Assembly (NCBI GenBank): GCA_963854735.1
Contig: OY978097.1
Coordinates: 1,364,001-1,428,000 of the forward strand
Direction of reading: 5' to 3'
From: Marvania coccoides
Taxonomy: Eukaryota; Chlorophyta; Trebouxiophyceae; Chlorellales; Chlorellaceae
DNA length: 64,000 nt
The translations under genes and the position numbers were made by a program. This document shows positions 1 through 64,000 of this stretch, piece after piece (position 1 is the first letter of the stretch; each line of letters starts with the position of its first letter). The notes under the pieces were generated by a model. That model was not told where the DNA came from. It ran no database searches and saw only the letters and a list, made by a program, of their open reading frames with translations.

Positions 1-1243
1 CTTCCCTCAACCCCCGCTCCCTCATCAACTCATCGTCGCTCAAGCCCTGCCGGATTGGGTACGCGTTGATGATGTCCGCCAGGGCCTTGTGCTGGAAGTA
101 GTGCTTCCCCGTGGGCGCCTTCTGGCCCGTGGCATCTGTAAACTCCTCTGGCGAGCGCAGCCGAAATGGTGCCCCCGCTGTCGCCGCCCCTCCCGCCCTG
201 CTAGGCCCCACGAGCGGCTCGAAAAACTTGTGCGAGTTCTTGCCCTGCAGCACGAGGCTGGCGGGCAGCGGGCCCAGCGTCTCCACGATGCGGTCCAGCA
301 GGTCCAGCTCGCACGCTGCAGGCAGCAGCGGCAGCCCCAGAAACAACTCTGCAGCCACGCACCCCAAGCTCCACATATCCACCGCCACGTTGTAGTGGTA
401 CCCCAGCACCACCTCTGGCGACCGGTAGAACCGCGACTGGATGTAGGAGTAGACCGTGCGATTGGCAAAGCAGGCGGAGCCAAAGTCAATGAGTTTGACT
501 TCGCCGGAGGTGGCGGTGGTCAACAGAATGTTTTCTGGCTTGATGTCGCAGTGAATTATGCTGGACTTGTGCAGCACCACCAGCGCCACCAGCATCTGCG
601 ACATGAACACGCGCACCAGCGCCAGGGACAGCCCACGAAACTTGTTGTGGCGCATCAGCTCAAAAAGGTTGAGGTTGAGCAGCTCAAACACCAGGCACAG
701 GTGGTTTTTGTGCAGAAAAAAGTCCTTGAGACGCACGATGTGGCAGCGATCCCGCGGGTCGCCCTTGGTGTTGAGAAACTGCAGCACGCCGATCTCCACG
801 CGAGCTTGGTGATAGTAAGCAGCCTGGTTCTTGATCACCTTGATGGCCACCATCTCCGCAGTCTCCGCGCTGCTGCACTTGAAAACCTGGCCAAAGGTGC
901 CCTGGCCCAACACATCGCGCACAATGTACCTGGCAACAAGAATTCAATTATTTTCTTAGTAAGCGAGAGTCGAAGATTGGGCGATGAAAAAAGGGGAGGA
1001 GTTTGCAACCAAAATGAAGCACCAGGAAGAGAAAATGGCGCACCTTACACCCAGGGATGAGATGAAAACGTCGTTTACTGACACAATCAGGTCGTCATTG
1101 ACATTATCGTTGCCGCCCAGAACGGCAGGCTCCGAGGGCTTGGTGAGCACCCGGGGAGGGTTGGAGGCCGCCCCCGAGAACTCAAAATGGGGGCTGCAGC
1201 GTTTGTAGGTGGGGACGAGGGAGACTGTGAGCGAGGAGAGAAC
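1..1243 (-). CDS. YAK1: YAK1-type DYRK protein kinase, partial at both ends
   Basis: Dual-specificity Tyr-regulated Ser/Thr kinase of the YAK1 subfamily. In Chlamydomonas the orthologue (TAR1) links nutrient and TOR signalling to growth and triacylglycerol storage. Two exons read on the minus strand: about 1243..1051 and 930..1, then off the window edge. The upstream exon carries the YAK1 pre-kinase block (NDNVNDDLIVSVNDV). The next has the glycine loop GQGTFGQVF, the VAIK lysine, catalytic HCDIKPENIL, DFGSACF and the DYRK activation loop YSYIQSRFYRSPE with its Tyr-x-Tyr pair. The donor is GTGTAA. The acceptor at about 1244 (CTGCAG) is my choice from similarity. No in-frame ATG lies in that exon, so the initiator exon is missing, probably within 1250-1700. 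The C-terminus is cut by the window. Confidence 0.88.
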
Positions 1244-1735
1244 CTGCAGGCACCAGATCGGTTGTGAGGTGATTGAGGATCGTTCAAAGTTCCATGCTTT
1301 TGGCAATGATGACGCAATGAGGGGCGTCCAGTCCACGCACCGACTGCCGATCTTTGTCGTCGAGCTCAGCTTTAGCTGCAATTTCGTCCTGAAAGGGAAC
1401 GAACCCTTGCTGTGTGTGGTCTCTTGGCACGACGGAGCTCATTGGTGGGCTTTGGATGTCAGGAGCAAGCGTGGATCTCTAACGGCTGTCATGATCAAAT
1501 TGTAAGAAGATCGAGGGTTGGAGTGCAGGCCTGGGTTCTGTTGAGCAAGTAATTTTCGGAAATTGCTTTTGCAGTTTACGTGCGAGTGCTCTGGCGTGGC
1601 GAACTGGGTCCCGATGGCAAGAACTAGTGATCAATTTTTTACAAATTCAAGTACAAAGAAAATTGGGGAACCGAAAAAGTGGGAAACTGAAAAATGGTCT
1701 GGATCCATGCTCTGCCTGGTGTCACTCCTTCCTCC
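1244..1735. other. Spacer between ORC1 and the kinase
   Basis: Should hold the 3' end of ORC1, the kinase promoter and its unidentified first exon or exons. Short ATG-starting minus-strand frames near 1491 and 1713 are candidates, but neither can be chosen from sequence alone. No RNA gene or repeat seen. Confidence 0.4.
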
Positions 1736-4248
1736 TCACTTCAGCTGGTCTTTCAGCCATGCCAGCTCCGCATCGTCAGACAGCACAAAGATGAGGTCAT
1801 CATTGGGTACGTTGAGCGCCACGTTGACCTTGAGCCGCCTGTGCCCACCATCGCAGAGAATGACTTTTCGGGCGGCCAACGACACGGCACACTGCAGAAC
1901 GGACATGAAGCGCGGGGGCTTGCCAGCGCCATGCATCACCGCCAACCGGCTGGCAACGTTCTCCAGCGACACCTCGCACCGCCCGGTGTTGCGGGACTCC
2001 AAGTGAATTGCCGCCAGCAGCAGACGCTCCAGCTTGGAGCTCTCCCGCACCATGGTTGTGTGCGGGGAGTTGAAGGCCTCCCTGAAGGCGGTGTCCACGT
2101 CCCGCATCTGCACATACAACAAAATCAAAGAAATTCAGCTCCATGCGCATCCATGCAACTGCAACACGTACTTGTCGAAATTATTTAATAAAATTGTTAC
2201 ATGCTCAAAACTCACCAACACTGTGAGGGTTCCTTCCCCTCCCGCCAAGGTGTGCCGCCTGGCGGCAATCTCCGCCGCCCGCCGGCACAACTCCAGGCAC
2301 CTGCGCACGTCTCCAGAGCAGTTGGCAACTTTTCGAGCGCACAGCGTCACCGCGTTGGCTTCAAACGCAGAGTCGCCCAGCCGCGACCGCATGATGGTCT
2401 CCAGCTGGTCGCGCTGGTAAGGATGAAACACCAGGCGGCAGCCCGCCAGGCGGCTGCCGATGCGCGGGTGCAGGCGCTCTGGCAGGTCCATCGTGTTCGC
2501 AATGCCGATGATGCTCAGCCGGGACCCAGCGCGGGAGGGCCAGTCGAACAAGTTGTACAGCACCGTTTGGGTGCGGTTGATCAGCGAGTCCAGCTCGTCC
2601 AGCAGCACGATCGTGTGGTGGTGGCCGGACCGCCGCTTAGCCTTGCCATTGGAAAACAGCTCCTCCAGGGCGGCAGGGGCGGTGTTGACGCCCACCGACT
2701 CGCCAGTCAGTGCCTCGTACAGCGCAGAGTAGGCGTGCTGCGGGGAGGGCAGCCGCAGGCCGTTGATGTCTACGAACTGAAACTGCGGGATCTCGCCTGC
2801 CTGCGCCCGCTCCCGCAGCGTGCGCATCACCTGCAGCACAGTGGCGGTCTTGCCGGTGCCAGGGATGCCGGAGATGTACAGGCAGCGCCCCTTGCCGCCA
2901 TCCCCTGCAGCCACAAAGACAAGATAAAAAAAATTAGTTTAGACTCGCCAATATTTAAAGAAACCAGCGACAGCAGATTTAGCATCAAGATTTTAAGGGG
3001 CTTACCGTTGGATAGCACCTCCTCCACGAAGCTCTCGACGGCCTGGTGCTCGTTCTCGCGGCAGGGGAGCGAGGTGGGCGCCGACGCCAGTGTGAGGGCG
3101 TTGCGTGCCTGCGCCAGCACCGCGGGGGGCGTCGCCCTGCGCACGTGCTCGGGAATGGTGCGCGTCCCCAGCTGCGCCTGGAAGTCTTGCCCTCCCTGCC
3201 GCTTCCTCCGCCCCTTTCCCACCCCCTTTCCTTTGGGCAGCAGCCCTTCCTCGTCCATAGCGTCGGCGATGGTGAAAGAAGCGTCGTGGTCCTCGTCATC
3301 AGACAATCCGCCGTGCTCAGCGTCGTCCCAGCTGTCGGACACCTCCTCCAGCGCGTCCCACGCGTGCCGCCTGAAGCGCTGCCACACGCAGTCGTACTCA
3401 TAGTCGCACACAAAAACGTCGTCGCCAATCTCGCCGCAGGCGTTATAGTCCGCCAGCTGGATGACCGTGGCGTGGCGCAGAATGGATTCCACACTGGCGT
3501 GGTCGTGCAGCTGCGAGAGGAACACCTCCCGAGCCACGTGGTGGTTCTGCCGCCCAACGTGGGTCTCCTCGGGCACAAAATACCACTGCGCGGTGAACTC
3601 GTGCCACCCCGTGGCGGTGTCGAGCCACATGGAGACGATGCGGGCCAGCGCCAGGCCACGCTGCTGCAGGAGGCGCTCGCGGGCGCAGGTGACGGCGCGG
3701 GCCGGCCGCTCCCGCCCCATCGAGCACTCGGGGCACACCCAGTCGCCGTCGGGGACCGCCTCTAGCGGAGGGTCCAGGCAGCTCAGGTGAAAGCCGCCCA
3801 GGCACCTGGAGCACTCCAGCAGGGGGCTCTTTTTGTGGGAGCACGACCCACAAACGCCGCACGAGTAGGAGGCGTCGGTCTCCTCGTCCTCCAGCCCCTC
3901 CCGCAGCAGCTCTTCATTGATCACCACGTACACCTGGTCGCCTACGCGAAACACCTCGCCGTCGAGCTCCACCTCCCTCACGTAGACCCGCTTGGCGGTC
4001 CCACTGCTACCAGCCTTCTGCGGCTTGGGGCGGACGGGCTTGCGCTTGAGGGCCTTTGCCTGGACAATAATAAACTGATGTTAGCAGTGTGAATGAGCGG
4101 GTGGGCATTGAAAATAGTGGGAATAAATGCGCAAATTGTAAAATGTTCGAGGACTCACCTTGGTTTTGGTGACGGGTGTGCCGGGTGTGATTGTATCAAT
4201 GTCAGTGTTCTTGCGTTTCAAACTCGCTTGGGACCGGCGGCCCTCCAT
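1736..4248 (-). CDS. ORC1: Origin recognition complex subunit 1 (BAH-PHD-AAA+)
   Basis: Largest ORC subunit. It binds replication origins in the nucleus, and its AAA+ ATPase supports MCM loading. Exons on the minus strand: 4248..4159, 4059..3006, 2904..2216, 2107..1736, all with GT-AG introns, giving 734 aa. The start is the only ATG that splices in frame into the BAH exon. A C4HC3 PHD finger (about residues 97-142, with GGFHLSC and DWVCPEC) interrupts the BAH region, the arrangement known for plant ORC1, where it reads modified histone H3. An acidic/basic linker leads to the AAA+ domain with Walker A GIPGTGKT (394-401), Walker B VLLDELDSL (481-489) and sensor 1 IGIANTMD. A winged-helix-like C-terminus follows on the last exon. 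All key ATPase residues are present. Confidence 0.95.
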
Positions 4249-4492
4249 GGCTGTAAAATTGAGAATTAATTTAAATCTACCTACGACTACAGTGATTCCA
4301 CGGCTGGTTGACTCCCTCAGATAAATTCTATAAGTGTTGGTGTAATAACAAGTGTATCAAATAATAAAACAAAGGGTTATAGACGAAGGAAAATATAATT
4401 AAAAATTCAAATTTCCGAGCGCGCCAAAAATTCTCCGGACCTTTTCTTTGCGGGAGAAATTTCGCTCTGCACATTTGTACGTCGCAGCAGCC
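4249..4492. other. Short spacer between ORC1 and p115
   Basis: AT-rich 240-bp gap between two minus-strand genes. It would carry the p115 3' end and the ORC1 promoter. No clear TATA box or other element recognised. Confidence 0.4.
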
Positions 4493-7400
4493 TCATCCTT
4501 TTGCAGCCAACAGCGCTTCGAGCCGCTCCACTTTCGCCTCCTCTTGCCCCAAGCACACCAGGAGGTCCTCCATCGCTGCAGACGCGTCCGCCTCCGCTTC
4601 CTCTCTCACTGCCTTGACGAGCGCCTCAACATCATCAGCAGACATCCTACCGTTCCGCACCACCACTGGCGCAGGCTCAGGGGGGTGGGCGAGCGCCTTG
4701 TCCAAGCGAGCCTGCAGCTCCGAGGCCTGGGCATCCAGCGAGGTGTACTCATTAGACAGCGCCTCCAGGTCCGCTTCTGCTTTTGCCAGCGCCATTTGCG
4801 CCCTCTCCGCTTGCGCTCTCGCATCCTTCGCATCACGCTCCAGTCGCACATTTGCATCCTTCAGCCGCTGCACCTCGCTTTGAAGGGCTTTGAACTCCGC
4901 TTGGCTGCCTGTGGGAGAAGGCGATGCGGCAGGGGAAGATGGTGGCTGTGGGTGGCCGTATTGCTGCTGAGAGGGGGGCGGAGGTGGGGAAGGCGCAAAT
5001 AACGGCGGCATGGACGGGGGTGGGGGAGGATGAGCCGCTCCAGGAGCTCTGCAAAAAAACAAAGCCCGAGCGCAAAAGATGGTAAACGCAAGGAAAATAT
5101 CGAATAACTATACATGTGCTTTGACAAACCTCGGGGATAGACCATTCTGGGCTACATGAAGTGCAGGAGCCTGCGCCTGGGTGGCAGGCGGAGCGGCGGC
5201 AGTGTGGTGCTGCGGTGCGCTGTAAGGCAGCGCCTGAAAGCAGTTGGAAAAGGACGAAGCCGTTGTTTTCTTCTTCAACGCTACGTTACCACCTCCACGC
5301 ATACTGCTTACCTGTTGATGGTACTGCTGCAGTTGCTGTTGCTGGATCTGCCCATTGCCGTTTGCCGTCGTCAGGGCATTCATAGAGTACTGAACGCGCG
5401 CCACGGCATCTGCGAGCCACGCTGACCGGCCCGTGGGCTGTACTGCGCTACTCAACGCGCCCGTGAGCTTCTCCAGCGCTTTCCCATACCGCTGCAGCGT
5501 GATTTGCTCCACCACCGCCTTGGTCAGCGTTTTGGGGTCCACAGCAGCGTTGGGCGGGGCGAAAATGCAGCACAGTCCGATCAACACCGCACATATCCCG
5601 CACACTACGTCGCCATTGGCCCCAAACTTGCCTTCGCTCATCACCGCCCCCACCAGGAACGGCGTTCTACTGATGCTCTGCAAGAAATCTCCCACTGCGG
5701 GCGGAAACCCCGGCAGGAGGGCCAGCAGCAGCGTGCCAAAACTCGCCACCAGCTCCTGGCCCTCGAGGTCTGCGCCGTGCTTCATCACTGAGGTCGCAAG
5801 GCGGCGGGCGCAGGCGCCAACAACGCTGCCCGCCGGCTGAGGCAGCGCCGTGCCCAGCATCGCCTGCTTGGCGGCTTCGTTCTTCATCACCAGCAGTGTA
5901 AGCGTCGCTGCCGCTCTGCTGCTGGTCAGCAGGTCTGCCAGGCTGTCCTGCAGGGAGAGGGCCTGGAACAAGCTTCCGCTCTGTGCCGCCAGCTGCGCCT
6001 TTAACACGCTGCTCTGCGCGGCGGGGGTGGCGACGCTCGCAAAGAAATCGCCGGCGGCTTGCCTTCCAGCTGCGAGCGGGCTGGCGAACGACTCTTGGAT
6101 GGCTGCTTGCACCAGAGGCACTTTTATTCCGCGAGAAATTACAGCTGGAAAGTCCGCCAGGGTGGCTTGCTGGGCGGGTCCGGCCACCTTGGCAGCAGCC
6201 GTTGCGAGGCAGCTCCACGCTGCGGCGCGCACAGGGGACGGACTCATGGAGTGCGCCGCGAAAGTTGCCAGCATTTGCGCGACCCCGTCTGCCTGTTGTT
6301 TGATGCTGTCGGCAGGGCAGGCTTGCAGCACGTCCAGCGCCGCGGCGAGATTGCTGGCGCGCTCTGGGGACATGCCGCTTGCCTCCCCTGGCAGCGCCTG
6401 CGCCTCTTTTTTCAGCACTTGCAGCAATGTCGTTTGAAAGCCTAGCTCAGCGAACATGCGTTGGTTGGGTTGGTTGCCGCGCAAAAGATTGCAAGTGAGC
6501 TGCAGGCAGTCCAGCACCACGATGCCCCCCGTCATAAAATCCTCTTCCCTGCATCAATGCGCGCATCGGGGTTGGGGGGGGGGTTGGGGTTTGGGGTTTG
6601 GGGGGGGGGGGGGGGGGTTGAGCAGCGATATGGAAAGAATGAGTCATTAAAGGCATTAGAAACTTGCCGCATGACGCTAAAGAGCTTGTCAAAGCAGCCG
6701 CTGAACGCTGCGACCTTTTGTGCGTCTGGGTTGCCTGCCACCAGCTTGTGTAGTATGAGCAGCGCTTCGTTTCTCATCACCTCAGAGTCGCCCACCATCT
6801 CCACAAGCTGTGCTACCCCCGTTGGAAGCTTTAAAATAGCCTAGCAAAATGGATGGAAAAGTAAAGAAAGTAAAAATGAGATACTCATCATTATCTGTCT
6901 GTTCACTAAGACAAGACAGCATAGGGAAGGGTACTAGAAGAGAAATAATTATGGTTGCTCGCCTGTTGGGCAAAAACTGCGTTGGCCTCCAGCAGGCCGT
7001 GGAGAATCTGCAGGATAATGAATTTGATATGCATTCCGTCTGCGTTCTTGGGAAAGGGCACCTCCAGGAGCGCGAGAAGCATTGGGACGGCTCCCTCGGT
7101 GCGGGCAAACTGCTCGGCGTTGACGGCCGCAGCTCGGGCCCTCTGTGAGGGTTAAAATAGATACTTAATGAAAGAAATTAATGGCTAGAACCTCAAGTAT
7201 AGAATTAGATGAAGCAGCGCGCACCTGCGGGTCTCTGTCAGTCTCGTCAGGAGAGACGGCAGCGGCAATGCACTCCAGCCCCGTCCGAACGACCGTCATA
7301 TCGTCCCTATCCATCTGGATCGCGCCGCAAACGGTTGGGAAGCCGATGCTGGCGAAGGCTGACTGCGCGTTGGGGTCCTCCACGACAGCATCGCGCAGGC

Positions 7401-7533
7401 CTTGGAGCGCCTCTCTTCGATCTTCGACCACCACGCTCTCGCCCACGCGCTGAATGAGGTTGTTCACCACAGCTTCCTGCTCAGCTCTCTGATTATTCAC
7501 CTGTGCCTTTATAAAGTTCTTCAGGCCCAGCAT
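4493..7533 (-). CDS. p115/Uso1-type vesicle tethering factor (golgin candidate 6)
   Basis: Cytosolic/Golgi membrane tether for ER-to-Golgi vesicles. Exons on the minus strand: 7533..7225, 7142..6963, 6840..6668, 6548..5312, 5233..5130, 5048..4493, about 852 aa. The N-terminal armadillo-like head matches the plant golgin candidate 6 pattern (DDRRxAL...; EVMRNEALLIL; VLDCLQL.CNLLR). A Pro-rich hinge follows, then a short coiled coil and the end block DLLVCLGQEEAKVERL diagnostic of the family. The coiled coil is much shorter than in animal p115. Two introns require GC donors: CAG|GCGAGC at 6962 and CG|GCAAGT at 6667. Only these restore the frame and the conserved alignment. The 78-nt intron 5311..5234 is in frame and stop-free, so it may be retained. 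The third intron contains a poly(G)/(C) tract. Confidence 0.88.
6568..6617 (+). repeat. Poly(G) / GGGGTTT tract inside a p115 intron
   Basis: A G-rich run with short TTTGGGG-like units ends in about 18 consecutive G (6600-6617). It lies within the GC-AG intron 6549..6667 of the minus-strand p115 gene. The pre-mRNA is therefore C-rich and the template strand is G-rich and quadruplex-capable. Homopolymer length is uncertain in assemblies. Confidence 0.85.
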
Positions 7534-8475
7534 TTTTGGTTTGTATTTTGAATTTAACTTTATTGATTGAAATTATTGTGAGTAGCAAAGGAATCTCGAA
7601 GTGCCTGCGGCATAGTTTCTCCCTTTTTCATAAAGACGTGAAGGATGCATTTATAGCTCCAGTCTGTACAACACTGAGGCTTTTTTGCAGCCAAGTCAGC
7701 TCAAGTTGACTGAAGAATTCTCTCTCATTCCTCTTTATTTTATTCGGGGCAATATACGATTCAAAGAGCCCAGAAGAGCTTCTGCTGCCCTTATCTTCAT
7801 CAGCAGGGATAATAAATGCGAGAGAAAAAAGAGGGCGAGGCGACGGCAAGCATGCCTTCCTTCTCTTTCGCTCCTTGTGCACTTTATAATGCAGCTTGTG
7901 TTTGACAATGCATTGACCTGTCTTCTTTGAATTTTTATGACGTTTTCAATGCAGTAAGCTCGGTATTGACGCAAAGTGGTCGTCGCTGAGCATTGGTTGT
8001 CTTTCCACTCAAGATCTAGTAGTTTTTTTGCCTGTCTTTTCGAAATGGAGAGGGCTTCCAGTGATCACAATTTATCACAGCTGTTAAAATATCTGTATGG
8101 GGCAAACAGGCAGGATTCTTCTTCCCGGAAGAAGCAATCTTGATATGTGTGGCCGACTGTGTCTGGAAGAGGAGACTCAGGATAAACGATTCCATGCAGC
8201 GTGTGTGAGCAGCAATGGTTGCCATAATCTAGAATTTTCAGAATTTCAAGTAAACAAACTTCGTCCTACGTGGCGTCTCATGTCATCGAGACCATAATCT
8301 GCGTATCCCACCCCCCTCCTCTTCTCCGCAAACCCTTCACTTTTCGCACAAACCTAATTATATTCAATCTTCAAACAACCCCGATTGCTGATCAAGACCA
8401 CATACAAAGGAGCCTAGCTCCCTGTCAACTCTCTAACTCTCCGGCATCGGCAAATCCTCGGTGTCGGTGTCAACA
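7534..8475. other. Divergent promoter region, p115 / PPDK
   Basis: AT-rich, about 940 bp between two head-to-head genes. It must hold both promoters and 5' UTRs. No coding frame with gene-like composition, RNA gene or repeat seen. A C-rich segment around 8310-8340 precedes the PPDK start. Confidence 0.5.
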
Positions 8476-11400
8476 ATGACAACCAGCGCTTCAAAGGTAT
8501 TTTAACATCAAATATTTTCAGTTGTAGACGCCCGGTTCCGTGGTAGCAAAGGTTTTTCTGGCCATAGATGATGTTGATGATCTTGTTCCGCGTCCCCTCC
8601 AAAATATCCTCACGCACGTTTCGGAGATAATCCGGTTCATTACTTTTGACGTATGCATTTTCATCTCGCTACATTCAATCTTGATTTATTTCGGTTCTGC
8701 CAAAAATCACATCGTTTTTTGTGCTCTCGCAGCAGCGTGTCTATACCTTTATCAAGGGCAAATCTGATGGCACCAAGAGCATGAAAGAACTCTTGGGTGG
8801 CAAAGGTACGATTTGGGAGTCATTAACGTCCAAGCTTGCCTCTCGGCTTGATGCTCAAGCTCAAGTGTGACTGAATTGAATGGAAACCCACAGTTTCTTC
8901 CTTTTTTTTTATGTCGACCATATTTAAACGTATTGACTTCTTTTCATGCAGGCGCCAATCTGTGCGAGATGGCCACCATTGGACTGAACGTCCCTGCCGG
9001 CTTCACCATCACCACTGAGGTGTGCCAGCAGTTCTTCAACGCCGGTGAGCCAGTTTTACTTTGTTTCTTATTGATTCCCTACCACCAAACACAACCCAAA
9101 TGCCACTTAGCTGCACTAAATCCCTTCATTCTCCCCCTCCCTCCCTCTGAAACTGCAGGCGGCAAGCTCCCCGATGGCCTGTGGGAGGAGGTCGTCGCCG
9201 CTCTGACGGAAGTGGAAGCCTCCTGGGCCGCCGACCCCGCCCAGGGCGCCCCCAAGTTCGGCGACGCCACCAACCCCCTGCTCATCTCCGTGCGCTCCGG
9301 CGCCGCGCTGTCCATGCCCGGCATGATGAACACCGCCCTCAACGTTGGCCTCAACGACGAGACTATCAAGGGATTCGCCGCCAAGCACGGCGAGCGCTTC
9401 GCCCTCGACTGCTACCGCCGCCTGCTCGACATGTTCGGCGACATCGTGCTGGGTATCGACCACGCCGAGTTCGAGGAGGAGATTGCCGCCGTCAAAAACG
9501 CCCACGGCTACAGCTACGACGTTGAGCTGCAGACCGAGGACCTGCGCGAGGTAGTGCAGCGCTACAAGGGCGTGTTCAAGAAAGAGGGCAAAGAGCTGCC
9601 CCAGGACCCCTACGAGCAGCTGCGCATGTGCATCAGCGCCGTGTTCCGTTCCTGGCACACCCCTCGTGCCGTCAAGTACCGCGAAATCAACAAGATCACA
9701 GGGCTGATGGGCACCGCCGTCAACGTGCAGTCCATGGTGTACGGCAACCGCAACGACGACTGCGGCACCGGCGTCTGCTTCACCCGCAACCCTGCCACCG
9801 GTGAGCCCGGCCTGTACGGCGAGTTCTTGGTGAACGCCCAGGGAGAGGACGTGGTGGCGGGCATCCGCACCCCGCTGCCCGTGGCCCAGATGGCTACTGC
9901 CTTCCCCCAGGCCTACAAGGACCTCGTGGTTAACACCACCGCCCTGGAGAACCACATGCGCGACATGCAGGCAAGTATTTTTTGCTGACAAAAGTAGTAA
10001 TTAAAAACTAATTCTATAATTCAGAGTTGGTGTTCCTTTAATTTCTGGTATTTGTTGTCACATTTAGTACCCTCGTTTTGTTGTTCATCTTTCCTTTTTG
10101 CAGGACTGCGAGTTCACCGTTCAGGACGGTGTGCTGTTCATGCTGCAGACCCGCAACGGCAAGCGCACGGGCCCCGCTGCCCTGCGCATCGCCGTGGACC
10201 TTGAGAAAGAGGTGGGCCCTACAAATATAGCATTTCCTAAAATATTTTAAAAATCTATTCTCTCCTTGCAATTTCACTATTCCCGAGAAGCACCCGCGGA
10301 AAAATCTTGGGGAACCCACGAGCTGCATTGCATAGTTCCACTCTCGCAATGTTTACTTTTGTTTTTAATTTTCCCCTCCCCTTCTTTATTTTGATCTCCC
10401 GGCAGGGCCTGGTATCCAAGGAGGACGCCGTCCTGATGGTGGAGCCCCGCCACCTGGACCAGCTGCTCCACCCCATGTTTGCCAACGCTGCCGGTGCAGA
10501 GTACAAAAACTCGGTCATCGGACACGGACTGCCCGCCTCCCCGGGCGCGGCCTGCGGCCGCGTCGTTTTCACCGCCGACGAGGCCGAGGAGTGGAAGAAG
10601 AACGGCGAAGCCGTGATCCTGCTCCGTACCGAGACCTCGCCCGAGGACGTTGGCGGCATGCACGCTGCCCAGGGCATCCTCACCGCGCGCGGAGGCATGA
10701 CCTCCCACGCCGCCGTGGTGGCCCGCGGCTGGGGCAAGCCGTGCGTGTGTGGCTGCGAGTCTCTGGACGTTGACTACTCCACCAAGACTGCCCAGCTCAA
10801 GGGCGCCACGCTGAAGGAGGGCGACTGGCTGTCCCTTAACGGAACCACCGGAGAGGTGTTGCAGGGCAAGCAGCCCACCAAGGCTCCCGAGCTGGCTGGC
10901 GACATGGGGCTGTTCATGTCGTGGGTGGACGAGGCCCGCCGTCTCAAGGTGCTGACCAACGCCGACACGCCGGAGGACGCCCAAGCCGCGCGCAACAACG
11001 GCGCCCAGGGCATTGGGCTGGTCCGCACCGAGCACATGTTCTTCGCCAGCGCCGAGCGCATCAGTGCGGTCAGAAACATGATTGCCGCCGAGGAGTTGGA
11101 GATGTCTTCGTCAGCGTAAGTTTTTTTTAATTTTCTTATTTTCCACACGCGAGACCATCTGGGGATCACCATCAACGAGCCATCGCCTGTCTCGGCCTCA
11201 GCTACGTTGGCGGCCTCAAATGATATTTATTTATTTTCCTATGCATTCTCTTTTATATTCATTTGGTAAATTTATAATACACTCGCTCTCTTTTCCCTTT
11301 TCTTATTCACTTTATACTGCAGTGAGGAGGCCCTGGCCGCCCTGCAGCAGTTCCAGCGCAGCGACTTCATCGGCATCTTCGAAGCGATGGACGGCCTGCC

Positions 11401-12253
11401 TGTTACCATTCGGCTGTTGGATCCCCCGCTCCACGAGTTCCTGCCTCATGATGGCCCTGCTCTGGACAAGCTGTGCGAGAACCTTCTGCAGCAGTACCAC
11501 TCCAAGAAGGGGCAGCACCTAATGGCGCACAAGGTCCTCAAGGCCAAGCTGGCTGGCCTGGACGAGGCCAACCCCATGCTGGGCCTGCGTGGCTGCCGCC
11601 TGGGCATCGTGCACCCCGACATCACCAAGATGCAGGCCAAGGCCATCCTGGAGGCGGCCGTTGACGTTGCCAAGCGTGGCATCGTGGTCAGCCCCCACAT
11701 CATGATCCCCCTGGTGGCTTTTGAAGAGGAGCTCGACAACCAGGTTCGGGTTGTGCGCGATGCCGCCAAGGAGGTGTTTGATGCTGCTGGCATGAGCGTC
11801 GATTATAAAGTAGGCACGATGATTGAGATTCCCCGCGCTTGCCTCGTGGCTGGACAGCTGGCCAAGCAGGCCGAGTTTTTCAGCGTTGGCTCCAACGATC
11901 TGACCCAGATGGGCCTGGGACAGTCCCGCGATGACGCCGAGGCCAAGTTCTTGCCGCAGTACATCAAGAAGGGCATCATTGCAGCCGATCCGTTCGAGAG
12001 CCTGGATGTGCTGGGAATCGGAGAGCTCGTGAAGATTGCAGTGGAGCGAGGCCGCGCTGCCCGACCTGGCATGTCCATTGGCATTTGCGGTGAGCACGGC
12101 GGCGATCCCAAGTCCATTGCTTTCTTTGAGAGCGCAAATCTGGACTACGTCAGCTGCTCCCCGCTGCGTGTGCCCATCGCCCGTCTGGCGGCGGCCCAGG
12201 CCAGCATCATCTCCAAGAAGAAGGGTGACAAGCTGGCGCACTGCCAAGACTAG
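8476..12253 (+). CDS. PPDK: Pyruvate, phosphate dikinase
   Basis: Interconverts pyruvate + ATP + Pi with phosphoenolpyruvate + AMP + PPi (EC 2.7.9.1). Exons: 8476..8496 (least certain), 8733..8805, 8952..9044, 9159..9970, 10104..10211, 10406..11115, 11323..12253, giving 915 aa in one frame, the usual length. The N-terminal ATP-grasp domain has [16 protein letters not shown] and [14 protein letters not shown]. The swivelling phosphohistidine domain has [18 protein letters not shown], where the His is phosphorylated and the nearby Thr is the site used by the plant regulatory protein. The C-terminal PEP-binding barrel has [21 protein letters not shown] and GICGEHGGD. Little sequence precedes the core, so I infer a cytosolic enzyme. 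The intron 9971..10103 begins CAG|GCAAGT, a GC donor, because DMQ must join DCEFTVQ. Confidence 0.95.
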
Positions 12254-13270
12254 ATATTTGAATTGCAAAATGCGTGGTGCCTCTCTTCTGAATTCAAGAG
12301 AGGACTAGAACTTGCTATGAACCTTACTATCCATACTATACGTTTTTTTTAATGAATACATTTACTGCCTTTTGTTCGATTGCCCTTTGATTGAGAGCGC
12401 ATGCAGAAGTAGTAGCGTAGCGTCCATCAAATGAGCAATTTTCTATGCATGCTTTGCTGATATTAAAACAAATGAGTAGCGAATTCTTTTCTTTTCTCTG
12501 GTGTGTTTATTTGATATGATAAAAGCTTGTTTAACGAAACCCAAGCAAACACAAAATTGAAGCAGATTGAGGTGGGCGGGGATGGGCAGCTTAACTATTC
12601 TAAACAGGAGCTCATGTCATGAAATAAAAGGTCGTCATTCGAGCGGAGCAAGCATGGCACTGACTTGCCAGTGCGGATAGATGCAGATATGAATTTCTGG
12701 GTCGCTGAGGAGCACAGTGACAACGGCGATGACACTGATGGCTACTTCATGTTGCGCTTTTTCGCCGGCGCTGCATGGCACATGCCTGCAATAATGGAAT
12801 GGTAACAAAGTCTTTGGAGCATTGCGCGAGTGGAAAAGGCTGTCGGAGAGAGACGCGATGGCAAAAAAGCGATGGAAAAAATTAAGCTATTGACGTCTGG
12901 TCGCATACGGATAAGATGTTTGGTTGTTCCCGGCACACAATGATGTATTTAAATGGCATTTCAGATGACGGCATCGTCCAAATTTTTAAATTCCGGAGGA
13001 AAAGAATTTGGTTTGGAAAATAGCAGATGGCATCCTGAGCTGTATAATTAAAACTAAATAAAGAAATAAACGAGAACTTTTATAAGCCCTATATCGAGTT
13101 TATTGCAATCCAGTCCGCAGAGGACGAGTTTTAACTTAAAACGAATAATTCAATCTTGAAATTTAATATGAACTCCTCTCAATCGAACCAGGAGCACAGC
13201 GGTGCGTTTGCTATAGTTTGCATCATGATCGAAATTGGATATATCGAACTGGAGGGCTCGTCGCTGCCAA
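12254..13270. other. Intergenic, about 1 kb
   Basis: AT-rich. Holds the PPDK 3' UTR and the upstream region of the coiled-coil gene. No gene-like frame, RNA gene or repeat recognised. Confidence 0.5.
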
Positions 13271-16200
13271 ATGGGCTTGGGCTGGCTCTCATGGCGAAAA
13301 ATCTCCTCTCCGCCAAGTTTCTTACCCCGCCTCTCACCCTCGTATACTTTATCATGCTATGCAGATGGCATTCCCGCAATTTTCGTGCCGCCCTCCACTG
13401 CTGGGTTCAAATTTTCCGCTCCGCCCAGTCCATCCGACTCCAGCGACGCCGTCCTGGGAGACAACAACGCTGGTGGAATGCTGACCGGGTCCTTTGCCGG
13501 CTTCGGGAAGTCGGGGGCCGAGGGCTCTGCGCAGCTGGACTCCGCCACTGGGGCAGAAGGTGGCGGTGGCCTTCCTCCTTCCGCCTTCAAATTTAGTGCG
13601 ACGCCCTTCTCTTTCTCTGCGGAGGCGATGACCGGTAAGTCGTCGATCCGTGACATCTCCATCTCGCCTTGAAATGATTGTATGGAGGCTTTCTGCTCTC
13701 TATTAAAGGTGGTCTCCACAGAATTTCAATTTGAAATTTCATGGGAAAAGAGAGCACTTCATTAATTCATTCATTATCATTTTGTTTTGCTGCTATACTC
13801 CTGCACTGCTGTGTTTTATTCATAGCGCCATTACCTCGCTTTATTGTGGTTTAAATTTCGACTCAACAATCATCTCACGATTTGCAGGGATCACAGATAA
13901 TGGCCCTGCCAAGACCACGGCAGCTGCCCCTATCAGCAAGAACCGCCAGCCGGCCAGTGCCAAGACGTGGTCCTTCCCGACCCCGCCTACTGAGAAGCCC
14001 GGCACCGTGGCTGCTGCTGCTCCGGTCGACCACCAGCACGAGAAGCAAGCCCCCAACCCCTTCGTTGCCCCAGATGGAGGCCGTTTCAAGGTGACGACGA
14101 AGCGCAGCGCCAAGGGCTCTGGTCCCTCCAAAGCCCCCGCCCCCGTAGTGCACGTGGCACCGCTCTCAGCTCCAGACCTCTCCATGCAGCTCACGCTGGC
14201 CATGAACGAATGGAAACGCACGACGGCAGATCTGGAATCTGTGCAGAAGGAGCTCGTGGCGCGGGGTGACAAGGTGGCCGACCTGGAGGGGCGGCTGGCA
14301 GAGGCACTGCAACACTGGAGGCTCTTCGGCAGCAGGAGAAGGCGGACACCCAAATGACCGCCGACGACGATGTCAACGGAGACGCTGATGACTCTGCCGA
14401 GGACGCCTGGATGGAGGTGGAACGGCTTCAAATGGAGCTCAGAGTCGCGGACGAGTGTCTCACAGATGCAAACGCTGCCGCGTCTGCAGAGATTGCGACG
14501 CTGCGGATCGCGCTGGTGGACGCGAAAGCCGCTCTGGCTCCCTTGCGCCAGGATGTGGAGGAGAAACAGCGGGTTTTGGTGGCCGCTGAGGCTGTGTACG
14601 CGCAGCTGGCGGCTGAGAAGACGGCGGTGGTTGCTGAGTGCGTCGTGCTGCAGCAAACTGTCGCCCAGATTAAGGAGGCGCAGTCCAAGTACGCTGGCAG
14701 GGTCCACGAGCTGGAGGCGGCGCTGGATGCGGCGCTGTTGGAGCAGCACCGGCTCCGTGAGCAGCTCAGCGCTGCGGGAGTGGAGGCCGAGCGCGCGGCG
14801 TCTATCGCACAGCACTCGGCGATGGCTGCCCAGGCTGAAGCTGCGGCCGCGCAGGCGACGGCGGCTGCGACGATGCGGAAGCTGGAGGAGGCTATGGAGG
14901 GGCAAGCCTCCCTGCATCGGCAGCTGGCTATGGAGGGCAACAAGGCTGCTGGATTCAGGGCGCAGCCCGACGAGGCGCTGAATAACGGGGAGCGCCTGCG
15001 CCAGCAGGTGGTGGAAAGTGATGAATATGTCAAGGGCGCGTTGCTGGAGGCGGAAAAGCTCCGGATGGCGGTACAGGAGGCGGAGAACTCCCTGGTCGCT
15101 ATGGTGAAAGAGAACGCGGCTGCGGCTGCTCGTGAGGAGGAGCTGCTGCACAACATCGCCCAGATGGGTGGGCAGCAGGGTGGAAACGCGGCGGAAGTCG
15201 CTGCGCGCGAAGCTGCTGCTGCGGCAGAGCTTGCGGCTGTGAAGGCGGCGCTGGCGGCCGCGCAAACCGCTCTGACCCCCTTGCGTCAGGACGGGAAGGA
15301 GGAACAGCGGGCGCTGCAGGCCGCTGAGGCTGCGCACGCGCAGCTGGTGGCTGAGAAGACGGCGGTGGTTGCTGAGTGCGTCGTGCTGCAGCAAACTGTC
15401 GCCCAGACTAAGGAGGCGCAGTCCCAGCACGCTGGCAGGGTCGAATTGCTGGAGGCGGCGCTGGAGGAGGGGCGGAAGCATCAGCAGACGCTCCGTGAGC
15501 AGCTCAGCGCTGCGGGGATGGAGGCCGCCAAGGTGGCACAGCTGATGGCGGAGCTGGCGTCCGTTCGCAGCAGCGAGGGTGCCCTGCGCGGCGAGCTCAG
15601 CGACTCCAAGCTGGAGAACGCTTCCATGAAAGCCCAGCTGGAGGATGCGCTGGGGATGCAAGCTTTGCTGCGCCAGCAGCTCATCGATTCGCAGGACGCG
15701 GCGGCGGCGGCGGCGGGGAAGGCGGCGGAGAAGCAGCAGGAGCTTAACGCCACCCAGGAAGCGCTGGCCGCGGCCAAGGTGGCGCTGGAGGAAATGTTGA
15801 CAGAGAAGAACCGTCGCGCTGCTGCCTTGGCATCTGTGCAGGCGAAAAGGAAGGAGGCCGCCCAGCAGGCGGCGGCAAAGGCATTAGTGGCGGCCGCGTT
15901 TGCTTCTGTGCAAGAGCAGCAGGAAGATGAGGCGGCAGTGGTGGCTATGGTGGAGAAGGAAGTGGTGGTTGCTGGTGACGACTCGGGCAGCGATGAGTTT
16001 GACATCAAGTCCGTCACAGGCGGCGGTGCTGCCGCTCAGACGCCCATCATCCCGGCTGGTGAGCGTCCCCGCGTCCACCTCCGCCAATCCTCCGCTGGCT
16101 CTGCTTCCAGCAACTCCGGCGCAGTATCACTGCGGCGCAGCAGCTCCGGCGGGAGCAGCGGCGTGGGACTGGCGGTGGTGCTGCAGGAGGTGGTGGAGGA

Positions 16201-16468
16201 GGCAGTGGTCGCCGAGACCACCGCCGTGGTGGACAACGAGCAGGCTCAGGCGGAACTGGTCGTGGAGGTGCAGGAGGAGGTGGCGGTTCCGCAGGAGGGC
16301 ACAGCCGCTGGCGCTACCGCTGGCGCTGCTGCCATCATCCTGGAGCAGCAAATCGTGCTGCAGGGGCTGGAGGGGTGGGGAACCACCTTCCTCACGTCCC
16401 AGCCAGTCGCGGCGCAGAAGGCGTGGCGTGGTTGGGCTTCCCGCCTGAAGAAGTCAATTTTTGGCTGA
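13271..16468 (+). CDS. Large Ala/Glu-rich coiled-coil protein with internal duplication and frameshift
   Basis: Not recognised as a named family. The first exon (to 13634) carries two FKFSA motifs in a Ser/Pro/Gly-rich stretch. A GTAAGT donor joins the exon starting at 13888 in phase 1. That exon continues a disordered region (NPFVAPDGGRFKV) and then enters coiled coil. At 14310-14315 the frame breaks: ...GRLAEAL continues as TLEALRQQEK only in a different frame, as if one base were missing. The downstream frame then stays open for about 2.1 kb of near-continuous heptads to a basic C-terminus (WASRLKKSIFG). A block of about 280 nt near 14520-14800 is repeated near 15240-15530. The start codon (13271) is the first ATG in frame and is uncertain. 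Structural or tethering roles are possible, but I assign no function. Confidence 0.6.
14521..14800 (+). repeat. Internal coding repeat, copy 1
   Basis: Encodes a block containing APLRQD, AAEAVYAQL, AEKTAVVAECVVLQQTVAQ, KEAQSKYAGRV and LREQLSAAG. A stretch of about 75 nt beginning at 14612 is almost identical to one beginning at 15350, an offset of 738 nt (246 codons). Confidence 0.85.
15241..15530 (+). repeat. Internal coding repeat, copy 2
   Basis: Second copy of the coiled-coil block, with TPLRQD, AAEAAHAQL, AEKTAVVAECVVLQQTVAQ, KEAQSQHAGRV and LREQLSAAG. The near-identity at the DNA level in the centre suggests a recent duplication or gene conversion. Confidence 0.85.
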
Positions 16469-16583
16469 AGCGGAATCGGGTGGGTTGGTGTGTGCGGCTG
16501 AATAGCGGCGTGTGTCCGCTTGTGAACGGGGCGAAGGGATTAGTTCAACGGCTGGCGAAGGTTTTACCGTGCTGGGGCTTCCC

Positions 16584-16928
16584 CTAAAATTTGTCTTTTT
16601 TCCGCGGCTTTGGGGCTTCCATTCCTAGCGTGAGAGAGTGACCTTGGCTGCCAACCCTCCAACTTGATTTCGAGAAGGAGGGGCGGCAGTTACAGACCTT
16701 GGCACTCGCGTTCTCGAGCAGTAGGTGCTGCACTTCAACTTTCTTCTTGACTGAGAAGGGGTGCAAAGCTGAAATATCAGCTGGGAGTGGCGGCTTTTCA
16801 ACGGCGGGGCGACAAGCATTAATTCTGGGGGGATTGTTCAGCGTGGACAAGTTTGGCGGGCTGTCGGGCTGGTGAATACGACCTTGTTTGGGGGCAGATC
16901 CATGCGGCATGAAGCGCACGCGCACCAT
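16584..16928 (-). CDS. Hypothetical small basic protein (doubtful)
   Basis: A 114-codon ATG frame facing the end of the coiled-coil gene. The predicted protein is basic, Pro/Ser-rich and ends in KPRKKDKF. No signal peptide, membrane segment, domain or family recognised, and no supporting splice sites. GC content is higher than in the surrounding spacer, the main reason for listing it. It may equally be a chance frame in the 3' region of the neighbour. Confidence 0.15.
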   Translation of the reverse strand: MVRVRFMPHGSAPKQGRIHQPDSPPNLSTLNNPPRINACRPAVEKPPLPADISALHPFSVKKKVEVQHLLLENASAKVCNCRPSFSKSSWRVGSQGHSLTLGMEAPKPRKKDKF

Positions 16929-18089
16929 CGATTCTTATATTGCATAATTCTTTCTTGTAGTATTTTTGGCGGGCGCTTGTTTGTTTAGCTTAGCATATGG
17001 TACAAGAGGAGGAGGAGTTCTTTTTTGGGCGCGGTGTTTGTTTAGCTATCGAGGCTGAGAAGAAGGATGATGTTAAATGTTTAATGATGTTTAATGTTTC
17101 TTTCCAACGCAGTACATTTGTTGTTTTTTCTTTTCGTGAAATTTCTTCCATCGTGAGTTCGTTTTCCTTTTTGTAATAGCGGTATACCACAGCAGCGCGC
17201 GTCACTATTATGGGAATACCTCCCTCCACTCTTTCTTCCCCTTTGAGCCTCAACTGCTGACTAGATGTCGCATCCCTCACAGTCACGGGCGCGGGGCAGG
17301 ATGGAAATTTGCTTTCCCGCCAGTTCGCAGCGAGGAGTGAGGTGTCTTGCGTCAGTTCTCAGTCAAATTCACTGGTCCACAATGCCGGCAACTATACTTG
17401 CACCATATAGAGAAGGACCCTGACGAGAGAGACTTCCACTGAGATAAGAGTTGTCAACAGCTAGGTCACGGCTGCTCGTTTTGAATCTATTTTGAATAGG
17501 GCGGGCATGCAGCGCTGCTGCATTCTAGGCAATGGCATCTGCTTATACCACATCTTAGACACTTCTTTTAATAATACACGAATAAAAGCTGACTCAGATG
17601 TGTGGGGAAAAAAATTCGTACAATCAATCTTAAAATGCTTTTGACGCCTGGTTGCGTGTTGTTTTTGTCGGACTTATCTAGAAAAAGTCGAGGCAAGAAA
17701 AATGGCCGCGGTGGCAAGACCACGGGCCGAGAGAATAATTTGTTTTCTTCCTTAAAGTACCACAAAGGACCACTTGCGTTATTGAGCACGAATCCTAAGC
17801 CACACTCCGACATCACCAATTAATGCTATTAAACAATAAAAAGTGTGTTAGTACAGAGCAGAGAGAATATATTGATCAGAAAGTCTGCAACCACGCCACC
17901 GTGAATTTCAATAGAAAGGTACTTCAAAAGGAGTGTGACCCGGCCGTGAAGAATTTGCGGGGCGTTTTTTGGTCCGGCTAGCTCTTATTTACGTAAGTTT
18001 CAATCGAAACAGGACATGTGCTATTTTTGTGCGATTCTACAACTTGGCCTCATAAATTCCATCCCACTTTGATATATTCCTAAATCTCT

Positions 18090-18097
18090 TATATAAG
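18090..18097 (+). promoter_or_regulatory. TATA-box candidate of the metalloprotease gene
   Basis: TATATAAG about 105 bp upstream of the ATG at 18202, with a second, weaker ATATAAG at 18121-18127. The distance suits a TATA box followed by a short 5' UTR. No transcript start is known. Confidence 0.4.
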
Positions 18098-18201
18098 AAG
18101 TATACATTTCTAACACTCTGATATAAGCCTCTCATACCTATTTTCATCAAAATTCGTGCAGAAGACTCTCTTTGGTGTGCGGCATTCGATTCCTCACGCC
18201 A

Positions 18202-20456
18202 ATGATGTGGCTCACAGCCTTATTGCTCACCCTGGTCGCGCCGGCCCTCGCCGTGCCGCGTGCCACCGTGCCAGCCAACGATGTCGCGTTTTCTGCCACA
18301 GCCAAGACCGTCGAAAAGAACGGCGCACTGAAGGTGACCAACTATAAATTGGCTGGCGAGACTGCCGACACCACAATGGAGCTCACCCGCTTCGATGTGT
18401 GGGCGGAGGACGCCGTAGTTGATGTCGGGGGCGTCAAACGCGGCCGCCCCAACACTGCGTTTTTCAGGGGCTCCATTGTGGGCGAGCCGGATTCCACGGT
18501 GATGATGTCGGTCCGCGAAAACGGCGAAGTTATGGGCCTGGCCACCAAGAGCAACGGCGCCTGGGCGCTGGGCAAAGGCAAGGCGCAAGGGCCGCTGAAA
18601 TCCAAGAAGGCAGACCCCAAAGACACCTCCCGCAAGCCGCACACCTGCCAGCAAGAAGCGTTGGAAACCCCTCCCGTGATTCCTGACGTGGTGTTTGAGG
18701 GCAACCGCAAGCTGCTGCAGTCGGTGATCGACCAGCAGTACCAAGCCAACATCGCCGTTGAGACCGATTACGAGTTTTTTGCCAAGTTTTCCACCAGCGC
18801 TGATCCCGTGGCAGCTGCCATCGACTACGTGGGAGACCTCTTCGGCTACTCTGACGTCGTGTATTCGCGCGAAGTGGGTACCGACATGCTCGTGAGCTAC
18901 CTCCGGCTGTGGGATAATGCCTCTGACCCCTGGCCCACCTTTCCCAACTCATCGTACGCATTGACTACCTACAGAAACTACTGGAACGCCAACATGGGCA
19001 GCATCAAGCGCACCACGGTATGCATTGTTTGATTTGTTTATTTTCTCGAAAATGAGCTGAAGAGCTCCGAGACCAGATACTCTGGTATCCGATCTGCCCT
19101 CGGGGAAGTGCCCCTGGGCGATCTAGCGGCGGCAGATCGGCTCTGGGAATTCTAAAGAGCGTTTTTCAAATTAAAAAAATATATTTCATGTAGGCGCACA
19201 TGCTGTCGGGACAGAGCACCGGCGGTGGCGTGGCATGGGTGGGACAGCTGTGCGACTATTTCGGTCGAGGGCCTAGCAGCAATTACGCCTACGGTAAATC
19301 CCTTAGTTTGATCACCAATCCTTTGAAAAACAATCTGTTAATGAAATTCACTTGACATGCGTGCAGGTTACTCTGGCATTATTGGCAGCTCTAAATTCAA
19401 CTGGAACGAGGACCAAAACTCGAACCCCTCCAATCTGGTATGGGACATTATGTAAGCTTTTCCCTTTGTCACCCCCGATGCACTTACATTTTAATGAAGC
19501 TCTGTCGACGAGTTGCCAAATTGTCGCCAAATTGTGAATTCTTTTTTATCATTCTTCTTCCGTCATTTGCAGCGTCGTCATGCACGAAATTGGCCACAAT
19601 TTCAACAGTCCACACTCGCACGAATATTGCTCCATTGGGGGATCAGCAGAGCCCATCGACCACTGCTACGTCAGCTCAACTTGCGGAGCGGCGACTGGCC
19701 TGCCCTCATGTTCGGCGCCCACTCCTTTCTACAACGGTGGTAAAGGAACGATAATGTCGTACTGCCACCAGCTTTCTGGTGGGTACTCGAATATAGCGCT
19801 CACATTTGGAGAAGCGCATACTTGTGGGGTCTTGCCAGGCAGACAAGCGGCCAGGATGAGGGACCATGTGGTGGCACGAGCTGCCTCATATCCGACGTGC
19901 TTTGTTGCCATCGCGCCTGTCTCCCCGAGCCCGCCGCCGCCGGCTGTGCTGTCTTCGCCGCCGCCGCCGCCGAAATCGTCGCCGCCGCCTCCTTCACCTC
20001 CCAGACCCCCCCCTCCATCTCCACCAAGCCCTCCTCCCCCAAGGTAAGTAATACTAGTAACGACATAATTGATCGGTAAAGCCGAACATTCCCAGGTGAT
20101 TCTGATGATTCATTCGGGGCTATCTTTGCCGGTGCAGTCCTTCGCCACCTCCACCCTCTCCCTCCCCTCCTCCCCCGGAGTTTTCGCCTTCCCCACCCCC
20201 TCTTGAAGCGGAATCACCTCCTCCGCCGGCAATTGATGTGTCGCCTTCACCGCCGCCCCCAAGCCCTCCTAGTCCCCCTCCACCAAGCCCGTCCCCCCCT
20301 CCTCCTCTTAGCTCGCCTCCCCCTCCTCCTCCACGAAGCCCACCCCCACCTCCCCCTCGAGTTGTTTCAAGCTGCTGGGCGACCACGACGGCCTGCACGA
20401 CAAAGACCGCTGCCAGTTGCTGCTCTAAGACTTGCAAAAAAAGCAAATGCCTTTAA
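18202..20456 (+). CDS. Secreted reprolysin-like metalloprotease with extensin-like Ser-Pro tail
   Basis: Extracellular zinc endopeptidase of the metzincin clan (M12B/reprolysin-like). Exons 18202..19017, 19194..19293, 19367..19451, 19573..20043, 20138..20456, all GT-AG, give 596 aa. The start MMWLTALLLTLVAPALA is a typical signal peptide. A propeptide-like region precedes the catalytic domain. The zinc site HEIGHNFNSPH (about 338-348) is split from its upstream part by an intron, and the Met-turn GTIMSYCH follows (Met about 395). Paired Cys-containing segments nearby are probably disulphide-linked. A Pro-rich SPPPP region (about 450-570) resembles hydroxyproline-rich cell-wall proteins, and a Cys-rich tail ends the protein (SCCSKTCKKSKC). 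I infer a role in wall or matrix remodelling. Green-algal gametolysins are a related idea but belong to family M11. Confidence 0.9.
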
Positions 20457-21308
20457 GAATGATCTTCACTGTATGTTATTATAATAACTTTCCCTAATTA
20501 CTTTGTCCAATATCTTAAATCAAGATGTTTTATGTATTTTTCAAAATTACGTCATGGTTGATCCAGAAACATTGCTGCCTTGATTTCATTAATTCAATGT
20601 TTTCGTTTCTCGGCCAAAACTATGGGAGGCCTGGATGGATATGCACCAGGAATTTACTACCTACGACTTGAGTTTGTATTAATATTTCCCCCCCTCATTA
20701 GTTCGTTTGTCTTTTTTCCATTTTTGTTCTTCTTTTTATGTCAGCAGTTTGGTATTACTTAGTAGCATCTCCCGCCCCCCCCTTTTTAGAGGAAGTATTA
20801 AGTAACGTTATTATTATTATCACCGCAGAGGTCGGTCCGGTACTGAACTCGAGTACATTTTTCTATTATCCCCCAATCTTTTCCTTAATATCTCAAATTT
20901 TGAGTAGCAGCCCTTTAAAAAAAGAGCCCTTTTAAAATTAGAAGCTCTCCCTGCGTCATTTTACGATGCAGCTTAGGTGATGCATGGCCGTTTTCCATCA
21001 ATATCTATCACCCTGCGCTGTCATATCTTCATATATTTTCACGAATTGAAGTTGAAAGTTTCTCCACATTTGTTCTTTTAAATTTCACAGTAAGAATCCC
21101 CATGCATGGTCGTCACTTTTTTCATATGCCCAATATACTCCAAGGATAATTAAGCTTGTCCTTATTTCTAAGCAACTCGTCGCTTGAATGTCTTTGTCCC
21201 CGCATTCTACTTCTTGTTTCAAAATGGTCTGTAATCAATAATAATAAAGAACTCGGCGGAATGATGCCCCAGCAGAAAAAACATTTGTCAAAATTGTATT
21301 TCACATGT
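20457..21308. other. Intergenic between convergent genes, about 850 bp
   Basis: AT-rich, with homopolymer T and A runs. Holds the 3' ends of the metalloprotease and RNase H2A genes. No gene, RNA or repeat recognised. Confidence 0.5.
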
Positions 21309-22497
21309 TCACCACAAGCTGTCTGTAGAAACTCGCTGCAGCTTGCGCGTCCTAAAGTACGAGTGCCGCGGTTTGGGCTTCTTTCCGCCGGTGCTCATCA
21401 ATTTTGTCAGGGACGGCTGCTGCACATCGCCCTCCTCCTCGCACTCCCACTCCACCTGGGCGCAGTTTTTCTCCATCAGGGTCGTGCACGTGCCCCATGA
21501 GAACCGCACGTGGCCTTGGTACCTACAGATTATCTATTCGAAATATTTCAACTGAGTGTTACCAAATTTTTTTTCGAACAAATAAATAATGGACACGCAC
21601 CCGAAGGTGGGCTCGATGTTGCTCTCGAGCCAGGCCTTTGTGGCGGGGTCAGCTGGGTACCCTGATCCACATGCAGCGCCCTCAGTCATCTCCACTAGTG
21701 ACCTGTCCCGAGTGACCTTGGCCACGATGGAGGCAGCGCTGACGATGGGGAACAGCGCGTCGGCCTTGGGGCACACCGTGAATTGAATCCCGGGGAAATG
21801 GCTCGACAGTTTCTGCTTGTAGCTGTCAGCGGCGCCCACAGTATCGACGTAGCTGCAAAAAAAATAAAAAGATGAAAGAGAAAACGAGATTAAAGTTGAA
21901 GTGAAATTACTGAAACTTTTAATATTACTATTTCGCATTGATTGATGATTTGCATTCATACATTTCTTGGAGGTTGACCCCTGCTGCCAGCACAGCGCTG
22001 ATGAGCCTGCAGGTGGACTCTGCCGCCATTGCATTTAAACTGACGCGCTGCCTGCCGAGCATGGCACCCGATATTGCGGTGGCGCTGATCTCGTCCACAA
22101 AGTAGCCCATCTTGCTGTCGTTCTGGATCTGATCGAAGAGCGTGTCTCGCCGCTCGGCGGTGAGCGTCTTTGAGTCGGCAAAGGAACTGCAAATGCATTG
22201 TGAGGAAGGGAGGTAATGAGACGCCTGCTGCCACAGATACAAGCATGTTCACAGCCTTAAACTCGCCTTTTCTTCAGGGCATCTGCCTCTGAGAGGGGCG
22301 CAAAGGCGCAGGCGTAGACCATTGAGCCGAGGACAGGACCACGCCCAGCCTCATCTGCGAAGCAACGAAGTATTCATTGGTTCATTGCGAATAGTAAGGC
22401 TGCGTCAATCGTGCTGTGAGAGTGCAAACTGACCGACTCCGAGCAAACATGGCTTTTTGAACCACGGTTGATGAGCTAATCCAGGGGCCGAGGTCAT
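21309..22497 (-). CDS. RNASEH2A: Ribonuclease H2 subunit A (catalytic)
   Basis: Catalytic subunit of nuclear RNase H2, which cuts RNA in RNA:DNA hybrids and removes misincorporated ribonucleotides. Exons on the minus strand: 22497..22434, 22354..22267, 22186..21962, 21852..21601, 21522..21309, total 843 nt, 280 aa. The catalytic motif DEAGRG starts at residue 22 (split over intron 1). FADSKTLTAERRD, VDTVG and SAASIVAKVTRDR follow, and VRFSWGTC sits near the C-terminus, all as expected for type 2 RNase H. The second intron (22266..22187) needs a GC donor, AAAG|GCGAGT. The available GT site would put FADSKTL out of frame. Divergent from ZNHIT2 with a 200-bp shared spacer. Confidence 0.95.
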
Positions 22498-22697
22498 CCT
22501 GAGCTCGTTTATATATATCCAGCAATTTATCTAAAATCAGGTTTTAATGTACAAAGGCAGACGCTTCTGCCGAAAATGCGAAAACAGAATTTCAAAATTT
22601 CATATTTACAAAAGCAAAATGCGAGCGGTGTGCTGATGTTTAGCTCTCTAAAATTTATTAAAAAAATAGTTTCATCCTAAGAGAGGCGCCGCCAGCC
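22498..22697. promoter_or_regulatory. Candidate bidirectional promoter, RNase H2A / ZNHIT2
   Basis: Only 200 bp separate the two start codons. The spacer is AT-rich, with TATATATA at about 22510-22517 very close to the RNase H2A ATG. Such a short head-to-head gap leaves little room for separate promoters. Confidence 0.5.
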
Positions 22698-24054
22698 ATG
22701 CCAGGACTCTGCAGCGTGTGTTCGGCCTCCGATTCAAAGTACATTTGCCCAAGGTGCAATGCACCTTATTGCTCACTGGATTGCTACAAAAAGCATTCAA
22801 ACCAATGTGTAGAAACCTTCCAAAGGTGCGAATTTAATTGCATTTAATAATGCCTCCCGTTCAGTGCTTTCGCTCACCGCCCTCGTCGCTTCTATTTGCT
22901 GCCAGAGAGAGCGCCGCAGAGGAGCTTCGCACCCACACCGCCACCGAGGAGGACAAGCAGCGCATGGCGGAAATCTTGTGGCGCCTCCATCGCCAGCAGA
23001 TTGACGACGCTGAGGCTTCGAGCGCTTCTTCGGGCGAAGATGACCGACTCGTAGGCGGCCTTCCAATGAAGAGGGCGCTGCAGCTAGCAGAGGTAACATA
23101 TCTATTAAACACGCGTTTTGTATTAATGCACTTTTTCAGGTTGAACTTACCATAAAATTCCTTATTATTATTATTAAGGGCGAAATCACTGTGGAAGATC
23201 TCACAGCGGAGGAGCTGGCGGCGGTGGAGACCGCTGTGGCCGCAGAAACGATTCAGGTGGCGCCCTGGGACCCCTGGTGGCTCACAAATGCAGCGGCACA
23301 GCTGGAGCTTGCTCCCACGGGCACTGGTCTTGTTCAAGAGGTCGGCGAATCGTCAAACATTCAGTTAGGCGGACTCGGCGATGATGAGGGGGAAGAAGAA
23401 AGCAGTGCTCTTCCCCTGCCGCCAGCGCTGGCGCTGCCCCATCTGGCAGCGTTGACCTCCAAGCCGCCCTCGCCCGCCCTGCCGCTGCACCTCCTCGACC
23501 TCCTCTTCTCGTACTGCATAGTAATGCGATTGTTTAATGGGCAGTATTTGACCGACGCTTTGGACGCTGCAGCTACCGCGCTGGAGGCTTCAGCGGTGCT
23601 GGGAGCGACGCGGCAACCTGTATGTGCCGAGAGCACAGTGCCTGCGGCCCTCGTCGATTGCGTGGCTCATGCTTGCGGACCCAACGCTGGGCGGGCAAAA
23701 GTACCGCGTGGATTCTCAATTGGCTTGATATCTGACGTGGCAGCCTTGCTGCAGCTGGGCGCTGCAGTGGTTGTCACAGCGCTGAACGATTTGTCTCGGT
23801 TGCTGGATGCTGGTGCAGCGGAACTGTGCTCCACCGCAAGCGGCGGAAAGCAGCTGCAGCAACGAAGCAAGGAGCTCACGACCAAAGTAAAGCAGGCGCA
23901 GCGGAAGCTGCTGTTTTTCATGGCGTGGGCCAACGAAGCGCCTCCTGAGCTGTACAGCATGCTGGCGGCGCAGGCAACGGCTTGCTACCAGCAACAGCGG
24001 GAAAGCGCCGTCGTTGAAAAAAATAATGATGCTGCAATCGTTTACAAAGAATGA
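22698..24054 (+). CDS. ZNHIT2: Zinc finger HIT domain protein 2 (ZNHIT2)
   Basis: R2TP/HSP90 co-factor that in animals links RUVBL1/2 to U5 snRNP assembly. Exons 22698..22825, 22906..23092, 23179..24054, about 396 aa. The HIT-type zinc finger is at the N-terminus: LCSVC, ICPRCNAPYCSLDCY, H, C, then VETFQ, very like animal ZNHIT2 (CPRCNAPYCSL...CYRTH). A conserved PWDPWW occurs after the second intron. The acceptor at 22905 (CCAG) was chosen over an earlier CAG at 22864 because only it keeps RESAAEELR in frame. The C-terminal two thirds are helical and Ala/Leu-rich. Both introns are about 80-90 nt. Confidence 0.88.
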
Positions 24055-24221
24055 ATGTATTTTTAAGACGTCACAACCGTTGATTACACAAAAACCATTT
24101 TTCTAAATCTAAACTTGAGAGACAAAGTGAAAACCGAAAGGTATTAATGAATGTAAATTTACCACGAAATGACGTGAAAAGGTCATGGGTTGAAACATTG
24201 AAAGCCGCTGCAACCGCCCTT

Positions 24222-25749
24222 TCAAAGGTTCATAGAAAAGAAAGCATCCGCCCCAGATGCTTTGGCTCTGTCTGCCAGCATGCTTTGCAACGCCACTGTA
24301 ACAACCTCACCCAGCAAGCCGAGCCCAACCACAAACAGCCCTCCCAGCGCCACTTTGCCTAGCTTTGACTGCGAGCTCCAGCTCAACCGCGCAAAAAAAA
24401 GCACTGGCAGCAAGAAGCTGGTGCTGATGCTGCACCCGCCGCCGACCAAACTCATCACGCTGCCCAGGTGGTCCTGAGCAGCCGCAGCGACTCCCAAGCC
24501 GGCTGCCGCCACCCCCAACCGAAACAAAAACTGCACCTTGTCCTGCTTCCTCAATGCGTCCAGCCCAACCAGCTCGATGAGCAGCTTCTCAACCACCATC
24601 ACCAGCGCCGGCAATTTGGCAGAGCAGGCCACCATAACCAAGAAAGCGAGAACCCGGTCCACGGAAAACGCCCTCCACAGCCAGGAGGTGCTGTCGGGAT
24701 GGACGTACGGCGAGGATGTGGCGAGGTCAAAGGTGAGAAGGGCGGAAACATTGTTCCCAAAATACCAATACCCAACACCAGCAACCGCAGCGTAGATGGC
24801 AGCCATGACACCAAACGAGTAGGCCACAGCGGTGGGGAAGCGCTCCGGCTGGCGCATGGCGGTGCGCAGCGCGGGCAGCGTGGAATGGCCCGACATAGAA
24901 ACTGCGAAGATGCCGAGGGACTGCATGACGCCTGGCCAGCGAATGGCAGAGTAGGGGGAAGGGGGCTGGTGCACGTGCTGCCGTGTGGGGTCGAGGGGCA
25001 AGAGGCAGAGCACGGAGAGCGCCACAAATGCGCTGGCTGTGCTGCCGGCGATTGAGAGGGCTGAGAGGCGAGAGACGTCGGGGAGGGCCAAGAGAGGGAG
25101 TATGCCGGCGGCGGTGATGGCGATAGACAGCTGGGATGGTGACATGGAGAAGACATCTATATTTGCGAGGGGTAGGGAGAAAAAAGTGAATGGAAGTGAC
25201 GCACTCGCTAAAAATTATTGAAAATATGTAAAGACTCCCTGAGAACTAGAATTCCGAGACAACGGGGGTGAATTATTATAAAAGACATTTTAGTTCACCT
25301 TTGGCAGGGAGCAGGAGCTCCAGCTGCTGGAAGACAATGCAAAATGTGATCACCATCAACCCCGCCAGCTCAAGGCCTGCCATCACCGCAACGAACCGGC
25401 GTCCAGCCGCACCGCCCAGAGCGGTGCCCAAGGATGGAAACGTGCGAGGCTGGTCGCGAGGCAGCAAGGAGCAGGCCTTGGACAGCAGCGTGGCAGAAGT
25501 GAAGAACAAAAATCCGACAATCGCCAGCGGCGCCAACGCCGCCCAGCCGCCTATGCGCAGGCCATAGGGCTGGCTGAGCATCCCCAGGCCCATGTAGATG
25601 CTGAGAATGATGAGGGTGGTTTGATGGACGGTGGCGCCTTCTGGCTGAATTTGCTGCTGCTGCTGCTGCTGCTGGTCCTCTCCTGTTTGGTCCCAGCCCG
25701 CCATCAGCAGCGCCTCTAGGTCAGAGGGCTCCCGTGGTGGCATCGTCAT
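24222..25749 (-). CDS. AAAP-family amino acid permease
   Basis: Amino acid/auxin permease-type secondary transporter with roughly 10-11 membrane segments, on the plasma or vacuolar membrane (not determinable here). Two exons on the minus strand: 25749..25299 and 25156..24222, 461 aa, GT-AG intron. The N-terminal cytosolic tail has a run of 8 Gln (CAG repeat). The first membrane segment has ILSIYMGLGMLSQPYGLRIGGW, the family's signature GxGxLxxPxA/G-type unwound helix. Later segments include MSGHSTLPALRTAMRQPERFP and SFGVMAAIYAAVAGVGYWYFG, conserved in eukaryotic AAAP members. Substrate unknown. Convergent with ZNHIT2, 167 bp apart. Confidence 0.85.
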
Positions 25750-26341
25750 TCTGGAAGTCGCTGGCGCTCTGCTGGCTCGGTCGACAGCAGAGGAGGGCGG
25801 CGAGCGGTAGGATGAAGCTTGGAGGCCGCGTGACGGGGATCCGCAAGCGTCCAATATGAAGTTTACTTTCATGCACTCTCGATTCTCGTGGTTGTTGGGG
25901 CAATGTGCAACAGTAGAGAAAAATGAGAGATCCCTATGACGAAAAGTGGATTTTCGAGACCCGCCCAGGGGGTGGCTGGCTCGCGATGCGTGATGCAACA
26001 CTCTAACACCATTATTATAGCCATTTTGAGGCTGCGTCGTCTTTCAAAGCCCTAACGCCCAAACGAAAGAGAGAAAAAATTTGAAGACGTTCTTGCTGCT
26101 CGTTTATTTTTAAATACTTAATCTACATCTCGCAGATATTTACAATACCCAAAGCTATAACAACGACCATTGTATCACAGCAGCCAGCGCAACTCTGGCA
26201 AGTCAAAGCAACGTCGAAACGAATATGGAGGAGAGCAAAGTCCCCGAAGAAACGGTGGGACGACAGCCATGATGTACGCATAGCTCGTATTTAGATTCCA
26301 TGCGCATTGCCCAACAACCCTTCTCCCCCTCCACCCACAGA
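25750..26341. other. Spacer upstream of the permease and the degenerate gene
   Basis: Holds the permease promoter (reading left) and, at 26225, a short ATG frame (MEESKVPEETVG) that could be the first exon of the degenerate gene at 26342. A well-formed acceptor (CCACCCACAG) ends at 26341. Nothing else recognised. Confidence 0.35.
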
Positions 26342-27343
26342 TTCCGGTGGCATCGATCCCGCTCGTATCTCTAATGAGGCTGCCTCAGCCCTCACGCGAC
26401 AGCCAACTTCAACGTCCAGGCCCTCACAATCACCAAAACCGAGCGGGGCATCGTCATTGATGCCGCCAAACGAGGCTGCAGTATCGAAATCGAGGTTTTG
26501 GGCGCCGCCCTGTTGACGAACAAGGGAGAAGAGAACGAGAAACCGATTCAGCAGCTCAACGCCAGGCCGGCTACCGAAACAACACCCGCCTGGGATGGCT
26601 TCATGAAGGCGCCCAGGAGCATCGCCGCCAACCGCATTCTGGAAGGCGAAGAGGCGGAGGCTCGAGCTCGCCACGCCGAACAGACGGTGGCGGCCCTCAG
26701 CTCGCAGTTGACGGACCTATAATAGCGCCTGGAAGCGTCAGAGGCGCTCTTTGCAGAGAGGGATGCGTTGTATTCATGCATCGTAAACCTTGCCTACTGC
26801 ATCACCAGCGGACGCGACCTGAAGGAATGTTTCGCTAATATTCCCATGGAAAAGCTGGATGCCGCGATAGACGTCTTGTACCAGTCTTCCACTGGCTCCA
26901 ACGCTGGAAATGGCGACTCTGGCGCCGTCTGCACAAAGTTGACGTGCAGCGTCCAAGGCTCCCCGAAGAAGAAAGGCGGGGGAGCAGACGTTATGGAAAG
27001 CCTGGAGGCAATCGCTGCACTGCAGCTGCATGGAGGAGCTACGAAGCCTCCTGAGTTTTCAGGTTCTCACCAGCAGCCCGTGGCATCGCCGGAGTTCTTG
27101 CCGGAGTTCGTGATCAAGGCATTCATCGACAATGGCGGCTCTGAGGCTCCTTTCGACAACCACACCGAGGCTAACCGAGTTACTGACGACCGCAATGCTA
27201 CCATGAAGCTGCGTCTGAAAGTGAAAATGACAATTTCTGCACCCGATGGCGGGGTGTCGAGTGTCAACGCAGTGTTCGGCGAAGACGGCGGTCCGGCGGC
27301 GGCGGCTGCATTTGATGGCATGCTGAGCAGCGGAATACCTTAG
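26342..27343 (+). pseudogene. Degenerate coiled-coil-like gene with frameshift and tandem stops
   Basis: Family not recognised. Coding-like sequence begins after a good acceptor, as ...SGGIDPARISNEAASALTR. It appears to shift frame at about 26400 into ANFNVQALTITKTERGIVIDAAKRG and runs through a charged helix (EGEEAEARARHAEQTVAAL). It then meets two adjacent stops, TAA TAG, at 26720-26725. The same frame reopens immediately (RLEASEALFAERDALYSC) and stays open for over 200 codons to a normal stop at 27343. The helical pattern continues across the stops. Possible explanations are a decaying gene, sequencing errors or readthrough. General reassignment of TAA/TAG is excluded by other genes in the window. 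Confidence 0.55.
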
Positions 27344-27846
27344 AAACAGCAAATAGAGGGGGTTTCGTCCGGATGGGGGGGCAGAGCGGCGGAGCGGTGG
27401 CGGCGGTAGTCGAGGAGGGGGGGCGAGGGGGGGCGCGCGTAATTCAATTTATTTCTAAATTTGCATAATTAATCTTCATTCATTAATTATTTAAATTAAT
27501 ACGAGGAGTTGTTCTCTTCAAAAATTCCTCCTAGATCACTTCACGAACAACTTTTGGCCGCGAGGCTGCCAATGATGTCTGGACCGAACCCATGTAAAAA
27601 TGCATTAAATATTTCAGAAAATGTCTAATCAAATCAAGTAGGACCTTATAATTATAGTGGAAGTTGGTTAACCAACATAAAAGAGTCCTGCGTTCTCGAT
27701 ATCAAATTTTATTATAACTCTGCTGGGGCCCTCAAAAGAGAGAGGGAGAGCAGCTCAGCTCCCTCTAATTCCTCTCATTATTTTTATTCATAAAATAAAA
27801 TCAATTTATTATAGAAGAGCCATTCCTCTCTTTACGTCAAGCAAAT
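27344..27846. other. Intergenic, about 500 bp, with G-rich start
   Basis: The first 90 bp (27355-27440) are strikingly G-rich, with several GGGGG runs. The rest is AT-rich and carries the dihydropyrimidinase promoter. No gene or RNA recognised. Confidence 0.45.
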
Positions 27847-29532
27847 ATGCCGGATTACCCGAGTGCACACTCTAAAATACTTGTTGCAGCGGCCCTCGTT
27901 TGCGCTGCGCACCTGATCACAGCCACCGAAACCGAGATTCTGATCAAGGTAGGCGATCTGTCCCTCGGTTTCGTCCCCCAAAGCCCCGCAACACGCCTTC
28001 TCACGTATCCCACCCCACTACAGGGCGGCACCGTAGTGAACGCCGACCGCCAATTCCGCGCAGACGTTCTCATTCGTGGCGACACCATCGACTCCGTCGG
28101 CCAAGGCATCTCTCCCTCTGGCCCGCGCACTCGCGTGATCGATGCCACAGGGAAGCTGGTCATGCCAGGGGGCATCGACCCCCACACCCACCTCGCCATG
28201 CCTTTCATGGGCCAGGTCACCTGCGACGATTTTTTTACAGGGCATGCCGCCGCCCTGGCTGGCGGCACCACCTTCCACATTGACTTTGCGCTGCCTGTTG
28301 ACGGCGATCTGATGGCTGGATACGCCGCCTGGCAGGAAAAGGGGCGGTCTGCGGCGATGGACTATGCGTTTCACATGGCGGTGACCACTTGGAGCGAAAA
28401 AGTCGCACAGCAGATGAAGATGCTCACGGAGACCGCCGGCATCAACTCCTTCAAGTTCTTCATGGCGTATAAAGGGGCGCTGATGGTCACCGACGAGCAG
28501 CTGCTGGCGGGGCTGCAGCGGTGTCGAGAAATTGGCGCCCTGGCGCAGGTGCACGCAGAGAACGGAGACGCGGTGGCAGAGGGGCAGAAGCGCGTGTTTA
28601 ATGCGGGGGTTACCGGCCCAGAGGGCCACGCGCTGTCCCGCCCCGCGGCGCTGGAGGGAGAGGCCACGGCGCGGGCGGCTCGCTTGGCAGAGTTTGTCAA
28701 TACTCCGCTGTACGTGGTTCACGTAATGAGCGGGGATGCGGCTGATGAGATTGCGCGGGCGCGCGCGCGGGGGGCACGCGTGGTGGGGGAGACCGTGGCC
28801 GCCGCCATCGCTCTGGACGAGTCGAAAATGTGGGACGCTAATTTCACTGTTGCAGCGCAGTACGTAATGTCCCCTCCCATCCGGTCTGCGTCCCACGGCG
28901 CCGCGGTGCGTGCCGCGCTGGCTGGCGGCATCCTGGAGGTGCTGGGCACCGATCACGCCGTGTTTAATTCAACACAAAAGGCGGCAGGCATTGGCGACTT
29001 CCGAACCATCCCCAACGGAGTCAACGGCATTGAGGAGCGCATGCACGTGGCCTGGGACACCATGATAAACACCGGTGCCATGGGCCCCACCGATTTCGTG
29101 CGCGTTACCAGCACCGCTGCTGCCAGAATATTCAACGTTTACCCTCAAAAAGGCATTATTGCGCCAGGGTCAGACGCTGACGTCATCGTGTTCGACCCTA
29201 CGGAGGAGCACGTCATCAGCGCCGCCACGCACCACTCTGCTATGGACACCAATGTGTACGAGGGGCGAAAAGTGAGGGGGCGGGTGGTGACCACCGTCAG
29301 TCGAGGGAGGCTGGTGTGGCATGAGGGGGTGCTGAACGTGGAAAAAGGGAGCGGGAGGTATGTGAAGCTGCCCACAGGCGGGCCCCTGTTTGCTGGGTTG
29401 GAGTCGAAAGACGCCGCTGTCTTTTCTATGTATGGCGGAGCTCCGGTGCAGCGGGACGCCGCGGCCAAGACTGAAGGCAGCATGGCGCTATTTAAAGGTC
29501 TCCGTCAATTTATTGTTGATTTTATAGTGTAA
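27847..29532 (+). CDS. Dihydropyrimidinase, with N-terminal signal-like segment
   Basis: Opens the ring of dihydrouracil and dihydrothymine (second step of pyrimidine catabolism, EC 3.5.2.2). Exons 27847..27948 and 28024..29532, 536 aa. Removing the 75-nt intron joins EILIK to GGTVVNADRQ, exactly the family pattern. The intron is a multiple of three and stop-free. Metal ligands are all visible: HTH pair (about H88, H90), carbamylated Lys in FKFFMAYKG (about K184), H211 in QVHAEN, H267 in VVHVMSG and D344 in LGTDHAVFN. The N-terminus (KILVAAALVCAAHLITATE) looks like a secretory signal, consistent with reports that the plant enzyme enters the secretory pathway. Allantoinase or hydantoinase is less likely from the motif spacing. 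Confidence 0.92.
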   Translation: MPDYPSAHSKILVAAALVCAAHLITATETEILIKVGDLSLGFVPQSPATRLLTYPTPLQGGTVVNADRQFRADVLIRGDTIDSVGQGISPSGPRTRVIDATGKLVMPGGIDPHTHLAMPFMGQVTCDDFFTGHAAALAGGTTFHIDFALPVDGDLMAGYAAWQEKGRSAAMDYAFHMAVTTWSEKVAQQMKMLTETAGINSFKFFMAYKGALMVTDEQLLAGLQRCREIGALAQVHAENGDAVAEGQKRVFNAGVTGPEGHALSRPAALEGEATARAARLAEFVNTPLYVVHVMSGDAADEIARARARGARVVGETVAAAIALDESKMWDANFTVAAQYVMSPPIRSASHGAAVRAALAGGILEVLGTDHAVFNSTQKAAGIGDFRTIPNGVNGIEERMHVAWDTMINTGAMGPTDFVRVTSTAAARIFNVYPQKGIIAPGSDADVIVFDPTEEHVISAATHHSAMDTNVYEGRKVRGRVVTTVSRGRLVWHEGVLNVEKGSGRYVKLPTGGPLFAGLESKDAAVFSMYGGAPVQRDAAAKTEGSMALFKGLRQFIVDFIV

Positions 29533-30352
29533 AATAGTGCAGCTAACATGAAGATAATCACGCCTGCCGCCATTTCTCCCTCGCTGCTGAGTAGACGGTG
29601 CATGCCTTCTGTCACCCTGGCTTCACGGGGCTTCAGTTACATTCTTAGGGCTGCTGCTGAAGCTGCTTCGCCCCCCCGACCATTTTAGGGTGGCATGGCA
29701 CTGCGGTTGGTGATTCTGACGAACCCATTTGGCTCTGCATCAAGTACTCTGCAGTCGTGGAACTCTTTCTCAAAGCCAAGGCCGCAGCTGAGGCCTGCAG
29801 GCCGTATGTTCCACTGCACCTCCTCAAAATGGCCTTTTCAGGGTACCTTGCGCTGGGAGAAAAGCTCCTGGCAGCGATTCGCGAGAAATACCCTAAAAAT
29901 ATAAATTCAAATTTGAGAGTGGCGCTTTCTTCTCCTGGTCAACGCTGACTCCTTGTGAAAAAGAATTGTTCTAAAGTAGAGTAGAGAGGTCTTAAAATCT
30001 TGAAATTCTTCGTTGTTGTATGGTGGTGTGCGTCTGGTTCTTGTGCTTTTCCCATCTCTGGTACGCGTATAAACATGCCGGTGATTGAATCCTCTTCTGT
30101 TTCAACCAAGAATTCATCTTTTCAGAAACCTAAGAAAGAAAGAAAACCAGAAAGTCACGCTGGAGGGCAGGCATCTGCGTCTTGCTTCTGGCCCCTTCTT
30201 GCCTTTGCTAGGCAAGATTGTTTGGCGTAGGATCCCAAAAAGGCTGCGGCCGCTGCAGCTCTACTATTTGCAAATCCATCCGTTGTTCAGTTTCATACTA
30301 GGTTCGCCAACTCTTTGCCTTCCTCTTCCGTCATATACAGCGATCTCTCATC
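29533..30352. other. Intergenic, about 820 bp, with a possible orphan exon
   Basis: At about 29690-29947, after a CATTTTAG acceptor-like site, one plus frame is open and coding-like (KYSAVVELFLKAKAAAEA; YLALGEKLLAAIREKYP). No partner exon or family was found, so it may be a relic or chance. The remainder is AT-rich and includes the promoter of the small secreted protein. Confidence 0.3.
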
Positions 30353-30982
30353 ATGTCTAACACGGCACTTTTGGCGATCATCGTCGCCATGCTGGCCGTC
30401 TCAGCCCACGCCAGCTTCCCTCCCACCTTCAAGAACAAGGGCGGGCCGCCCGACAGCTCGGGCTCCTGGGTGGGCGAGGCAGACGGCACATGGAGTGCCG
30501 GTGTGCAAAGTGAGTGAAATTTTGATTCCCCCTGAATCATTCTAGCACGCGCTCAAGTCTCATCAGCGTCCGAATCCCATTTTATGCTACTGATATTTTG
30601 TGTGCAGGCAAGGGCACCTACTCCTACAGCTTTGCTCCCTTCGACGGCAGCGCCAAGTACGCTTCTTTCGGCAAATACAAGAGCTGGGAGTGAGTTAGTC
30701 ACTTGTGCAAACTATCTGTAGGAATATCTTGACGAAGAATCCCTGGTTGTTCTCTCCTCCAGGTGCACTGGCAAGGGCGCCTTCAAGGCCTCTTCTTCGG
30801 AGACGGTTGTGAATGCCGACGGCTCCAAGACTACGGCCTTTTACTGCGAGATTGGCAAGGTCGACCTGGTTACCGGCATCTACCGCTGGGCCTCCAGCGA
30901 CAAGGCATGCCCCACCCGCTACACCAACACCCTCACCCGCGCTGGCTCCTTCGCCGCCCCTTGCAGCTACACCTGCAAGTAA
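30353..30982 (+). CDS. Small secreted protein of unknown function
   Basis: Not assigned to a family. Exons 30353..30509, 30608..30689, 30763..30982 with GTGAGT donors, 152 aa. The N-terminus (TALLAIIVAMLAVSAHA) is a clear signal peptide. The mature part is rich in Gly, Ser, Lys and aromatic residues (GTYSYSFAPFDG; SFGKYKSWECTG) with five Cys, most in the last two thirds (WEC, FYCEIG, KACPTRY, PCSYTCK). Size, signal and Cys suggest a compact extracellular domain. The three exons join cleanly in phases 1 and 2, which supports a real gene. Expression and location cannot be read from the sequence. Confidence 0.75.
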
Positions 30983-31318
30983 ACAGCAGCTGAATCACTT
31001 CATTCACGCAGCAAACATTTCCCTTCCCCCGTGACCCCTCCCCCTGCCAATGGCCTTCCTCGTGCATTAATACAACAATATGAAGAAAAAAATAAGTGGC
31101 ATGCTTTTTTCAGTGCGCATACTTAATTTGTAAAACGTTGAAACCTTGAAACCTCGTTGCCTAGATTGGGTTTCACACGTTACGTCTTGGTGTAACTTCA
31201 CGATTCACGATTGCTGCTTTAACCGGCCGCACGAATGTCGGTGAGGTGACCAGTCCACCTCCCGAGGGAGAAAAAGCTTAGCTGCAGCAATATCCATACT
31301 AGGTAATAAAGTGTCAAC
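30983..31318. other. Spacer before the LINE
   Basis: 3' UTR of the secreted protein, then AT-rich DNA with short direct repeats such as CACGATTCACGATT near 31199. No gene recognised. Confidence 0.4.
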
Positions 31319-33480
31319 ATGCCATGCTACTCAAAAATATTGAAGGACAAAATGCCAGAAGGGTTGCTGGCGGTGGGTGGAGCGGCGGGGGCGACCGCAC
31401 AAAAAAAACTGCTCAACTGCTGCGCGCCAGCGGCGCCGCGCGCCAGGCACCCAGCTTCGTGGATCATGCCCCACATGCAGAGCCCGAAAACGCACCGATC
31501 CGGGAGGCTACCTCTGTCATTTATTATATTATGGGGAGAGGACAATAATTTGCGCACTGACACTCAAACTGGATTTCGGCGTGACCATAGGACTGAGGAT
31601 AGCATTTTTACCCTGCGTGCATTGATTGAACGCCACCAGGCTGATGATTCACCACTTTACGTTGCTTTCGTAGATTTCAAAAAGGCATATGATACCGTGC
31701 CGCGCGATAAACTCTGGGCTAAACTACAGGCTAGGGGCGTCACTGGATTCATGCTTGATGCTCTAAAAACCCAATACGCTAACGTCCCTATTTCGGTTAA
31801 AACTTTGGAGGGTCTTTCAGCCCCATTCCTGTCCACTTTGGGGCTGAAGCAGGGAGACCCTGCCAGCTGTGACCTGTTTGGTTTCTACATTGATGATCTG
31901 CCCTATGCCATTTTACGCCAAGGAGACTCTGCAAATCTGCCAACTTTAAGCAACACCACCGTCCCCCCTCTCCTCCATGCAGATGATCTGGCGCTGGTGG
32001 CCAAGAGCATCGAGGGGCTACAAGTGCAGCTGGCGGCACTTTCGGAATACGCAGCGGAGTGGGACCTCACCCTGAGCCTGGCAAAGACAAAGGTGATGTC
32101 GCTGGGGGGTGGCAGCGGGCCAAGCAGCGTTCGGGTCACCTACAGGGGGGTGCAGCTGGAGGAGGTGGCAGAGTTCAAATATTTAGGCGTGATATTTACG
32201 ACTGGAAGGGATTTTGGTGCTGTGGCAGCGGCGGCACGGCTGAAAACAGCGAGGGGGGCGCTGGCAGTGATGTGGCGGCGGTGCGCACAGCTGGGGATCA
32301 CATCGGCACGACTTCTTGGCGAATTCTTTAATGCGGTGGTGATCCCAACATTGGGATACGGAGTAGAGACCTGGGGGCCAGCCCAGGTGGCAGCTGCGGT
32401 GGGCGGTGACGGCAACGACAAGTGCGAGATATTCTACCGAGCCTTCTTGCGGCGTGTGTTGGGAGTACGCAAAGGCACGGCCAACGTGGTCACACTGGGG
32501 GAATTTGGTCGCTTCCCCTTGGCGTGCGCTTGGGCGAAACGTATCTATAGGTACTGGGAGCGACTCCACACCTTGCCTGACACCAGGGTGACGCTCAAGG
32601 CAGCATTTCGGGACAACCTTGCGCTGGCGCTGCAAAACTCATCTTCGCAGCGCTGTTGGGCGGCGCAAGTGCTGTGCCTGATCGACGCTTTAGGTCTGGA
32701 AAGCGGTGTGGCGGAAAGCGGCGTGGTGCCCGCGGGGAGCGACGACCTGGACGACCCCAGGCTGGCAGAGGCGGCCATGCGCCAACGCTACATGGATTTT
32801 TACCGTCAACAATCGGGGACGAAAACTGACTTTTACAAGGCAACAATACGAGGCGGTGATACCACAATGAGTTCTTATATTTTGCAGCCGTACCTTTCTT
32901 CTGTCCTTTCGGTTCCGCGGCGGGTCTCTTTGGCAAGATTCCGCTGCAGCTCTCATCATCTTGGGGTGGAGACGGGGCGCTACATTGGGCGGCCGCATTC
33001 GCATCGGACATGCCGCTTGTGTGCTTCTGGTTCTTGCGAGGACGAAGAGCACATGGTTTTTCATTGCACATGCCCTTCGTTGGTAGCAATGCGGGCATCC
33101 TACCCATCTTTATTCCCTGACGCGCCATCTTCTTCTTCGTCTTCCCCTTATTCTCCTTTGAATCTTTTTCAGTTTCTGCAGCAAGCTCCGAAGCAGGTTG
33201 CTTCTTTCATTAAAGCCAGCCATGACGCTGGCGAGTACGAGAAGCTGCGTGGTTGGATATAAGCTTTTCTTTTCTTTTCCTTTGTTATTCTTTTCTCTTT
33301 TTCTTTTAGCGGTTGGTTTTTCTTTGGTCTTTCTTTATTCTTCTCATTTTCATTCATCAATTTATTATTATTATTTCTGCTTGCACTTCGGTGCCAGTCT
33401 GCTATGTTGCCTTAGCTGCTTCTTTGTGCGGACTTTAAACCTGTAATGTATGTATGTATGTATGTATGTATATATATTTT
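31319..33480 (+). mobile_element. 5'-truncated non-LTR (LINE) retrotransposon
   Basis: One open frame of 647 codons (31319..33262). From about 31546 it is a LINE reverse transcriptase lacking its N-terminal palm, first motifs and endonuclease. QTGFRRDHRTEDSIF, FVDFKKAYDTVPRDKLW (motif A Asp), GLKQGDPAS and LLHADDLALV (motif C, HADD in place of YADD) follow in order. A thumb region and a C-terminal CRLC...H...C knuckle (HRTCRLCASGSCEDEEHMVFHCTC) come next. The element ends with (TGTA)n and a T-rich stretch at 33445-33482, typical of LINE 3' tails. The first 75 codons or so do not look like LINE and appear to be host sequence fused in frame. Target-site duplications not identified. Confidence 0.88.
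33445..33475 (+). repeat. (ATGT)n microsatellite at the LINE 3' end
   Basis: Six to seven tandem TGTA/ATGT units passing into TATATA and T-rich sequence, placed where a LINE 3' tail is expected. Confidence 0.9.
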
Positions 33481-34085
33481 TTGGAATTCATCAACTGTCT
33501 CCCGCTTATATTATTACGGTGTTTACAACAGGTTTCAGGTTTCAGGTTTTACATATTGGTGTAACGTCTACTACCGAAGTCGCCCCTATAGAGAACCGCA
33601 AGTCGAAGTGCCACAAATACCCCGCCACAGTAAGGCGGAGGCCCCCTTCCATCCGCCGGATCAACCTCAGTTCCTGTGGACGTACGTCACAGCAGCGCCA
33701 TGCAAACCTAGCAACAGGTCGCCGCCCACAGGTAAGGCTCTTGCCCCTGCCTTCCGAGTCCCCGACGGCACGTCCGACATAAAACATGTGCAAAGACAAA
33801 GACAAGCGCAAAACGCAAACACATGCGCATGCAGAAATGTATGGCATGCAGAAATGCAGGCATGCAGGAATGCAAGGCATGCAGGACGCTCCGGACGGCG
33901 AGAGCGCGAACAGTCCGGTCAAGGTACACGCTTGGGCAATGCCGGGAGGCACCAAGCACCCCTCTCTTCTACAGTGGTCACTCAACCCTGGCTGTTTGGG
34001 AAGTGATGCATCCAAAGTCGTAGTCAAGCAGCGCCATGCAAAACATATCCTCGGAGTATATTACCCATTAAAACCCATTGGGCAT
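33481..34085. other. Region between LINE and MYND fragment
   Basis: Open frames exist but none is recognisable. 33825-33895 is built of short imperfect GCATGCAGAAATG-like units. Frames leading into the MYND exon continue upstream (KHILGVYYPLKPIGH), so part of this region may be an older exon of that gene. Confidence 0.35.
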
Positions 34086-34386
34086 ATGAAAAAAAACGTG
34101 CTGCTGAATCCCAGGCAGAGATTTATGGACGTTATGGATGTGGTCCGCAAATGCGCTGCTTGCGGGATTAAAAACCGTGACACGCGTTGCTGCGCCGGGG
34201 TAAGAATTTTACAATGAGCCGCAGTAAACATTTGTCCTTATTTTCGCTCATTATCAGGCTTTTGCTTGAAAAAAATGGCCTTCGGGGTGCGAAATCAACT
34301 GGTACTGCAACGAAAGCTGCCAGCGCCGCGACTGGAAGGCCCACAAGAAGGCTGGCAAAGCGTCAGCGGCTGAAGGCAGCGAGTAA
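34086..34386 (+). pseudogene. MYND-type zinc finger gene fragment, split by a non-canonical gap
   Basis: The left part (34086..34199) ends VRKCAACGIKNRDTRCCAG. The right part (34288..34383) reads CEINWYCNESCQRRDWKAHKK and stops at TAA. Directly joined, they make a perfect MYND finger (CxxC, CxxC, YCxxxC, WxxH). The 88 nt between begin GTAAGA but end in GGGG, not AG, and GGGG occurs at both borders. The canonical acceptor present (TTATCAG, ending 34257) would lead to a stop after three codons and destroy the finger. The gene is either dead, uses an unusual intron, or carries an assembly fault. MYND fingers bind proline-rich partner proteins. No catalytic domain is visible, so no role is given. 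Confidence 0.6.
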
Positions 34387-34748
34387 AATCCGGGGCTGCA
34401 TTGCTTTCAAAACCGCCCTTGTGGAATATAAAAATGTCCGAACCGCATCCTGCATTTTCTTACTTGCTTGGGGAAGCTTTTTTTACACGCCCAAATCCAC
34501 AAGCACGCTGCCATCCAGCGCCACCGCCAGTCAGCACAGGCCTCCAGCGCCTTGCGGAGCTGCTTGTCAAGGGCTTCCGGCGAGGCTGCCAGCGCTTTTT
34601 TGCGCATGCGGTGTTTTGCTCTCTCTCTTTAGAGCATTTTCAGTTCAAACAGATTTGCCAAGTTCAAATTCTAATATCATCAAATGTCTCAAAATAACAG
34701 CAGTTTTGCATTAAAAAATTTTGCGAATTATACTTGAAACAACCAGCA
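34387..34748. other. Spacer before the Mpv17 gene
   Basis: 360 bp, AT-rich towards the right. Holds the Mpv17-family promoter. No other element recognised. Confidence 0.4.
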
Positions 34749-35524
34749 ATGAGAGCATTCTCGTTTGGACGCGGCGGCTGGGGCCACTTCAATAATAATC
34801 TTCGACCATCCCGTGTCGTAGGCAAAAATCAAGGCTCCAAGGCGCGATCAACTCAAACCCCTGCATCTTCCAACGCAGCAGCACCAGCGCAGGGCACAGG
34901 GGTGCGGATCGCGTTCTACGAAACCGAAACCTTTTTTCTTTCTCTCTCACCTACCCCGCCGCTTTTCTGTATTCGCAGGGCATACTGAACAACCCCGTTC
35001 TCAAATCTGGCCTGATATCCGGCTCGCTGTCCCTCCTGGGCGACCTTGTGGCTCAATTGCTATCCAACATCACCGCTGAGCCCGGTTCTACACCTTCCTA
35101 CGATGCCGCTCGCGCAGCCCGCATGGGCACCTTTGGGCTGTTCTTCTACGGCCCCTACCAGCACTATTGGTACCGCGCTCTGGACCGCGCCTTCCCTGCC
35201 CGCAACCTGGCCAATTTCGTCACGAAAGTGGGGCTGAACCAGGCATGCCTAGCACCGCTCGTCATCACGGCAGTGTTTGCATGGACCCTGGCGCTGCAGG
35301 GCAAATTTGACGAGTTTGAGGGCAAGTTGCGCCGCGACTTTAAGCCCACGTTGCTCACGGGGTGGACCTTTTGGGTGCCGGCAGCGTCAATCAACTTTGC
35401 CGCAATTCCGCTGCCGAGCCAGGTGCTCTACATGTCCACCTGCGGCGTGGTGTGGACCGCCTTTTTATCGTACTACTCCTCCAAGCAGAAGGCCGTGAAA
35501 TCGTGCTGCTCGAAAAAGAAGTGA
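34749..35524 (+). CDS. Mpv17/PMP22-family membrane protein
   Basis: Small integral membrane protein of the Mpv17/PMP22 family, found in mitochondrial inner membrane, peroxisome or plastid envelope. Some members form channels. Exons 34749..34901 and 34979..35524, 232 aa, GTGCGG donor. The first exon is a basic, Ser/Asn-rich leader, probably an organelle targeting sequence. The second has the family blocks NPVLKSGLISGSLSLLGDLVAQ, GPYQHYWYRALD, DQ/NQACLAP-like NQACLAPLV, DFKPTLLTGWTFWVPAASINFAAIP and a last hydrophobic helix, then a Lys/Cys-rich tail (SCCSKKK). Four membrane segments are expected. Target organelle not determinable. Confidence 0.88.
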
Positions 35525-35585
35525 TGTTTTTTCTTTTCTTTCCAGCTAGTCTGAAAAATTACACTTGATATCATTGTTGGGGGAA

Positions 35586-35591
35586 AATAAA
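35586..35591 (+). terminator. Polyadenylation signal candidate (AATAAA)
   Basis: AATAAA about 60 bp after the Mpv17-family stop codon, in the 142-bp gap shared with the convergent CPBP gene. Confidence 0.5.
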
Positions 35592-35666
35592 ATAGAACTG
35601 AAATTATGTTAATTTGTAAGCAGATGTACCGTTTCATTAATAGAGTTCAGAACAGATTTGCGTCCC

Positions 35667-36916
35667 TCAAACTCCTCCGGGGCTGTGCAGCAGTTCTGCC
35701 ACATCGATGCCTTGGCTAGTCAAATAATACAAAATGCACAGCACTGTGCCGTTCCACGTGCCATGAATCATCATGGGGGTCAGCAGATTGCGCGACCGCA
35801 CGTACGTAAAGCCCATCAGCAGCCCCAACGCTGTCAGCTGCGGGGTGTCCCGCGGCGAAAAGTGCACGAGGCCGAATGCTATTGCCGACGCCACTACAGC
35901 CAGCGGGGTGGGCATGATGCGCGCTAGAGACGGCAGCAAAAACCCCCGAAACACGGTCTCCTCCAGCACCGGCGCCAGCACGGCGGTTGTGCCGAAAAGC
36001 GAGGCAAAAGTTATGGGGTCCATTCTGAGGAGCTGGGACACGGCGTCAGCTGTACCTCGTGCTGTGGGGTCGTCTTTGATGCCCACCGCTTCGCACAGCG
36101 CCGCTGCCGCGAACACCGCCACAGGGGAGAGCACGACGCCCAGCAGCCCCCATGCTGCCCACCCATCCGGCTTTCTAAAAGGGGTTTTAAAGCTGATTTT
36201 GAGAAAGTCTGGGGCCAGGGGGCGGAAATTGCTGACTGCGGCGTTCACTACGGCCAGCCCTACTGCTGTTTCCAGGAGCTGGTTGACCAAAACGAAGATG
36301 GCTTTGTCCTCTTGAGACATCCCGGCGAGGCCTTCAGGGCCGGCCAGTCCACGAGCCAGAGGGATGAACGCGAGGCCCACGCCCAGGAAGGAAGCTGCCC
36401 ATGCCACCATCCCCAGCGCGGCTTCTTTGCCGCCCCAGGGAGCGGAGAACGGCGCTGTGTAGAGGCTGAAGTCGAAAACTCGAAAGTCCTCCTCAAACTG
36501 TTTTTCCCGGCCATCATCTTGTTGCGAGTCTGTCTGGCCGCGAGAGGGAGGGGTGAGAGGAGCGCGGCTGGGGGTCTCTTCCTTGGAACGTTCTGCGAGG
36601 AGGGTGGGAAAAAGAGAGAGTCAGCTGCAGGCGGCAGAAAGCTAAAAATCGACAGAATGCACTTCCTAACGAGCCGATACTTACTGTTGGCAGAGCAGAG
36701 CAGTTGAGATTGGAACCGAGGTCTTGTTCTGCACGCAAAAGAGCAATGTTACAAGCGAACACGTGTGTGGAAAGATGATTTGCTTTTGAAAGACGAAACA
36801 CACCTGCAAGCGTGAGTGTTCAAAAGGGGGGCATTGGACCGCGCTGTGAACGGTGCACACACCATCGAATCTGAGGAAAGCAGATTTTGCGTCGCCATTG
36901 GGAAGAGAGAGGCCAT
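35667..36916 (-). CDS. Plastid-targeted CPBP (CAAX-like) intramembrane protease
   Basis: Membrane protein of the CPBP/Abi family (CAAX prenyl protease 2-like). Plastid members act in thylakoid or envelope membranes. Exons on the minus strand: 36916..36804, 36728..36685, 36592..35667, 360 aa, with phases agreeing at both introns. The N-terminus (MASLFPMATQNLLSSDSM) is Ser/Ala-rich, then basic, as in a chloroplast transit peptide. Several membrane segments precede and follow the three family motifs: EETVFRG (E263, E264, R268), FGLVH (H296) and HGTWN (H329, N333). All proposed catalytic and metal-binding residues are kept, so it may be an active protease. Substrate unknown. Confidence 0.88.
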
Positions 36917-37216
36917 CTTCTGAAAAATTGTCTTCAAATATATTCAAAGCGAGCCCCCTTTCCTTGTTCACTTCAGAACAATGCTTACAAGACGAAATTA
37001 AAACATACCAGATAATACATTGCGTTAAAGCCGAAATATACACCCCAAAAATGGCTGGCTCACAGCAGGCCTACCGCTCACAGCAGGCCCTGTCGTGCTG
37101 CCGCCGCTTTCAAGAAAAGCGCTCTCATGCCTAAGCTTCAGGAAGAGAAGGCACATTTCCAGGCGGCTTTATCAAACAGAACTCAAAGCAGAAACTCAGA
37201 AACTTCAATCGACCTT

Positions 37217-38934
37217 TCATGTCCGCCTCCTCGACGGTGGTGGCCCCAGCTCTTTCGTCATGTAGGGCCCCTCCAGCTCGTACCCCAGCTTCCTATAGTA
37301 GTGCCTCGTCCCCACTCCCGCAATCACCGCCAGTTTCGTCGAGCGGTGCTCCTCCCTTGCGATCCTCTCCGCCTCAACCATCAGCAGCGTGCCATACCCC
37401 TGGTGCTGCCACTTCGCAGTGTCCCGCGCGTGCACCGCCACCGCGGTGCCGTACACATGCAGCTCCCGCACCATCGACACCTTCCCTTTCAGCGCCGGCT
37501 GCCGTGTGGCTGCCCGTCCCGCCAGTTTCCGCAGCCGCAGCAGCCCCACCAAGATGTCCTGCCCCGGGTCTTCGTACGCCAGAAACGTCTCCCAACCGCC
37601 GTTGGCCGCGTAGTCCCGCCGCACCAGCTCCACCTCCGCTGGGCGCACTCTGAAGTGAATGTCCCGAATGCCGACCTCGCGCGAGCGCACGTCCCTGCAG
37701 CGCAGCCCCAGCTCGCGGCACCGCGCCAGCGCCAGCTCCCGTAGGTTGCCCTTTTCCACCCCGGACGACACCAGCGGCATGGGGATGTCCCGCTGGATGC
37801 GGTACACGCGGGTCCAAGGCGGTACAAGCGCCAGACACCGTGCGACCAGATCCACCAGCCGGTGGGGCTCGTAGTTGCGATACAGCCCCTTCTTCCACAG
37901 CTCGTACAGCCCCGTCCCCCGAATCACCAGCGTGGGGTAAATTTTGAGGCCGTCGGTGCGAAACGCCGGGTTCTCAAAAAACTCAGTGAACGACTCCACA
38001 TCGCGCTCCCACCCCACGTTGGGCAGGTCCGGCATCATGTGCGCCACCACCTTGAACCCCGCGTCCTTTGCCAGCTCGAAGCACTCCCCCACCGCCGCCA
38101 CGGTGTGACCTCGGTTTGTGTCCCTCGCCACGTCTTCATACGTGCTCTGCAGCCCGATCTCCAGCCGGGTGCACCCGTAAGACAGCATGGCCGCCAGGTG
38201 CGGCGTCAGGCAAAAGTCTGGCCGCGTTTCGATGGTCATGCCGATGCACCGCGTGGCGCTCTGCTCGCTGAACTTCACAGCCTCGCCCACGTCCTTGCTG
38301 GAGTGCCCCGACAGCGCGTCGTGCAGGTTGCGGATGAAGTAGTCGCGGTACTCCACCGGCAGTGACATAAACGTGCCGCCCATCAGAATAAACTCCACTT
38401 TGTCCACCGAGTGGCCGAGGCGGCGAAGCTGGTCAACGCGGGCGCGCGCCTGCACGTATGGGTTATATCGCGCGCGAATAGCGCGCATGGAGGTGGGTTC
38501 GTACCCTGTGTACGACTGGGTTGAGTATTCGAAGTCGGAATCGGGGCCGCCAGGGCAGTAGACGCAGATATTGCCGGTTGTGGCGATGTGAGGGCAACGG
38601 TGAGGCTTGGACATGACGGCCACCACGGCGATGCCGGAAGCAGTGCGCACCGGCTTGGCGCGCAGTCTGACGGAGGAAAAATGAGTTGGGGGGTGAGAAA
38701 ACAACAAATTTTATTTATGTCGGCGGTAATACGAAAGCGTTGTTTGTGTTCTTACTGGGGGAGGAGCTCCACGCGGTGCTCATCTGGCAGCGCGGCGATG
38801 ATTTCCACGAGTTTGGGTGCCCTGGTCACCGCGTATTTTGCGCTGGCGTCCCTCTTGACCAGGTTAAGGTCGACGTCTTGGCCAGACTTGACACCTGCAA
38901 TCAATGCTGCGACGATCTCGGAAATCGCACGCAT
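37217..38934 (-). CDS. ELP3: Elongator complex protein 3 (radical SAM / acetyltransferase)
   Basis: Catalytic subunit of Elongator, which starts the cm5 modification of wobble uridines in tRNA. Two exons on the minus strand: 38934..38756 and 38666..37217, 542 aa, the normal length. The N-terminal tRNA-binding part ([27 protein letters not shown]) leads to the radical-SAM core with [14 protein letters not shown] (about C84, C94, C97) and [18 protein letters not shown]. The C-terminal GNAT domain has VRELHVYG and [16 protein letters not shown] (acetyl-CoA loop) and ends at [13 protein letters not shown]. The ATG at 38934 fits other Elp3 N-termini. A CAG acceptor eight bases upstream leaves open a short extra exon. 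Confidence 0.95.
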
Positions 38935-39279
38935 GCGGGCCTGCACATGGTGCAAAAAAGGCATTTAAACCAGCTCATCTCAGCCAACAAAGATGAGCAT
39001 GCAGCAACAAAAACACACTTCTGCTTCGCTCATTTCTGCAATTTGTTTTGAAGTCCTCGACGGGCGGCTTTGCCGCCCGTCAGGGCCACCCATTGAGAAC
39101 TTTTGAAGTAACATATATCGAGATTTTTTTTAAAAGCGATTCGATGAGCATACACCAAGTTTTTTTCACAGAGCAAATTTTTTAGAGCGCAGTTTTTTTT
39201 AAAAGCTTTCACGCATCTGGCATTTTTTGAATTATTTTTACATATTTTCTTTCTGGAAGCTGCACGGTTGGGCAGCTAT
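38935..39279. promoter_or_regulatory. Divergent spacer, ELP3 / FolD
   Basis: 344 bp between head-to-head start codons. It contains a GC-rich hairpin-like stretch at about 39056-39082 (GACGGGCGGC...GCCGCCCGTC, a perfect inverted repeat) and then A/T runs. Both promoters must lie here. Confidence 0.5.
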
Positions 39280-40447
39280 ATGGCCGCGATCACCTTCTCT
39301 CTCCCCCTCACCACTTGCACTGGCGCTTTTGTTCAGCAGCGGCGCCAGTGCGTTGCCTCCAGGCCCCATCGCTTGGCTGGAAACCCCCACAAGCTTTATT
39401 CCGCCCCTAAATTCCCGGCCCGCAGCCGTTGCAGCGTCCGCTCTATCCCAGTGATGGCGGCTGGTAAGATGACAACAAATTCAAATTATTACTCCATTTT
39501 CATTCCCTCCTCCTCTGCACCGCCCATCTAAGCTTTTTATTTAAAAACGCTCAGAATTAATCGACGGCAAGGCCACTGCTGAGGCCATTCGCAAGGAGCT
39601 CAAGGCGGAGGTGGACGGCTTGGTGGAGCGCTTTGGGCGCAACCCAGGGCTAGCAGTGGTGCTGGTGGGCGAGCGCAAGGACTCCCAGACCTACGTTCGC
39701 AACAAAAAGAAAGCGTGCGACGAGGTGGGCATCCTTTCTTTTGGCACCGACCTCCCCGAAACAGCAACAGAAGAAGAGGTGCTGGCGGTGGTGGCGGGGT
39801 ACAACGCCGACCCCAGCGTGCACGGCATCCTGGTGCAGCTCCCCCTGCCCAAGCACATTGACGAGCAGCGCATTTTGGACGCAATCTCGATAGAAAAAGA
39901 CGTCGACGGATTCCACCCCCTAAACATCGGCGCGCTGGCCATGCGCGGGCGCAACCCGCTGTTCGTCCCCTGCACCCCCAAGGGCTGCATCGAGCTGCTG
40001 AAGCGCGCAGGCGTGGTGATGAAGGGGAAGAAGGCGGCGGTGGTTGGCCGCTCCAACATCGTCGGCATGCCGGCGGCGCTGCTGCTGCAGCGGGAGGACG
40101 CCACCGTGACCGTCATTCACTCCCGCACCCCCAATCCTGCCGCCATCTGCCTGGAGGCTGACATCATCATCGCAGCGTGCGGGCAGGCGGAGATGGTGAA
40201 GGGCGATTGGGTGAAGCCTGGAGCTGCTGTGATTGATGTGGGCATCAACGCGGTGGACGATGCCACGGCGAAGCGGGGGTACAGGCTGGTGGGCGACGTT
40301 GCCTTTGATGAGGCAAGGGAGCGAGCGGCATTCATCACCCCGGTGCCAGGGGGCGTGGGACCCATGACGATCGCAATGCTGCTGCGGAACTGCGTGGACG
40401 GCGCCACAAGGACATTTGAGAAGGAGGAGGCTGCCTTGGAAATTTAA
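39280..40447 (+). CDS. FOLD: Plastid FolD: methylenetetrahydrofolate dehydrogenase / cyclohydrolase
   Basis: Bifunctional enzyme interconverting 5,10-methylene-, 5,10-methenyl- and 10-formyl-tetrahydrofolate. Exons 39280..39463 and 39555..40447, 358 aa. The first exon (MAAITFSLPLTTCTG..., rich in Ser, Arg and Ala, ending SVRSIPVMAA) is a likely chloroplast transit peptide. The core begins ELIDGKATAEAIRKEL. The catalytic Lys region is YVRNKKKACDEVG, the substrate loop VHGILVQLPLP, then KDVDGFHPLNIG, the nucleotide-binding VVGRSNIVGMPAA, and the signature PVPGGVGPMTIAML. All residues needed for both activities are present. Phase-1 GT-AG intron. Confidence 0.95.
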
Positions 40448-41037
40448 GGGAGCGAAGCGGAGGGGGTGTATGCGAAGTGGAAGCGGCGGCGATCGTCAAT
40501 AACAGTGTTCTTTTGAATTCTTATGTATTTGTCTTTTATTTTCGTACCAAAAATATATGTTCATTTATGTTATAAATCGTTAACAACTATTTTTCAGGCA
40601 TGAATTACAATGTTTTTTGGAGGCGCATCCCCCCTCCCCCCAAAGAAAGTTTGCCAGCCGTGGGGGGTGATGATGATAGCACCATGATGGTTCAAGCTCT
40701 CAGAGCAGTACAACGAATCGATCGAAAATGAAAATATAGAATTCCTTCACAATATGTACGCAGTTTGAAGAATCAATTTCCGGGCCGAGCAAAAAAATGC
40801 ATGAACATGAACATTCTTTTCACCAAAACAAAAAAGGGGGTTTAGTACAGATTCCATGCAAGCAGCGGGAAGGAAAGAAGAGAGAGCCGCCTTCGGGGCT
40901 AGAGCTCATTTCTTTTAGAATGGACTTGTGTCTACTTGTGCCTGCAGAGACGGAAATTCGAGAGGAGGCGATCAGAAAATGCTGCTAGAAGGGGAAATAG
41001 TTGCATGACGACAGGTGCCCATTATTATCGGCGACAC
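40448..41037. other. Intergenic between convergent FolD and AlaAT
   Basis: 590 bp, AT-rich. Holds both 3' UTRs. No gene or repeat recognised. Confidence 0.45.
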
Positions 41038-43231
41038 TCACGCTGCCATGAATTTCTCGTGGAAGTTCTTGAACTTTTGGGCAAAGTCGGCAATCTTCTC
41101 CTCGGGCGGCAAAATCTGCACACACGCACAAAGCACACATCATGTTTACCACCATCCACACACGCATTTAATACCCTTATTTGTCCAATATTCATCTTTC
41201 TTTTTCTCACCGTGGTGCGCATGTGGAAGGTTCCCGGCTCCTGTCCGAATCCAGCGCCAGGCACTGTGACGATGCCCGTCTCCTCCAGCAGCGCCAGGCA
41301 GTAGTAGGTGTCGGGGGTTTTGCCGGCGGCCTTGGCGGCCTCGATGGCCTTGGGGGGGAGGTGGAGGCGGGGGAAGGAGTACATGGCGCCCTCGGTGAAG
41401 TTGCAGGTCACGCCCTCCAGCGAATTGAATGTGTCGGTCATCAGGTGGGCGCGGCGAGTCAGCGACGCCAGTCCCTCAGTCATTTCCTTGTTGTGCTGCT
41501 CATACGATTCGTCCCCGGGCTTGGGGGGGTTCACCATGAGGCTCATCATCACCTGGCCCACGGTGTTGGGCGACAGGTTGACCGAGGCCACCTTGTACAT
41601 CTCGTCGATGGTGCCGGGGTGGAAGTTGGTGAACTCGACGTAGCCGCCACGCAGGCCGCACTCTCCCAGCACGCCCTTGGACACAGTGTGGAAGGAGGCG
41701 AGCTCGACGGTGGAGGCGTAGGGCTCGCCCAGGTCGCCGAGGATCTTCTTGGCGGACACGAAAGGCTTCTCAGTCTGGTACACGTTGGGCTGCAAAAAAT
41801 ATGGAGTGGAGGGTAAGGGTGAGGGACGTGTGCACGGTGATGATAGCTGGGGTGTTATTTTCATGCTCTAAAAAACTATCGAAATATTATTTGATGCATT
41901 AAAGAATGCACACACGATTCCTGGATTCCAATCAAATACCACACATTGGTGTCTCTTAGCTCACCTGGTAGACCTCATCTGCCAGCAGCACCAGCCCCTC
42001 ATCGGCAGCCAGCTTCACCAGCTCCTTCAGGTTGTCAGCGGTGAGGCACTGCCCCGTGGGGTTTCCGGGGTTGATGAACACGATGGCACGCACGTTGGTG
42101 CCCTTGGCGCGGGCGTCGTGGATGGATTTGCGCACCGCCTCGATGTCCATGCCCCACCCAGCGTCCTCCTTGAGGTCGTACGGCAGCAGGGTGCCACCGT
42201 ACAGTTGAATGGAGGCGGAGTAGAGGGGGTACTGGGGGATGGGCACCAGCACGGCGTCATTCTCGTTGCGGATGACCGCGTTGAGGACGTAGCGCACGGA
42301 GACTGAGGCGCCGTCGGTGAGGAAAATGTTGTCTGCGCTGGAGGGGTAGCCGTCGCGGGCGGCGATGAAGTCGGCGACTTCTTGACGCACGGCGGGGGCG
42401 CCGCGGGAGTCGGTGTAGGCGCCTACGGCGCCTCCAAACTGCTTGTTGATCTGCTTGGCGCGGGCGATGGCGTCGGCGGGGAACATCTCGTTAACCTTGG
42501 GATGGTCGAACAGGAAGGGGGCGCACACCAGGGACAGCACCTGACGGTTGAAGGTCACGGGCTTCTCGCCCAACTGCTGCGGGTTGCCGACTGCAGGTTG
42601 GCAAGAAAAAAAGAGTCGAAATAAGCAAAAAAAAATTATCCAGATTCGTTTATCCACAAAATCTAGCAGTTTCTGACTTGCTGAAAAAATATATTTTATT
42701 CAAAATGAAGTGAAGGGAGGAGACTCGCCGTTGGTGTAGATGATCTCCCGGCCCTGGCCAGCCAGCTCAACAGCCTTGTTGTACAGCTCTCCACGCACGG
42801 CATACTGCGCCTTGAGAATGTTGGGGTTGAGGGTTGAGGGGTGCAGGGCGTACCCCTCGATGCGGTTGGGGTTGCCGGCGTCGGGGGCAGGCTGGGGGAC
42901 GGCGGAGTAGGCGCGGACGGTGCTGTACACGGTCTTAGCCCCAGGTTGGACCTGGCCATAGTGGTAATTGAAAGAGAACACGAGTAAAACACGGGAATTT
43001 TGATCGAATACGATGGATCAGAGGGAAAGTGTTGGAGATGCAGGGAAGTGATTGTGGGAGATCATTGTCAGCTGGGGACCAAAGCTCCAACACTTTTCCC
43101 CATCGGATTCTTCATGCTGGCCTCACCTCAGAGGCCGTCATTGCGGAGCAGGAGGCCGCATTGCTGCGCAGGGAGGAGGTGAGGAGGTTTCCAAACCTCT
43201 GTGCCTTCTTGGCGTGGCAAAGGATGCACAT
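41038..43231 (-). CDS. Alanine aminotransferase, probably mitochondrial
   Basis: PLP enzyme interconverting alanine + 2-oxoglutarate and pyruvate + glutamate (EC 2.6.1.2). Exons on the minus strand: 43231..43127, 42951..42729, 42590..41965, 41789..41211, 41115..41038, 536 aa. The N-terminus (MCILCHAKKAQRFGNLLTSS, then SLRSNAAS) is basic and Ser-rich, like a mitochondrial presequence. Family blocks are NPNILKAQYAVRGELYNKA, YTNVGNPQQLGEKP, FLTDGASVSVR, INPGNPTGQCL and VLLADEVYQ, with the PLP lysine in SFHTVSKG (about K356). RGGYVEFTNF follows. The second intron (42728..42591) starts AACG|GCGAGT, a GC donor. Only this gives YTNVGNPQ. The related glutamate:glyoxylate aminotransferase is the main alternative. 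Confidence 0.93.
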
Positions 43232-43524
43232 CGAGGCTGGTGATTGCCTCAATAGAACAAAATAAAGAATATTAATGAAAATTTAGCTAGAATGGTGGGA
43301 GGTGGTAGTTTTTCCAAAAAAAACATCAGACGCAGCGTACGCGAGCGTCCAGATTTTTCAATATAGACTATTTCGACAAGTATGGCTATTTTGATAAGTA
43401 ATTTGCATTGTTTCATACAAACAACGGTCCAACGCACGAGACAGTGGCCGTCAGCCTGAAAACACACAATTTTATTTTTTTATAATTTAATCGAAAGTTT
43501 GTTGGCTCTTTGCTCGCCTGACAA
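43232..43524. promoter_or_regulatory. Divergent spacer, AlaAT / DBR1
   Basis: 292 bp between opposite start codons, AT-rich on the DBR1 side. It must contain both promoters. No motif recognised with confidence. Confidence 0.4.
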
Positions 43525-45084
43525 ATGGCTGAAAATAAGCGTAGAGGCCTCAGAGTACGCCATCACGCCTGTCGAGCTCCGCATTCGACTCCCCCCCCTC
43601 CTGCTCGTCACATCACTATTATTTGCTGCAGATTGCCGTCCAAGGGTGCGCCCACGGGGACCTGGACAAGATCTACGAGACCCTGGCCTTCATCGAGCAG
43701 CGCGATGGCGAGAAAATCGACCTGTTGCTGTGTTGCGGCGACTTTCAGGCGGTGCGCAACCTGGACGACCTGGAATGCATGGCATGCCCCGCAAAGTATC
43801 GCCACCTAGGCACATTTTACAAGTACTACTCGGGGGAGAAAGTGGCGCCCTACCCCACCCTATTCAGTAAGTCCTTTTCCTATTTCAGCTACCAAAACGA
43901 AAAATGTTTGAGGGGTGAAGAAATGCTTTATAAATTCCTGAAAAGTACCCAACTGATCAGCTTTCCAACCTGCGTAACTTTGAATACCAGTTGGCGGTAA
44001 CCACGAAGCTTCCAACCATCTATGGGAGCTGTACCCCGGCGGGTGGGTGGCGCCCAACATTTACTTCCTGGGCTATGCTGGGGTGGTACGGTTCGGGGGC
44101 ATCAGAATTGCAGGTATGTCGGGCATCTACAAGTCCGACCATTTCACCTGGGGCCATTTTGAACGGCCCCCTTACAACGATTCAACCATGCGCAGCGCGT
44201 ACCACATCAGAGCCCTTGAAGTTAACCGCTTGATGCGCCTGCGGCAGCCGCTGGACGTGTTTTTATCGCACGACTGGCCCACGGGCATCGCGCGCCACGG
44301 TGATGTCAACGCTTTGCTGCAGCGGAAGCGGTTTTTGCAGCGGGAGGTTGAAGACGGCTCGCTGGGCAGCCCGCCGCTGGCACAGCTGCTGTCCACGCTG
44401 CGCCCCGCGCACTGGTTTTCTGCGCACCTCCACACCAAGTTCGCGGCCCTGGTGAGGCACCCAGGGGGCGGAGAAACCAGATTTTTGGCGCTGGACAAGT
44501 GCCTCCCCAGGCGGCAATTTCTGCAAGTTATCCACTTCCCAGACGCCGAGGGGCCGTTGGAATTTGCGTACGACGCGGAGTGGCTGGCGGTGCTGCAGAA
44601 AACGCACGCGTTGACGTGTTTGGCCCAGCGAACGCCGGTGCTGCCGCGGCCAGAGCCTGTGGCGAATGAGCAGCTAGGGCAGGCTCGCGCGGCGCTGGAG
44701 AGGGCGGGCGGTGGCGGCAAGGTGCCGGAAAACTTCCAAGTGACGGCGCCAGCGCACTCTGGGCCGGAAATTCTGCGGGGAAGGATGCCGCGCGAGAGTC
44801 TGCGAAATCCTCAAACTGTGGCGTTCTATGAGATGTTGGGGCTGCCGTACAACCTGGAGAACAGCTGGACAGCTGGCGCGGCGCTCCCGCCACCAGCAGC
44901 GGCAGAACCCAACCCAGAGGAGATAGATTTGGGGGTTGACGATTTTGACGACACTGATGCTCCAGAATCGACAGCATATGCAGGAGAACTGAACCCTGAA
45001 GAGATTGAACTGGAGGACGAAGAGGCAGTGCCCCCCGCGACCATAGACCCCGCGCTGCAAGCGGTGCTGCAAAGCCCTTCATGA
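43525..45084 (+). CDS. DBR1: RNA lariat debranching enzyme
   Basis: Metallophosphoesterase that opens the 2',5' branch of excised intron lariats in the nucleus. Exons 43525..43554, 43632..43866, 43991..45084, 452 aa. The tiny first exon [10 protein letters not shown] joins [18 protein letters not shown] in phase 0. Metal-binding and catalytic motifs are [37 protein letters not shown] and [13 protein letters not shown], all standard. The lariat-recognition region around residues 125-150 includes [22 protein letters not shown]. The C-terminal tail carries two NPEEI(D/E)L acidic repeats. A (TA)n repeat follows the stop. Confidence 0.95.
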
Positions 45085-45119
45085 TAAAATATAATAATGC
45101 TTTTGTCATGATGATAATT

Positions 45120-45122
<3 letters not shown>

Positions 45123-45150
<28 letters not shown>
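45123..45150 (+). repeat. (AT)n microsatellite
   Basis: About 14 AT units followed by T7, in the 164-bp gap between the convergent DBR1 and prefoldin genes. Confidence 0.95.
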
Positions 45151-45153
<3 letters not shown>

Positions 45154-45248
45154 TTTAACGAATGAAAATTTGCAAGTAAGAAAAGTAGTTGTTTTCTATT
45201 ATTCATGAAAGTTCCATATCACAAAAGGGCATATGAAAAAAAATCACG

Positions 45249-45788
45249 TCATTTCTGCTGCTCCTGTTTCTCCATCAGCAGCGACTCTATCTGCTGGAGG
45301 TGGTTGCGTCTTGTCTGCATGATTTGTCCCAGCTGATCCATCTTGCCCTTCACCAGCATCACCTTGCGGCGGCAGTAGTCAATGCCACCGTCGATATCCT
45401 TCTGCAGCATCAGGCCCATCGTCAATAAAATAATAAGCAATGGGGATTGTGCATACATAATGAAGAAAAATAAGTAGTAATGCAACTCTAATAAACTTGC
45501 CTCGATAAAGTATCCAGTGCCGATTTCCAAGAGCACTGTGCCCACGCTCTCCAGGGTGCCTGGGACGTACAACGACTCTGTCATGGGCAGAAGCATCGAC
45601 TGCCCCTCCTGCTGCTCCTTCAGGGCCTCCACGCTTTGGCCTGCGTTGGCAAAGCGGGCGGCCGTCTGCTGCAGCGCCACCATGTTGCTCGTGAAGCTCT
45701 CCACCTGCGAGGTCAGCTCCTGGTGCAAGTTTTGCAACTCGGACGCGCCCAACTGCGTGATGTCCACCTGCTGCTGCTGCCGTGCCAT
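45249..45788 (-). CDS. PFD5: Prefoldin subunit 5 (alpha-type)
   Basis: Subunit of the cytosolic/nuclear prefoldin hexamer that hands actin and tubulin to the chaperonin CCT. Two exons on the minus strand: 45788..45501 and 45401..45249, 146 aa, the normal size. Helical arm, then MTESLYVPGTLESVGTVLLEIGTGYFIE (the double beta-hairpin signature), then KDIDGGIDYCRRKVMLVKGKMDQL and a second helical arm. The intron (45500..45402) begins GAG|GCAAGT and ends CAG, a GC-AG intron. It is 99 nt and stop-free. If retained it would insert 33 hydrophobic residues inside the second arm. Confidence 0.92.
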   Translation of the reverse strand: MARQQQQVDITQLGASELQNLHQELTSQVESFTSNMVALQQTAARFANAGQSVEALKEQQEGQSMLLPMTESLYVPGTLESVGTVLLEIGTGYFIEASLLELHYYLFFFIMYAQSPLLIILLTMGLMLQKDIDGGIDYCRRKVMLVKGKMDQLGQIMQTRRNHLQQIESLLMEKQEQQK

Positions 45789-46082
45789 CTTGGGCCGCAA
45801 AGTTTGATTGAAGTCAAAGGATTGGAAATGATCAAGTCAAGCGGTGGGCTGGGAAGGTGGCTGGGCGGCACTGCACAGGTGCCTGGACGTCAGTTTGAAA
45901 ATTTACAAGTTTTGACTGAAGCAGAAAGCCCCGCAGCGAGCCAGTTGACCTCCAGCGGTACAAATGATGGGGAAAAACATGTACATTTCAAAGAATTATC
46001 TCAAAACCTTTACTTTCTGTAAGTTTTTCTGTATTACATCATCAATTTTAAACACTTTTGACGGATTGGCTCGGTGCCCAGC

Positions 46083-49000
46083 ATGCATCGCTCCTCTGCC
46101 GTCACGCTCAAAGCGCTGTCATCTCTGCCCAAACCATTTGGAGAAGAACTCCAGCAGCTGCTGAGCTTGAGATCATGGAACTCCGCAGTTAATTTTGTGG
46201 GGGAGTCGCTGCGGGGCTGCGGGGGTCGCCTGGGCCGCAGCTACGCCTCTTTGCCAGCCGAGGCGGAGACCCCAGACAGGGCAGCTAGGCCCGCAAGCAG
46301 GGGCCACCCGCCGCGACAAAGGACGCAAAGTTCAAACCCGCAGCAGGGAAGCCGCCCCCCGCAGCAAAATGTGCAAGGAGGCCGGCCTGCTGGCGGTGGC
46401 GAGAGGGGGCCCAGCTCAAACTTTTCAGGCAGACCAAATCAAAACCAAGGGCCTCACCAACGTCAAGGTAGTGGAGGCGGATCTTTCTCTGGGCGGCCAA
46501 ACCAGGGCCAATTTCAGCGGCCAGGCGAGCAGCGGAGCGGCAACGGCGGCGGCGGCGGCAGCGGAGGGCCTTCCTCTGGGCGGCCGAATCAAATCCAGGG
46601 ACCCTACCAGCGGCAAGCGGCCCAGCGTAGCGTCGACGGAGGCAGAGCGCCGTCCTCTTCTTCTAATGCTGGCCGGCCCAACCAAGGGCCCTACCACCAG
46701 CGGCAGGCAGACCAGAGAGGGTCCAGCGGCGGGGGCAGCGGGGGACCTTACTCTGCAAGGGCAAACCAGGGTCAATTTCAACGCCCGGGGGAGCAGCGGA
46801 GCGGCGGCGGTGGTGGTGGCGGCGGCGGGCCTTATTCTGGCCGTCCGAATCAGAATCAGGGGCCTTACCAGCGACAAAGCGATCAACGCAGCGGTGCAGG
46901 GGGGGCTTCTTCCCCGTTCCCAGGCCGGCCAGGTCAAAACCAGGGGTCCTATCAGCGGCAGGGCGACCAAAGGGCCCCCGGCGCTGGCAGCGGCGGGAAC
47001 CAACGCTGGCAGCCAAATGGGCGCCCCAATATGGCGCAGCAGCAGCAACAGCAGCGCCCAGGTGAAGGGAACACGGTTGGCGGCAGCGGCGGCGGCGGAA
47101 ATTCGCGATGGCAGCCTCAAGGGCAGCAGCAGCAAACGGGGGGGCGGCCGCAGCATGGAGGATTCCGCCAAGGCCAGTCGCAGCAACAGCAACAACAAAC
47201 GCCGATGCGACCACGGAAGCCTGCGGTGCGGCCCGTGCCGTGGTGGGAGAAGCAGAAGAAGGACGGGTCAGCTGCGGCCGGAGCGGAGCAGCTGCAGCAG
47301 CCAGACGCGCAGCGGCAGCAGGGCGGCCCTGTCCCCCGGCCGGTACCTTGGTGGGAGCGCAAGCCGGGGGTGATGCAGCAGCAGGGCGGCAGGACCAATC
47401 AGCAGCAACAGCGCAGGCCTATTGTGCCGAAGGAGCCGGAGCCGGTTGTCATCCCCGACGGCGTTACCCTCAGCCGCCTGGCACACCTCTTAGGTGAGTT
47501 TTCCCTCTCATATTGTGCTGTATAATTGACGCTACCTGTTTTATTATCTCCACCGTCCTTTAAATAGCATCTAAACCTATGTGTCAAGACTCAACCATCC
47601 ATCTGTTCGTCATTGATTTAATTTTGCAGGGGTGGGAGTGAAGGAACTGGAGAAGGTGCTGACCGACCTGGGCGACCCCCCTCGCAGCGACGAGGACGCG
47701 GTGGCCCCCGACTCGGTGGAGCTGGCAGCGCTGGAGCTGGGCAAGACCATAGTGCTGGCACCGCCCGTCGGGGGAAAAAAAGCGGCAGCAGCAGCCAAGG
47801 CAGCAGCAGCCTCCGGGTTGGCGCTTACGCCCCGCCCGGCCGTCGTCACCGTCATGGGCCACGTTGACCACGGCAAGACGACTCTGCTGGACGTTTTGCG
47901 AAAGACGAGCGTGGCGGCCAAAGAGTCGGGGGGCATTACGCAGCACGTGGGCGCGTTCGAAGTGGCCATGCCTGGCTGCGGCGCTGCGCTGACGTTCCTT
48001 GACACCCCGGGGCATGCCGCGTTCAGCGCCATGCGCGCGAGAGGAGCAGCGGTGACGGATTTGGTGGTTTTGGTGGTGGCCGCAGACGACGGTGTGATGC
48101 CGCAGACGCGGGAGGCGCTGGCGCACGCTGTATCCGCTGGGTGCCCCATCGTGGTGGCCATCACCAAGTGCGACGCCCCTGCTGCCAACCCTGAGAAAGT
48201 TCGTCGGCAGCTTTCCACTGCTGGCGTCCTATTGGAGGGCATGGGGGGGTCAGTGCAGGTGATCGAGGTGTCGGCGGTGTCGGGGAAGGGGCTGGCGGAG
48301 CTGGAGGAGGCGCTGATGCTGGAGGGAGAGATGCTGGAGCTGGCTGCTGACCCAGAGGTGCCGGCAATGGCGACTGTGATTGAAGCCCGCATGGACAGGG
48401 GGCAAGGCCCCGTGGCGACGGTGATCGTCACCCGCGGCACGCTGCGGGTGGGGCAGCCCATCGTGGTGGGCTCTGAGTGGGGCAAAGTGAGGGCCATTAA
48501 GACGTGCGCCGGCGATGCAGCGGGGGCGGCAGGAGTGACCCCTGGCCGCCCCGCGGAGGTGATGGGACTGAAGCAGCTGCCGATGGCGGGAGATGAGCTC
48601 ATGTCGGTGGCCTCCGAGGAGCGCGCGCAGCGCATCAGCAAAGCGAGGACCGACCGATCGGAGTGGACTCGCCGGGCTGGGCTGGGCGCCCTAAACGACG
48701 CTTCTGCGCAGGGCGGGGGCGTGGACGGCGAAGAGGAGCAGCGCACCATCCCCATCGTCATCAAAGCGGACGTGCAGGGGTCGGCAGAGGCGGTTCGCGA
48801 TGCCATCAACAACCTCAGCAGCAAAGCGGTGCAGATCAAAGTCATCCACGCGGGCGTGGGGCCCGTGTCACTGTCGGACGTCACCCTGGCAGTGCCTTCC
48901 AGCGCCAAGGTGCTGGGGTTCAACGTAAAGGTGGCAGCAGACGCTGAGTCGGAGGCCAAAATGCACGGAGTGCAGGTGCTCACCCGTCGTGTGATTTACG

Positions 49001-49347
49001 AGCTGCTGGGGGACGTGGCGGCCATGGTGGAGGGCGCCACCCCCCGCCCGCTTCAAGAGGTGGTGCTAGGGTCAGCCCAGGTGATGGCCACCTTCCAGGT
49101 GACTGTGAAGGGGCGGGAGCGGCGGTTGATCGCCGGTTGCCGCGTGTCTGAGGGGTCTATGAAGTCGGGGATGCGGGTCAAGGTGGTGCGGGGTGGGGAG
49201 ACTGTGGCGGAGGGTTTGTGCGATTCGCTGCGGCGACACAAGTTGGACGTTGATGCAGTGGGGCAGGGCACGGAGTGTGGGCTGGGGCTTGAAGGCTTCC
49301 AGGACTTCCAACAGGGGGACATTCTGCAGTGCGTGGAGATGCAGTAG
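46083..49347 (+). CDS. Organellar (probably mitochondrial) translation initiation factor IF-2
   Basis: GTPase that places formyl-Met-tRNA on organelle ribosomes. Exons 46083..47493 and 47630..49347, 1042 aa, start at the first ATG. The leader (KALSSLPKPFG...GRLGRSYAS) looks mitochondrial. About 350 residues of low-complexity Arg/Gly/Gln/Asn repeats follow, with units such as SGRPNQNQGPYQRQ, poly-Gly and poly-Gln, and two RPVPWWE(K/R) motifs. The conserved half has G1 GHVDHGKT (about 547-554), DTPGHAAF, TKCD, then the beta-barrel, IF-2 specific domain 3 (IPIVIKADVQGSAEAV) and the C-terminal tRNA-binding barrel ending GDILQC. Plastid targeting cannot be excluded. Confidence 0.93.
46330..47200 (+). 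repeat. Degenerate coding repeats (RPNQ/QRQ/Gly) in IF-2
   Basis: Imperfect tandem units around GRPNQ(N)QGPYQRQ and QFQRPGEQRSG separated by Gly-rich spacers, followed by Gln runs. The DNA is GC-rich and repetitive. Confidence 0.8.
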
Positions 49348-49447
49348 GCGAGAGGGCTGCGGCTGTGAAGTGAAGGGGGAGTTGTCGGCAGTGAGTTGTC
49401 GGCCGCCGGGCAGTGCTGCTGAGAATGCTAGGTGACTTGATTGCGGG

Positions 49448-49453
49448 AATAAA
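49448..49453 (+). terminator. Polyadenylation signal candidate (AATAAA)
   Basis: AATAAA about 100 bp downstream of the IF-2 stop codon. Confidence 0.5.
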
Positions 49454-49577
49454 AGACTCGCGCTTTACTGTTGCCATTTATTCAATTTTGATTTAATTAC
49501 ACGTGACAAAAATCAGAGGCAGTGCGATCGATTTAATTCTTGTATATTTATATACCACAAGATTGATCGAGGTCGAG

Positions 49578-50776
49578 ATGCTCACGCTGCAGCTCCCGCG
49601 CATTGTGCCGTTCACCAGCCGCAGGGCCACGACCAGATCGGTGATCATGATGGCAACGCCCGCTGGCAAGATGAAGGCGGGTTGCTGGAAGAAAAAACAT
49701 CAACGGTGCCGCCTTATGAGGAATTTTTTTCTCACATAATTTGTCTCGCTCTCTGCAGGTTGTCGTGACGGGCGCAGGCGGGCGCACTGGTGGCCTTGTC
49801 ATGAAGAAGCTCCTTGAGCGCAGCGAGGACTACTACCCGGTGGGAATTGTGCGGTCAGACAAGAGCGCAAAGCAGTTGGTGAAGTGGGGCGCTGAGGGGA
49901 AGCAGATCGTCGTGGGCGACGTGCTGACCGAGGGAGGCGAGAAAATGCTGGCCGAGGCCCTCAAGGACGCCGATAGGCTGGTTGTGTGCACCAGCGCTGT
50001 GCCCAAAATCAAGAAGCGGTCTTTGATTCCTGTCATCCTGGCTAAATTATTTAAGAAAGAGGGTGGGTTGACTGTCTATTACTGCTCTATTTCCATGCTG
50101 TCTAAAACCTTTTTTTTTGAATTTTCTTCTGCCTGCGACCTACCTTCAGGCGTGCGCCCAAAGTTCACCTTCAAAGCCAACCAAATGCCGGAGCAGATCG
50201 ACTGGCTGGGCGCGAAGATGCAGCTTGATGCCGCAAAGGCCAGCGGCGTGGAGAAGTGTAAGTTTATTTCTCCCTTTCTTTCTCGTCTTACCTTCTTCTT
50301 TACTCTGCAACTTTCTTTTTGCTTCGCAAGGCGTGGTTGTGGGCTCCATGGGCGGCACAGACCGCTCCAACTTCCTCAATACCATCGGCGACGGTGACAT
50401 TCTGGTGTGGAAGCGCCGCTCCGAGGCGTACCTCATCGCCAGCGGCCTCAACTACACAGTCATTCACCCGGGGGGGCTGAAAGACGACGCTGGGGGAGAG
50501 CGGGAGCTGGTGCTGGACGTGGACGACAACCTCATCTCCAGCGGCTCCAAGTACCGCTCCATCCCCCGCGCGGATGTGGCGGAGCTGTGCGTGCAGTGCC
50601 TCCAACTTGGTGACCGACGTGCCATTGACGTGGTGGCCAAGGCGGTTGGCGACGGCGCCCCCACCACCGACTTTGCGGCGCTGCTGGAAGACATGTCCAA
50701 GAACTGCAGCTACGAAGACATGGAGGACGATGAGGTGCTGGCCAAGGTGGCAGCGGCGCCGGTTAGAGCGAAATGA
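49578..50776 (+). CDS. Atypical short-chain dehydrogenase-like NAD(P)-binding protein
   Basis: Rossmann-fold protein of the NmrA/atypical SDR type, close to plant proteins such as At5g02240 and At2g37660 (NADP-binding, activity not firmly known, often plastid-located). Exons 49578..49676, 49759..50062, 50150..50257, 50331..50776, 318 aa. The first exon is a basic leader (RIVPFTSRRATTRS), probably a transit peptide. KVVVTGAGGRTG gives the nucleotide-binding loop. Conserved blocks are VVVGSMGGTD, GDILVWKRRSEAYL, YTVIHPGGL and IPRADVAELC. The first intron requires a GC donor (AAG|GCGGGT at 49677). The overlapping GT would shift VVVTGAGG out of frame. The other donors are GTGGGT and GTAAGT. Confidence 0.88.
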
Positions 50777-50837
50777 TGAAATGGAAAATGCTGACTGATG
50801 GTTTCTGGAAATGGATTCTTGAAATGTTTGGATGTTG

Positions 50838-50843
50838 AATAAA
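50838..50843 (+). terminator. Polyadenylation signal candidate (AATAAA)
   Basis: AATAAA about 60 bp after the stop of the SDR-like gene. Confidence 0.5.
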
Positions 50844-51057
50844 ATATGGACGAATTCGAGAGCCAATATGGATCTGTAAATAGCCAAGAAATCGTTCGAT
50901 CGTGCTCAGCTGTCGCTGCCGGGTTCATCCTGAAACAGGATCAATTAAAAAAAATTCAGATTCAGGAGAAACCCAGTTTTTTCTCTACTACTCTGGAGGT
51001 CTTTGCTTGATCTTTATTTACAATTCAATCTCCATATCTTCAAATCTCTTTGCAACG

Positions 51058-52807
51058 ATGGCCTCGGTCGCCTCTCTTGTTGCCAAGCCTATTTGCTTCG
51101 GCTCTGCGCGCCCCGCTCGTGCTCAGAGGACTCAGACGGTCGTCGTGCGCGCTGCCAGCGACAAGACGGTCGCTCAGGTGTGTAGCAACGAATTCGGGCC
51201 ATGGAAAGATCCCGCATACGGCACCAGTTGATCTCGCCATCGAACTTTCGCCTGTTGCCTGTTTTTTTCACATCGTTTTGTGAATTGCGGCTGATATTTA
51301 GTCGAATGCAGATGCACTCGATTATCTTGTCATGGCGCTGGCTGACCGTGACTCATTTTCTGTGTGCAGGATGTTGTGAAGACCGCCGCTTTTGCCTCCA
51401 TGGCTGGCACCTTCTTGGCCGCTGGCAACGCCCACGCTGCCACCGAAATCGCCAACATCGCTGCCGGCGGAGACTCCCGCGCCAGCTTCCTGCTCTTCCC
51501 CATCGCCATTGCCGCTGGAATTGCCGGCCTCAACATCTTGGGCCCCGCGCAGAACCAAATCAAGTACGTCTGAGAGCAGAATTTGAGGGGCGCTGTCGTC
51601 AGGCGGCACTTGAACTTTGAAATCGCAAAAATAGGCCAAATATTGCGCGTCCGCCACCAAAAATGTCGATTTAAACCGTTTTACGACAATTGATTACCTC
51701 TGCATTATTACAGCTTCTTACATTCTCCTCCCTTTCTTGTTGCGTCTTCAGGGCTATGTCTGACAAGAAGTCAGTTGCCGCTGGGCTGGGACTGGGCGCC
51801 GCCTCGCTGCTGATGGCCGGACAGGCGGATGCCGCCACCGAGGCGATGCAGCTGGCCGCTGGAGACTCTCGCGCCAGCTTCCTGCTGTTCCCCATCGTCA
51901 TTGCCGCCGGAATTGCCGGCCTGAACATTTTGGGCCCTCTGCAGAACCAGCTCAAGTGGGTCTATCAATTCTACACTTCGAGCAAATTTAATCAATCGCT
52001 ATGAATCTGAGATTTTTTTTGGCTTATACTTGAAATATTTCGTGATATTTCTGTGTAGGAACATGTCTGACAAGAAGTCTGTGGCCGCTGGACTTGGCCT
52101 TGGAGGCCTGGCCACTCTGATGGCTGCTGGAAGCGCTGACGCCGCGGCGGAGATTGCCAACATCGCCGCAGGAGACTCCAGGGGAAGCATTCTGCTGTTC
52201 CCCGTCACCATCGCAGCTGGCGTGGCGCTGCTGAATATCCTGGGCCCCGCACAGAACCAGATCAAGTGAGCCTCAGCATCAACAACGCTGCTGTTTGACG
52301 GCAGTAGGCAAAATAGACTCGCATGTTTGCAAGTGTTTTCATTTTTTTAAACGTATCTTCCATGCTTTTTCCTTTGCTTAGGGCGATGTCCGATAAGAAG
52401 TCTGTGGCCGCTGGGCTGGGACTGGGCGCTGCCTCGTTGTTGATGGCTGGACACGCGGATGCTGCTGCCACCGAGGCGATGCAGCTGGCAGCGGGTGATG
52501 GACGCGCGGGAATGCTCTTCCTGCCGCTTGGAGCTGCCCTCGCATGGGTGCTTTTCAATATCGCTGAGGTAAGGAAGCTGAATAATTGGGCCTTAGGGAG
52601 TGGAGAGAAGAATTGACCATTTTCCCGGCTGTTTTCTTCTTCTTTTTCTTTCTTTGTATCAATTGGATTTCTACTCTCCTTCGTCCGCTTACTCATCTGA
52701 TGAAATCTCAGTACCCTCTACTCCCTCCTACAATCAATACTCATCAACTGCATTCCTCCCCCCACCTGCAGGCCGCAAAGAACCAGATCAACAACATGAG
52801 CAAGTAA
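51058..52807 (+). CDS. PSBY: Photosystem II PsbY polyprotein with four modules
   Basis: Nuclear precursor of the small thylakoid protein PsbY at the edge of photosystem II near cytochrome b559. Exons 51058..51177, 51370..51563, 51752..51955, 52059..52265, 52382..52568, 52772..52807, 315 aa. Exon 1 is a chloroplast transit peptide (SVASLVAKPICFGSARPARAQ). Exons 2-5 each encode a thylakoid signal ending ADA or AHA plus one single-helix PsbY unit (AGDSRASFLLFP...LNILGPxQNQ). Modules 1 and 3 share EIANIAAG, and modules 2 and 4 share ATEAMQLAAGD, so a two-module unit was duplicated. Module 4, completed on exon 6, keeps the canonical ending (LAWVLFNIAEAAKNQINNM). Known PsbY precursors have one or two modules. 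Introns around modules 2 and 3 are phase 2. Confidence 0.95.
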
Positions 52808-53484
52808 ATTTACCAAGAGTGAAATCTTGCAATCCGGATCATGCCGGGTGCATATAAAAAGAGATCCTGTGTGTCCTAGAACATCATCACCCTCATACTA
52901 CCAACCCTATTTGAGCTGACCTCATGAGGCGTGTTTTTTTTTCGTCACTATGCTTAGAATGCTGCTGTATCACCTCCTTCCTTCCCTGTTAACCTGTAAC
53001 ATTTGGTTTCATTCGTACATTTTGAAAAAGTAGAGCAGCTTTGGAGTGTTGAAAATTGAGCGGATTTGGAGAGCAAAGGAGCCATGAATGGAGTGTCGAA
53101 CATGTGCAGGCTGGCATTCTTTTGTTTATGCATCATTGGACGGCGGTTCTTTTAGCCAGCTGTACTGAAGTTGTTTGGGAGAAGAGAAGAACACTGCAGG
53201 AAGCGGTGAAGCCAGATGTCATCACAGGACTGCCCGCTGAGCTGATTGCATGGAGGGCGCTTTCTCTTCCTGGGATACCGGCGCATCGTCATACATGGAT
53301 TCAATCTAGCTCATACATTTGGCTGGCCATGGCATGATGCACTGGCCTGCTCAGAAGAATGTCATATATATTCATGGAATTATTTAGTTTAAAGCTGAAT
53401 TGTGAACGTTCAAATTATAACAACTGGAATTTACATCTGAAAATGACTTGAGTAAGGCGGAAGTCTGCTCATAAATATTTAAAG
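52808..53484. other. Intergenic, about 680 bp
   Basis: PsbY 3' UTR and promoter of the CID gene. A 93-codon open frame at 53056 lacks an ATG start and a family. Nothing else recognised. Confidence 0.45.
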
Positions 53485-56313
53485 ATGAATGAAAGTGAAG
53501 ACGAGGAGATCGACATAATTGGGGACGCAAATCCCAAGACGCTGCGTCTGCCTATTTTTCAGCCTAAATTGGGGTCGCAAGAAAACGCAAATGGGACAAG
53601 CGAAGCACCTGCCCCTCCCAGTGATCATCGTGCCAACGGTCCCCCTTTCGAAGCCCCTGCAAAAGAAGACGTGCCGCAGCCGCCTCAAAAGGTGGGACCC
53701 GTTCTTATAGGCCGACACGCTGTCGGCGGAGCGGCCGAAATGCTTCCTTTAGGGCGGGGTCGGCAGGGAGGGCCGGCGGGGCGGAAACCTTCACTTCGCT
53801 CAAGGACGCACTCCCATCAAGACCTGCACGCAGCGCCGCCTATGAACGAGCCTGTCGCCGCCGCAGAGCCCGCCTCCAAGCGTCTCAGGCTCGACAGCGC
53901 CGCAGAGCAGCGGTCAGCGCTTCCCGCGGCAGCAGTGCCGCAGCCAGTGCAGCGTCCCGACGCCTCCCTGGCGCGCCCATCCTCCCAGAACAAAATCCAG
54001 CGGCACCGGATGTTTGATTCCCGCCTGGACCTCGGCAAAGTGAAGCCCAAAAGCCCAGGGCTGGGGCTAGGAGGATTGGGCGGTGCTTCCCCCACCGTTG
54101 CTGGTCTCCTTTCTTCTAGGCCAATTTCATCGCAGCCGGAGCAGCTAGCGCCGGGCGAGGCGCTGCGGAAGTTCATGGAGGAGAACGCCACCACGGTGGA
54201 AGAGGCCCCTTTGATCGAGGAACTGCCGGAGGAGGGAGCGGCAGCGGCAGCGGCTAGAGCCCCCTCTGCGCAGGAGCTGGCCGTCGACACCGCATGCGCA
54301 GAGTTCGGGGAGCTGCTCCCCAGCCTTTCGCTGTCGCGGGACTCCATCACACAGGCTACGGAGGCGGCGCAGCGGGTGGCAGAGGCAGGGGCCAGCGCAA
54401 GAGCTGTTAGAATGGTGCTGGATGCCGCCGGCGCGGCGCCAGGGCCCCCCGAACGTCTGCCCTACCTCTACCTTCTCGACTCCACCATCAAGTCGGAGCT
54501 GCGGCGCGCGCAAGAGACACAAAAAGGAGACTTGACAGCAGCAACGCTGGGTGGGGCGGCAAGTCAACAGCAGCAGCCGGGGTTTCCGAGGGCTGTGGGG
54601 GCTGCCATTCGTTTGCTGGTGGATCTGCTCGTGGGAGATCTGAAGGTGGCCTCCAAAGCGGAGCGTGTGCTCAACATTTGGCACCGAGACGGCCTGGTGG
54701 CTGCGGCGCTAGTGGAGCCAGCGCTGGAGGCTGTGAAAGCGGCGCAGGGGCGGGGGGAGGCTGCTACCAATGCGAGGGGTACTAGTGTGGAAGAGGACCC
54801 CGCGGAGGCGGAGCTGATGGCTCTGCTGCGGGCTACGCCGCTGAACGCCATGATGACCATAACGTACCCTATGACGGTGAGTTTTAGTCTGGGAAGCAAT
54901 GTGTTTTCTATATTATTATCATTATCCTGTTTTCTTTTTAATTTGGACTTGACAAAATAAGAATTAATCGAGCTCGAAACTAATAATTATTTCATGCTTC
55001 GTTTGGAATAGCAGGGAGGCGGGGAGTTTACGCTAGAGCCACCCCCCTTGACGTTCGATGACTGGAGCGACGCTTCCATGCTAGGAATCAAGGTTCCGCA
55101 GTCCACAAAGGCCAAGAAACCACCACCGCCACCGCCGTCCTTTGCAGCTGCCCGCGCCTGCCCCACCCCAGCAGGACCGCCCAACGTCAGCCCCTGGCGG
55201 CGCCAGTGGATGATCGAGAGCGGCGAGTATATTCCTCCGCCCCCAGGCGCTCCCCTCCCAGGGGCACCCCCGGCAGCGGCGGCAGCGGCGGCTCTGGGCA
55301 GCGGCGAGGTGCAGGACGACTTGGATGAGTTCGATAGAGGGCTGATGAGGGGGGCGGTGGGCGCGGCGGTGGCCCCTGCTGCCGCTGCTCAGGCGGGTGG
55401 CCCCAGGGCGCAGCGCCCGGACAGCAGTGGAGCTCGGCCAAACCGCCAAGGGATGCCGCCGCGGGTGCCGTCCCGTGGATCCTCCCAGCAAGGAGGTGAG
55501 AACCCAGCACGAACACTTCATAAACTCTTGATGTATATTCTGTTTTTTTTTTCGCTCTTGTCTTTTGATTGCGGTATGTAGTGGGGGTTCCCCCCCGCCT
55601 ACCCCTTCCAACAAAACCCATATCCAGTTCGCCTTCTTTCTCCTCCAGAGTATTACGACTTTGTCGACGATTCATTTGGCCCTCCGCCGCTCCCGCCCCG
55701 CTCCCCCATTCGCGACGAGTACGTCAGCCATCTCCGCAACCAAATGAACAACGCCCACAATCAGCAGCAACAACAATGGATGGGGAGCATGGGAGGGTTG
55801 GTGGGGGGACACCCAATGGGGCACCACGCCATGCAAGCCGCCATGGTGGAGCAGTCACAGCAGGCAGCGATGGTGGCGCAGCAGCAGCAGCAGCGCATGC
55901 TGATGGAGCAGCAAGCCGTCCTGCAGCAGCAGCAGCAGCAACAGCTCATGATGCGAATGCAGATGCAGGGTGGCATGGGGCAGCAGATGCCGGTGGGAGT
56001 GGTGGGCGGCGGCGGCGGCGGGGGCATGCCGATGGCTATGATGGGCGTTGCGGCAGCTCAGATGGTGGGCAGTGGGGGTCTTAACGTCAACGTGAATAGC
56101 CCCATGGGGGTGCCTCAAACCTTCATAAACCCGCTCCAGCAGCAGCAACATATGATGGCCATGGCGGCACGGCGACAGCAGCAACAGCAGCAGCAGCAGG
56201 CAGCGTTTGGAAGGTTCGGAGTTGGCGGCGGAAGAGGCGGCAGCAGCGGAGGGCAGGGCAATAATAAGTTCAGAGGCGGGCGGCAAGGGTATGGTGGCCG
56301 TGGTCGGCGATGA
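53485..56313 (+). CDS. CID-domain protein (RNA polymerase II CTD-interacting, HUA2-like)
   Basis: Probable nuclear pre-mRNA processing factor. Exons 53485..54876, 55015..55495, 55649..56313, 845 aa. The N-terminus is disordered with a possible NLS (SKRLRLDS). The region about 270-440 has the helical pattern of a CTD-interaction domain: LPYLYLLDSTIKSELRRAQ, AVGAAIRLLVDLLV and KAERVLNIWHRDGLV, as in Pcf11/RPRD and plant HUA2-type proteins. The middle is Pro-rich with DDLDEFDRG and EYYDFVDDSFGPPPLPPRSP. The C-terminus is Gln/Met-rich (QQQQ runs) and ends in an RG-rich tail (GGRQGYGGRGRR), typical of RNA-binding proteins. The CID assignment rests on pattern, not an alignment, and a PWWP domain is absent. 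Confidence 0.7.
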
Positions 56314-56572
56314 AGATCGACTTTGACAGTCTATATGTACGGAAAATGAATGCCATTTTAGAGTAACCTGTGCAGCGCTGTGAAGAAAGATTTTTCTTCC
56401 TTGGTTCAAAAGATTTGTGGCTGCAGAGAGGACTGTATTATATATTTTATTTTTTTATTCATTTATACACACAAAATTGGCATTGGCTGGGCTCATATTA
56501 GAAAAGAAGGACCGCGAGCTTTTCGTTAAATTATACAATCTACGAATTTAACCGCAAACTGACTCGGACGCG

Positions 56573-57317
56573 ATGCAGGGGCTGCGCCCCCTTCAGGCTC
56601 ACCAAGATGAGAACGGTGCTCTCGCGATGAGGGGCTCCGTTGCCGGCAAATTTTTCGCTGGCGGAGATGAAAACGGAGCCATCCCCAAGAGCACACCTAT
56701 GCCCTCGGCCCGCAAGGCGCTGGGCAACATCACCAACCGCGGCCTGGACGCATCCAACATCCTGTCGGGGAAGGCAGGAGGTCTGGGTTCGGCGGTGCGC
56801 AAGCCTCTGGGTGGCATAGGTGTCCTGCAGCCCCGCCTGGCTGTCCAGCCTCAAATTGAGAGCGCGGTGGAGGAGCGGGTGCGCAGGCTGGCAAGGGATG
56901 GGGTGGAGCGGCTGGCTGGCAAGGGATGGGAGGAGCAGGGTCGCGACAGGGATGCCCGCGAGGACGAAGAGATTTCCCATCGGTTGGCGGCGTTTGCGGC
57001 ACTGGGCAGCCACAACCTGCCCTCTTTCTACCCCCACTGGGTACGTAAACAGTTATTTGTACACCTTTAAATTAAATCACGCCTCTTTTCTCTTACAATC
57101 CAACTAAATCTATACTGATTTTTGCCCACTCGATTATTTGCAGACTGCTGCCTCTTCTGTGCCTGTGATGCAGCAAGAAGACGTGGCCCCTACCCTTCCC
57201 TCGCCCGTCAAGCAGCCCAAGACTCTGTCCCTTGCGCTGGACATCCTTGAGGACGACTTCAGCGACGCCTGTCTGCCCTCTTTGGGTGGCGAAGACGACG
57301 TGGACGACTTTTTCTGA
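56573..57317 (+). CDS. Candidate securin / PATRONUS-like APC/C substrate
   Basis: Two exons, 56573..57040 and 57144..57317, 213 aa. The protein is disordered, with a dense set of degradation-type motifs at its start: DEN boxes QDENGA (12-14) and GDENGA (32-34), a textbook D-box RKALGNITN (47-55) and a second D-box-like RKPLGGIG (76-83). A charged helix (about 95-140) and an acidic tail rich in Asp and Phe (LDILEDDFSDACLPSL...DDVDDFF) follow. This order (DEN box, RKALGxI D-box, acidic C-terminus) is that of plant PATRONUS/RSS1 and of securins, which inhibit separase until anaphase. Overall sequence similarity is low, as always in securins, so the assignment is from motifs only. Other APC/C substrates (shugoshin-like or mitotic regulators) remain possible. 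Confidence 0.6.
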
Positions 57318-57535
57318 TTTTTTTTCCCTTGCTCTGTTTTATTTACACGCATGAGCGAGTGCCGCAGTGATATGGGCACCCGCATTTACAGCATTATATT
57401 CGAGTAGACGTAATGTACTTAGCGTAGAAAGCTTTACGGCACCAAAAAATAGAATGAAGAATTGAGTGCACCATGGTAATTAATATTAACAAATTCTGCT
57501 TTTTTAATAGTGTATAAGTGTAAAAAAGCATATAG

Positions 57536-58458
57536 TTATATATCTTGGGCTGTCACGCCCTCTGCCAGGTCACCCGGGCTCTCTGCCAACGCCTTCCCCG
57601 CCCCACTCCCCATCATCTCCGCTTGCCGGGCCTCGAAGATTGGCGCCAGCGTGAGACTCACAGCGTGGGCCAAACTCAGCGACTCTTGCAGCCTGCCAAT
57701 GGGAATGGAGCACGCCGCGTCGCACATCGCCACTTCCGCCGCCTCCAGCCCGCAGTCTTCTCTTCCAAACACCAACACGAGCTTCCCTGGGGTTTCGCCG
57801 CTGCCGCCGTTGCCGCCATTTACTAGTGGCATTTCTCCACCCCGGTGGCTGAGATTCAACAGCGGAGATGCCAGCATGGCGGAGGGTGAAGTGAATATCG
57901 CGTCTTCGTTGAGCAGCCCCTTTGTCCAGCGGGTGATGGCCACCGAGGGCATGGCTTGGGTGTCTCTCAAAGCGTCGGCCAAAGTGTCGTGAATCTGAGC
58001 GCGCCACAGCACGTACTGAGCGCCTTTGCTGTTATTCAAGGCGGGGCGGGAGAGGGGGACGCAGCGCGGGGCTACAAGGTGCAGGTCGCAGCACTCGAAG
58101 CAGCTCAGGGCGCGGGCAACGGCGCCGACAGAGGAGGGCCGTTTTGTGCCAACCAAGACCACGCTGATAAGTAAAAAGTAAATATGAATATCTTTGTCCC
58201 AGCGTGTATTCTGAATTATTATATATTTTCAATTTTCACATACATGAGGTCTGAAAGAAGGGGTGGAGGGTCCAGAGCCAGTTGAGGCGCCCATGTGCGG
58301 TGTTTTTTACGCCCGGTGCTGCTGCGAAAGCCGGCTGCCCACTCCTCTCTCTCACGAGAAGGAGGCGGCAGCGGTGATGAAGGTGGTGGTGGTGTCGATG
58401 GCATGGCGGCCTTGCCGCCCGCAGGAAGGGAGCATGCGACAATAAACCTCGTTGGCAT
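57536..58458 (-). CDS. SpoU/TrmH-family RNA 2'-O-methyltransferase
   Basis: SAM-dependent RNA ribose methylase with the trefoil-knot (SPOUT) fold, acting on tRNA or rRNA. Exons on the minus strand: 58458..58244 and 58163..57536, 280 aa, phase-2 join giving SDLIVVLVGTKRPSSVG. The three family motifs are present: VLVGTKRPSSVGAVARAL (motif 1), LVFGREDCGLEAAEV (motif 2) and SIPIGRLQESLSLAHAVSLTL (motif 3). The first two most resemble TrmJ/LasT-type enzymes. The N-terminal 70 residues are Pro/Ser/Arg-rich, possibly an organelle leader. Motif 3 has SLAHAV where bacterial members usually have NLSQAV. Target RNA not predictable. Confidence 0.85.
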
Positions 58459-58880
58459 GGGCTTGGTTTATCTTCAAGCGCCGATAGAGAGAGTTAATTT
58501 GCCACACCTGCTTGAAATTATCGATCACTCTCAACGGAAAAGAATTTGGACGTTGGGGCGCTGTGGCTGCAAATTGGGTCCATAAATGCATTAAACGATA
58601 TTTAAATTGAAGAAATAATAGTAACAATCACTGCACGAGCGCGTCAGGCCATGCCATTTAAACCAGCTCTCCGCGTCCGCCCCAAAAAACTGTCATCCTC
58701 GCGGCCAAGGTAAAAAAATTAAATAGTTAACGTGTACATTGACGTTTCGGCTGCAAGCCAGTTTATAAGCTCGCTCGAGAAGTTGAAATTGAACGAGCTC
58801 TCAAGGTTTGCAGTCCCAAGCCCGCACCTTTATGGCGATTTGACGATACATCTGGGGCATTATAAACGAAGGAAACCAGG
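58459..58880. promoter_or_regulatory. Divergent spacer, SpoU / SYP7
   Basis: 420 bp between opposite start codons. AT-rich, no recognised element. Confidence 0.4.
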
Positions 58881-59930
58881 ATGGCCGCGTTCACAGATAT
58901 TTTAACACGGACAGAAGCCATCTTGAAAAAGTGAGATACACAAACCGCCTCTGTTGCTGCTTGTGCGTCGCCTCTCTGCCCTTCTGGACCCTTACTTTCG
59001 CGGTATTGCCCTGCAGGTACGAGCACTATGAGAATCCCAACTCCAAGCGGAGTCCCGCCCGTCGGGGCAAGGCAGAAGACGCTTTCTCTGAAAAGTACTT
59101 TGAAATCATGGACAGGGTACAAGAGCACAACTTGGTGAGTACATTGTCTGTCATTGTCTATAGACATGCAGCTTGTTTTCAACGGCAGCCCTCCTCTACT
59201 ATTTTCTTCTTCCGCTTGGCTGCTAACTTTTTCAATTCCTGTTTAAAATCACCAGAAAGCGGAAGGTCTGGTGGGCGAAAAGAACCGCGCGCTGCGCGCG
59301 GCGATGAACGCGGAGCTGCGGAAAGAGAAGGCGCTGCTGATGGACGAGCTGCCGGAGCTGGAGCGGCTGGTTCGAGTGAAGGGCGAAAAAATCACACCAG
59401 ACGTTGAAGACGACCGCAGGGAGCGGCTGGTGGAGGCCATCAAGGCGGTGGAGGAGGTTCCCGACGCCATCCCGGGCACCACCTCCCTCGCCCCGCAGCG
59501 CAACGGCCTGGGCAACGGCACCAACGGCGCCAGCTACTCCGGCCGTGTTGTCATCGACCCCTCCAAGCTGGACGGTGCCGTTCGCAACCCGGGGGCGTAC
59601 GAGCACACCGCGGAGACCGCGGAGTTTGTGCGGGAGACTCGCACCGCGCAGGACCGGCAGGACGTGGCCCTAGACAACATTGAGCGTGGGGTTTCAACGT
59701 TGAAAGAGCTGGGGGCGGCGATGGGGGAGGAGCTGGAGCGGCACGACATGCTGATCGACGACGTAGGTACCAAGATGGACACCGTGACCAAGGAGCTGCA
59801 GAACAATAACATGAAGCTCAAGGGGCTGGTGACGCAAGTGCGGTCCACGCGGCGGTTCTTCATCGACCTCATCCTCATCGTCATCCTGCTGGCGCTGGGG
59901 CTATATATCTACAACATGCTCAGCCAGTAG
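58881..59930 (+). CDS. SYP7-type Qc-SNARE
   Basis: Tail-anchored plant/algal-specific Qc-SNARE for ER/plasma-membrane vesicle fusion. Exons 58881..58930, 59017..59134, 59256..59930, 280 aa. The N-terminus MAAFTDILTRTEAILKKYEHY matches SYP71 (xxxDILTRVDxICKKYDKY). The long helical N-domain has EKNRALRAAMNAELRKEKALL. The SNARE motif (about 190-250) has RQDVALDNIERGVSTLKELGAAMGEEL with the Q-layer glutamine in the usual place (TKELQNNN region downstream), then RSTRRFFIDLI and one C-terminal membrane helix (ILIVILLALGLYIYNML). Both introns are GT-AG in phases 2 and 0. Confidence 0.93.
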
Positions 59931-60262
59931 AAGCTGCGTTATTGCACAGGAGAGGGGAACGGGGTGAGGAGAAGGAGAGGGGTTGTGTGGGCGGTGCTGA
60001 GGAAAAGTGGCCTGCAAGTATTGCTGGCTGCGGCGTGTGCTGGATACGAATCGCTATTGTGTTTTCTATATAATGCATGTATTTATCTTCCTTTGGGCCC
60101 TTTGGGCGAGAGTTCACTCTTTAGCTTTGAATTTATAAACTATTTTTTGTGATTAAAAATGATAAAAACAAAAATATAAACGCTAACTGAAAGCAACAAT
60201 GGCAACGAGCTGCCTGTATCCCAGCGATTGAGACAATTAAACCATTCAAGTTGAAGATCACA
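59931..60262. other. Spacer between SYP7 and seipin
   Basis: 332 bp, with a T/A-rich right half. Holds the SYP7 3' UTR and the seipin promoter. Nothing else recognised. Confidence 0.4.
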
Positions 60263-61745
60263 ATGTCAAGTTCAAGACCGAGGAGCCATTCTACGGCGTT
60301 CACCGCGCCCGGGTTGCGTCATTTGAGAGTAGGTGCACCCCACAATGCGCCAGTGCTGCAAGATTATTTGCATTCCTCTTGTTGCATCAGCGTGGCCCAA
60401 CGCTCCCCTCTCACTTCCTCTTTTTTTTGCAGGAGCTGGAAGACCCTACCGCAGGGCTCACCTCAACCGCCGAGCCCCAGTCTTGGCTGCCGTTCAACCC
60501 GGCCCAGGTGCTGCGCAGCAGCGCTCTGCTCTTCAGCGCCGCCGCCGGAGCCACCGGCGCCGCACTCAGCTTCGCCCTCGTTTTCTACCTCTTCCTCTCG
60601 CACTCCTTCACCCCGCAGCAGATGGAGTACTCCTTCCCGCTGCAGCTGGACCTCTCCGGCCGCAGCTTGGTGTCCCACTTTTCTTTTCCGGCATCGGCAG
60701 TCGGAGGCAGCAAAAACAAGCTTACCCCGCCCATTCTGACGCCAGGGCAGCGGGCGGACGTGTGGCTGGATCTGAAGGTGCCGGATGGGGGACGGTGCGG
60801 CCCAGCAGGGGTAGATTTGGTGCACATCGTGGCAGATCTGCAGGCTGCTGACGGCAAGTCCACCGCCCACGCAGCCACGCCCGTGGAGCTGCGTCGACGG
60901 GGCTGGGGCCTTTGGTAAGAATATTGTTTCTTTTCTTCCGTTTCCAATAAATTTTATTTAATTATTATCTCTGTAGGCTACACAATAATAAGTCAAATAA
61001 GAATTTAGTATTTTTTTCAAATTCATTGCGCAGGTCCCTGGCAACGGCGCCACTCCGGTGGGTAGGCATCTTCGATGACGCCACCTTGGTGCCCGTGCTG
61101 CTGTTCTCCCGCTACGAGGAGTCCCCCACCGCCCCGCTGGCTGGTTTTCGGCTCACAGTCAAACCCCGCGATGACGCAACCCCTGACGTTGTGGCAGCCA
61201 CGCTGCGGCTGCTCCCCAAGGTCAACATCATTCAGAGGGCGCTGTATCACCTGCGCCCGCACCTGCTGCTGGCTTGGGCTTTGGGGACCGGAGCAACAAT
61301 GGCAGGGCTCACCGGCACCATCGTGGCCTTTGTTTTCCTGAGAAAGCTGGTGTACGAGCTGATGAATGAGGGCGCGTCTGGGGAAGGCGCTGCGCATGAC
61401 TTCAGCAGCGAGGAGGGCGGCAGCGACTCGGATCTGCTGGCTGGGGTGAGCAGTGAGGAAAGCTCGCCCAGGGAGGAAGGAAGGGCAGCAGAGGTAGGAG
61501 AAGGGGAGACTGCGCTAGTTGCTGGACCTTTAGAGGCGGGGGTAGAGGCCGCTCCTCCGCGTGAGCGCCCCTGGGAGAAGGCGTTGAAGCAGCTGGACGA
61601 ACTGCCGGGGGGACGGGGGCTGGGGGGGCCTGATACTGCGTTCATGGGCAGCGAGGGCTTTGACAAGGGGGGAGGGAGTAGCGCTGGAGGGGCCAGAGAC
61701 CCCCAAGACCTACGGTTCCGTGGCCAGCAGGGCGCCGGCGATTAG
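60263..61745 (+). CDS. Seipin (lipid-droplet biogenesis protein)
   Basis: ER membrane protein that forms rings at sites of lipid-droplet budding. Exons 60263..60328, 60433..60914, 61034..61745, 419 aa, all GT-AG. Short N-terminal cytosolic part, first membrane helix (about 53-77, LLFSAAAGATGAALSFALVFYLFL), the lumenal beta-sandwich with YSFPLQLDLSG, GQRADVWLDLKVPD, LVHIVADLQAADGKSTA and FSRYEESPTAPLAGFRLTV, an amphipathic LPKVNIIQRALYHLR, and a second membrane helix (LLLAWALGTGATMAGLTGTIVAFVFL). Order and spacing match the seipin family. The last 115 or so residues are an acidic, Glu/Gly/Ser-rich cytosolic tail longer than in most plant seipins. Confidence 0.88.
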
Positions 61746-62068
61746 CGCAATTGGGAATCTCCAAATGAACTTTTCTATGAATTACCACTTTTTCTCTATG
61801 CTTGTGTTGTTGTTTTGAAACTTAAAGCTGTTGTGTACCCTGCCTGTCATCTGCATCTGTAACATAGCCAATTAGAGATGTCGATAATAAGAAACATAGG
61901 AATTCAGTGCTTATGAACACCCTGCACTAGTGTACTAGAAGGATGGGCGGCGCCGGCAGGGCCCCCTCATATGTTCATGTGTCTCAAGGGAATCTCCGAG
62001 TTTATATAGATTTACATATGCATGCCATTCAATTATATTTCTTCTCAGTCTAATTCCAACGCTAGCAG
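61746..62068. other. Spacer between convergent seipin and LMBRD2
   Basis: 323 bp, AT-rich. Both 3' UTRs. No element recognised. Confidence 0.4.
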
Positions 62069-64000
62069 CTAATCCCACGCTCCTCTTGTGTGCTTCCTCC
62101 CTCGCCCCACGCCAGCAAACAACTGGTCGGCAGCGTCAGGCGATGCTGATCGCGACGCAGACCGCAGCACGCCCCCCAGGGGCCCTGCGTCTGAGCGCGC
62201 TGCTCCACCAAACAGCGGCTGCCGCTGCGCCGCCGCCTCCATGCCCGTGCTGCTCCCCATTTCCAACGATCTCGCGGGAGCAGACGCCCGCAGCGGTGAA
62301 TTCGGTCCTATCCGCCCCGCTCCCGCCGCCATGTTGCTCTCCCACCTGCTCCTAACAACGCTCTCTGGAGGGGCTGCCATGCCGAAGAACGCCGTGCCCT
62401 CGCCCAGCTCCCCGCCGCCACCCACCGCCGTGTGCTCCGCCAGCATCAGAGCCTGCCCACGGGAGGTGTGCTCGTCGTCGGCGCACTCCCCGTTGAACCG
62501 CAGCCGCGCCGGGATGAGCAGCTTGGCTGCGCAGCTCTCGCAGATGTTCAGCGTGAGAATGCCCACGTACACCACCATGACCATGGGGAACCAGGTGTTG
62601 AACCCTGCGCCCAGCAGGGGCACGTCCTCCATGCGCATGAGGTTCACAAACGCCATGCGGTGTCCGCTGGACTCGAGCCCAGTCATTCGAATCACGTGAA
62701 GGTAGTTGAACGCAAGCGGGGCGGCGAAACGCGCCAGCAGCGAGCCGTTGAGCAGCAGCGACCAGCTCCAGGTCGCGTGCGGCACCATGTGGTAGGGCCC
62801 CAGCGTTCCAAGCTTGAACAGCGAAAAGTAGGTGGCAGCGCAGACGTAGGCCAGGGGGAGGGCCACCAGGAGCTGCGCTGCGAAGGGGGACCCCAGCACG
62901 GTATTATCGTGGATGGCCTGCAAAAAAAATACATGCCGAGGTTTGAATGGAGCACTTCTTCGAAAATGGGGAAATCTGTAGGGAAAAAAAAAAAGGAATA
63001 TAATGCGTACCAGGGAGAAGGGAGAGAGGTCGGGCTTGCGTCCCGAGCCGATGGTGGCCTCGCACCACACCACGAGCATCGACAGCGCCGCCAGGGATAA
63101 TGCCATCAGCTTTTGCACGTACGGCCTTGCCACGCATTTGTACCACCATCCCGTACCGGCAACCCATCCAATACGACCGTCGGGGGATTGGTACACCTCG
63201 AGCTGCCGGCTCTTGCACACCGCCTCCAGCTCCATCGCTTTTTTCACGAAAGAAAGGTAGTCTCCGCGGGAGCCGATAAACTCAGCCACAGCCAGCTTCA
63301 CGCGGCCGCGCAGTTTCGCGAGCCCCGCCGCATTGCTGGCGTAGTCCAGATCCCGCTCCTCCAGCGACTCCACGTCCACTTTGGAGGTCACCAGCGCGCC
63401 TAGGGTCACCGGCGAAGTGGCGTCTACGTAAGCCACCAAACTCTCCACTTTACGTCGCAGGTCGCCCTCCCCGCGCGACACTTGCTGCGAGGTGATTATC
63501 ACCACCGACAGGCAGCGCTCCAGCTCCTTGGACGCCTCTTCCAGGCGCGTGGCGGACTTTCCCACTCTGTGCAAATGCCACAGCAGCCGCTTCTCGGGGA
63601 AGGAACGCCGCCACAGCACGCGGGGGACCTCCACCAGGCCATACCCCAGCAGCGCCACCACTGCCACAAGACCGTAGGTGTTGGAAATCGTGATGATGAG
63701 CTGCGGGAGCGTCGAGACGTCCAACTTGCCCCAGGCGGCCGCCAAGCCCACGCCAGCGCCCGCCAGGCAGCCCACCACCAGCCAGAATCGCCACAGCCGT
63801 TTTAGAGCTGATTTTGCGCGCCCTGCAGCGGTGAATGCGCCCGACAGGACGTAGCCTTGCACTATAGGAATCAGCGCCCAGGTGAGGACCTGGGTAGACC
63901 AGTAGGAAATTTTCCACAGCACGGTGATGGGCTGCTTGTAGTGGTCGTGACCATCGCCAGACAGGGTGGTGAACACGTCCAGCGGGACGAGCGCTACCAC
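62069..64000 (-). CDS. LMBR1-domain protein 2 (LMBRD2), N-terminus beyond window
   Basis: Multi-pass membrane protein of the LMBR1 superfamily. Animal LMBRD2 associates with G-protein-coupled receptor signalling, and plant members are uncharacterised. Two exons visible on the minus strand: 64000..63011 and 62917..62069. The family-diagnostic stretch YWSTQVLTWALIPIVQGYVLSG is near the visible start, so roughly 30-40 residues are missing. Other blocks are LLWHLHRVGKSA, DLSPFSL|AIHDN, YVCAATYFSLFKLG and FNYLHVIR. About nine membrane helices are separated by a cytosolic coiled coil. A Gly/Ser/Arg-rich disordered tail ends the protein. The 93-nt intron (63010..62918) is a multiple of three with no stop. 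Confidence 0.9.
   Translation of the reverse strand: MVALVPLDVFTTLSGDGHDHYKQPITVLWKISYWSTQVLTWALIPIVQGYVLSGAFTAAGRAKSALKRLWRFWLVVGCLAGAGVGLAAAWGKLDVSTLPQLIITISNTYGLVAVVALLGYGLVEVPRVLWRRSFPEKRLLWHLHRVGKSATRLEEASKELERCLSVVIITSQQVSRGEGDLRRKVESLVAYVDATSPVTLGALVTSKVDVESLEERDLDYASNAAGLAKLRGRVKLAVAEFIGSRGDYLSFVKKAMELEAVCKSRQLEVYQSPDGRIGWVAGTGWWYKCVARPYVQKLMALSLAALSMLVVWCEATIGSGRKPDLSPFSLVRIIFLFFFPYRFPHFRRSAPFKPRHVFFLQAIHDNTVLGSPFAAQLLVALPLAYVCAATYFSLFKLGTLGPYHMVPHATWSWSLLLNGSLLARFAAPLAFNYLHVIRMTGLESSGHRMAFVNLMRMEDVPLLGAGFNTWFPMVMVVYVGILTLNICESCAAKLLIPARLRFNGECADDEHTSRGQALMLAEHTAVGGGGELGEGTAFFGMAAPPESVVRSRWESNMAAGAGRIGPNSPLRASAPARSLEMGSSTGMEAAAQRQPLFGGAARSDAGPLGGVLRSASRSASPDAADQLFAGVGRGRKHTRGAWD

Follow-up and report, generated by a model that had tools for sequence, protein, structure and literature searches.

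Predicted GC-AG introns make up about one intron in nine in the green alga Marvania coccoides and concentrate at donors with strong U1-matching flanks

The window, a 64,000-nucleotide stretch of the Marvania coccoides genome (contig OY978097.1, positions 1,364,001 to 1,428,000), carries seven predicted introns with a GC donor in six genes. The initial annotation had described them as GC-AG introns, and the sequence has all seven with the donors and acceptors that it gave:

6841..6962, minus strand: p115/USO1 intron, donor CAG|GCGAGC, acceptor TTGCTAG; ungapped USO1 alignment over AQQ|AILK
6549..6667, minus strand: p115/USO1 intron, donor GCG|GCAAGT, poly-C tracts inside; ungapped USO1 alignment over VMR|EEDF
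9971..10103, plus strand: PPDK intron, donor CAG|GCAAGT with perfect U1 flanks, donor-mask drop 11.8 nats; PPDK_N stretch over the junction
22187..22266, minus strand: RNase H2A intron, donor AAG|GCGAGT with perfect U1 flanks; RNase_HII stretch over the junction
42591..42728, minus strand: alanine aminotransferase (AlaAT) intron, donor ACG|GCGAGT; ungapped alignment with 3tcm over TN|VGNP
45402..45500, minus strand: prefoldin 5 intron of 99 nt, donor GAG|GCAAGT; Prefoldin stretch over the junction
49677..49758, plus strand: intron of the SDR, an NAD-binding (At5g02240-like) protein, donor AAG|GCGGGT, drop 5.5 nats

Splicing of all seven introns keeps an open frame, and reading through them unspliced brings a stop or a frame change in six; the prefoldin intron stays open. 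Six of the seven junctions each lie within one aligned homology stretch, from Pfam for PPDK, prefoldin and RNase H2A, from USO1 for both p115 introns and from alanine aminotransferase for AlaAT (a Pfam search of the p115 and AlaAT pieces gave no match). At the first p115 intron the gene finder placed the acceptor at 6829, 12 nt further on, and homology to yeast USO1 favours 6841. The exon upstream of the PPDK intron is similar to plant PPDK. The SDR junction lies at the edge of a conserved domain and homology begins about there, making it a weaker case than the other six. The earlier claim that GC donors are needed inside conserved protein blocks stands for six introns and has weaker backing for the SDR. 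The window also encodes DBR1, as first annotated (domain at 44473-44847), with no link seen to the GC introns.

We estimated the share of GC donors with an ab initio HMM gene finder in which all 16 donor dinucleotides were left open, applied to the window together with 19 stretches drawn from 13 contigs (254 kb). The converged run gave 273 introns (221 GT, 30 GC and 22 other donors). Six GC calls were dropped as weak, four with a drop below 3 nats (L012 5061, L017 3726, L020 5764 and window 61738) and two shorter than 50 nt (L019 6002 and window 47173). The resulting strict set holds 190 GT, 24 GC and 8 other donors, so that GC accounts for 24 of 214 GT and GC introns (11.2%; Wilson interval 7.7-16.1%), and every one of the 24 is paired with an AG acceptor. 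In the window it returned exactly the seven listed introns among 54 with GT or GC (13%), in agreement with the roughly 12% first counted there, and the sample bears out a share of several per cent genome-wide among predicted introns.

The junctions are predictions, which leaves room for assembly errors, mis-set junctions or pseudogenes. We regard such an artefact as extremely improbable, since masking the donor costs at least 5.0 nats, as printed, in 23 of the 24 strict GC donors, and the other 14 dinucleotides together supply only 8 donors against 24 for GC. One aligned homology stretch also runs over 15 of the 20 strict GC junctions tested, a set that leaves aside L003 8122, L004 1569, L009 4443 and L017 3919 (the last, AAA|GCACGT, 55 nt, was retained and looks weak). 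The five junctions not spanned are those of the SDR, of DXR, whose domain begins 3 residues past the junction, of the L010 gene, whose GAF domain stops 5 residues short of it, and of the L006 5588 gene and the L011 aminotransferase-like gene, for which a family search found none. In addition, errors would not track U1 flanks, as the GC donors do. One ORF searched for homologues has reverse transcriptases as relatives, and the top PDB chains for a psbE frame on contig C15 come from organisms that point to green algae.

The share of GC depends steeply on how many of seven flank positions match U1. In the strict set it is 0/57 at four or fewer matches, 4/94 at five, 14/54 at six and 6/9 at seven. 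GC donors carry G at -1 in 23/24 cases against 139/190 for GT donors (Fisher p 0.011), G at +5 in 24/24 against 158/190 (p 0.030) and T at +6 in 17/24 against 77/190 (p 0.008). A at -2 (p = 0.08) and A at +4 (p = 0.06) lean the same way with no significant difference between GC and GT, and -3 and +3 do not differ significantly. The flanks of the GC introns are thus closer to U1 complementarity than those of GT introns, a trait of U2-type GC-AG introns, and judged from sequence they are most likely ordinary introns of the major spliceosome. Six or seven flank positions match in about 29% of donors. Roughly one in three of these is GC, enough to explain most of the 11%. The link between GC and strong flanks fits neither random decay, which the initial annotation had argued against, nor assembly error, and the latter is disfavoured as a source of the GC donors.

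A control run was given no flank information, with GC weighted equal to GT and seven of the 14 other dinucleotides as controls. At six or seven flank matches it called 17 GC and 35 GT donors, and 0 or 1 each for GA, GG, CC, AC, TC, AT and CT; at five or fewer, GC lay near the controls. The totals were 78 GC against 46-60 per control dinucleotide, and these control counts indicate that most weak-flank calls of this run are noise.

At perfect flanks, GC is commoner than GT. Genome-wide, MAG|GCRAGT occurs 902 times against 341 for its reversed control pattern, whereas MAG|GTRAGT occurs 333 times against 553. Only 3 of the 190 strict GT donors match at all seven flank positions, where permutation gives an expected 12.0 (P = 0.0006). 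Inside the 254 kb perfect-flank donors are few (6 GC, 3 GT), and we sampled 20 GC and 20 GT perfect-flank loci, picked by hand from across the first 100 listed places per pattern (GC all on C1, GT on C1 to C3) and thus not a random draw. The full model called 12 GC donors, one of them with no acceptor inside its stretch, and 6 GT donors; the flank-blind model called 5 and 3. Scaled up, GC would make up about 81-84% of perfect-flank donors (95% interval 72-92%, 70-92% without the acceptor-less locus, 57-94% flank-blind). It would make up 63% if all 333 GT matches were donors and the control were subtracted from GC. Perfect-flank GT matches were donors in 3/4 cases inside the 254 kb vs 6/20 in the sampled loci.

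We then considered whether the U1 or U6 sequence itself reads GC. The initial annotation had suspected a spliceosome tolerant of GC on either side and had pointed to the U1 5' end and to U1-C and LUC7. U1, U2 and U6 genes are all present. The single U1 match at E <= 0.001, among 41 scored of 431 first-look candidates, from which a very divergent variant could escape, carries the canonical ACUUACCUG 5' end, so that a C at +2 faces A7 as a mismatch. No U1 carrying a G at position 7 (ACUUGCCUG), which would pair with GC, was found among those 41 candidates, and a U1 that reads GC is therefore disfavoured. Both U6 copies have ACAGAGA, and U1-C is ordinary, aligning to human U1-C over 50 residues (a second zf-U1 match lies on L026). 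The earlier suggestion is thus borne out only in part: a U1 or U6 whose sequence reads GC gains no support, and tolerance alone leaves the small number of perfect GT sites unexplained.

Tolerance of +2C beyond U1 pairing, brought about by U1 snRNP proteins, RNA modification or active-site contacts that proofread +2U, is possible if on the doubtful side. The GC share exceeds the human 0.87% (PMC11732430) about thirteenfold, the GAUCANGAAG loop that the Rfam consensus has in U1 stem-loop 1 is missing (no U1 with this loop was seen at 6-34 bases spacing), only one LUC7 gene was found, and Iwata and Gotoh likewise suspected base modification or U1 proteins (PMC3033335). However, the U1 5' end, the U6 ACAGAGA, U1-C, SNRNP27, U1-70K and a Methyltransf_10 (METTL16 family) gene are all present, and in its simple form tolerance predicts no drop in perfect GT sites.

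The excess of GC over GT at perfect flanks, together with the scarcity of perfect GT sites, suggests a limit on U1 pairing rather than tolerance alone. We consider it somewhat probable that a canonical U1 reads those donors whose overall pairing falls within a band of strength, with +2C allowed in sites that would otherwise be too tight; tolerance can coexist with such a band. At its floor, +2C would mispair with U1 A7, and a GC donor would be viable only if nearly all other positions pair. At its ceiling, donors pairing with U1 at every position would be disfavoured, presumably since U6 must displace U1; there a +2 mismatch would be harmless or helpful, and T could be replaced by C. The later, catalytic steps of splicing would accept +2C readily. 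We infer that the pattern results from the stability of the U1 duplex and from U1 release. The number of U1 pairs out of eight, +2 included, averages 5.87 for GT and 6.08 for GC donors with a mode of 6 in both, and the match number is under-dispersed (variance 0.80 vs 1.29). Nearest-neighbour energies show weaker pairing for GC than for GT donors (mean -5.0 vs -6.8 kcal/mol, p = 0.0002). With the T restored, only 4 of the 24 would pair more tightly than 95% of GT donors do, although the median of the 24, -9.6, falls in the tightest quarter. The energies thus speak more for the floor than for the ceiling. Exon and intron sides compensate each other in human donors (PMC11732430), and such compensation could thin perfect GT sites without a ceiling on U1. 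A stronger version, in which a fully U1-complementary context prefers GC since a U1 snRNP with its unusual stem-loop 1 and single LUC7 found frees fully paired sites poorly, and the +2 mismatch is positively selected, seems unlikely.

Composition offers another account, in which T drifts to C at +2 under genomic GC pressure and GC survives where strong flanks compensate. Genomic GC has been linked to the GC-AG share (PMC3033335), and at six and seven matches together GC makes up 20/63 (32%), not above the 40% neutral expectation from intron composition. Yet the genome has a moderate GC content (about 55%, with 51-60% across the stretches read) and lacks the high G+C of other algal genomes rich in GC-AG introns; its introns have 37-38%. 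In the strict set GC and GT introns show no difference in length, in their own GC content (p = 0.97) or in that of the flanking exons (p = 0.78). Composition accounts neither for a GC share exceeding 40% where flanks are perfect nor for the scarcity of perfect GT sites. We find this account doubtful, and GC pressure as sole cause is disfavoured by the moderate genome GC and that share. A role in regulated or alternative splicing as the reason why GC donors are kept, which has been put forward for mammals (PMC2490688), is highly unlikely here, given that the GC introns resemble GT introns in length and composition and that many lie in genes of apparently housekeeping kind.

A share of about 1%, cited in the initial annotation for most plants and animals, holds for those groups but not for some algae: GC-AG introns reach 39.6% in Aureococcus, 22.2% in Micromonas pusilla and 7.7% in Chlorella sp., an enigma in the words of Iwata and Gotoh in 2011 (PMC3033335). 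Marvania resembles the GC-rich algae in a GC-AG share far above 1%, in showing no difference in intron length and in a canonical U1 5' end, the latter for those of their genomes that were checked; their genomes have 66-70% GC, compared with about 55% here, where introns are AT-rich. Neither the flank dependence nor the inversion at the perfect consensus appears in the portions of that paper covered. Human and mammalian GC-AG introns have the same -1G and +5G consensus and flanks nearer consensus than GT donors (PMC11732430, PMC2490688), at 0.87% in human against about 11% here. In Eurytemora and Oikopleura one non-canonical donor is likewise raised genome-wide with conserved AG and A flanks (PMC7072748), yet it is GA, which is at background here. 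While high GC-AG shares were already known in other algae, no report of an inverted perfect donor consensus was seen in the covered parts of the open-licence PMC literature.

In Marvania, GC takes the place of GT at the start of roughly one in nine predicted introns; gene finders restricted to GT would misread about that fraction in this genome. In a compact genome of 22.5 Mb, the GC excess follows something that can be measured, the U1 pairing of the remaining site, which makes a floor and ceiling on U1 pairing directly testable.

We examined the seven introns for which the initial annotation had called GC-AG boundaries, in p115 (two), PPDK, RNase H2A, AlaAT, prefoldin 5 and SDR, and found all of them in place. 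Splicing at the GC keeps a single open frame in all seven, while in six of them the unspliced reading runs into a stop or shifts frame; the exception is the prefoldin intron, which is 99 nt long and open if read through. In six of the seven, the junction is spanned by a single aligned stretch of a known family: those of PPDK, prefoldin and RNase H2A in Pfam alignments, both p115 junctions ungapped in the alignment to yeast USO1, and that of AlaAT ungapped in the alignment to alanine aminotransferase, the Pfam search having assigned no family to the pieces from p115 and AlaAT. At SDR, the conserved domain begins about where the junction falls, and support there comes from the coding signal. Other features of the window are as follows.

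6574-6583 and 6600-6617, C on the minus strand: poly-C tracts, both within a GC-AG intron; further tracts, likewise in introns or other noncoding DNA, lie at 1922-1940 of the U1-70K locus (L033) and upstream of U6 in L023
31310-33262, plus strand: open frame of 650 codons, probably a non-LTR retrotransposon, with reverse transcriptases (PF00078) as relatives, the best 51% identical

The window corresponds to C1:1364001-1428000; the genome comprises 22.46 Mb in 15 contigs, 13 of 0.9 to 3.4 Mb, one of 49 kb and one of 99.9 kb, the last carrying psbE and, by our reading, tilS, and therefore plastid. Using the window plus 190 kb from 19 places across the 13 large contigs (254 kb in all), we trained a gene-finding hidden Markov model covering both strands, with all 16 dinucleotides allowed as donors. 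The converged run called 273 introns, with 221 GT donors, 30 GC and at most 5 of each other dinucleotide; with equal prior weight for all 16, it called 278 (GT 183, GC 28, next AT 10). When GC was admitted as a donor next to GT, the Viterbi log score rose by 294, compared with 55 to 66 for GA, AT, GG or CC. Masking each donor in turn and requiring a cost of at least 3 nats, an AG acceptor and a length of at least 50 nt left a strict set of 190 GT, 24 GC and 8 other donors. The GC share is thus 24/214 of GT and GC donors, or 11.2% (Wilson 7.7 to 16.1%), and 7/54 within the window, where the GC introns are exactly the seven called initially; the earlier estimate of roughly 12 per cent holds. Homology supports 15 of 20 strict GC junctions tested, each spanned by a single aligned stretch: p115 twice and AlaAT from PDB chains, and 12 from Pfam, where the alignments were not printed and gaps within the stretch are hence possible.

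Within the strict set, GC introns are indistinguishable from GT introns in length (medians 129.5 versus 109.5 nt, p = 0.33), in their GC content (36.6 versus 38.0%, p = 0.97) and in that of the adjoining exons (60.2 versus 60.4%, p = 0.78). What sets them apart is the donor flanks: -1G is present in 23/24 GC and 139/190 GT donors, +5G in 24/24 and 158/190, and +6T in 17/24 and 77/190, while -2A (p = 0.08) and +4A (p = 0.06) lean the same way below significance. Scoring seven flank positions (-3 A or C, -2A, -1G, +3 purine, +4A, +5G, +6T), we found GC shares of 0/57 at four matches or fewer, 4/94 at five, 14/54 at six and 6/9 at seven. Because the model itself uses donor flanks, we repeated the run with flank information removed, each time weighting GT equally with a single further dinucleotide. 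Among sites with six or seven matches this returned 17 GC and 35 GT donors, and 0 or 1 each for GA, GG, CC, AC, TC, AT and CT. From five matches downwards GC and the controls were close (GC 5 and controls 1 to 5 at five matches, GC 9 and controls 4 to 9 at four). The totals were 78 for GC and 46 to 60 for each control, so weak-flank calls of this loose run are mostly noise.

At perfect flanks the usual ranking is inverted. In model-free whole-genome counts, MAGGCRAGT occurs 902 times against 341 for its reversed control, and MAGGTRAGT 333 times, one of these being the U1 end read on its opposite strand, against 553. Position frequencies predict 6.3% perfect GT donors; 3/190 were observed against 12.0 by permutation (P = 0.0006). 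Scaled by length, about a thousand would be expected genome-wide, compared with the 333 matches of any kind. At 20 GC and 20 GT loci, hand-picked across the first 100 listed places of each pattern, the full model called 12 and 6 donors, one of the 12 with no acceptor inside its 609-base stretch, and the flank-blind model 5 and 3. After scaling, GC accounts for 84% (72-92%) of perfect donors under the full model, 83% (70-92%) excluding the acceptor-less call, and 81% (57-94%) flank-blind; the share is still 63% if every GT match is taken as a donor and the control is subtracted from GC. Intron composition (C 0.24, T 0.36) predicts 40%. The 254 kb point the same way in small numbers, with 6 GC (10 matches) and 3 GT (4 matches). 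The deficit of MAGGTRAGT against its control is also such that strong cryptic GT donors may be avoided.

For the snRNAs, the results were as follows.

Contig C1, 2148218-2148369, minus strand (1501-1652 of the U1 locus L022): U1 snRNA match, the only one found

With 41 of 431 candidates scored, this match reached 58.8 bits, below the Rfam cut-off of 69.5; it folds as U1 (z = -3.7). It carries ...CAACUUACCUGG, which makes all nine pairing bases canonical. Aligned to Rfam, it has a UUGCAC loop in stem-loop 2, an Sm-like site AUUUUUG and, in stem-loop 1, AACAACUAAAA in place of the consensus GAUCAaGAAG, which we take to be the U1-70K site. This sole match is without the GAUCANGAAG loop, though U1-70K is encoded (L033), its RRM motifs looking intact by eye; ACTTACCTG with GATCANGAAG 6 to 34 bases downstream occurs nowhere in the genome. 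Upstream of the pairing end stands AUACUUCAACUUACCUG, which resembles AUACUUACCUG, the usual sequence, lengthened by six bases, and leaves the RNA start uncertain. A GCCCATAA motif precedes the U1 pairing end by 73 bases, UUUCUCGG in U2 (L032) by 73 and one U6 copy (L023) by 63; the second U6 copy (L024) lacks it, and the 190 kb sampled elsewhere contain just 3 occurrences. This shared, otherwise rare motif suggests that the U1 gene is working. The U6 copies are identical across 101 bases, both with ACAGAGA. The initial annotation had suggested a spliceosome tolerant of GC on its U1 or U6 side; the canonical pairing end and the conserved ACAGAGA give no support to an altered U1 or U6 sequence that would read GC.

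Among spliceosomal proteins, U1-C aligns with human U1-C across 50 residues. A Methyltransf_10 gene is encoded, of the METTL16 family, yet the family is also found in bacterial controls.

Contig C8, 694072-694996 (locus L027): LUC7 gene in two exons, the only one found

By eye, it resembles LUC7L3 more than LUC7L2, yeast Luc7 being the sole LUC7 protein in the PDB comparison; no LUC7L2-like gene was seen, although a second LUC7, if split by introns, could escape detection. SNRNP27 is encoded and keeps the methionine in MNRKGGFNRPL, taken to be the M141 that PMC10581693 connects with +4A.

Taken from sequence, the data agree with a U1 pairing window. At its floor, +2C mispairs with U1 A7; GC donors average a duplex energy of -5.0 kcal/mol, within the GT range (-10.4 to -4.0, 5-95%), and GT donors given C fall to -3.2 kcal/mol, so that the mispair would be tolerated only where flanks keep the duplex in range. 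The shortage of perfect GT and excess of perfect GC donors suggest a ceiling as well, and the U1 pair counts of both classes peak at six out of eight. The energies favour the ceiling less than the floor: once T is put back, the median of the GC donors, -9.6, falls among the tightest quarter of GT donors, but only 4/24 would be tighter than 95% of them. Compensation between exon and intron sides, known for human donors (PMC11732430), may be part of the pattern. According to the same review, +2U contributes to contacts used in proofreading, so the catalytic steps must accept +2C too.

Iwata and Gotoh (PMC3033335) give GC-AG shares of 39.6% for Aureococcus, 22.2% for Micromonas pusilla, 7.7% for Chlorella sp. 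and 2.7% for Micromonas RCC299, found the U1 end to be canonical in each of three genomes that they checked, and call the abundance an "enigma" loosely tied to genomic GC; the passages and Discussion consulted contain neither the flank threshold nor the perfect-site inversion. Compared with these algae, M. coccoides is a further high GC-AG case, but one of moderate GC content, and GC pressure alone is therefore insufficient to account for it.
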